Origin: Treponema sp.
Lineage (GTDB): Bacteria > Spirochaetota > Spirochaetia > Treponematales > Breznakiellaceae
Reading direction: 5' to 3'
Assembly: GCA_031279635.1 (NCBI GenBank)
Contig: JAITIC010000012.1
Coordinates: 1 to 37,995, forward strand
DNA length: 37,995 nucleotides
The position numbers and the translations under genes were made by a program. Below, piece by piece: positions 1-37,995 of the stretch (the stretch's first letter is position 1; each line of letters starts with the position of its first letter). The notes under the pieces were generated by a model, which ran no database searches, was not told the origin of the DNA, and saw nothing but the letters and a program-made list of their open reading frames with translations.

Positions 1-287
1 TCATCGGCGTTAATCACCAGCTCGCCCCCGTACTTTTCCTCGGGCGCGACGTACTTAAAGCTGACCCTGAGCTCGTGACCCTTAAACGCGTCCGACGACG
101 AAAAGAAATCGAAAGTACCCTTGCCCTGGTAGGTAGTCGAATTGTTCTCGTCGGCGAAGTCGCCAACGGGCGAGGTGGCCTTCAGCAAATCGGGGTAGAA
201 ATCCGCGACGATTCCTACCGTGAACTGTGCAAAGGCGGCGGCAGTCAAGAAAACGAGCAGAACTGAAATTGCAACTAGCTTTTTCAT
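1..287 (-). CDS. Secreted protein of unknown function, 5' part only (runs off the left edge)
   Basis: The leftward reading frame starts at ATG 287-285 and stays open to the window edge (95 codons). A strong ribosome binding site (AAGGAGGA) lies four bases upstream of the ATG. The first 20 residues form a clear signal peptide: MKK, a hydrophobic core (LVAISVLLVFLTAAAFA), and an AFA-Q cleavage site. The mature part begins QFTVGIVADFYPD and looks polar and beta-rich. Treponemes have many such exported or outer-membrane proteins, so a periplasmic or outer-membrane place is likely, but I do not recognise the family. The promoter upstream is overlapped by a perfect palindrome, so the gene is probably controlled by a dimeric repressor or activator. 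The C-terminal part is not visible, so no function is assigned. Confidence 0.75.
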   Translation of the reverse strand, partial: MKKLVAISVLLVFLTAAAFAQFTVGIVADFYPDLLKATSPVGDFADENNSTTYQGKGTFDFFSSSDAFKGHELRVSFKYVAPEEKYGGELVINAD

Positions 288-348
288 AGTTCCTCCTTAA
301 ATCGTTGAGAGAGAAGCAGCCAACGACCGCTTAAATCCCTCTCTCTTC

Positions 349-392
349 ATGGTATACCGTGTAACGGTATACCATGAGGCTTGTTTTGTCAA
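349..392 (-). promoter_or_regulatory. Leftward promoter overlapped by a palindromic operator
   Basis: On the minus strand TTGACA (392-387) is followed after 15 bases by TATACC (371-366), a plausible -35/-10 pair for the secreted-protein gene starting at 287. A perfect inverted repeat covers the -10 region: ATGGTATACCG (349-359), a 5-base spacer, and CGGTATACCAT (365-375). Each arm contains the 8-bp palindrome GGTATACC. This nested arrangement is typical of an operator for a dimeric regulator such as a GntR- or LacI-family protein. No regulator gene is next to it here. Confidence 0.55.
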
Positions 393-736
393 GATACTTT
401 TGACCGTTTTGGAAACATATTTCCTACTGTTTGGGTAGGATCTATAAGCTTCTTCCCCGGCGCGGGCTCCTTTTCCCACCCGTATCCTGACCGCGTTTCG
501 GGCGCAAACCCGAAAACACCTTTACAATATGCCATCTTTTTAAAAAAATGTCAAGCCCCTAAACAACTTTTTTTAAAAAAAATTACAGAAATTTTGAAGA
601 TTTTGCTCTTTTTTTTGCCGGGGATTGGAGAGCCGATTTCAAACGGGCCTCCGCGTTAAGCATTTAACGTACCGGTATAACGGGTAACGGAATTTCCGAT
701 CTACGGTAATATGGTGTATACTGATTGCCCGGCGTC

Positions 737-745
737 TGTTATAAT
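737..745 (+). promoter_or_regulatory. Probable extended -10 promoter of the iron-type ABC operon
   Basis: TG-T-TATAAT (TATAAT at 740-745) forms an extended -10 element about 60 bases before the start codon of the binding-protein gene at 805. No good -35 hexamer is visible, as expected for extended -10 promoters. The rest of the gap (376-736) holds runs of A and T around 540-620 but no gene I can support. Confidence 0.4.
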
Positions 746-804
746 ATGGCAATTATGGTCCGGGCCGCCGGCCCGTGAAACCTTATCTTATTATGGAGGC
801 AAAA

Positions 805-1809
805 ATGAAACGTTTTACAATCCTCTTTCTTTCGTTCCTGATTTTGGCGCAGGGCCTGTGGGCGCAGAATACCCTTTCGGCCTATACCACCCTGGAAGAG
901 CCGCTGGCAAAGGCTCTTTTTGAGCAGTTTGAGAAGGAAACCGGCATAAGGGTGTCTTTTGTCCGGCTTTCCGGCGGGGAGGCGGTGGCCCGGATGGAAG
1001 CCGAAAAAGCCAATCCGCAGGCGTCGATCTGGGTCGGCGGGGTCGGGCTGGACCATATCACCGCGAAGTCCAAGGACCTTACTACCCCTTATCAGTCCCG
1101 CTTTGCTTCCAACACCAGGGCGGAATTCAGGGACCCGCAGAATTACTGGATCGGCCTGTATGTGGGGCCGCTTACCTTTGTGACCAACATTGACCGGGCC
1201 AAAGCCCTGGGCCTGACCCCGCCCAAGAGCTGGGCGGACCTGCTCAAGCCGGAATACAAGGGCTACATCAGAATGGCAAATCCCAATATCTCGGGCACGG
1301 CCTACAATGTTATCACTACCGTCAGGACGCTCAACAACGCCAACGAAACCGCCGCGTTTGATTACCTGAAAAAACTCGACGCCAATGTGGATCAGTACGC
1401 CCGTTCCGGCTCGGCGCCGGGCAAGAGCGTTGCCACCGGCGAAATTCCCGTTGCCATCGGCTATGCCCATGACCAGGTGAAGCTCAAGGCGGAAGGCGCC
1501 AATGTGGAGATCCACGCCCCGGCCGAGGGTACCGGCTATGAGCTGGCTTCCATGTCCCTTATCAAGGGCGGCAAAGATCAGGTGAACGCCCGGCGGCTCT
1601 ACGACTGGATTCTTTCTTCCAAAAACGCCCAAAAGCTCTTTACCGAATGGTACCTTGTACTGGTTGCCAACGGCGCGGAAAAACATCCCCTGGCCCTGTC
1701 GCTGGATCAGATCAAGACGATCAACCAGAACATGCAATGGGACGGGGACGCGGCCAACAAGAAACGCCTGCTTGACCGCTGGACATCGGAAATCGAGTCC
1801 AGGCGCTGA
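805..1809 (+). CDS. ABC transporter substrate-binding protein, ferric-iron/FbpA-like (COG1840 type)
   Basis: A 334-residue periplasmic solute-binding protein of the FbpA/AfuA/ThiB superfamily. I chose ATG 805 because GGAGG (795-799) lies six bases upstream and the protein then begins with a signal peptide (MKRFTILFLSFLILAQGLWAQ); an in-frame GTG at 775 would add ten residues before the signal. The mature protein opens with NTLSAYTTLEEPLAKALFEQF, and the regions TGIRVSFVRLSGGEAVARM, PPKSWADLLKPEYKGYI and ATGEIPVAIGYAHDQ fit the two-lobed fold of this family. A fused permease and an ATPase follow at 1970 and 4259, giving a complete importer. Members of this group bind Fe3+, thiamine, polyamines or phosphonates; ferric iron is the default guess, but the ligand cannot be read from the sequence. 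Confidence 0.88.
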   Translation: MKRFTILFLSFLILAQGLWAQNTLSAYTTLEEPLAKALFEQFEKETGIRVSFVRLSGGEAVARMEAEKANPQASIWVGGVGLDHITAKSKDLTTPYQSRFASNTRAEFRDPQNYWIGLYVGPLTFVTNIDRAKALGLTPPKSWADLLKPEYKGYIRMANPNISGTAYNVITTVRTLNNANETAAFDYLKKLDANVDQYARSGSAPGKSVATGEIPVAIGYAHDQVKLKAEGANVEIHAPAEGTGYELASMSLIKGGKDQVNARRLYDWILSSKNAQKLFTEWYLVLVANGAEKHPLALSLDQIKTINQNMQWDGDAANKKRLLDRWTSEIESRR

Positions 1810-1906
1810 TCGCGTATATGTAAGACACGTTACCTTCGAAAGCGCCGCGCCGCCGCCGAACAGCGTTCCGGCGGGGCCGCTTGACCCGAAGGTCTATTGA
1901 GGGAGA

Positions 1907-1936
1907 CCCCGGCCCTGCGTAAAGCGGAGGCCGGGG
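1907..1936 (+). other. Intercistronic stem-loop between binding-protein and permease genes
   Basis: CCCCGGCC (1907-1914) pairs perfectly with GGCCGGGG (1929-1936) across a 14-base loop, 97 bases after the binding-protein stop and ahead of the permease ribosome binding site. There is no T-run, so it is not a classical terminator. Hairpins at this place in binding-protein operons often protect the upstream transcript and raise its level relative to the permease; that role is inferred here. Confidence 0.5.
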
Positions 1937-1969
1937 CGGGATTAAGAGGCGGCGGAGGTTTGGCTGTCA

Positions 1970-4195
1970 ATGGCAACGAAAAAGAACCTGTTTAAATTTC
2001 TGGCGGCGGTTCTGATCTTCATCGTGTGCGATGTCTGGTTCTACCGCTCGCTGCTGGGTTCCTTCCGCTCCTACTATAAACAAAACAGCCTGAAAGAGGC
2101 GAGCCTTTTTGCCCGGACCGCGCCGGAGCCTCCGCGGCGGCCTGGGGCGGAAGGCCCTTCCGATCAAGCGGATCCCGCCTGGTACGGGGACTGGCTGGGC
2201 CGTACCGGGGAAGTGTTTGAAGGCGGCGAAGCCCTGATCCTGGGGATTGACGGGAATTTCAACTTTAGCCCGGCGGCGGGGACGGATACCGCCCTGCGGC
2301 TCTGGACGGAGTACAGCGGCGGGGAGGAATTTCAAAAGGGCCTGGAGAGCGTTTACTACCTTCTTCCCTACGAACTGAGCGGGACTGTTGAATCCATGCG
2401 GGTCTACCTTCTCCCCATACCCGATGAGTCCGGCTATGATATAAGCGGCGCGGTGATGATCGCCGTGCCCGAAGGCGGCGCGGTCCTGTTTGAAAAGCTG
2501 CTCCGCAACCTTTCGCTCATCGCCCTGCTGATCTTCGCCGGCCTCCTTGGCGTCGCCATGTTCGCACGGGACCCCGTTACCGGCTGCGCGGTGATCTTCC
2601 TCCTGGGAATAGCCCTGGTTTTTGTGGCCTATCCCCTCTTTGAATCGTTCAGGCTTACTTTTATGGAAGCGGGGGCCTTTACCCTTGAGATCTGGAAACG
2701 GACTTTTTCCCCCAATTATCTTATCAGCCTTTGGGGTTCGGTCAAACTGGGGATCATTACCGCCTCGGTTTCCACGCTCATCGGTTTCGCGTTTGCCTTT
2801 CTTACCGAGCGGACCTCCGTAAGGGGGAAAAAGCTTATCGGCACGCTGGCGACCATGCCGGTTATTTCCCCGCCGTTTTCCCTTACCCTTTCGATTATCC
2901 TGCTCTTCGGCAACAACGGCCTTATCACCCACCAGCTTTTGAAGATCAACAATTTTTCGGTGTACGGGCTTGGCGGGCTGGTGCTGGTACAGACCATCGG
3001 GATGTTCCCCATCGCCTACATGAGTCTTTCAAGCGTGTTGAAGAGCATTGACTCCACCGTGGAAGACGCGGCCCTTGACCTGCAGGCCTCGCGCCTGCGG
3101 ACTTTTCTTACTATCACCCTGCCCCTCTCGCTGCCGGGGCTGCTCTCATCCTGGCTTTTGGTGTTTACCAATTCGCTGGCGGACTTTGCCAATCCTCTGC
3201 TCCTGGCCGGTTCCTACCGTGTTCTTTCGGTGGAGGCTTACATTGAAGTAACCGGCAGAAGCAACCTGGGCGGGGGGGCGGCGCTTTCGCTGCTCCTGCT
3301 CCTGCCCACCCTGAGCGCCTTTTTTGCCCAGCGCTACTGGGTGAACAAAAAGAGCGTTGTTACCGTAACGGGCAAACCTTCAACGCGCCTTGCCGAGCTT
3401 GCCACCAGGCCCGTGCGGATAATCCTGACGGTCTTTGTAGCGGTATGCCTCGTCTTTATCGTGAGCCTCTACGGGACCATTTTTGCCGGCTGTTTCGTGA
3501 AAAACTGGGGCATTGATTATTCGTTTACCCTGTCAAACATCAGCGAGGCCCTTTCCCGCGGCTGGCAGTCCATCGCCAATACCGTTACCCTGGCGGTTGC
3601 GGCAACGCCCATCGCGGGAATTATCGCCATGGCGGCGGCGCTCATCGTGGTGCGGCGGACTTTTTTCGGCAAGCGCCTGCTTGAGGTCCTCCTGATGACG
3701 CCCTTCGCGGTGCCGGGCACGCTTCTCGGCATCTCCTATATTCTGGCGTTTAACAAGCCGCCGTTCCTCATCGTGGGAACCGCGGCGATCATCGTAATCA
3801 ACTACATCATCCGCGAGCTGCCGGTGGGGCTTGAGACCGGCGCGGCAAGCCTGCGGCAGATTGATCCTTCCATTGAAGAGGCGGCCCAGGACCTGGGAGC
3901 GGACATGTCCAGGGTTTTCACCTCGGTGGTGCTGCCCCTGATCCGGCCGGCTTTTTTAACCAGCATGTCCTATACCTTTGTCCGCTCCATGACCGCGGTG
4001 AGTGCGGTTATCTTCCTTATTTCCGCCCGCTGGTATCACCTGACCGTGCAGATTTACAACTTCTCCGAAAACCTGCGCTTCGGCCTTGCCAGCGTGCTTT
4101 CCACCGTGCTGATCATCATCGTGCTGGCGGCCTTCGGTGTTATGCAGCTGGTGGTTCGGGATCGGGGCCTGACCGAGAAGAGCATAGTTCGATGA
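1970..4195 (+). CDS. Fused ABC transporter permease (two FbpB-type transmembrane domains)
   Basis: A 741-residue inner-membrane protein. Residues about 7-27 form a first membrane helix, followed by a roughly 145-residue extracytoplasmic segment, two more helices (about 175-222), and two tandem BPD_transp_1 domains (about 240-455 and 480-735). The coupling loops that contact the ATPase are visible: EDAALDLQASRLRTF...LPLSLPG in the first half and EEAAQDLGADMSRVF...LPLIRPA in the second. One polypeptide therefore supplies both halves of the channel, as in FbpB/ThiP-type importers; about 500-550 residues is usual for these. The extra N-terminal membrane-anchored domain is the odd part and has no obvious relative. 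GGAGG lies about ten bases before the ATG. Upstream is the binding protein; downstream is the ATPase. Confidence 0.88.
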   Translation: MATKKNLFKFLAAVLIFIVCDVWFYRSLLGSFRSYYKQNSLKEASLFARTAPEPPRRPGAEGPSDQADPAWYGDWLGRTGEVFEGGEALILGIDGNFNFSPAAGTDTALRLWTEYSGGEEFQKGLESVYYLLPYELSGTVESMRVYLLPIPDESGYDISGAVMIAVPEGGAVLFEKLLRNLSLIALLIFAGLLGVAMFARDPVTGCAVIFLLGIALVFVAYPLFESFRLTFMEAGAFTLEIWKRTFSPNYLISLWGSVKLGIITASVSTLIGFAFAFLTERTSVRGKKLIGTLATMPVISPPFSLTLSIILLFGNNGLITHQLLKINNFSVYGLGGLVLVQTIGMFPIAYMSLSSVLKSIDSTVEDAALDLQASRLRTFLTITLPLSLPGLLSSWLLVFTNSLADFANPLLLAGSYRVLSVEAYIEVTGRSNLGGGAALSLLLLLPTLSAFFAQRYWVNKKSVVTVTGKPSTRLAELATRPVRIILTVFVAVCLVFIVSLYGTIFAGCFVKNWGIDYSFTLSNISEALSRGWQSIANTVTLAVAATPIAGIIAMAAALIVVRRTFFGKRLLEVLLMTPFAVPGTLLGISYILAFNKPPFLIVGTAAIIVINYIIRELPVGLETGAASLRQIDPSIEEAAQDLGADMSRVFTSVVLPLIRPAFLTSMSYTFVRSMTAVSAVIFLISARWYHLTVQIYNFSENLRFGLASVLSTVLIIIVLAAFGVMQLVVRDRGLTEKSIVR

Positions 4196-4208
4196 TTTTA
4201 AGGTTGCG

Positions 4209-4232
4209 GTTCCAAAACTGAAGTTTTGGAAC
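4209..4232. repeat. Perfect palindrome of the CAAAACT/AGTTTTG repeat group
   Basis: GTTCCAAAACT (4209-4219) and AGTTTTGGAAC (4222-4232) pair perfectly with only two bases between them. It lies 14 bases after the permease stop and 27 bases before the ATPase start, so it must be transcribed with the operon. It shares the CAAAACT...AGTTTTG core with palindromes at 6181-6239 and 32321-32350, while the outer bases differ and still pair. Confidence 0.7.
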
Positions 4233-4258
4233 TCCTCCGATGAAGAAAAGGTAGTGTT

Positions 4259-5386
4259 ATGGCGAAAAAGAGCAGTGTTTCCGTAACCCTGGAAGGAGTG
4301 AGCAAGATTTTCAGGAATGTCCGAAGCCGGCAGGGCGAGCGGCCGGACATAATCGCCGTGCATGACGCGAGCTTTACCGTTAAGCCCGGCGAGTTGGTAA
4401 CATTGCTGGGGCCGTCCGGCTGCGGCAAGACTACCACCCTGAGGATGATCGCCGGTTTTGAACTGCCCTCTTCGGGCAAGATACGCATCGGCGAGGAAGA
4501 CGTAACCATGCTGCCCCCGAATACAAGGGATACCGCCACCGTGTTCCAGAGCTACGGACTGTTTCCCCATCTCTCGGTGGCGGAAAATGTGGCGTATGGG
4601 CTGAAACTGCGGCGGCTCCCACGGGCGGAAATCGAAAGCAAGGTGAGGGAAACTCTGGACATGGTGGGCCTGGGTGACCTGTACGACCGCGCCCCGGGCA
4701 GGCTTTCGGGAGGGCAGCAGCAGCGGGTCGCCCTGGCCCGTTCCCTTATTGTGGAACCTTCGGTGCTTCTCCTTGATGAGCCGCTTTCCAACCTGGACGC
4801 CTTGCTGCGGGAACAGATGCGGGTGGAAATACGGCGGATTCAGAAGAGCCTGGGGATCACGGCGATATACGTGACCCATGACCGCGTGGAGGCCATGAGC
4901 CTTTCCGATCAGGTGATAGTGATGAAGGACGGGGAAATTCAGCAGATCGGCAGTCCGCAGGAAATTTATGAGGACCCGGCGGGTAAATTTGTGGCGGGCT
5001 TTGTGGGAAAGGCGGCATTTTTCCCGGTGGAGCTGCTTGAAAAGCTGCCCGCTTCACCTGAGAACCGGAACGGCGTCTGGCGCTGCCGCCTGGGGAACAA
5101 AAACCTTGATATAGGCCGCTTTGCCGGCGATGTGGACATGTCCGCTGAGGCGGTGATTATGGCGCGGCCGGAGTCCCTGCGGCTTGCGGAACCGGGCGCC
5201 GGCTTTGTGGACGGGACGATCCGCATGAACGTATACCTGGGTCACAGTATCGAGACTTATGTGGAAACCGCCCACGGCGAGATTCTGATCCAGATTGACG
5301 ATCCGGCCTCCAGGAAGATTTTCCCCGAAGACACGAGGGTTTCCATTGATTTCGCCGCGGGGCGCGTGCGCTTACTGCGGGGATAG
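4259..5386 (+). CDS. ABC transporter ATP-binding protein, ferric-iron/spermidine class
   Basis: A 375-residue cytoplasmic ATPase with all expected motifs: Walker [10 protein letters not shown] (about residues 52-60), Q-loop [10 protein letters not shown], signature [15 protein letters not shown], Walker [14 protein letters not shown] and the switch histidine in [15 protein letters not shown]. Residues after about 250 form a C-terminal extension with a TOBE-like beta domain ([11 protein letters not shown]...). This is the FbpC/PotA architecture. AAGG lies seven bases upstream of the ATG. It is the third gene of the importer operon begun at 805. The substrate follows from the binding protein, probably iron, and is not certain. 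Confidence 0.92.
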
Positions 5387-5402
5387 CGTCTACGGAGGAA
5401 TC

Positions 5403-5456
5403 ATGAAACCTCATCTGCCTGACGAATGGAAGAATCTCCAGGCCGCGTTGAATTAG
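5403..5456 (+). pseudogene. 17-codon gene stub cut off at a repeat element
   Basis: GGAGG and a well-spaced ATG (5403) start a reading frame 17 bases after the ATPase stop, as for a fourth operon gene. It encodes only MKPHLPDEWKNLQAALN and stops at a TAG that is itself part of the repeat edge (GAATTAGTG). After the repeat no rightward continuation is found; a leftward pseudogene follows instead. The simplest reading is a gene truncated when the repeat arrived or by a later deletion. I do not recognise the 17 residues. A real short peptide cannot be excluded. Confidence 0.45.
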
Positions 5457-5591
5457 TGTCTGTCCATAATGTAGACACATTATGGACAGACTACCTTAAA
5501 ACAGGCATTTTGCGCACCGTTTTGGTACAAAACGGGAGCAAATGCAAGGTCTGTCCGCAAAGTAACCGACTTTGTGGACAGACACGAATTA
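5451..5591 (+). repeat. About 140-bp palindromic element, family 1, copy A
   Basis: The element has three hairpins. Hairpin 1 is perfect: GTCTGTCCATAATGT (5458-5472), AGAC loop, ACATTATGGACAGAC (5477-5491). The middle hairpin is CCGTTTTG-GTA-CAAAACGG (5517-5535). Hairpin 3 is GTCTGTCCGCAAAGT (5549-5563), AACCG loop, ACTTTGTGGACAGAC (5569-5583) with one mismatch. The ends are inverted copies of AATT(A/C)GTGTCTGTCC. A second copy in opposite orientation lies at 35785-35917. The size, terminal inverted repeats and absence of coding capacity fit a MITE. Left and right flanks share GAATTA, which could be a target duplication or part of the ends. Confidence 0.85.
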
Positions 5592-5604
5592 ACCAATACC
5601 CCGA

Positions 5605-5982
5605 TTATTTCCGCTTTGAGGTTCGCCCAAAATGTACCGGAAATCCCACACTTGTTCCCGCGGCCGAAAGAATATTTGAAAATGCCCTCTGTTCGCTGCC
5701 AGGCTTATGTACCGCCGTTATTGCTATGATGATTTTTCCCGGCACAGACAAAATCAGGACGGTATGCCTGTTTGAGCGGCTTGCCGTCATATAGGGAGCG
5801 CTTGTTCCGCTTCATAGGAACTTCGGTCTTTTGCATCTCAATTTCCAGGCATTTATGCGGACTTCCCGCTATACAGCCTCCGGGAAACCCGCGCCTGGTT
5901 TCCTGTTTACTTCGTAAAGACACCCGCGGATACGAAAACTTTCGTTTTCATACCGTAGTTTTCCTTTTTTAACTTTCTGCAT
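5605..5982 (-). pseudogene. GxxExxY-family protein, frameshifted remnant
   Basis: Three leftward fragments in different frames together match the layout of the GxxExxY family (a PDDEXK_3-like group). From ATG 5982: KLRYENESFRIRGCLYEVNRK...GAGFPEAV, then a stop; next CLEIEMQKTEVP...YDGKPLKQAYRPDFVCAGK; then a shift to GKIIIAITAVHKPGSEQRAF...GTSVGFPVHFG, ending at 5605. The family normally reads G-x-x-x-E-V-x-x-x-x-G-x-G-F-x-E-x-V-Y, a middle YxADFV segment, and a closing VGLLxNFG segment of roughly 120 residues. At least two frameshifts and one stop show it is dead. It sits between two repeat elements. The family assignment rests on recalled consensus. Confidence 0.65.
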
Positions 5983-5989
5983 ACTTATA

Positions 5990-6048
5990 GAGGCTGTTTC
6001 AAAACCCTGCGCGTTTAACGTACAGTCAATTAGTTTTGAAACAGGCTC
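5990..6048. repeat. Palindromic element, family 3, copy a
   Basis: Ends GAGGCTGTTTCAAAAC (5990-6005) and GTTTTGAAACAGGCTC (6033-6048) are inverted repeats with one mismatch. The inner segment contains CGTACAGTCAATTAGTTTT (6019-6037), also found in the copy at 32402-32472. The element lies just before the start of the GxxExxY remnant. Confidence 0.75.
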
Positions 6049-6180
6049 ATATATACCGGTTTTGTCCGTGATGGCCTGGGTTGAATTCGGAATCCCTGGG
6101 GTTTCATTCTTTCCCCTTGCGCGAGCGCGTAAAAAATGTGAAAATAAACATAGAGTTTATAAGCCTGAATCAAAGCATGG

Positions 6181-6239
6181 AGTTTTGGGGATCCTGGACA
6201 ACGCGCTGATTAGAAACAATACCGCCCTGCCCCAAAACT
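6181..6239. repeat. Inverted repeat of the CAAAACT/AGTTTTG group
   Basis: AGTTTTGGGG (6181-6190) and CCCCAAAACT (6230-6239) are perfect inverted repeats 39 bases apart. They end 38 bases before the GTG start of the next ABC transporter, so they lie in its leader region. The remainder of 6049-6180 shows nothing I can support as a gene. Confidence 0.5.
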
Positions 6240-6276
6240 TCGGGCGTTGCGTGAAGTGCAGCGCAAAGGGGCTACT

Positions 6277-7791
6277 GTGTTAGCGATTGAAATGCTGGAA
6301 ATCACCAAGGTTTTTCCCGGTGTGCTGGCAAACGACCGGGTTAATCTGCGGGTTGAGCGGGGGGAGATACACGCCCTCCTGGGGGAGAACGGGGCCGGTA
6401 AATCGACCCTTATGTCGATCCTGTTCGGGCTGTACGAGCCTGACGGCGGCCTTATCAGGATATGGGGCGAAGAGGTGAAAATCCGCAGCCCCAACGACGC
6501 CACGGCCCTGCGGATCGGCATGGTGCATCAGCACTTCAAACTTGTGCACAACTTCACCGTTACCGAAAATATTGTGCTGGGCCTGGAACCACATAACGCT
6601 TTTGGAAACCTGGACCTTCGCGGCGCGGAAAAGCGGGTGGCGGAACTTTCCGGGACCTACGGCCTGGCCGTAGACCCCCGTGCCAGGATCGAAAATATCA
6701 CCGTGGGCATGCAGCAGCGGGTGGAAATCCTCAAAATACTCTACCGCGACGCGGACATCCTTATTTTTGACGAGCCGACCGCGGTGCTGACCCCCCAGGA
6801 AATCGATGAGCTTTTGGCGATTTTCCGCCGCCTCAAGTCGGAAGGAAAAACGATTCTGTTTATCACCCATAAGTTAAAAGAGATAAAGGCCGCCGCGGAC
6901 CGCTGCACGGTGCTGCGCAGGGGAAAATATATCGATACTGTTGACGTATGCAGGGCGAGCGAGGCGGAACTGGCCGAAAAAATGGTGGGGCGGGCGGTAA
7001 CGTTCCGTATTGAGAAGAAACAGGCCCGGCCCGGCGGCGTAGTGCTTAAAATCGAAGACATGACGGTAATCGGCGCAAAGGGAACCCCCGCGGTGAGCGG
7101 CCTTTCCCTGGATGTACGCGCGGGTGAAGTGGTTGGCATTGCCGGGGTTGACGGCAACGGCCAGTCGGAACTGGTGGCGGCCATCGCGGGGCTTTTGCCG
7201 GTCAAGTCCGGCAGGGTGCTCCTCAAAGGAAGCGACCTCTCCAAAGAGAGCATCAGGAGCCGCAACGAGCGGGGGCTGGGGCTGGTGCCCGAAGACCGGC
7301 ACAGGCACGGCCTGGTCCTCGAATTCAGAGTTGACGAAAACCTCATTCTCAAGAGCTTCCGCCGCCGGCCTTATTCAAACCGCGCGGGTTTTCTGCGTTT
7401 TCCGGCTATTTTCGGGCACGCCGAGACCCTTATCAGCGATTTTGACATTCGGGCGGGGAACGGGCCGGCCACGCCCGCCAAGTCCATGTCCGGGGGCAAT
7501 CAGCAGAAGGTGGTTATCGCCCGCGAAATCGACCTTTCCCCTGAGCTGCTTATCGTGTCGCAGCCGACCAGGGGACTTGACGTGGGCGCTATCGAGTATA
7601 TTCACCGCCGCATTGTGGAGGAACGGGACAAGGGACGGGCGGTGCTGTTGGTGTCCTTTGAACTGGATGAGATTCTGGGCCTCTGCGACCGTATCGCGGC
7701 CCTTTCCAAGGGCCAGGTGGTGGGAGTTCTTCCGGTGGAAGAGGCTGACGAGCGGCGAATCGGCGCGATGATGGGGGGAGTTCATGCCTGA
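6277..7791 (+). CDS. Nucleoside/riboflavin-type ABC transporter ATPase (double ATP-binding domain)
   Basis: A 504-residue ATPase with two nucleotide-binding domains in tandem, like RbsA/YufO-type proteins. Domain 1 has Walker A GENGAGKST, signature VGMQQRVEILK and Walker B ILIFDEPTAVLTP. Domain 2 has a degenerate Walker A (GVDGNGQSE), signature MSGGNQQKVVIARE and LLIVSQPTRGLDVG. This asymmetry is normal for the family. I chose GTG 6277 because AGGGG lies five bases upstream; an in-frame TTG at 6247 has no such site. The next two genes are its permeases. In Treponema pallidum related transporters serve purine nucleosides (PnrA system) or riboflavin (Rfu system); the window lacks the binding lipoprotein that would decide. 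Confidence 0.85.
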   Translation: MLAIEMLEITKVFPGVLANDRVNLRVERGEIHALLGENGAGKSTLMSILFGLYEPDGGLIRIWGEEVKIRSPNDATALRIGMVHQHFKLVHNFTVTENIVLGLEPHNAFGNLDLRGAEKRVAELSGTYGLAVDPRARIENITVGMQQRVEILKILYRDADILIFDEPTAVLTPQEIDELLAIFRRLKSEGKTILFITHKLKEIKAAADRCTVLRRGKYIDTVDVCRASEAELAEKMVGRAVTFRIEKKQARPGGVVLKIEDMTVIGAKGTPAVSGLSLDVRAGEVVGIAGVDGNGQSELVAAIAGLLPVKSGRVLLKGSDLSKESIRSRNERGLGLVPEDRHRHGLVLEFRVDENLILKSFRRRPYSNRAGFLRFPAIFGHAETLISDFDIRAGNGPATPAKSMSGGNQQKVVIAREIDLSPELLIVSQPTRGLDVGAIEYIHRRIVEERDKGRAVLLVSFELDEILGLCDRIAALSKGQVVGVLPVEEADERRIGAMMGGVHA

Positions 7792-8983
7792 CATACGCAA
7801 AAAAAGCAGGGGGAATCCCGGCGGCTTCAACCTGGGCGACCGCCTTCTTGAGGTGTTCACCGGCTCGGACGCTCTGGTTTCGGCGGCGGTAGTGGTATTG
7901 GGCTTTTTAGTCGCCACGCTGCTCATCATTGTCATCGGGCGGAATCCCGGCGGCATGTACCAGGCGATCCTGCAGGTGGTGACCGGTTTTGATCTTCGCC
8001 GCGGAACCCATAACATGCGCTATGTGGGGGAATGGCTGGTCAGTTCCATTCCGCTTATCCTCTGCGGTTTTTCCATGGCCTTTGCCGCCCGGACCGGGCT
8101 GTTCAACATCGGGGCGGAGGGGCAGTACATCGCAGGCATCACCGCGGCCCAGCTCATCGCCCTCTATTTTCCGCCGGTACCGGTACTGCACTGGATCGCG
8201 GCGGTCCTGGGGGCGATCATTGCCGGCGCGGTCTGGGGCGGCATTGTCGGGTTCTTCAAGGCCCGCTACAAGGTTTCCGAAGTGGTGGCCACGATCATGA
8301 TGAACTACATCGCCTTTTATCTGCACCGCCTTATTCTGCTGCGGATTCCGGGCAGCAATACTTTCAGAACGCCGGACTTTCCCGCCACGGCAACGCTCTC
8401 AAGCCCCCTTTTGTCGGCGCTTACCAACGGGTCCCGGCTCAATTACAGCCTCTATCTTACCCTGGCGGCGATTGTCATCTTTTGGATCATCATGGGGAAA
8501 ACGCGCCTGGGCTATTCCCTGCGGGCTACGGGGCTTAACAAGGACGCCGCCTTTTACGGCGGCATCAGTGTAAACGCCAGCGTTACCGCCGCCATGGCGA
8601 TAGCCGGGGCCTTCGCGGGCCTTGCCGGCGCGTCGGTTTCCCTGGGCGTCTTTTCCTACGGCCGCATCCTCGCCGCCCAGGACGGTTACGGCTTTGACGG
8701 TATTGCCGTGGCCCTGGTGGGTAACAGCACCGCCTGGGGAACCGCCCTGGCGGGCCTCCTCTTCGGCATGCTCAAATCCGCGCAGCCCCTGATGCAGTCC
8801 CGGCAGATACCCAAGGAGATTACCGCGATCATCATGGGCCTGGTGGTAGTTTTTATTTCACTGCGCGCGGGAGTGCGGATCATCATCGAATGGCAGATGA
8901 AGGAAAAGGCCCGCCGCGTACAGGAACATGCAGCGGCCGGGACTGCGGCCGCGGACGGGAACGAAAAAGGGGGGAACGAATAA
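7784..8983 (+). CDS. Nucleoside/riboflavin-type ABC transporter permease 1 (COG4603 type)
   Basis: A 399-residue membrane protein whose start overlaps the ATPase stop by eight bases, showing translational coupling. About ten hydrophobic segments are visible. Diagnostic stretches of this permease family are FSMAFAARTGLFNIGAEGQYIAG, KVSEVVATIMMNYIAFYL, GYSLRATGLNKDAAFYGGI and DGYGFDGIAVALVGNSTAWG. The last 25 residues are a charged cytoplasmic tail (KEKARRVQEHAAAG...). It forms half of the channel with the product of the next gene. Riboflavin and nucleoside importers both use this type, so substrate is open. Confidence 0.87.
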   Translation: MPDIRKKSRGNPGGFNLGDRLLEVFTGSDALVSAAVVVLGFLVATLLIIVIGRNPGGMYQAILQVVTGFDLRRGTHNMRYVGEWLVSSIPLILCGFSMAFAARTGLFNIGAEGQYIAGITAAQLIALYFPPVPVLHWIAAVLGAIIAGAVWGGIVGFFKARYKVSEVVATIMMNYIAFYLHRLILLRIPGSNTFRTPDFPATATLSSPLLSALTNGSRLNYSLYLTLAAIVIFWIIMGKTRLGYSLRATGLNKDAAFYGGISVNASVTAAMAIAGAFAGLAGASVSLGVFSYGRILAAQDGYGFDGIAVALVGNSTAWGTALAGLLFGMLKSAQPLMQSRQIPKEITAIIMGLVVVFISLRAGVRIIIEWQMKEKARRVQEHAAAGTAAADGNEKGGNE

Positions 8984-9894
8984 TGGCTTTCTTTCAGATA
9001 ATATGGAACATGCTTCCTTCAACCTTTATGATAGTTTCCCCCATTCTTATCGCCGCTGTCGGCGGCATGATCTGCGAGCGTTCCGGCGTGGTGAACATCG
9101 CCCTGGAAGGGCTGATGGCCATCGGCGCCATGACCGCCGCGGTAACCCATGTGCTTCTGGAAACGAAGATCGGCTTTTCGATTCCCCTGGCCCTGGGCCT
9201 TGCCGCCCTCGCCGGCTGCCTGTTTTCACTGGTCCATGCTTTCGCCGCGATTACCCTGCGGGCGGATCAGGTGATATCCGGCACGGGGATCAACCTCCTC
9301 GCCAACGGGCTTACCCTGTTCGTGTGCCAACTGTTGTTCCGCATGGATCGCAGTCAGAACTACCGCATGGGGATGAAGTCGGGCCTCTTCGGTATTTACC
9401 CCACAGTCTGGATAGCCCTCGCCATTCTGGCGGCAAGCTGGTTTATGCTGTACAAGCGCCCCTGGGGGCTGCGCCTCAGGGCCGCAGGCGAACACCCCCA
9501 GGCCCTGGCCTCCGCCGGGGTCAACGTCATCAGGATCCGCTATATCGCGGTACTCATTTCCGGCCTCCTCGCCGGCCTTGCCGGGGGCTGCATCGTCCTC
9601 ACCCAGGACATTCAGTACACGGTAAGCACCATTAACGGCAAAGGCTTTATCGCCCTGGCCGCGGTTTCCTTCGGCCGCTGGCTGCCCCTGGGGATACTCG
9701 GCTCCAGTTTTCTCTTCGGCATGTCCTCCGCGCTGGCGGTGAACATCATCAACATCAAGGGCCTCCAGTTTCTGCCTTCGGAATTCTTCAACGCCCTTCC
9801 GTACCTCATCACCCTCATCACCCTGGTACTGTTCAGCGGAAAGGACTACGCCCCCAGAGCGTCCGGGCAGCCCTACGACAAAGGGAAGAGTTAG
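8983..9894 (+). CDS. Nucleoside/riboflavin-type ABC transporter permease 2 (COG1079 type)
   Basis: A 303-residue membrane protein. The ATG at 8983 overlaps the TAA of the previous gene (TAATG) and is preceded by a G-rich ribosome binding site; a longer frame opening at 8890 has no signal and would run inside the first permease. Family stretches include GGMICERSGVVNIALEGLM, ADQVISGTGINLLANGLTLF, RLRAAGEHPQALASAGVNV and SGLLAGLAGGCIVL. Loss or absence of the binding-protein gene in this operon suggests the receptor is encoded elsewhere or was lost in the decayed stretch upstream (5391-6276). Confidence 0.87.
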   Translation: MAFFQIIWNMLPSTFMIVSPILIAAVGGMICERSGVVNIALEGLMAIGAMTAAVTHVLLETKIGFSIPLALGLAALAGCLFSLVHAFAAITLRADQVISGTGINLLANGLTLFVCQLLFRMDRSQNYRMGMKSGLFGIYPTVWIALAILAASWFMLYKRPWGLRLRAAGEHPQALASAGVNVIRIRYIAVLISGLLAGLAGGCIVLTQDIQYTVSTINGKGFIALAAVSFGRWLPLGILGSSFLFGMSSALAVNIINIKGLQFLPSEFFNALPYLITLITLVLFSGKDYAPRASGQPYDKGKS

Positions 9895-9916
9895 TGGTAT
9901 TGGTTAAAACAGCGAT

Positions 9917-10735
9917 ATGATTTGGTTTAGTAATCAGCATGTGGTAATACAGGCTTTAGTGGCCTGTCTTTTTACGTGGGGACTTACCGCCCTGGGATCG
10001 GGGACGGTGTTTTTCTTCAAAACCATCAACCGCGGGGTGCTTGACGGCATGCTCGGCTTTGCCGCCGGCGTGATGATTGCGGCCAGTTTCTGGTCCCTGT
10101 TAAGCCCGGCGATTGCCCTGGCTGAGGCCGCGGAAAGTTCCGGCGTTCCCCGCTGGTTTCCTGCGGCGGCGGGCTTCCTGCTTGGCGGCGGCTTTCTGCG
10201 CCTCGCCGACTGGCTGCTTCCCCATCTGCACATTGAGCATAATACCGATGACGCCGAGGGAATCAAAACTTCATGGAGCCGCTCGGTCCTGTTGGTGCTG
10301 GCCATCACCCTGCACAACATCCCCGAAGGGCTTGCCGTGGGGCTAGGCTTCGGCGCGGCCGCCGCCGGTCTTCCCGGCGCGGGCTTTGCCGCTGCGGCGG
10401 CCCTGGCCCTGGGTATCGGCCTGCAGAATTTCCCCGAAGGCGCGGCGGTTTCCATCCCCCTGCGCAGGGACGGCCTGAGCCGGCTCAGGAGTTTCTGGTA
10501 CGGGCAGCTTTCGGGCCTGGTGGAGCCGGTCGCCGGCGTTGTCGGCGCGGCTTTGGTCTTCTTTGTTCGGCCGGTCATGCCTTACGCGCTGGCCTTTGCC
10601 GCCGGCGCCATGATTTTTGTAGCCGCCGAAGAACTCATTCCCGAAGCCTACGGCGCGGGAAACGACCACATCGCCACCACCGGTCTCATGCTTGGATTCA
10701 CCCTGATGATGGTCCTGGATGTGGGCCTGGGATGA
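9917..10735 (+). CDS. ZIP-family divalent metal transporter
   Basis: A 272-residue inner-membrane protein of the ZIP (ZupT/GufA) family, which carries Zn2+ and related ions into the cytoplasm. The two signature metal-binding helices are complete: [14 protein letters not shown] and [13 protein letters not shown], followed by [12 protein letters not shown] with its conserved Glu. A histidine-bearing stretch [11 protein letters not shown] (about residues 100-110) lies in the loop before the fourth helix, as expected. Eight hydrophobic segments fit the family, and the length is normal. It begins 22 bases after the second permease and may share its transcript. The ribosome binding site is weak. 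A perfect terminator lies 104 bases beyond the stop. Confidence 0.9.
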
Positions 10736-10838
10736 CTGCGCCGGCAGCATGGCGGCTTGTGGATTTTTTGTAATCTTTCAGGAAAAACGCAAAAAAATCT
10801 TCAATTAGGCGGCTTGTTGCTAAAGCAGCTTGCAGGAT

Positions 10839-10862
10839 AAAAATCGCCTGAAGGCGATTTTT
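10839..10862 (+). terminator. Rho-independent terminator after the ABC/ZIP operon
   Basis: AAAAATCGCC (10839-10848), TGAA loop, GGCGATTTTT (10853-10862): a perfect ten-base stem with a tetraloop and a T-run on the rightward strand. The A-run on the other side would also allow it to work leftward. It separates the ZIP gene from the translation operon. Confidence 0.85.
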
Positions 10863-10870
10863 GGGGATTA

Positions 10871-11005
10871 ATGCGCGAAACGCATCAAACTGCCGGGGAA
10901 ACGCTCCGGGCGATAGTGAGAGATGAGCGGGACTATGAGGTGAGGACAGTGGACAAATTTTTATATGCGCCGGCCCTGAAATTCCCCGGATACTCTCTTG
11001 ACTAA
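10871..11005 (+). CDS. Possible 44-residue small protein (uncertain)
   Basis: An ATG at 10871 four bases after GGGG opens a 44-codon frame: MRETHQTAGETLRAIVRDER, then a basic/aromatic tail ending FPGYSLD. It begins just after the terminator and ends inside the -35 box of the next operon. The charged helix-like first half resembles antitoxin or remnant C-terminal pieces, but no family is recognised. It may be a chance frame. Confidence 0.22.
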   Translation: MRETHQTAGETLRAIVRDERDYEVRTVDKFLYAPALKFPGYSLD

Positions 11006-11026
11006 ATTCCCCTTTTTTACTATTGT
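10998..11026 (+). promoter_or_regulatory. Promoter of the tRNA-Thr/rpmG/secE/nusG/ribosomal operon
   Basis: TTGACT (10998-11003), 17-base spacer, TATTGT (11021-11026). The predicted start of transcription is near 11033, 18 bases before tRNA-Thr. The spacing is optimal and no other strong promoter is seen before secE, so this probably serves the whole block. The rplM promoter at 37831-37859 also has TTGACT with a C-rich spacer. Confidence 0.65.
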
Positions 11027-11050
11027 GGAAGAGCTTGTAAAATGGCGAGG

Positions 11051-11123
11051 GCCCTTGTAGCTCAGTTGGCAGAGCATATCCATGGTAAGGATAAGGTCAA
11101 CAGTTCGATTCTGTTCGAGGGCT
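11051..11123 (+). tRNA. tRNA-Thr (anticodon GGT)
   Basis: A 73-base cloverleaf: acceptor GCCCTTG/CGAGGGC with one wobble, D-arm GCTC/GAGC, anticodon stem TATCC/GGATA around loop ATGGTAA (anticodon GGT), T-arm AACAG-TTCGATT-CTGTT and discriminator T. CCA is not encoded. It is the first product of the operon. Confidence 0.95.
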
Positions 11124-11234
11124 GGTTGAAATACTTGCATTTCAATCAATTTTGGAGATGCGTTTTTCAATTTGGGAGTTCTCGCGGGTGAAAACTCCGG
11201 AAACAGAGTGAATTTTGGATTAAAAGAGGTAAAT

Positions 11235-11408
11235 ATGGCGAGTAAAAAGACAGTGGTGGAACTCGTAGCCCTGCAATGTACCGAATGTAAGCGGAAAAAC
11301 TATACCACAAAAAAAAACCGGCGAAATACTCAGGAAAAACTCGAATTCAACAAGTATTGCCCTTTTGACCGGAAACACACGCTTCACAAGGAAACCAAAG
11401 TTAAGTAA
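11235..11408 (+). CDS. rpmG: Large ribosomal subunit protein bL33
   Basis: A 57-residue ribosomal protein of the 50S subunit. ATG 11235 is chosen because the protein then begins [15 protein letters not shown] and GAGG lies upstream; a longer frame from 11172 has an unrelated N-terminus. The first zinc-ligand pair CTEC is intact, but in the second pair (usually CPxC) the last Cys is replaced: CPFD. Zinc binding is therefore probably weak or absent. The coding sequence also contains a run of nine A. Flanked by tRNA-Thr and tRNA-Trp, as in other treponemes. Confidence 0.95.
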
Positions 11409-11413
11409 ATTTT

Positions 11414-11486
11414 AGGCCAGTAGCTCTAATGGTAGAGCGCCGGTCTCCAAAACCGGATGTTGTGGGTTCGAGTCCTACCTGGCCTG
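11414..11486 (+). tRNA. tRNA-Trp (anticodon CCA)
   Basis: A 73-base cloverleaf starting five bases after the rpmG stop: acceptor AGGCCAG/CTGGCCT, D-arm GCTC/GAGC, anticodon stem CCGGT/ACCGG around CTCCAAA (anticodon CCA), T-arm TGTGG-GTTCGAG-TCCTA region, discriminator G, no encoded CCA. It must be cut out of the rpmG-secE transcript. Confidence 0.96.
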
Positions 11487-11569
11487 GGCAAAAAAGCTCC
11501 TACAGGCGAAAAAAGGGCCGGTTAAGGTGAGTCCTGCCGGGGTAGATATTTGTAGACAAGAGGAAGGGC

Positions 11570-11749
11570 ATGAACAAACTAGTTCAATTTGTGAAAGAAT
11601 CCTACGCCGAACTCCGGAAGGTGATTTGGCCGGGCAGGGACGATGTGGTCAGCTCGGTGAAGGTGGTGATTATTTCTACCGTTATGGTGGCGGCGGTTTT
11701 GGGCCTGATAGACGTGTTGCTGCTCTTCGGCATAAGGCTTGCCTTTTAA
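11570..11749 (+). CDS. secE: Protein translocase subunit SecE
   Basis: A 59-residue membrane protein of the SecYEG channel. It begins MNKLVQFVKESYAELRKVIW and has the family's amphipathic helix with the conserved ELRKVxWP motif, followed by one membrane helix (VVIISTVMVAAVLGLIDVLL). Single-helix short SecE is normal outside enteric bacteria. AGGAAGG lies directly before the ATG. Position between tRNA-Trp and nusG confirms it. Confidence 0.95.
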   Translation: MNKLVQFVKESYAELRKVIWPGRDDVVSSVKVVIISTVMVAAVLGLIDVLLLFGIRLAF

Positions 11750-11801
11750 TGAACATCGCTAAAGAGCGGGGCTTGGGGCTCCGCCGCGGATAGAGGAATA
11801 A

Positions 11802-12365
11802 ATGGCTACAGGCTGGTATGTCCTCCATATCTTTTCGGGGTATGAGAACAAAATAGAAAAAACTATCCGTATGATGATCGAAAACGGGGATCTGAACAGA
11901 GAAGTTGTCCGCGACGTAAAAGTCCCCTCGGAGGAAGTGGTCGAGGTCAAAGACGGCAAAAAACGCACCTTGACCAGGAAGTTCCTCCCCGGTTATATCC
12001 TCGTGGAAATGGACCTTCCCGATACGGATAAGGACTGGAAAGTTCCCTGTTCCAAGATCAAAAAGATCAACGGCGTTACCGGTTTTGTGGGAACTCCGGC
12101 GGATCGCAAGCCCCAGCCCCTGAGCGGCGACGAGGCGCGTTCTATTTTGCAGAAGTCCGGCGAGATCAAAGGCGAGCGGACGGTCCGTACCCGACAGGCC
12201 TTCTCCTCCGGCGAGCATGTCAAGATTATCGACGGGCCGTTTGAATCTTTCACCGGGACCATCGAAGAGGTGTACCCGGAAAAGAACAAATTGAAAGTGA
12301 TGGTCGGCATTTTCGGTAGAAATACGCCGGTAGAAGTTGACCTTTTGCAGGTGGAAAAACTGTAA
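11802..12365 (+). CDS. nusG: Transcription termination/antitermination factor NusG
   Basis: A 187-residue factor that binds RNA polymerase and links it to the ribosome or Rho. The N-terminal NGN domain is clear (WYVLHIFSGYENKIEKTI ... RKFLPGYILVEMDL), and the C-terminal KOW domain follows (GEHVKIIDGPFESFTGTIEE ... VEVDLLQVEKL). The length is typical of compact NusG without an inserted domain. GAGG lies eight bases before the ATG. It is the classical partner of secE. Confidence 0.96.
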   Translation: MATGWYVLHIFSGYENKIEKTIRMMIENGDLNREVVRDVKVPSEEVVEVKDGKKRTLTRKFLPGYILVEMDLPDTDKDWKVPCSKIKKINGVTGFVGTPADRKPQPLSGDEARSILQKSGEIKGERTVRTRQAFSSGEHVKIIDGPFESFTGTIEEVYPEKNKLKVMVGIFGRNTPVEVDLLQVEKL

Positions 12366-12389
12366 AATAAAGCAGTGGGAGAGGTGTCG

Positions 12390-12413
12390 GGCTAAAGTCT
12401 GACGGATTTAGCC
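12390..12413 (+). other. Leader hairpin before rplK
   Basis: GGCTAAA (12390-12396) pairs with TTTAGCC (12407-12413) across ten bases in the 97-base gap between nusG and rplK. A structured leader here could be a binding site for ribosomal protein L1, which represses the L11-L1 genes in many bacteria. The placement fits; the L1 site itself was not recognised. Confidence 0.3.
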
Positions 12414-12462
12414 TGAAGCCTCGTCAGTCGGTTGCCGCCGGCATACCACGGAGGAGTATTGA

Positions 12463-12894
12463 ATGGCAAAGAAAAAGATTGCGGCGTACATTAAGCTGCA
12501 ATGCCCCGCGGGAAAGGCCACTCCGGCCCCCCCCGTAGGGCCGGCGCTGGGGCCCCATGGGGTCAGCGCGCCTCAGTTTGTCCAGCAGTTCAACGACCGG
12601 ACAAAGAGCATGGAACCGGGACTCGTTATCCCGGTGGTGATCACCGTCTACGCGGATAAATCGTTCACCTTTATCCTCAAAACCCCGCCCGCCCCGGTGC
12701 TTATCAAAAAGGCAATCGGACTGGAAAAAGGTTCGGCGGAATCCCACAAGGTCAAGGTTGGCAAGATCTCCAGGGCAAAACTTGAGGAAATCGCCAGGAC
12801 GAAGATGGTGGATCTTACGGCCAACGATATTGACGCCGCTATGAAAATTATCGCCGGGACCGCCCGGTCCATGGGTGTTGAGGTGGAAAAATGA
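12463..12894 (+). CDS. rplK: Large ribosomal subunit protein uL11
   Basis: A 143-residue 50S protein that forms the base of the factor-binding stalk. Family signature stretches are present: [20 protein letters not shown] near the start (the Cys is usually Ile), [20 protein letters not shown] and the C-terminal helix region [26 protein letters not shown] lies upstream of the ATG. Its stop overlaps the start of rplA (ATGA), showing coupling. Confidence 0.97.
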
Positions 12895-13571
12895 AACGCG
12901 GAAAGAAATACAGCGAAAGCGTCAAAAAGTACGTCCCCGCCAACACCTATGAGTTGAATGAGGCGCTGGGACTGCTCAAAACTATGGCCTATGCCAAATT
13001 TGACGAAACCGTGGATGTTTCGGTCAAGCTCAATATCAAAAAGAACCAGTCCGTGCGGGATACGGTAGTGCTGCCCAACCAGTTCCGGGGCGAGAAAAAA
13101 GTGCTGGTGTTCTGCAAACCCGAAAAGGAAAAAGAAGCCCAGGAAGCGGGCGCGACTTTTATCGGCGCCGACGACCTCATTGAAAAAGTAAAGGGCGGCT
13201 GGACCGGTTTTGACGTGGCCGTGGCAACGCCGGACATGATGAAGGATGTGGGCAAGCTCGGTATGGTGCTGGGCCGCAAGGGCCTCATGCCCAATCCGAA
13301 AACCGGTACCGTCACCTTTGATCTTAAAGGCACTCTGGCCGAACTTAAAAAAGGCCGGGTGGAATTCAGGGCCGATAAAACCGGCGTCGTGCATCTCGCC
13401 GTGGGTAAAATTTCCATGGAGAGTGAAAAAGTCGCCGAAAACGTTAAGGCGGTAGTTGCCGAAATTAAACGGAAACGGCCGGCCGACGCCAAAGGCGAGT
13501 TCATTCGAACCGTTTCGGTGGCGTCCACCATGGGGCCCGGCGTATGGGTCGCTATAAGTGATCAGGAGTAA
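12891..13571 (+). CDS. rplA: Large ribosomal subunit protein uL1
   Basis: A 226-residue 50S protein of the L1 stalk, and in most bacteria the repressor of its own operon. Signature stretches include [35 protein letters not shown] and the closing TMGPGVWV. It overlaps rplK by four bases and rplJ follows three bases after its stop. Confidence 0.97.
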
Positions 13572-13574
13572 AGT

Positions 13575-14117
13575 ATGGCGATTGTAGCGAAAAAGATTCA
13601 GGACAGTAAAACCAGGGCCATTGGAGAATTGAAAGAAGCTCTGGGCGCATCGAAGGATTTTATATTCACCGATTATCGGGGGCTTACGGTGGAGCAGATC
13701 AGCGCCCTGCGCAGACAGCTCCGGGCAAAGGAAGTTCACTATAAAGTAGTAAAAAACAACTTTGCCCGTCTCGCCTTTGAGCAGCTTTCCACGCCGGACG
13801 TGTCGTCCTACCTGGCAGGCCCCACCGCGGTGGCTATTGCTCCCAAAGATTCAAACGAGGTCGCCAAGATACTCTTTGATTTCACCAGAGAAACGCCTGC
13901 CCTGAAGATCAAGGGCGCTTTGGTGGGCGATACGGTGTATGACGCCGCCCAGACCGAGGCGTTTTCCAAACTACCCGGCAGGCTGGAACTCATTTCGATG
14001 CTTATGTCGGTGATGAACGGCCCCGCGCGAAACCTGGCCGCCGCCCTCAACGACATTCCCGCCCGCTTGGTACGGACGATCAATGCCGTCGCCGATCAGA
14101 AAGGCGGCGCGGCGTAG
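13575..14117 (+). CDS. rplJ: Large ribosomal subunit protein uL10
   Basis: A 180-residue stalk protein that anchors L7/L12 dimers. The globular N-terminal part (FTDYRGLTVEQISALRRQLR, YKVVKNNFARLAF, LAGPTAVAIA) and the C-terminal helix that carries L12 (about residues 140-175) are both present. Between this gene and rplL lie 123 bases with two small hairpins (CCCG-GTAA-CGGG and an ACGCGC...GCGCGT stem), a usual place for control by the L10-L12 complex. Confidence 0.96.
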   Translation: MAIVAKKIQDSKTRAIGELKEALGASKDFIFTDYRGLTVEQISALRRQLRAKEVHYKVVKNNFARLAFEQLSTPDVSSYLAGPTAVAIAPKDSNEVAKILFDFTRETPALKIKGALVGDTVYDAAQTEAFSKLPGRLELISMLMSVMNGPARNLAAALNDIPARLVRTINAVADQKGGAA

Positions 14118-14240
14118 GAGCAAATAAACCCTGTCAGACTTCAGTTCAGTATTGAAGGTTGCTAATCTGTCAGGTTTGAGATACCCGGTAACGGGACGCG
14201 CATCGTATGAAGCGCGTAACAAACATCAGGAGAAGATAAT

Positions 14241-14630
14241 ATGGCAGCCACAAAAGAAGAGATTTTAGAAGCGATTGCGTCCATGACGGTTCTGGAAGTT
14301 TCGGAACTGGTCAAAATGATGGAAGAGAAATTCGGCGTTTCCGCCGCCGCCCCTGTGGCGGCAGCGGCCGTCGGCGCGGCCCCCGCCGGAGCGGCCGCCG
14401 CCCCCGCGGAAGAGCAGACCGAATTTAACGTCATTCTCAAAGCCTTTGACGACACCAAGAAAATCGCGGTCATCAAGGAAGTGCGGGCGGTTACCGGCCT
14501 GGGGCTTAAGGAAGCGAAAGACCTCGTTGAGGGCGCTCCCAAGCCGCTCAAGGAAGGCATTCCCAAGGAAGAGGCCGCGAAGATCAAGGAAGCCGTCACC
14601 GCAGCGGGCGGTACTGTTGAGATTCAGTAA
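14241..14630 (+). CDS. rplL: Large ribosomal subunit protein bL7/bL12
   Basis: A 129-residue acidic stalk protein that recruits translation factors. It has an N-terminal dimerisation domain (residues 1-35), a flexible Ala/Pro-rich hinge (about 36-58), and a C-terminal domain ([37 protein letters not shown]) with the conserved lysine cluster. AGGAGAAG lies before the ATG. A hairpin and a repeat cluster separate it from rpoB. Confidence 0.97.
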
Positions 14631-14664
14631 ACGAACGGTGAATACAGTTTCTTTTCTCGCACAG

Positions 14665-14692
14665 CAGTTAAGGCTCTCAGGGGCCTTAACTG
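14665..14692 (+). terminator. Attenuator-like hairpin between rplL and rpoB
   Basis: CAGTTAAGGC (14665-14674) and GCCTTAACTG (14683-14692) form a perfect ten-base stem with an eight-base loop, followed by a weakly T-rich stretch. Partial terminators at exactly this place reduce RNA polymerase subunit expression relative to ribosomal proteins in many bacteria. With its poor T-run it probably stops only a fraction of transcripts. Confidence 0.55.
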
Positions 14693-14702
14693 TCTATTTA
14701 TT

Positions 14703-14822
14703 GAGCCGCTTTCAAAACCCGGTTGGTTTTGGTGCGGCTCTGTGGTTTTTCAGGCTAACGCCTTACAAAACCACGATTTTAACAGGCTGCTCTTTTAAAA
14801 CTGAATTTTTGAAAGAGCCTCC
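14703..14822. repeat. Cluster of palindromes with GAGCCTC end, rplL-rpoB gap
   Basis: Three stems follow one another: GAGCCGC (14703-14709) with GCGGCTC (14734-14740); GTGGTTTT (14742-14749) with AAAACCAC (14767-14774); and an imperfect stem from GGCTGCTCTTTTAAAA (14785-14800) to TTTTTGAAAGAGCC (14806-14819). The last arm ends GAAAGAGCCTCC, also found at 29425-29434 as GAAAGAGCCTC, and GAGCCTCC recurs at 24751 and 25673. The cluster ends 37 bases before rpoB. Confidence 0.6.
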
Positions 14823-14858
14823 ATTTAATGAGAGTATAAGCAGACGAAGGGGGAACCG

Positions 14859-17800
14859 ATGACCAAAGGGAAGACTGCCGCGAAACGAATGTACATTGGA
14901 AAAGACTTTCAGGATGTGATGGAACTGCCGGATCTTATTGATATTCAATTTTGTTCCTATGAACGATTCTTGCAGCGGGAAAAAATCAGAAACGGCGAAA
15001 AGCCCGCGGCGCAGGGGCTTGAAGAGGTGTTCAGGTCTTCTTTCCCCATAGAAAGCCCCAACGGGGACATGGTTCTCGAATACGAGTACTACACCCTGGA
15101 TGAGAACAATATAAAATACACGGAGCAGGAGTGCAAGCAGAAGGGCATAACCTACGCGGTTCCCCTCAAGGCGCGGATCAACTTGATTTTTCAGCAGACC
15201 GGCGAGATTCGGCAAAAAGACATCTACATGGGCGATATCCCGATCATGAGCGAGCGGGGCACCTTTATCATAAATGGCGCGGAACGGGTGGTGGTCTCCC
15301 AGATTCACCGTTCACCGGGCGTTATCTTCAGCCATGAGAAGGGAATCTACTCTTCCCGGATTATCCCCTATCGGGGGAGTTGGCTGGAATTTGAAATCGA
15401 TCAAAAGAAAGAACTTATTTACGCAAAAATCGACCGGAAAAAGCGCATACTGGGAACGATCTTTCTCCGTGCGCTGGGGTATGACAGCCGTGAAGAGATC
15501 ATCAGGGCTTTCTATTCCATCGAGAATTTCAAACTCAAGGATGACCGCGATACCAGGGAAAAAATTTCCGGCAAAATCCTCGCCGTGGCGGTGTGGATCA
15601 AGGATGAGACCGCCGCCGAACAGAAAAGCGGCAAGGAAGAAGACGAACACGCCGGCATGAAGAGGCTTTACCGGGCGGGCGAAAAACTCCATCCCCACAA
15701 TGTGGACGAGCTTTTGGCTAACGGGATTAAGTCTATTGAAGTTGTTGATTTTGAAGCCAAAGATTCTCTTAATTCGCCGATGCTCCTGAACTGCTTTGAG
15801 CGTGAGGATATCAAATTCGTCAAGGAAGATTCGCCCAGGGATGAACCTTCCAAAGACGAGGCACTGATTGCGGTTTACTCGGTGTTGATGCCCGGCGAGT
15901 CCATCACCATAGACGCCGCGGAGAAAGACCTGCTGGGGATGTTTTTCACCAGCAGGCGCTACGATTTGGGCAGGGTGGGCCGCTACAAGCTCAATAAAAA
16001 ATTCGATTTTACGCCGCCCCTTGAGGACTTCACCCTTACCAAACAGGACATCATCGCCACGATGAAATTCCTCATCAAGGTCTATGTGGCGGATGAATTT
16101 ATCGACGATATTGACCATCTCGGCAATCGGCGGGTTCGCTCCGTAGGGGAGCTGATGGCCAACGTCATGAAGATCGCGTTCAGCCGCATGGAGCGGATCG
16201 CCAAGGAGCGGATGAGTCTTAAAGAGACGGACACGATCAAGCCCCAGGACCTCGTTTCCATAAAGCCGGTAGTGGCGGCGATTAAGGAATTCTTCGGGTC
16301 CAGCCAGCTCTCGCAGTTTATGGATCAGGTGAATCCCCTGGCGGAGCTGACCCACAAACGGCGGCTTAACGCGCTCGGTCCGGGCGGCCTTTCCCGCGAC
16401 AGGGCGGGCTTCGAGGTCCGCGACGTGCATTACACGCACTACGGCAGAATGTGCCCCATAGAAACCCCCGAAGGCCCGAACATCGGCCTTATTGTGTCAC
16501 TGTCCAACTACACCAGGGTCAACGAGTACGGCTTTCTGGAAACCCCCTACCGCAAAGTGCACAAGGGCGTTGTCACGAGGGATATTGAATATCTCTCCGC
16601 CATGGACGAGGACCGCTACTTCATCGCGCAGGCATCGGCGAAACTCAACGCCAACGGCTCTTTCGCCGACGATCAGGTTGCCTGTCGCCGCCAGGGCGAC
16701 TATACCACAAGAGCGCCTGAAGACATTAAGTACATGGACGTATCGCCGAAGCAGATCATCTCGGTGTCCGCTTCCCTCATTCCCTTTCTGGAGCATGACG
16801 ACGCCAACCGGGCGCTCATGGGTTCCAACATGCAGCGTCAAGCCGTGCCCCTGGTCTTCCCCGAAACGCCGCGGGTCGGTACGGGCATGGAAGGGAAATG
16901 CGCCTATGACTCAGGCGTACTTGCCAAAGCGCGCAGGAGCGGGACGGTCGTCCGGGTTACTTCCCACGAGATCGTGATAAAACCCGACAAGAGCGGCGGC
17001 GCCCAACCTTCGGCCCAGGCGGTGATCGACGAAAACGGCAATGACCTGTACCGTCTGGTAAAATTCCAGCGGACGAACCAGGACACCTGCTATAACCAGC
17101 GGCCTATCGTTAAAGTCGGCGAGAAAATTGCCGCCGGGCAGGTAATCGCCGACGGGCCTGCAACCCAGAACGGCGAGCTTGCCCTGGGGCGGAATATCCT
17201 CGTGGGCTTTATGCCCTGGAACGGTTACAACTACGAAGATTCGATTCTCATTTCCGAGCGGGTGGTGAAGGGCGATATGTTCACTTCCATCCATATTAAA
17301 GAATTTGTCACCGAAGTCAGGGAGACCAAACTGGGGCCGGAAAAAATCACCCGTGACATTCCCAACACCTCCGAGAAGAGTCTTGATAATCTGGACAGCG
17401 AGGGCATTATCCGCGTGGGCGCCAAGGTCCGTTCCGGCGATATTCTGGTCGGAAAGGTGACGCCCAAGAGCGAAACCGAGACCACGCCGGAATTCAAGCT
17501 GCTCAACTCAATCTTCGGCGAGAAAGCCAAGGAAGTGCGGGACTCTTCCCTTAAAGTGTCCCACGGTATCGACGGGACCATCATCGACATACAGCGCCTC
17601 AAACGGAGCGAGGGTGACGATCTTAATCCCGGTGTTGACGAAGTGGTGAAGGTACTAATCGCTACCAAGCGCAAACTCCGGGAAGGCGACAAAATGGCGG
17701 GCCGCCACGGCAACAAGGGCGTAGTGGCCCGGATTTTACCTGAGGAAGATATGCCCTACATGGAAGACGGCACGCCGCTGGACATCTGCCTTACCCCGCT

Positions 17801-18431
17801 GGGCGTTCCCTCCCGTATGAACATCGGCCAGCTTCTGGAAACCGAGCTTGGCTGGGCCGGTTCCACCCTGGACGAATGGTATTCCGCCCCGGTATTCCAG
17901 TCGCCGTCCCCGGAGCAGATAGAGGAAAAACTGAAAGAAGCGGGACTGCCCGTTACGAGCAAAGCCGTTCTGCGGGACGGCAGGACCGGCGAGGCTTTTG
18001 TGAATCCGATTTTCTGCGGCATGATCTACTTCCTCAAGCTCCACCACCTGGTAGACGACAAAATGCACGCCCGTTCCACCGGCCCCTATTCGCTGGTAAC
18101 CCAGCAGCCCCTGGGCGGCAAAGCCCAGTTCGGCGGCCAGAGGTTAGGTGAAATGGAAGTGTGGGCGCTGGAAGCCTACGGCGCGGCCAACACCCTGCAG
18201 GAACTGCTCACCATCAAGTCGGACGACATGACCGGCCGCTCCAAAATCTACGAGGCCATTGTGAAGGGAGAGCCTTCCACCACCGCCGGGATCCCCGAAT
18301 CCTTCAACGTGCTGGTGCAGGAACTGCGGGGCCTGGCCCTGGATCTTACAATCTTCGACGCCAAGGGAAAGCAGATACCCCTCACCGAAAAGGACGAGGA
18401 ACTGATAACCAAGAGCGGCTCGAACTTTTAG
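14859..18431 (+). CDS. rpoB: DNA-directed RNA polymerase subunit beta
   Basis: A 1190-residue catalytic subunit. The rifampicin cluster I reads [14 protein letters not shown]...[13 protein letters not shown]; the residue equivalent to E. coli Ser531 is Asn504 (codon 16368-16370). Asn at this position has been linked to natural rifampicin resistance in treponemes. The active-site region [12 protein letters not shown] and the C-terminal clamp segment [24 protein letters not shown] are intact. AAGGGGG lies five bases upstream of the ATG. The subunit lacks the large insertions of enteric RpoB. It is separated from rpoC by 295 bases holding two palindromes, an unusual spacing. Confidence 0.98.
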
Positions 18432-18446
18432 AGGACTCATTATACC

Positions 18447-18539
18447 GTCTGGTTTAATACCAATTTCCTGTAAGCGGTGCTTTATCTGAGCCGCGGCAAG
18501 CCTGGCAAGCCGCGCTTGCCTTGGGGTATTAAACCAGAC
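18447..18539 (+). repeat. Palindromic element, family 2, complete copy (rpoB-rpoC gap)
   Basis: The 93-bp element has perfect 15-bp terminal inverted repeats: GTCTGGTTTAATACC (18447-18461) and GGTATTAAACCAGAC (18525-18539). Inside is the hairpin GGCAAGC-CGC-GCTTGCC (18504-18520). The right three quarters recur at 24781-24859, and the rightmost third at 25685-25737; those copies lack the left end. It begins 15 bases after the rpoB stop. Confidence 0.85.
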
Positions 18540-18571
18540 TTTCGAATAAAAACTAACCACGGACGGCGCGG

Positions 18572-18607
18572 ACAGAACGGACAAACAGGCGGATTTGTCC
18601 GTTCTGT
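18572..18607. repeat. Perfect 14-bp stem-loop in the rpoB-rpoC gap
   Basis: ACAGAACGGACAAA (18572-18585) pairs perfectly with TTTGTCCGTTCTGT (18594-18607) across eight bases. It directly follows the family 2 element, has no T-run, and is not obviously related to the other families. It would form a strong RNA hairpin in a rpoB-rpoC transcript. Confidence 0.65.
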
Positions 18608-18668
18608 GCGTGCTGGCCTGTGCCGGGTACTTGCCAAAACCTCCCATTTATAGTAAATTAACTAATAA

Positions 18669-18677
18669 TGCTATAAT
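18669..18677 (+). promoter_or_regulatory. Possible extended -10 promoter for rpoC
   Basis: TG-C-TATAAT (TATAAT 18672-18677) lies 50 bases before the rpoC ATG, without a clear -35 box, and resembles the extended -10 element at 737-745. It would give rpoC its own transcription despite the hairpins after rpoB. Confidence 0.4.
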
Positions 18678-18726
18678 TCGGGGTAATTTACCCTTTTCGG
18701 GGGCCCGGGTCTCAACAGGAGTAACA

Positions 18727-23076
<4,350 letters not shown>

Positions 23077-23118
23077 GACATGGCGGGGAGGTTTCCTCTC
23101 CACGGAATAGCCCTCTGG

Positions 23119-23133
23119 CGGGGCTTGTCCCCG
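23119..23133 (+). terminator. Weak hairpin after rpoC
   Basis: CGGGG (23119-23123), CTTGT loop, CCCCG (23129-23133), followed by TTATAATCTTTC. It may act as a weak terminator for the long operon. The TATAAT at 23135-23140 could instead be a -10 for the kinase gene, but no -35 is seen. Confidence 0.3.
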
Positions 23134-23162
23134 TTATAATCTTTCTGTAAGGCGGGAAAGTT

Positions 23163-24752
23163 ATGGATGCAAAGCAGGCTGTCAATGAAGGAAAAACGAG
23201 CCTGGGGATTGAATTGGGGTCTACCCGCATCAAGGCGGTATTGATAGACGAACAGTGTGCGCCTATCGCTTCGGGCGGCTTTGAATGGGAAAACCGTTTG
23301 GAAGACGGTATTTGGACCTACCATCTGGATGATGTGTGGACAGGCTTGCAGGCCAGTTTTCGGAAATTGGCGGATGACGTGCAAAGCCGCTACGGCGTAC
23401 CTTTGATAAAGACGGGCGCCATCGGCGTTTCCGCCATGATGCACGGGTATCTGGTTTTTGATAAAGAGGGCAGACAGCTCGTTCCCTTCCGCACCTGGCG
23501 TAATACCACAACGGAGAAGGCGGCGGCGGAGCTTACCGGAAAATTTCAGTTCAATATCCCCCTGCGCTGGAACATTGCCCATCTGTACCAGGCGATTTTG
23601 AACAAAGAGCCGCATGTAAAAGACATCTCGTTTTTGACCACACTCGCGGGTTACGTGCACTGGAAGCTCACCGGCAAAAAAGTCCTCGGCCTTGATGACG
23701 CTTCCGGCGTCTTTCCCATCGACAGTACGGTCAACGGCTACAATTCCCGAATGTTGCGGCAATTTGACGAACTTGTAAGCCCGCTGGGGTTTGGGTGGAA
23801 AATCGGCGATATTCTTCCCTCGGTTTTAAGCGCGGGGGAAAACGCCGGCGCGCTCACGGAAGAAGGGGCGAAACTGCTTGATCCGGGCGGCCGCCTGCAG
23901 GCGGGCATTCCCCTCTGTCCGCCGGAAGGCGACGCGGGTACGGGCATGGTTGCGACTAACAGCGTGGCGGAGCGGACCGGCAATATCTCGGCGGGCACAT
24001 CGGTATTCGCGATGATTGTGCTGGAAAAAGAGCTGTCAAAACTGTACACGGAAATTGATATGGTCGTTACGCCTTCGGGCAGGCCGGTCGCCATGGTTCA
24101 TTGTAACAATTGTACTACCGATCTTGACGCGTGGGTTAAATTGTTTAAAGAGACGGCGGACTTGACCGGGGCAAAAATTGACAAAGCGGCCCTGTACGAC
24201 CTCCTGTATTTCAAAGCCCTGGAAGGCGAAGACGACTGCGGCGGGCTTCTTTCATATAATTACTATGCGGGTGAACCTCTTGCCGGTATTGAGCAGGGCC
24301 GTCCCCTGTTTGCCCGTCTGCCGGACAGCAATTTCACTTTGGCCAATTTCATGCGGGCCGTCCTTTTCTCCACTATGGGTACCCTGAAACTCGGTATGGA
24401 CATCCTTACCGAAAAAGAGCGTGTGCGTGTTGAGAGCCTCCTCGGCCACGGCGGCCTGTTCAAAACCAAAGGCGTGGGCCAGCGCCTGATGGCCGCCGCG
24501 CTCAATACGCCGGTGGCGGTAATGGAATCCGCGGGCGAAGGCGGAGCATGGGGCATCGCGCTCCTCGCCGCTTATATGCTACAGGAGCGGAAAACGCCGC
24601 TGGAACAATTTCTGGCGGAAAGAGTGTTTGCGGGAAAAACGGGCGCGAAAGTTGACCCCGACCCGAAAGACGTACAGGGTTTCAGGAAATTCATGGAACG
24701 CTATACGGCGGGACTCAATATTGAACGGGCCGCCGTGGAGCATTTGAAATGA
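23163..24752 (+). CDS. FGGY-family sugar kinase, probably ribulokinase of the Bacteroides type
   Basis: A 529-residue cytoplasmic sugar kinase. The N-terminal phosphate-binding loop [16 protein letters not shown], the sugar-side stretches [10 protein letters not shown] and [11 protein letters not shown], the central [15 protein letters not shown] and the C-terminal [20 protein letters not shown] plus [17 protein letters not shown] are in the right order for FGGY kinases. The start resembles Bacteroides kinases that sit beside araD and araA and act as L-ribulokinase. The next gene here is araD, so phosphorylation of L-ribulose to L-ribulose 5-phosphate is the likely reaction. Xylulokinase activity is the main alternative. 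Its stop codon lies on the edge of a repeat element. Confidence 0.82.
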
Positions 24753-24859
24753 GCCTCCGCAGGGCAAGCCCACGGTATCTTAAGCGTTGCTTTATTTGAG
24801 CCGCGGCAAGCCCGGCAAGCTGCGCTTACCTTAGGGTATTAAACCAGACTTTCGAATAA
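24751..24859 (+). repeat. Composite family 2 element between kinase and araD
   Basis: It begins GAGCCTCCGCAGGGCAAGCC (24751-24770), whose first half matches the start of the copy at 25673, then switches at 24781 to sequence nearly identical to 18471-18549. The hairpin GGCAAGC-TGC-GCTTACC (24814-24830) and the right end GGTATTAAACCAGAC (24835-24849) are present; the left 15-bp end is missing. It occupies almost the whole gap before araD. Confidence 0.8.
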
Positions 24860-24878
24860 GCGAGGTAACACGTTTACT

Positions 24879-25580
24879 ATGGGAATGTATAAAAACCTGC
24901 GGGAAGAAGCATTTGAAGCGAATCTTGAAATCAGCCGGCAGAATCTTGCCATTTACACATGGGGTAACTCCTCCGCCCTTGATCCGGACAAGGGGGTCTT
25001 TGCCATAAAACCTTCAGGGGTTCCCTACGACAAATTGACTCCCGAATCAATGGTGGTGGTTGATCTGGACGGAAAAACTGTTGAGGGCGCGTTGAATCCC
25101 TCGTCGGACACGAAGACCCACCAGGTATTGTACCGGGAATTTTCCGGTATCCTGGGCATTACCCACACCCATTCGCCCTATGCGGTTGCCTGGGCCCAGG
25201 CCCGGAGATCCGTTCCGGTTTACGGCACTACCCACGCGGATCACGGAACGGAAGAAGTTCCCTGTACCGACTTCATGAGTCCCGATGCGGTCAAAAACAA
25301 TTATGAACTTGAGACGGGAAACCTCATCGTGGAGACTTTCAAAAAGCGCGGTCTCAATCCGGCCTATATAAACATGGTACTGGTAGCGGGGCACGGGCCT
25401 TTTACGTGGGGCGGCAGCGCCGCCCAGTCAGTGTACCACGGCGCGGTTTTGGAAGAGGTTTGCAAAATGGCGCTCCTGACCCTAAGCCTTGATCCGCTGG
25501 CAAAACCGCTGCCCGCGCATATCATCAAAAAACACTGGGAACGCAAACACGGGCCTGACGCATATTACGGACAGAGATAA
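24879..25580 (+). CDS. araD: L-ribulose-5-phosphate 4-epimerase
   Basis: A 233-residue class II aldolase-fold enzyme that converts L-ribulose 5-phosphate to D-xylulose 5-phosphate by retro-aldol chemistry with a bound metal. The substrate-binding stretch TWGNSSAL (about residues 27-34), IKPSGVPYDKL, the metal-ligand motif THTHSPYAVAWAQ (about 95-107) and the later AGHGPFTWG with its third His are present, as is the catalytic HADHGTEEVP region. The length is standard. The ribosome binding site is poor and the leader is largely repeat sequence, so translation may depend on that structure. With the kinase it forms two of the three steps of L-arabinose use; the isomerase is not in the window. Confidence 0.94.
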   Translation: MGMYKNLREEAFEANLEISRQNLAIYTWGNSSALDPDKGVFAIKPSGVPYDKLTPESMVVVDLDGKTVEGALNPSSDTKTHQVLYREFSGILGITHTHSPYAVAWAQARRSVPVYGTTHADHGTEEVPCTDFMSPDAVKNNYELETGNLIVETFKKRGLNPAYINMVLVAGHGPFTWGGSAAQSVYHGAVLEEVCKMALLTLSLDPLAKPLPAHIIKKHWERKHGPDAYYGQR

Positions 25581-25643
25581 GGCAGAACGTATCTCAATTC
25601 GACGGCAGAGCCGCCGAAGGCTTGTCTTTCACTTCAAAATTTG

Positions 25644-25672
25644 TTGTCAAATGCAGGACGGAGTTGTATAAT
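25644..25672 (+). promoter_or_regulatory. Strong promoter-like sequence firing into a repeat element
   Basis: TTGTCA (25644-25649), exactly 17 bases, TATAAT (25667-25672). Predicted start of transcription near 25679. No rightward gene lies ahead: the transcript would contain the family 2 hairpin (25694-25710) and then run antisense into the 3' end of the methyltransferase gene. Confidence 0.5.
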
Positions 25673-25740
25673 GAGCCTCCGCACGGCAAGCCTGGCAGGC
25701 TGCGCCTGCCTTGGGGTGTTAAACCGGACTTTCGAATAAA
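25671..25740 (+). repeat. Family 2 element, short copy after araD
   Basis: ATGAGCCTCCGCACGGCAAG begins the copy. The hairpin GGCAGGC-TGC-GCCTGCC (25694-25710) has a paired change relative to GGCAAGC-CGC-GCTTGCC of the copy at 18504, and the right end GGTGTTAAACCGGAC carries two A-to-G changes against the other two copies. It ends TTTCGAATAAAAAC, as does the copy in the rpoB-rpoC gap. Confidence 0.8.
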
Positions 25741-25771
25741 AACGGAACATTGCGCGTAACGAGATCAAGAA

Positions 25772-26881
25772 TCATTTCTCCAGCAAATACAAATATTCTT
25801 TTACATGAATTTCCCTGGCATTTAAATTCCTTGCGCCTCTGAACGTGTTGTATTTTGTTTCCAGTATTTCGACTTTTCCCATTTTATGTAACATATTTTT
25901 CATTTCGTCTATATTGATAAATCCCTCTGAATTAAAGGATATTAAAACATATTTTGCCTTGACATTCATAACCAGTTCGGTCAAGGCGGATAAAGCGTAA
26001 TTTTTTTTGTTGTAATTTGATTGGTTCCAGTTTTCAGGGATACCGGAAATTTTACTGATACGATCAGGGTATTTGTAATCAAGTATTACATTAAGCATAA
26101 AATAATTGGAACCGTAGGGGTGTTGATTATACGGGGGATCCAGGTACGCAATGTCGACTTCGGGTACGCCATTAATAATTTTATTTGAATCTCCGTTATA
26201 AACCAATACGGAGGAATTGAAATTGCTGAATACCGGAAAAGGCAATTCTATGTTGCTTGTAATTCTATACAGCGAGTTCTGGTTTTTTCCTCCAAACTGG
26301 CCGATTCCGGTTTCTTTGTTTTTATAAAAACCTTTAAATACGCCGGATGTATTCGCGTGTATTGAAGCCTCTGACAATAACGGCGCGATAAAATATTTTT
26401 GATAAATTTGCGGTACTTCTTCAATCAACTGTCTTGCGGTATCAATGTACATTGCGTTTCTGGCGGTATAAAAAACCCGGTCTTCCGGTTTTATATCGCT
26501 TTCATTTTTTGGCGCGTATAATTCCGATATTATGCCTTTTTTTAATTTGTTGTTCGATAAACGGGCGTTTATTTGATTATAATAGTGTTTCAATGCGGGT
26601 ATATCTAAATCACTTTGATTTGATAAATAACATTGATTTATAACAGTCGAATATTTTTCAAGATCGTTTACAATTAACAATTCAGAATACTGTTTGAAAA
26701 AACGTGCGGCAATACCGGAACCGCTGAAAACATCAAACGCTGCTAATTTCTTTTTATTTAATCTTTTTTGAACTTTTCCAAGCCCTTCTCCGATAAAATT
26801 CAATAAGGACCTTTTATTCCCTATGTATGTTATCAGTTGCTGAGTTAAATACGCTTCGTTTTCAAATAATGATCCCTGAAT
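25772..26881 (-). CDS. Adenine-specific DNA methyltransferase (D12-like), without an ordinary start codon
   Basis: The frame encodes a D12-type N6-adenine methyltransferase. Conserved motifs are TYIGNKRSLLNFI (about residues 18-30), the AdoMet-binding FDVFSGSG (about 49-56) and the catalytic DPPY (about 248), with a C-terminal HVKEYLYLLEK. The YIGNKRSLL motif lies upstream of the first ATG/GTG/TTG-type codon (TTG 26803), so translation must start earlier. Between there and the upstream in-frame TAG no ATG, GTG or TTG exists; ATT at 26881 is the best-placed near-start. The gene is strikingly AT-rich against GC-rich neighbours, which suggests recent transfer. No restriction enzyme is adjacent. 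It follows the deacetylase-like gene by 13 bases. It contains a run of eight A (26001-26008). Confidence 0.8.
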   Translation of the reverse strand: MQGSLFENEAYLTQQLITYIGNKRSLLNFIGEGLGKVQKRLNKKKLAAFDVFSGSGIAARFFKQYSELLIVNDLEKYSTVINQCYLSNQSDLDIPALKHYYNQINARLSNNKLKKGIISELYAPKNESDIKPEDRVFYTARNAMYIDTARQLIEEVPQIYQKYFIAPLLSEASIHANTSGVFKGFYKNKETGIGQFGGKNQNSLYRITSNIELPFPVFSNFNSSVLVYNGDSNKIINGVPEVDIAYLDPPYNQHPYGSNYFMLNVILDYKYPDRISKISGIPENWNQSNYNKKNYALSALTELVMNVKAKYVLISFNSEGFINIDEMKNMLHKMGKVEILETKYNTFRGARNLNAREIHVKEYLYLLEK

Positions 26882-26894
26882 TTCCGCGCCCGCT

Positions 26895-29120
26895 TTACCT
26901 GCCGTCTCCGATAATCGCTGAAACGGGCACTATGTCGCAGCCGCCGCGGATCAGCGCATCCAGCAATACCTCAATATGGAGGAAAAGATAGTCGTCGCTG
27001 CCGCCTGAAAGCAGGCCGAGGCGTATGGGAATAATGGCGCCGGATTTTTTATCCTCGATGATCTGTTCGATCATCTCCGAAGCGGTGTACATCCGCACGC
27101 CAAGCCTCTCCGCCTCTTCGCGGCTTAACCAATCCATGGGGTCCAGGCTGCGGACCGCGGTAAGATAGCCGACATTGGCGGCGGCGGCGCTGATCTCCGG
27201 GGAACTTCGGTAAAAGGGGGGATGCCAGATGAGGCTGAGTTCCCTGCCGGTAGCCCCGTAGAATTCATCTTCATTGCGGGCAAGGCCCTGGGCAATATAG
27301 TCGTCGCTGACGCGGTAGCGGGAATCGGCCAGATCGATGGGGGCGTAAAAGAGGGACGCCGCTTCGTGGCCGGCTTCGGCGATGGCGGCGGCGGAGACGG
27401 GGTGGCGGCGGATAAAATCGCCGTTCAGGAAAAAAGTGGCCTTGACGCCGAAACGGCGCAGGGCGTCCAGGGTGCGGGGAAGGCCGGCATCGTCGTCGTA
27501 AAGGTCAAAGCACAGGGCGAGTTTTTGGCCGCCGGCGGCCTTCGCGCTCTGGCCGGTTTCCTGAGAACCGGCCCCGGGCAGCAGGGAGGCGGTACCCACC
27601 GAGGTGACGTTGCGGATCATGGGGATGTTTTCGTAGGGACCGGCGCTCCGGCCTTCGAGGTATACCCGGTAACGGCCCGAAACCTGGGAGGCGGGACGGC
27701 GGCGGGGATCAACAACCCTGACCCAGGGGCTTTTGCCGTCACTGGCAAACCAATCGCCCCCGCTCCGCGCCAGCATGCGGGGATTTTCACCGGCCAGCTC
27801 AAAGCAGTATTCCTCGGCGTTGGAAAGGCAGACCAGCCGCCGCTGACCGGAAAGGCTTATGCGTTCAATCCGCTGGCCGTTACCGGCGATGTACTCCCCG
27901 TTGTTGAGCCAGACGCAGGAATATACCGGCGCCCAGTCCACGGTCTCTATGGGCTGCCAGTTAATGTAGTCCCAGAGCATAAGGCCCTCTTCTCCCCAAA
28001 ACAGAGCCTTGCTCCCGTCAGGGGAAAGGACGCATTGGGAGGAAGGAGGAGGTTTTAGCGGCACAAAGGCCGCCGCTGTTTTTTCCGCGGTATCGAAACG
28101 CCATGTCATGGTCTTGTTTCCTTCCAGTACCGAAGCGATAACGGTAACCAGCCCTGAGGGAGACCAAAGCACTTTTACGTCATAAGCGCCGCCGGGAATC
28201 ATCACGTAGGGAAGCAGGGAATCGGCGGACGCGGTACCTGAATCGCCCAGGGGATAGTAAAAAATATTTTTCCCGCCTTTCAGCAAAAGAATAGAACGGG
28301 AATCCGGCGCTACCCGGAAGGAATCAAAAAGAGGATCAAACCCCAGGGGAAGGCTTCCCGCCACCGAGCCGATTGAAAGAAAATCCCCATAGATAGTTCT
28401 CGTATACAGTTCGGGACTCCGCACGCGGTACAGGGTGTTTCTCTTGAAATAAAACAAATCGCCCAGTTGGTTCCAGCACAGGGCGTTAATTCCCCCTTCG
28501 CCAATCTGCCGGTAACGTTCATCCACCGGCTCGGAGGCGATATAGCCCAGGGAATAGTAGTACAACCTCCCCCCTCTGGCGTATACAAAAAGCCGCGAGT
28601 CAGGGCTCCATGTGGCGGGAAAATTTCCGGCGGGCAGTTCCACTTTCCGGCTGATTGTCCGTTTCGCGCCGCCGCTTAAATCAAGCAGTATCAGGTCGCC
28701 GTCGGCGGGGCCGGTAGGTTCAATGTAGAGAATCCAGCGGCCGTCGGCGGAGGCGGCCGCTCCCGAACTGCCGTCCGCCGGGACGTTTCCGGCGGCAAAA
28801 GAGGGAAAGCCGGGGGCCATCTGCGGCAGGCCTCCCGTCACGGAAATCTTTACCACACCGAAACTGTTCCGTACCAGCAGGGTACGGCCGTTTTCCAGCA
28901 GTTCCATCTGTTCGGGGAAGGCGGTCACCTGCTGCAACGCCAAATCGGTGAGCCGCGACACAAAGACCGACTGCCGCCCGCTCCCGGAATCGGCGCGGAA
29001 CAGCAGCCGGGTGTCATCGGAGATGTCAAGGCCGTCAAAACGGAGCCGCGCCGGGGCTGCCGCCGTGGACAGGGAGAGCAGGAGGCCGAAAACGGTACAG
29101 CACACTTGACGGTTTTTCAT
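26895..29120 (-). CDS. Secreted beta-propeller protein with a divergent polysaccharide-deacetylase (NodB) domain
   Basis: A 741-residue exported protein with signal peptide MKNRQVCCTVFGLLLSLSTAAA. Residues about 25-480 hold repeated WD40/TolB-like blades (WSPDSRLFVYARGGRLYYY, VLSPDGSKALFWG, CVWLNNGEYIAGNG). The last 220 residues align with NodB deacetylases: LALCFDLYDDDAGLPRTLDAL, FGVKATFFLNGDFI, RHP...GHE, WHPPFY, DPMDW. The usual metal-binding H-(S/T)-x-x-H is replaced by sequence without the two histidines (GHEAASLFYAPID), and the late Leu-x-His motif reads IPIRLG. Activity is therefore doubtful; it could be a binding protein or an altered enzyme acting on peptidoglycan or glycans. Start overlaps the small upstream gene (ATGA). 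Confidence 0.75.
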   Translation of the reverse strand: MKNRQVCCTVFGLLLSLSTAAAPARLRFDGLDISDDTRLLFRADSGSGRQSVFVSRLTDLALQQVTAFPEQMELLENGRTLLVRNSFGVVKISVTGGLPQMAPGFPSFAAGNVPADGSSGAAASADGRWILYIEPTGPADGDLILLDLSGGAKRTISRKVELPAGNFPATWSPDSRLFVYARGGRLYYYSLGYIASEPVDERYRQIGEGGINALCWNQLGDLFYFKRNTLYRVRSPELYTRTIYGDFLSIGSVAGSLPLGFDPLFDSFRVAPDSRSILLLKGGKNIFYYPLGDSGTASADSLLPYVMIPGGAYDVKVLWSPSGLVTVIASVLEGNKTMTWRFDTAEKTAAAFVPLKPPPSSQCVLSPDGSKALFWGEEGLMLWDYINWQPIETVDWAPVYSCVWLNNGEYIAGNGQRIERISLSGQRRLVCLSNAEEYCFELAGENPRMLARSGGDWFASDGKSPWVRVVDPRRRPASQVSGRYRVYLEGRSAGPYENIPMIRNVTSVGTASLLPGAGSQETGQSAKAAGGQKLALCFDLYDDDAGLPRTLDALRRFGVKATFFLNGDFIRRHPVSAAAIAEAGHEAASLFYAPIDLADSRYRVSDDYIAQGLARNEDEFYGATGRELSLIWHPPFYRSSPEISAAAANVGYLTAVRSLDPMDWLSREEAERLGVRMYTASEMIEQIIEDKKSGAIIPIRLGLLSGGSDDYLFLHIEVLLDALIRGGCDIVPVSAIIGDGR

Positions 29121-29311
29121 CCTTTTCCCTCTTTTTGGAACAGCAATTCGTCCAATTCCCGCTCCAGTCCGGCCAGGTATTCTTCCATTTCGTGAATCTT
29201 CTGTATGGAATAGCGGGCCTGCCGGTCCATAAGCCGCTCGCAGGCCCGGTCCACCACGGAGATGAAAGAATCCGTTTCGGAAATCACTGCGGGTTTTTCG
29301 CCGGTTGTCAT
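29117..29311 (-). CDS. Small coiled-coil protein of unknown function, possibly from a leaderless mRNA
   Basis: A 64-residue protein starting MTTGEKPAVISETDSFISVV. The second half is charged and heptad-like (IHEMEEYLAGLERELDELLF), predicting a coiled coil. No family is recognised. I prefer ATG 29311 because a good promoter (29318-29346) predicts transcription starting at or within a base or two of this ATG, leaving no room for a ribosome binding site; a longer frame from 29398 would place the promoter inside the coding region. It overlaps the propeller/NodB gene by four bases, so the two are translated together and may form a complex or work in the same envelope process. Confidence 0.55.
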   Translation of the reverse strand: MTTGEKPAVISETDSFISVVDRACERLMDRQARYSIQKIHEMEEYLAGLERELDELLFQKEGKG

Positions 29312-29317
29312 GCTACT

Positions 29318-29346
29318 ATTGTAGTATATTTCGGAAATTGAAGCAA
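29318..29346 (-). promoter_or_regulatory. Promoter of the coiled-coil/propeller-NodB/methyltransferase operon
   Basis: On the minus strand TTGCTT (29346-29341), 17 bases, TACAAT (29323-29318). The expected start is seven bases on, at about 29311, the A of the ATG. The stretch 29347-29518 between the two divergent operons holds only a partial repeat end (GAAAGAGCCTC at 29425-29435) and no gene I can support. Confidence 0.55.
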
Positions 29347-29518
29347 TTTCATAATTACGCAATGAGTAGAAGGGCGGAAACAGGTATTCCGAATACAACC
29401 ATAGACCATCCGCGGAGGATCATTTGAAAGAGCCTCATATAAAACGTTTTTACTCAAAACAACCTGAAAAAACGCCGATTATATAAGGGCGACTCTGAAA
29501 TGCCGCAGGGTTTGTATG

Positions 29519-29547
29519 TTGTACGCCAACCGGTGTTTTCATATAAT
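29519..29547 (+). promoter_or_regulatory. Promoter of the fliL-fliM-fliY operon
   Basis: TTGTAC (29519-29524), 17 bases, TATAAT (29542-29547). It predicts a leader of only about 17 bases that still contains the ribosome binding site GGGGAGGA (29556-29563). The perfect -10 and spacing suggest the housekeeping sigma factor. Confidence 0.6.
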
Positions 29548-29570
29548 TTGAATTAGGGGAGGATTTGGGC

Positions 29571-30137
29571 ATGTCTGACAGCGAAGAACTGGATCTCGAC
29601 GGCGGTGAGGCGACTGAAGCGGGCGCCCTCCCTCCGAAAAAAGGCGGTCTGGGGGGCATATTACCGGCCATTCTCAAATTTGTCGCCATCGGGCTTGGGG
29701 CGCTCATTTTCATCATTACGGTAGCGGTTATAACGTTTAATATTATGAACAAGGGGGGGAAGGTACAGACGGTCACGGCGGACCCCACCTCGCCCTATGT
29801 GGGAAAGCGCCCCGTATACGCCTATTACACGAACATAGGCTCAATAACGGTCAATACCAGGGATACGACCGGGGCGCGGTACTCGGTGACGGTGGTGATG
29901 AACATCGGCTATGATCCTGAGGATCAGGCGGCCTCTGCGGAACTGAGCAACCGTCAGGTTGAGCTGCGGGATTTTGTGCGGACTTATTTTCAGGGGAAGT
30001 ACGCCGCGGATCTGAGTCCCGAAAAAGACGCGCAGATCAGGCGGGAAATCCAGACAATACTGAACGACCGTTTTCTTGATACCGCCAAGGTGCGGAGCAT
30101 TATGTTTGACAAGTTCGATGTGATGGAGATATATTGA
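29571..30137 (+). CDS. fliL: Flagellar basal body-associated protein FliL
   Basis: A 188-residue single-pass inner-membrane protein that sits around the stator and stabilises torque generation; spirochaete flagella are periplasmic. ATG 29571 is chosen over an in-frame TTG at 29565 because GGGGAGGA is correctly spaced. The acidic cytoplasmic N-terminus (MSDSEELDLDGGEATEAG) is followed by a membrane helix at about 30-58 (AILKFVAIGLGALIFIITVA) and a periplasmic domain with the conserved NI...T(D)xxxRYSVTVVM and C-terminal VRSIMFDKFDVMEIY. FliM and FliY follow. In Treponema pallidum motB precedes fliL; here it does not. Confidence 0.88.
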   Translation: MSDSEELDLDGGEATEAGALPPKKGGLGGILPAILKFVAIGLGALIFIITVAVITFNIMNKGGKVQTVTADPTSPYVGKRPVYAYYTNIGSITVNTRDTTGARYSVTVVMNIGYDPEDQAASAELSNRQVELRDFVRTYFQGKYAADLSPEKDAQIRREIQTILNDRFLDTAKVRSIMFDKFDVMEIY

Positions 30138-30192
30138 GCGGCTTTTTAACGGTGGTAGTTGCCAACCATCGGAAAAGCGGGTAGGATAAGGC

Positions 30193-31224
30193 ATGACAGA
30201 AGTTCTGTCCCAGGATGAAATAGATCAACTGCTTACCGCGATAAACGCCGGGGATACCGAGCCTGAGGATTTCAGGCCCGCGGCGGACAGCCGGAAGATC
30301 AAGATCTATGACTTCAAACGGCCCGACAAATTCTCCAAGGAACAGATACGTACGGTCTCGATCATGCACGAGACCTTTGCCCGTTTGACCACGACGAGCC
30401 TTTCCGCCCAACTGCGGAGCATGGTGCAGGTGCACGTGGCCTCGGTAGACCAGCTCACTTACGAGGAATTTATCCGCTCCATACCGACCCCGACGACCCT
30501 GGCGATCATCAACATGGACCCGCTCAAGGGAAACGCCATCCTGGAAATCGATCCGGCAATCACTTTTTCGATCATCGAACGGCTTTTCGGCGGCCTCGGT
30601 GAAGGCTCCAAGTACCAGCACGAACTCACCGACATCGAACAGTCCGTTATGGAAGGGATCATCGTCCGTATTCTGGGAAATATGCGGGAAGCCTGGACCA
30701 CGGTGATTGACCTCCGTCCCCGCCTGGGGCAGATAGACACGAATCCCCAGTTTGCCCAGATTGTGCCCCCTACCGAAATGGTGATTCTCGTGACCCTGGA
30801 AACCAAGGTGGGCGAGGTCGAGGGCATGATGAATTTCTGTATTCCCTATCTGACGATTGAGCCTATCATCGGGAAACTGTCGGCCCAGTTCTGGTATTCG
30901 TCGGTACGGCGGAACGCCACCTCCGAGAACCTCAATGTGCTAAAGGAGAAGCTCTCAACTGTCGATGTTAATGTTGTAGCCGAAATCGGAAAGATCAATA
31001 TTCCGGTTCGGGATGTGCTTTATCTACAGATGGGGGATGTGGTGCGGCTTTACAATACCCGCGTGGGCGATCCGTATTCCCTTAACATAGGCAGCAAAAA
31101 AAAGTTTCTGTGCCGCCCCGGCGTAATCGGGAAAAAACTGGCGGTGCAGATAATCAAAAAAGTCGCGGAGCTTGAACATAACGAATTCGAAGAGCTCGCT
31201 TCTGAAGGAGAAGAACTGCTATGA
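30193..31224 (+). CDS. fliM: Flagellar motor switch protein FliM
   Basis: A 343-residue C-ring protein that receives the phosphorylated CheY signal. The CheY-binding N-terminal peptide LSQDEIDQLL (about residues 5-14) is intact. The middle domain follows, with the FliG-contact motif ERLFGGLGEGSK, and then the C-terminal SpoA domain (VDVNVVAEIGKINIPVRDVL ... LCRPGVIGKKLAVQI). The length is standard. Its stop overlaps the start of fliY (ATGA), consistent with co-assembly. Confidence 0.97.
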   Translation: MTEVLSQDEIDQLLTAINAGDTEPEDFRPAADSRKIKIYDFKRPDKFSKEQIRTVSIMHETFARLTTTSLSAQLRSMVQVHVASVDQLTYEEFIRSIPTPTTLAIINMDPLKGNAILEIDPAITFSIIERLFGGLGEGSKYQHELTDIEQSVMEGIIVRILGNMREAWTTVIDLRPRLGQIDTNPQFAQIVPPTEMVILVTLETKVGEVEGMMNFCIPYLTIEPIIGKLSAQFWYSSVRRNATSENLNVLKEKLSTVDVNVVAEIGKINIPVRDVLYLQMGDVVRLYNTRVGDPYSLNIGSKKKFLCRPGVIGKKLAVQIIKKVAELEHNEFEELASEGEELL

Positions 31225-32303
31225 TGAGTGACGGCGCTCTGTCGCAGGATGAAATAGACGCTTTACTGGCAGGTGTAGACTCGTCCAGCATTATGGGGGC
31301 GGCCGCGGCCGTGGCGTCGGGTGGCTCGGACGCCGACCGGCAGGCTTTGCAGCATTTCCTTTCCGCAAACGTGGACGCACTTTCCTCAAACCTTTCCATG
31401 ATGACCGGTGCAACCGTAAGCCTCAGAGGGCCGCAGGTCAGTTTTTCAGGCAGGGACAATTTTCTCACCCAGCTTCCCGACACGGTAACGATCGTCAAAG
31501 CGGATTTTACCTCCGGTTTTCCCGGCGAGCATGTTTTTATTATTTCCGAAGACTGCGCCAAGGCCATTGCCAGCGTGATGAACAAAGAAGAAAACATCCA
31601 GCTTGACGAAATGGCCATGTCGGTTATCGGCGAAGTGGTGTCCCAGATGGTGGGAACGCAGATAACCGCTTTGAGCGACAAGACCGGCAACAAGTCAATC
31701 GCTTCCGGTTCTCCTGAAGCGGTCAATGTGCCCAAGGCCGTCGCGGCTCTGCCCGCCGGTGATTTCGCGTACGCGGCCTATCAGCTTGATCTGGGGACCG
31801 GAACCACCTACGAGCTATGGGAAGTGCTTGGGCCGACGATTGCCGCGGACATTGCGCGGGCTTTATCGGGCGGCGGCGCTCAGGCCGCTCCCGCCGGAAT
31901 GGGTGCTCTGCCCAACATGGGGATGAGTGGAATGCAGATGCCTAATATGAGTAACATGGGAATGGGAGTGAACATGGGACCGGCCAGCGTGCAGTCGGTG
32001 CAGTTCCCCAACCTGATGCCCCCGCGGCTTGGCCCCCAGGAAGCGGGCAATATCGGCCTCATTATGGACGTGTACATGGAGATGACCGTCGAATTGGGGC
32101 GTACCAGAAAACCGATTAAAGAAATACTCAACATGGGCGAAGGGACGATTATCGAACTGGACAAACTTGCCGGCGAGCCGGTTGATATTCTCGTGAACCA
32201 CAAACTGATAGCCAAAGGCGAGGTTGTGGTAATTGACGAAAACTTCGGCGTCCGCGTCACCGAGATCGTGTCTCCCATGGAACGCATGAACGACATGGGT
32301 TAA
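31221..32303 (+). CDS. fliY: Flagellar motor switch protein FliY (CheC-like plus FliN domains)
   Basis: A 360-residue C-ring protein. It opens with a second CheY-binding peptide, LSQDEIDALLAG, nearly the same as in FliM. Residues about 30-220 form a CheC-like domain; the helix ENIQLDEMAMSVIGEVVSQ has Ser where the CheC phosphatase consensus E-x-x-N needs Asn, so CheY-P phosphatase activity is in doubt at this half. A methionine/asparagine/glycine-rich linker (about 230-265: ALPNMGMSGMQMPNM and on) leads to the FliN/SpoA domain (MTVELGRTRKPIKEILNMGE ... VVVIDENFGVRVTEI). Alternative start ATG 31224 differs by one residue. No further flagellar gene follows. Confidence 0.93.
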   Translation: MMSDGALSQDEIDALLAGVDSSSIMGAAAAVASGGSDADRQALQHFLSANVDALSSNLSMMTGATVSLRGPQVSFSGRDNFLTQLPDTVTIVKADFTSGFPGEHVFIISEDCAKAIASVMNKEENIQLDEMAMSVIGEVVSQMVGTQITALSDKTGNKSIASGSPEAVNVPKAVAALPAGDFAYAAYQLDLGTGTTYELWEVLGPTIAADIARALSGGGAQAAPAGMGALPNMGMSGMQMPNMSNMGMGVNMGPASVQSVQFPNLMPPRLGPQEAGNIGLIMDVYMEMTVELGRTRKPIKEILNMGEGTIIELDKLAGEPVDILVNHKLIAKGEVVVIDENFGVRVTEIVSPMERMNDMG

Positions 32304-32320
32304 AGTTATAGAAGAATGAG

Positions 32321-32350
32321 GCTTTCCCAAAACTTCAGTTTTGGGAAAGC
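32321..32350. repeat. Perfect 14-bp palindrome after fliY
   Basis: GCTTTCCCAAAACT (32321-32334), TC, AGTTTTGGGAAAGC (32337-32350). It lies 18 bases after the fliY stop and shares the CAAAACT core with 4209-4232 and 6181-6239. No T-run follows, though such a stem could slow the polymerase or protect the 3' end. Confidence 0.7.
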
Positions 32351-32380
32351 AGCCTTGAAATTCGCGGTTTTGCAAGGCTG
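32350..32380. repeat. Second stem adjoining the post-fliY palindrome
   Basis: CAGCCTTG (32350-32357) pairs perfectly with CAAGGCTG (32373-32380) across 15 bases. It joins the previous palindrome without a gap, so the pair may be one element. Confidence 0.5.
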
Positions 32381-32401
32381 AAAGCCTGAAAAACTGCATG
32401 G

Positions 32402-32472
32402 GCCCGTCCCAAAACCGTGCCCCCGGCTATGCCGGGAACGTGAGCGTACAGTCAATTAGTTTTGGGACAGGC
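32402..32472. repeat. Palindromic element, family 3, copy b
   Basis: Ends GCCCGTCCCAAAAC (32402-32415) and GTTTTGGGACAGGC (32459-32472) are inverted repeats with one mismatch. Inside is CCCGGC-TAT-GCCGGG (32422-32436), absent from copy a. The right inner part GCGTACAGTCAATTAGTTTT matches copy a at 6018-6037 except one base. From 32473 to 32717 I see only a T/C-rich stretch and a weak GGGGCTTTTT hairpin near 32640-32665, and no gene. Confidence 0.75.
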
Positions 32473-32717
32473 AATTTAACCACGGATTCATTCATAATTC
32501 CTTCTCGTTCTCTCATTCATTTACTTTCTCTATTTCTTTTTAAGTTGAGCGCATTCCCGAACGGGGGGAGGGCGGTCAATAGGGCGCGCGGGGTTTTTAC
32601 GGACAGACCATAATCCCACCTTCCCCAAAGCAAGGCCCGGTATCAATATCCCCTGGGGCTTTTTGTGTGATACAGCTTCCGTTATTCGATCAGCTAATCC
32701 CTTATCCTGTAAGCAAT

Positions 32718-32799
32718 TGCGGCCTAGAAGACTTGAACTTCCATGCCTCTCGGCACCAGCACCTCAAGCTGGCGTGTCTACCAGTTCCACCAAGGCCGC
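32718..32799 (-). tRNA. tRNA-Leu (anticodon GAG)
   Basis: An 82-base leftward tRNA with a long variable arm. Acceptor GCGGCCT/AGGCCGC, anticodon stem CCAGC/GCTGG around TTGAGGT (anticodon GAG), T-arm GGAAG-TTCAAGT-CTTCT, discriminator A. CCA is not encoded. It decodes CUU and CUC. Confidence 0.95.
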
Positions 32800-32811
32800 A
32801 AATATATGAAA

Positions 32812-32841
32812 GTTATAATACGATTCGGCAAATAATGTCAA
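32812..32841 (-). promoter_or_regulatory. Promoter of tRNA-Leu
   Basis: TTGACA (32841-32836, minus strand) and TATAAC (32817-32812) separated by 18 bases. Transcription would start about six bases before the tRNA. The -35 is a perfect consensus. The stretch 32842-32974 before the ankyrin gene shows no clear rightward promoter. Confidence 0.6.
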
Positions 32842-32974
32842 GGTTCCGGACACAATTCTCCAGGAATTCTCATTTTAACCATGAACCACACCAACGATGC
32901 GAACAGAAGGGAGCAAAAAGAATTACCCTGCACTGAGCCTTCAAAATCGCGGGAAATTTGTCGATATTTATGGT

Positions 32975-35782
32975 ATGAAGTCTACAGTTCTTTTCCGAGC
33001 GTTTATCGCAGGTTTTGGCGTGTTTATTCTGGCTGTAACGGGCTGCCGCAGCGCCCCCGCCCCCACTTCCACGAAGCCGGTTGAAGCCCCCCGTGAAGAT
33101 GTATGGTCTCTGCTGGCCAAAGGCGACAGCCGGGCCAGGGATTATTTCTTGGGGGAGGTGGATGTACACGAGCGGGATTCCCTGGGCAGGACGCCGCTTC
33201 ACTACGCCGCTGAAATGGGCGACTCAACCCTGGCGGCCTTCTTTATCTCCCTTGGCGCCGATGTAGACGCCCAGGACAATGAGGACCAGACGCCGCTGGG
33301 AATCAGCGCGGAAAAAAACGATCCCGAAATGGCCAGGCTGCTTGTCTCGGCCGGGGCGTATATTCATTTGCCTTTCAAGAACGGGCCAAGCCCGGCCATA
33401 GTTGCCGTCGAGGGCGACGGGACTTTTTTACAGGCCATTCTGACTCCCACCACGGTTAGGTCCGCCGACCCCGAAGGAAGGACCGTCCTCCACCTGGCAA
33501 GCATTGCCGGCAATGTCGCGGCGGTAAATGATATTCTCGCGATTGCGGACAGTTCGGAAAATATTCCGGCGAAAAAAGACATAGACGGAAACAACGCCCT
33601 CGATCTGGCCCTTCTCAGGCCGGATTCACGGGACCATATGGAAATCGCCGAGCGGCTTATCCTTGCCGGTGCGGTTTCGGAAAATCCCATATTCTCCTAT
33701 TTCGCCCCCGCGGCCCGAAGCGCCAACTACAACGCCCGCCGCAGCGACGGGCTTGCCCCCCTGCATTACGCCGCGCGGGAAGGGTATGAGGGCCTTATCG
33801 CGTTCCTGATTGAAAAAAGGGCCGATGTAAATATCAAGAACACCGCCGGGGCCACGCCCCTGCATGAGGCGGCCCGTTCCGGTAACACATGGATCATGCA
33901 GGTGCTGCTGGACCAGGGCGCCGAGGTAAACACCCAGGACGCCAAGGGGAACACGCCCATGCACATCGGTATTCCCGCCGAGCAGCATGTACAGGCCCTG
34001 GGCCTGTTCCTTGACTACGGGGCCAATCCCAATCTGCGGGACGAGCACGGCGAAACCCCCCTGCACATTATCATCACCCTGAACCGCAGCCCCTATGTGG
34101 CGCAAACCCTTCTGGGCAGCGGGTCTGATGTCACCATCAGAAATATCGACGGGAAGACGCCCCTCTACCTGGCCGTGGAGGAAAACCGCGTCGAACTCAT
34201 CCCCCTGTTGCTGGCCTACGGCTCGGATGTGTTCGCGGCGGACAATTCGGGCGTTACCCCCTTTGACCAGGCTATGAAGGATAACGGCTTCGCCCTGGAC
34301 GAACTCATCACCACCGAAACGATACACCAGAGCGACAACGCGGGAAATACCATGCTCCACGCCGCAGTCAAAAACCAGGGCGATCCGTCCGTCATTTCGC
34401 TCATCCTGGATCAGCGGGCATTGGTCAACGCCCGCAACAAAGAGGGAGAGACCGCCCTGCATATCGCGGTGCGGACCAACCAGCAGGGAAGCGGGGAATT
34501 CCTCATTTCGCGGGGCGCGGATATCTTCGCCGCCAACTCGGCGGGGGAAAGCCCCCTGTACCTCGCCCTGGTTTCCCCGGGCGGGAGGCGGCAGTGGATG
34601 TTCAACCCCCGGACGATCATCGCCAGGGATGGGCTGGGAAACAGCATGCTCCATTACGCGGCCCAGTGGAAACTGGACCAGCACATCCCCTTTATCATCC
34701 AGCAGGGCGTGCCGGTGGAAACGGCCAACGCCACCGGAGAAACGCCCCTCTTTATGGCGGTCAAGAACGACGGCCCCACCACAGTAAGAACCCTGCTCGC
34801 CGCCAAGGCCAATCTCCACACGCGGGACACCTTCGGCAATTCGGCGCTCCACGCCGCGATACGCTGGAACGCGAAAAATTCGGCCCTTACCCTGATTGAA
34901 TCGGGCATAGACATCAACGCCCACAACCTCAGCGGTAACACCCCCCTCCACGACTCGATACGCCTGGGCATCACCGATATTGAGACGCTCCTTATAAACC
35001 GGGGGGCGGACCCGGAAGTCCGCAACGCCGATGGTAACACCCCCTTCATGGAAGCGGTCATGGCCGGCTATACCGGATCAATGGAACGCCTGACCGCGCG
35101 GGGCGCGGACCCCATGACCAGAAATGTGCGGGGCGACACGCCCCTTCATGTGGCGGTTGCCATGGAACGCATTGATATTGTGAACGTCCTTTTGCGGATG
35201 GGCGTCTCAATCCACGCCCGCAACACCCGTGACCAGACGCCGTTCCTTATTGCTTTGGCCATTTCGCCCCGCATGGTATCCACCCTGCTCACCAAGGACC
35301 GCATAAACGGCAGCGACGACTTCGGTAACTCTGCCCTGCACATCGCCCTGCGGGCAAAAGCCCCGGCCTCAACGGTCAAAGTGATCCTCGACCAGGGGGC
35401 GCGCCAGACCGCGGTGGATTCCAACGGCCGTACTCCTCTGCGTCTTGCCGCGGACCTCGGCGCCTGGGAAACGGCCAAACTCCTTGCCGATTCTGGTTCT
35501 GATCCCTTTTCCACGGCCGGCGACGGCAGAACCCCCGCCGACGTTGTCCTTGCCAAAGGCCAGGTGGGAATATACGCGCTCTTTTCAGGCAAGGCGATAA
35601 ACGCCAGGGACGCTTCCGGTAATACCGTTCTCCATTACGCCGCGCGCCTCGGCAACACCGAGAGCATCCTGCTGCTTCTGGAATTAGGCGCCAACAAGAA
35701 CCTGAAAAACATTGCGGCCGAAAGCCCCGCGGATATCGCCATGCGCTGGAATCACATGGAGAATATGGTACTGCTGAATTAG
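32975..35782 (+). CDS. Lipoprotein with about 26 ankyrin repeats
   Basis: A 935-residue exported protein. ATG 32975 gives a lipoprotein signal (MKSTVLFRAFIAGFGVFILAVTGC, acylated Cys about residue 24); the frame itself opens earlier, at 32897, but without a signal. There is no good ribosome binding site. After a short Pro/Ala linker almost the whole protein is ankyrin repeats of about 33 residues with the (G)xTPLHxAA core (GRTPLHYAAEMGD, GATPLHEAARSGN, GNTVLHYAARLGN and others); I count 26. It is expected to be anchored in the membrane facing the periplasm, binding other proteins. Repeat 24-26 helices continue to the last residues (MENMVLLN), three bases before a repeat element, so the natural C-terminal cap may be shortened. 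Confidence 0.85.
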   Translation: MKSTVLFRAFIAGFGVFILAVTGCRSAPAPTSTKPVEAPREDVWSLLAKGDSRARDYFLGEVDVHERDSLGRTPLHYAAEMGDSTLAAFFISLGADVDAQDNEDQTPLGISAEKNDPEMARLLVSAGAYIHLPFKNGPSPAIVAVEGDGTFLQAILTPTTVRSADPEGRTVLHLASIAGNVAAVNDILAIADSSENIPAKKDIDGNNALDLALLRPDSRDHMEIAERLILAGAVSENPIFSYFAPAARSANYNARRSDGLAPLHYAAREGYEGLIAFLIEKRADVNIKNTAGATPLHEAARSGNTWIMQVLLDQGAEVNTQDAKGNTPMHIGIPAEQHVQALGLFLDYGANPNLRDEHGETPLHIIITLNRSPYVAQTLLGSGSDVTIRNIDGKTPLYLAVEENRVELIPLLLAYGSDVFAADNSGVTPFDQAMKDNGFALDELITTETIHQSDNAGNTMLHAAVKNQGDPSVISLILDQRALVNARNKEGETALHIAVRTNQQGSGEFLISRGADIFAANSAGESPLYLALVSPGGRRQWMFNPRTIIARDGLGNSMLHYAAQWKLDQHIPFIIQQGVPVETANATGETPLFMAVKNDGPTTVRTLLAAKANLHTRDTFGNSALHAAIRWNAKNSALTLIESGIDINAHNLSGNTPLHDSIRLGITDIETLLINRGADPEVRNADGNTPFMEAVMAGYTGSMERLTARGADPMTRNVRGDTPLHVAVAMERIDIVNVLLRMGVSIHARNTRDQTPFLIALAISPRMVSTLLTKDRINGSDDFGNSALHIALRAKAPASTVKVILDQGARQTAVDSNGRTPLRLAADLGAWETAKLLADSGSDPFSTAGDGRTPADVVLAKGQVGIYALFSGKAINARDASGNTVLHYAARLGNTESILLLLELGANKNLKNIAAESPADIAMRWNHMENMVLLN

Positions 35783-35784
35783 TT

Positions 35785-35917
35785 TAATTAGTGTCTGTCT
35801 ATAAAGTCGGTTACTTTGCGGACAGACATTGCATTTTTTCGCCTAACGGCTGTGAAAATGCGTTTTTTAAGGAAGTCTGTCCATAATGTGTCTACATTAT
35901 GGACAGACTCTAATTAG
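35785..35917 (-). repeat. About 140-bp palindromic element, family 1, copy B (inverted relative to copy A)
   Basis: Read on the minus strand it parallels copy A at 5451-5591: perfect hairpin GTCTGTCCATAATGT/ACATTATGGACAGAC (35875-35908), a middle stem GCATTTT/AAAATGC (35831-35837 and 35854-35860) whose inside differs from copy A, and hairpin GTCTGTCTATAAAGT/ACTTTGCGGACAGAC (35793-35827) with two wobble pairs and one mismatch. Flanks carry TAATTAG on both sides. The right flank supplies the stop codon of acyP. Confidence 0.85.
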
Positions 35918-36201
35918 AACTTTATCTCAAAAGCGCGGCAGCCGGTGGGCTGCCGTTTTTCACATCTGACATGATCGACTCTGGCGCCCGGCGGCCCGCA
36001 CTGGAGCCACTGGAGAAAACGGTCGAGCTTTTCGGCGGCGCCCTCGGCCCAGACTTCCACATCGCCGTCAAATTCATTTCTTACCCAGCCGGAAAGGCCC
36101 AGGCGGCGGGCCTCGTTGCAGCAGGTGCAGCGGAAGCCCACCCCCTGTACCCGCCCGCTCACTTGGACATGGAAGGCGGCAAGGGCGCTTTTTTCGTTCA
36201 T
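35914..36201 (-). CDS. acyP: Acylphosphatase
   Basis: A 95-residue enzyme that hydrolyses acyl phosphates. The catalytic loop GRVQGVGFR with its active Arg (about residues 16-24) and the second motif GWVRNEFDGDVEVWAEG with the catalytic Asn are both intact. Two extra Cys (CTCC) follow the loop, a pattern often seen in treponemes and other bacteria. The start overlaps the recX stop (ATGA). The stop TAA lies inside the edge of the family 1 repeat, so the last residues (FEIKF) end exactly at the insertion. Confidence 0.95.
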   Translation of the reverse strand: MNEKSALAAFHVQVSGRVQGVGFRCTCCNEARRLGLSGWVRNEFDGDVEVWAEGAAEKLDRFLQWLQCGPPGARVDHVRCEKRQPTGCRAFEIKF

Positions 36202-36866
36202 GCACCGTCTTCCTGTTCGTCAAAGAAGCGCTGTATCACCTCGGGCGAAAAGCCCTCGCTTTTGAGGCTGAATCTCAGGGAGCGGAGGGCATCGGCTTCG
36301 GTCCTGGCCTCGGCGGCGCAGAAGCCCCGCAAACGCCGCTGTTTTTCTATAAAGCGCCCAAGCAGGGCCAGCTCGGCATCCTCATTCAACACCAATTGCA
36401 GTGCGGCGGCGGCGTCCTCCCGGCCTATGCCGCGGCTGCGAAGCGCGGAGAGCAGCCGTCGGGGGCTGTCCTGCCGCCGGCCAAGCCGCGTTTCAAGCCA
36501 GAGCCGGGCAAAACGGCGGTCGTCTACCAGTCCCGCTCCGGCAAGGCGGGAAACCACGACGCGGACGCAGGCCGCCTCGTTCCCCCGCCGTTCCAGTTTG
36601 CGGCAGAGGCCTGAAACGGTCTGTTCCGCCCTGGCGATAAGCCGCAAAGCGGCCCTTTCCGCCCGCAAACAGGTCGAGGCAAAGCGAAAACCCGCCGTCT
36701 CAGCGGCGCTTAGCTCGCGGCCTTCGGCCGTGCCGGGGATACAAAGGCTTTCATCGGTAAACACAGGGGGCAGGTAGCAGGTTTTGAACGAAAAAAAAGA
36801 ACCGTCGGAGAGCTCAATCCGCCTAAGCTCCGCGCCGGTTCCCGCTTTTATCGAAACGATTGTCAT
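36198..36866 (-). CDS. recX: Regulatory protein RecX
   Basis: A 222-residue protein that binds and restrains RecA filaments. The RecX core is visible: LIARAEQTVSGLCRKLERRGN (helix repeat 1), SRLAGAGLVDDRRFARLWLE, SPRRLLSALRSRGIGREDAAAAL and the C-terminal SLRFSLKSEGFSPEVIQRFFDE. An N-terminal extension of about 60 residues precedes the core. ATG 36866 is preferred; a GTG at 36878 would add four residues. It lies 76 bases after rpsI and overlaps acyP by four bases. No recA is next to it here. Confidence 0.9.
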   Translation of the reverse strand: MTIVSIKAGTGAELRRIELSDGSFFSFKTCYLPPVFTDESLCIPGTAEGRELSAAETAGFRFASTCLRAERAALRLIARAEQTVSGLCRKLERRGNEAACVRVVVSRLAGAGLVDDRRFARLWLETRLGRRQDSPRRLLSALRSRGIGREDAAAALQLVLNEDAELALLGRFIEKQRRLRGFCAAEARTEADALRSLRFSLKSEGFSPEVIQRFFDEQEDGA

Positions 36867-36953
36867 TGCTGTAATCACCGCCTGGGCGCAAAGCCGCCCG
36901 CTTCATGGAGAGGCTTCGCGTTTTCGCGGAAAAGCACAAACGCTGTTTTAACG

Positions 36954-37346
36954 TTACCGCTTGGAGAACTGGAAGCGCCGCCGCGCGCCGCGCCGGCCGT
37001 ACTTTTTTCGTTCCACCATGCGGGGATCGCGGGTAAGGTAGCCGTTGCTCCGCAGGCTGGTGTAATTGGTATGATCCACCTGGCAGAGGGCGCGGGCCAG
37101 ACCGTGGCGGCAGGCGCCAGCCTGACCGTTGGAACCGCCACCGTACACGTTGATCAAAACGTCAAACTTGTTTTCGCTGGTGGTAACCATCAGGGGCTGG
37201 CGCACCATCTGGGCGTGCTCACCCTGGGGAAAATAGTGGGCCAATTCCTTGCCGTTTACCGTGATTTTACCGATTCCGTCCCGAACATAGACGCGGGCTA
37301 CCGAAGTTTTCCGCCTGCCCGTACCGATTCCAAGATTCTTAACCAT
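36954..37346 (-). CDS. rpsI: Small ribosomal subunit protein uS9
   Basis: A 130-residue 30S protein whose C-terminal tail reaches the P-site tRNA. Signature stretches are GTGRRKTSVARVYVRDG, VYGGGSNGQAGACRHGLARAL and the closing RKKYGRRGARRRFQFSKR with the invariant final Lys-Arg. GAGG lies seven bases before the ATG. It follows rplM by 11 bases, the universal order. Confidence 0.98.
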   Translation of the reverse strand: MVKNLGIGTGRRKTSVARVYVRDGIGKITVNGKELAHYFPQGEHAQMVRQPLMVTTSENKFDVLINVYGGGSNGQAGACRHGLARALCQVDHTNYTSLRSNGYLTRDPRMVERKKYGRRGARRRFQFSKR

Positions 37347-37357
37347 GCAAATACCTC

Positions 37358-37786
37358 TTATAATTCAATCGGCGTCGGATTCTGCGCGCCGTGGGGATGG
37401 ACCGCCCCGGCATAGACTCTGGCATTTTTTGCCAGTTTCCGGCCCAGGGGGCCTTTTGGAAGCATGCCTTTGATGGCATTTTCCAGTGGCGCCGTGGGAT
37501 GCCGGGCAAGAACTTTCTCGTAATTGCGGGCCTTAAGCCCACCGGGATAGCCCGAATGCCAGTAATACATCTTCTGCTGGGCCTTCCTGCCGGTCACCAC
37601 AGCCTTTTCCGCGTTCACCACCACCACAAAATCCCCGATTTCCTGATGCGGAGTGAAAATCGCCTTGGTTTTGCCCCTGACAATGGACGCGACCTTTGCC
37701 GCGACCCTGCCCAGCACCTTGCCTTCAGCGTCAATAACGAACCATTTCCGTTCCACCGACGCGGGTTTTACAAACACTGTTTTCAT
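37358..37786 (-). CDS. rplM: Large ribosomal subunit protein uL13
   Basis: A 142-residue 50S protein. Recognisable stretches are RKWFVIDAEGKVLGRVAAKV, DFVVVVNAEKAVVTGRK, YYWHSGYPGGLKARN and GMLPKGPLGRKLAKNARVY. GAAGG is well placed before ATG 37786. It is the first gene of the leftward rplM-rpsI pair, with recX and acyP behind it. Confidence 0.98.
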   Translation of the reverse strand: MKTVFVKPASVERKWFVIDAEGKVLGRVAAKVASIVRGKTKAIFTPHQEIGDFVVVVNAEKAVVTGRKAQQKMYYWHSGYPGGLKARNYEKVLARHPTAPLENAIKGMLPKGPLGRKLAKNARVYAGAVHPHGAQNPTPIEL

Positions 37787-37830
37787 TTTATAACCTTCTC
37801 AAAACATTCAAAACTTGTAACGGTAACTTC

Positions 37831-37859
37831 ATCCTGCCATAAAGGGGAAGTAGAGTCAA
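37831..37859 (-). promoter_or_regulatory. Promoter of rplM-rpsI
   Basis: On the minus strand TTGACT (37859-37854), 17 bases, CAGGAT (37836-37831) with TG before the -10 (TGG-CAGGAT). The -35 and the C-rich spacer resemble the promoter at 10998-11026, which suggests shared control of ribosomal genes. Confidence 0.5.
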
Positions 37860-37891
37860 GAGGATGTGGCGGCGGCCCAGCAGTTTTACAT

Positions 37892-37995
37892 TTAGCCATC
37901 GGGATCATCTTCCATGGTCACGAAGCCGATAAAGTCCTCCCACGTTTGAAACAGATACCGGCTGAATATCATCCGTAACCCCGCAAAAAACTCAT
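37892..37995 (-). CDS. C-terminal end of an unknown protein (runs off the right edge)
   Basis: A leftward frame enters from the right edge and is open for 34 codons to TAA at 37892-37894, ending MIFSRYLFQTWEDFIGFVTM and then EDDPDG. It stops 33 bases before the rplM promoter. The sequence looks like ordinary protein (aromatic and hydrophobic pattern, acidic tail) but the family is not recognised, and it may be a chance frame. Confidence 0.4.
   Translation of the reverse strand, partial: EFFAGLRMIFSRYLFQTWEDFIGFVTMEDDPDG

Follow-up and report, generated by a model that had tools for sequence, protein, structure and literature searches.

A three-hairpin fold common to families of probable non-autonomous transposons in spirochaetes

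Two short repeats in a 37,995-nucleotide stretch of Treponema sp. DNA, hereafter the window, very probably belong to a superfamily of non-autonomous DDE transposons (MITEs, here of about 120-130 bp) that are served by different transposases and keep one fold. A single folded architecture with covarying stems is common to families that differ both in their ends and in their target duplications.

Results

Copy A, an A-type three-hairpin element of 130 bp on the forward strand (positions 5456-5585), scores 90.1 bits (E = 9.9e-18) against covariance model R1, of whose 17 building sequences it is one. It lies between identical GAATTA target-site duplications (left, 5450-5455; right, 5586-5591). Its left terminal hairpin H1 (5458-5491) pairs the fully complementary 15-nt arms GTCTGTCCATAATGT and ACATTATGGACAGAC, its middle hairpin H2 (5505-5545, from the R1 alignment) carries an asymmetric GCA/GA internal loop read by eye, and its right terminal hairpin H3 (5549-5583) has the apex GTAACCGAC. 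Copy B, a B-type element of 120 bp on the reverse strand (35791-35910; 67.1 bits, E = 9.5e-13), is flanked by the 6-mer TAATTA on its right (35785-35790) and left (35911-35916), the TAA of the left duplication being the stop codon of an acylphosphatase reading frame (35914-36201, reverse strand). On the same strand lie its H1 (35875-35908), its H2 (about 35831-35861), which pairs GCATTTT with AAAATGC and has a GCC/GGC inner stem, and its H3 (35793-35827), again with the apex GTAACCGAC; H2 of copy B and H3 of both copies were placed from sequence together with the R1 alignment. These coordinates bear out the first-pass annotation, which had described common end hairpins in A and B and middles that are unlike in sequence and each foldable.

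In copies A and B and in the loci of their own genome, the inverted-repeat ends are short (GAGTCTGTCC... / GTGTCTGTCC...); an autonomous partner would be expected to end in GAGTCTGTCCATAATG and GTGTCTGTCCACAAAG. Directly after each element end follows its reverse complement, so that either end can fold as a hairpin. The element is too short to hold a transposase gene, and the mechanically called reading frame spanning copy A (5426-5794) has no Pfam match.

Allowing up to three mismatches, the right hairpin was detected at 112 places and the left at 109 in the 3.1-Mb genome from which the window comes, and a reversed-pattern control returned no match there. Many matches fall at contig ends, where several contigs can each register the same copy, and we estimate, without a computed value, a true number of about 80-110 copies. 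Among 50 left-right pairs drawn from these loci, the hairpin starts were 81 bp apart (B type) in 22, including two that touch a contig edge and whose sequence is absent, 91 bp apart (A type) in 21 and otherwise spaced in 7; A and B are therefore two common subfamilies rather than a single odd pair. Across the 146 genomes searched, the home genome included, window-family hairpins were matched in 61, covering 33 of 72 genera. Phage and plasmid records yielded no copy at E ≤ 0.01, nor did IMG/VR when searched with three window-family patterns and one sister pattern.

TANNTA is the insertion target, and the duplication made there is exactly 6 bp long. Of 107 copies, 73 have identical 6-bp flanks, whereas shuffles average 15.4 and never exceed 25; identical flanks of 5, 7 or 8 bp occur in none of the 107, and of 4 bp in six. 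The 34 copies without identical 6-bp flanks count against the MITE reading. Joined-flank queries (n = 106) gave 21 junction-spanning hits, of which two were orthologous empty sites and the other 19 resembled self, repeat-copy or short matches. At the clean site, the joined flanks of an element in genome G083 (L160, duplication GATATA) align gaplessly at the junction to the orthologous gene in G066 (L295), which lacks the element. At the second, an element in G014 (L154) lies between two reading frames before rpoB and is missing from the window, with the genes aligning and the intergenic stretch aligning only poorly. Copy number, inverted ends, 6-bp duplications and empty sites together show the mobile, non-autonomous, MITE-like nature proposed in the first-pass annotation, and the first of two findings it had named as fatal to that proposal, copies confined to one genome pair with no empty sites, is contradicted by widespread copies and by the empty sites themselves.

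The window holds two further members of the same fold, from other families, that had been missed earlier. Element C (14703-14821, reverse strand; 45.9 bits, E = 3.5e-8), with ends GAGGCTCTTTC and GAGCCGC, sits directly upstream of rpoB (named from Pfam) and shows no clear target-site duplication. Element D (32318-32472, forward strand), of a third family, has an H3 apex enlarged by an insertion and scores 41.7 bits (E = 9.2e-7) under the default filter settings and a weaker 26.2 bits when scanned unfiltered. Among 392 genomes of the phylum, the covariance model finds the three-hairpin layout in 43, and this H1-H2-H3 layout recurs throughout the taxonomic order with different terminal sequences and a duplication of different length. 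Eleven of 12 genomes assembled into one or two contigs also contain it, a fraction that is no prevalence, as these genomes were picked for earlier matches; copy numbers from both scans are lower bounds, from 12 candidates scored per genome in the 392-genome scan and 150 in the 12-genome scan. In a second sister family, 9 of 15 elements have a 4-bp duplication.

For one sister element, an insertion sequence with matching ends was found. Genome G066 carries three copies (L383, L388 and L393, with duplications TAAA, ATAT and ATAT) of a 1246-bp IS5-family insertion sequence encoding a 346-aa transposase (NF033581, 293 bits; cut-off 140). Its termini, GGGAACCTCTAAAAAC and GGGCATCTCTAAAAAC, each match, at 16 of 16 bases, the outer arm of a terminal hairpin (H1 and H3) of element L333 (G088). 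The insertion sequence differs from the element in having neither hairpin ends nor H2, and since its interior lacks the shared middle hairpin, L333-type elements are not simple deletion derivatives of it. One end of a second insertion sequence in G066 (L410, 4-bp duplication) agrees with the outer arm of H3 at 15 of 17 bases in L465 (G071) and at 14 of 17 in L288 (G142). L465 has H1 and H2 resembling those of L458 and L471 and a different H3, as expected under exchange of ends; its flanks are not duplicated, so it may have arisen by recombination without having moved. All of these matches between insertion sequences and elements lie in sister families and join different genomes.

No transposase with the window family's own ends was found at end sites in 16 genomes or in 20 chosen stretches that were scanned. 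A screen of 282 loci for ends lying 0.2-4.5 kb from each other between equal 6-bp flanks returned three pairs. As candidate autonomous elements, L197 and L204 were rejected as nested elements, and a pair 2.4 kb apart (L171) proved to be two separate remnants around the host-type genes for AzlC, AzlD and an aldo/keto reductase, with no transposase between them. Loci of PF01609 transposases in 26 genomes (11 + 15), checked for terminal repeats and in one search with the L383 protein as the sole query, held insertion sequences with other ends. Transposases were listed at 44 places across 13 genomes; loci were available for 30 of these, and in two of the 30 a hairpin lay near a transposase remnant: a solo hairpin about 10 bp away (L416, contig C140) and a decayed one about 170 bp away (L433), neither bracketing the gene. 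A multi-copy insertion sequence could be missing from the window's own assembly, because its contigs end in the repeat. The transposase with matching ends that the first-pass annotation had proposed to look for was recovered for sister element L333, in the IS5-family L383, and not for the window family. IS5 elements are not known to make 6-bp duplications.

Across the families, stem changes preserve pairing. In an unfitted MAFFT alignment of 17 sequences hand-picked for diversity, 20 of 27 pairs covary, and both sides are altered in 67 cells where shuffles give 18.7; in a second alignment of 38 rows, all 27 pairs covary (275 such cells against 73.5). The first is the fairer test, because the second was fitted to the model and includes a few overlapping opposite-strand rows. 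Window-family copies have 98-99% of their arm cells paired, a count that favours pairing, having been made on copies chosen within four substitutions of the hairpin templates. Pairing counts and both alignments accordingly support the earlier view that stems are kept while their bases change, and contradict the second finding named as fatal to it, stem mutations that break pairing. Shape persists as sequence changes, which suggests that the fold itself is important. Unpaired features recur while the stems beside them turn over: an asymmetric NYA/GA loop occurs in 14 of the 19 elements to which a script assigned a 3x2 loop (of the 38 rows, the script gave 24 a loop of 3x2 or 4x3 and the other 14 no loop, with copy A misparsed through a bulged T), and an AACC or AACA apex of H3 recurs across families. 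At H3 position 9, a G.T pair stands in 72 of 107 copies. A possible kissing loop between the H1 and H3 apices, judged by eye, fails for the window family and was dropped.

Near-perfect complementarity of the arms could also arise in an ordinary MITE with foldback ends, if quasipalindrome correction by template switching during replication kept the arms paired with no selection; corrected arms would likewise yield two-sided changes. We consider this explanation unlikely, as the G.T state persists at H3 position 9 and as correction does not predict the recurrence of the unpaired loop and apex amid stem turnover.

Strong covariation, the recurrent loop and apex and the dominant G.T pair would also suit a structured RNA useful to the host, such as a 3'-UTR element, terminator or small RNA, repeated by chance and mobile only secondarily, and the copies do lie near gene 3' ends (median 8 bp, from crude ORF calls). 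However, TANNTA may itself hold a stop codon, which would account for this closeness, and the target-site duplications and empty sites demonstrate insertion. Orientation relative to genes is even by the same crude calls (18:18 in tandem pairs; 21:20 where the gene end lies within 20 bp), speaking against a strand-specific regulatory RNA. We therefore regard this reading as improbable.

Hairpins at both ends and the existence of solo hairpins would fit a REP/BIME-like or IS200/IS605-type single-strand element moved by a hairpin-reading Y1 (HUH) transposase. REP/RAYT and IS200/IS605 insertion would leave no target duplication, whereas the duplication here is exactly 6 bp, and a sister family shows one of 4 bp; target duplication is not known for HUH Y1 elements, which makes such a mechanism highly improbable. 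A GTTAGGC box in the middle loop of copy B recalls an integron attC site, which was rejected, the box being absent from other copies. Assembly or binning of a collapsed repeat could explain the many matches at contig ends but can be practically dismissed, given copies with unique flanks and matched duplications, the breadth of genera and the recovery of the fold in one- or two-contig genomes.

Discussion

A MITE is usually regarded as what deletion has left of a single insertion sequence. In the superfamily of non-autonomous DDE transposons favoured here, a DDE transposase acting in trans would recognise the terminal hairpins H1 and H3 by their outer arms, and the same enzyme would move the element and join it to a 6-bp staggered cut. 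The lineage may have repeatedly swapped its transposase-recognition arms while the fold was kept, which would imply that the fold, putatively the three hairpins with the NYA/GA internal loop and the AACC or AACA apex of H3, is selected for something beyond transposase recognition alone. More tentatively, it is possible that the element is a mobile structured nucleic acid, in which the fold with its NYA/GA module and apex would be the selected unit and the outer arms, and thus both sides of each terminal stem, would be re-tailored to whichever DDE transposase is available, with several transposases and different target duplications across the spirochaete order; the fold might act as RNA or folded single-stranded DNA in the element's own transposition. 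This raises a testable general question, namely whether a non-coding mobile element can be selected for its fold and switch transposase.

ERIC, RUP and Correia elements are intergenic, palindromic, MITE-like sequences of 100-150 bp, and are single families that duplicate TA. The present elements are alike in size, intergenic place, palindromy and MITE-like nature, and differ in their 6-bp duplication and in forming a superfamily of several families with covariation. With IS5-family MITEs as a general kind (review: PMC2229807), they have in common short, non-coding sequences, inverted ends, a target duplication, many dispersed copies and, in a sister family, ends common with an insertion sequence. 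They are unlike these MITEs in that a complete hairpin is possible at each end, a third conserved hairpin lies in the middle, the layout is common to families with different ends, and the duplication is a 6-bp TANNTA. REP/BIME elements with RAYT transposases (PMC2817692) are similar in their hairpins, paired arrangement and mostly intergenic location, and are set apart by the target-site duplication seen here.

An Rfam scan of the window returned three tRNAs only, with neither Termite-flg (RF01729) nor Termite-leu (RF01730). Six element loci gave six weak matches at E ≤ 1, none reaching its gathering score; the single one overlapping an element was that of L154 to L20_leader (29.9 against 58.7 bits). 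Among the literature matches listed, no title or abstract opening describes the three-hairpin element; coverage by term search extended to passages of PMC7160235, PMC8040213 and PMC2864571. In Treponema, PMC8040213 names HMP2_2105 (86 bp), located upstream of L7/L12, which might be related to the three-hairpin element. The covariance model can now be used for annotating these repeats. The window-family repeat also marks points where contigs of such genomes end.

Copy number and distribution of the element

The two inverted three-hairpin elements, copy A (5456-5585, + strand, 130 bp) and copy B (35791-35910, - strand, 120 bp), match the first-pass annotation with slightly shifted borders, and are two among very many. 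A pattern search of their own genome placed the right hairpin (H3) at 112 sites and the left hairpin (H1) at 109, with none for the reversed control patterns. Copy A as a blastn query gave at least 75 matching rows in this genome (best 40 of 186 candidates scored), many of them at contig ends. The hairpin starts lay 91 bp apart (A type) in 21 of 50 pairs and 81 bp apart (B type) in 22 of 50.

Beyond the window, copy A was matched by 61 of the 146 genomes searched (its own included), spread over 33 of 72 genera. At least 92 matching stretches were found in the named collection, where titles among the matches listed were Treponema sp., Spirochaetaceae bacterium and, once, Spirochaetia bacterium. 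From their isolate codes, we take the matching genomes to be of termite-gut origin. Phage and plasmid records held no match at E<=0.01, nor did IMG/VR with three patterns of the window family (that of A and B) and one sister pattern.

Target-site duplication and empty sites

The suspicion that the element is a MITE was borne out by a 6-bp target-site duplication (TSD) and by empty sites. The flanks were compared in 107 distinct full copies (38 from the same genome, 69 from other loci), each with 40 bp or more of sequence on either side. In 73 of them the 6 bp adjoining GA...AC were the same on both sides; over 2000 shuffles of partners, the mean was 15.4 and the maximum 25. Identical flanks were found in no copy at 5, 7 or 8 bp and in 6 copies at 4 bp. 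The target TANNTA stood on both sides in 77 of the 107, with 66 of these 77 identical.

Comparing the joined flanks of 106 copies with the sequences at hand revealed two orthologous empty sites. In genome G083 the element interrupts a gene whose homologue in G066 is an unbroken 187-aa frame, and joining the flanks around a single TSD gives a sequence that aligns to that homologue gap-free at the junction. In G014 a copy lies between the two ORFs preceding rpoB, probably rplJ and rplL by their gene order; these genes are also present in the window, where the copy is missing, although the intergenic stretch at the empty site aligns poorly. The window-family element thus moves.

Genomic setting

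By crude ORF-based gene calls, 72 copies with long flanks comprised 2 within an ORF, 36 between tandem, 20 between convergent and 14 between divergent genes, against 290 tandem, 78 convergent and 63 divergent adjacent gene pairs in the background. Neighbouring gene 3' ends lay a median of 8 bp from the copy (76 ends); the duplicated TAATTA of copy B includes the stop codon of the adjoining acylphosphatase gene. Element strand was evenly split, both relative to tandem genes (18 same, 18 opposite) and to genes ending within 20 bp (21 same, 20 opposite), as expected of a transposon without a strand-specific role. Also in the window, 32897-35782 (+) encodes a 961-aa ankyrin-repeat protein that scores far under the cut-offs of the NCBIfam ankyrin models.

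One fold shared by families with different ends

Besides A and B, the window holds two elements of other families that are recognised, like A and B, by a covariance model of the middle hairpin (H2) and H3. Element C (14703-14821, - strand; 45.9 bits) is intergenic, directly upstream of rpoB. Element D (32318-32472, + strand), of a third family, scored 41.7 bits under default filters and 26.2 when these were switched off, and its H3 apex is replaced by an insertion of about 43 nt that has GTACAGTCAATTAGTTTTG in common with a solo palindrome at 5990-6048. This palindrome lies in AT-rich surroundings, has similar, IS-like ends (GAGGCTGTTTCAAAAC / GAGCCTGTTTCAAAAC) and scored only 11.9 bits, indicating that the model does not reward just any hairpin. 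A further family, with ends GGGGCTGTCCGAAAAG, occurs elsewhere in the same genome (G000:C23, locus L056, about 108-185, - strand).

In G071, G077, G107 and G142, among the genomes chosen for blastn, matches were confined to the middle and right of the query and fell in elements with other end hairpins. The covariance model, built from 17 diverse sequences, matched 43 of 392 phylum genomes at E<=0.01, 40 of them in four families of the order. Of 12 one- or two-contig genomes, selected as matches of earlier searches, 11 matched at E<=0.001, and the highest count for a single genome was 21 copies. Recurrent across families are H1, a CCTTA-like linker, H2, and H3 with an AACC or AACA apex, with stem sequences varying among families. 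Such a covarying three-hairpin layout over families with different ends and duplications is unusual.

Stem mutations preserve pairing potential: two-sided changes occurred in 20 of 27 pairs in an unfitted alignment (67 such cells versus 18.7 shuffled) and in 27 of 27 in a fitted 38-row alignment (275 versus 73.5). We favour selection on the fold, in RNA or single-stranded DNA, to explain the retention of the inner arms and H2. The main rival, quasipalindrome correction, would also keep these parts, but is disfavoured by a G.T pair that persists in 72 of 107 copies and by a recurring unpaired loop: the asymmetric 3x2 loop of H2 reads NYA/GA in 14 of 19 cases (script parse of 38 rows, 14 without an asymmetric loop). 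In our judgement, this loop is similar to the bulged-G (loop E) module of RNA.

Transposases and outer arms

The most likely mechanism, as we infer it, is that a trans-acting DDE transposase would work on the H1 and H3 outer arms and make a 6-bp staggered cut at TANNTA. Two insertion sequences (ISs) of G066 bear on such ends in other families. The transposase of the first (1246 bp, three copies, TSDs TAAA, ATAT and ATAT) belongs to the IS5 family (NF033581, 293 bits against a cut-off of 140); the left terminus of this IS differs from the right, and the two equal the H1 and H3 outer arms of the three-hairpin element L333 in G088 at 16/16 bases each. The second (1217 bp, TSD TCTA) is IS1182/IS5-like, under the cut-offs, and one end resembles the H3 outer arms of L288 from G142 (14/17) and L465 from G071 (15/17). 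The L288 family (G142 and G097) shows a 4-bp TSD in 9 of 15 elements.

A search for a transposase with matching ends had also been suggested; for the window family, no IS carrying its ends was found in the genomes and loci searched. This absence is weak evidence, because in the element's own genome contigs break off in the repeat, and binning usually leaves short contigs out. Window-family solo or decayed hairpins lie beside, and do not bracket, transposase remnants at L416 (about 540-585) and L433 (about 1287-1331).

Relation to described elements, and composite forms

No Rfam family reached its gathering score, and none of the matches listed among open-licence PMC papers describes this element. 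One paper (PMC8040213) names HMP2_2105, a candidate RNA of 86 bp located upstream of L7/L12 in Treponema, which could be related.

Several loci depart from the simple form. In L197 (220-510) and L204 (1730-2050), from different genomes, a second-family three-hairpin element is nested at the identical point in H1, each composite having its own outer TSD. In the single-contig genome G071, L465, L458 and L471 have like H1 and H2, with a different H3 in L465; this looks like the exchange of one end, and the L465 flanks carry no duplication. L455 (single-contig genome G459) has a chimeric H1 with arms from the GGGAACCTC and GGACAG families. Solo hairpins with matching 6-bp flanks occur at L174, L175, L182 and L254; both ends of L254 are of right-hand type, an arrangement that simple internal deletion leaves unexplained.
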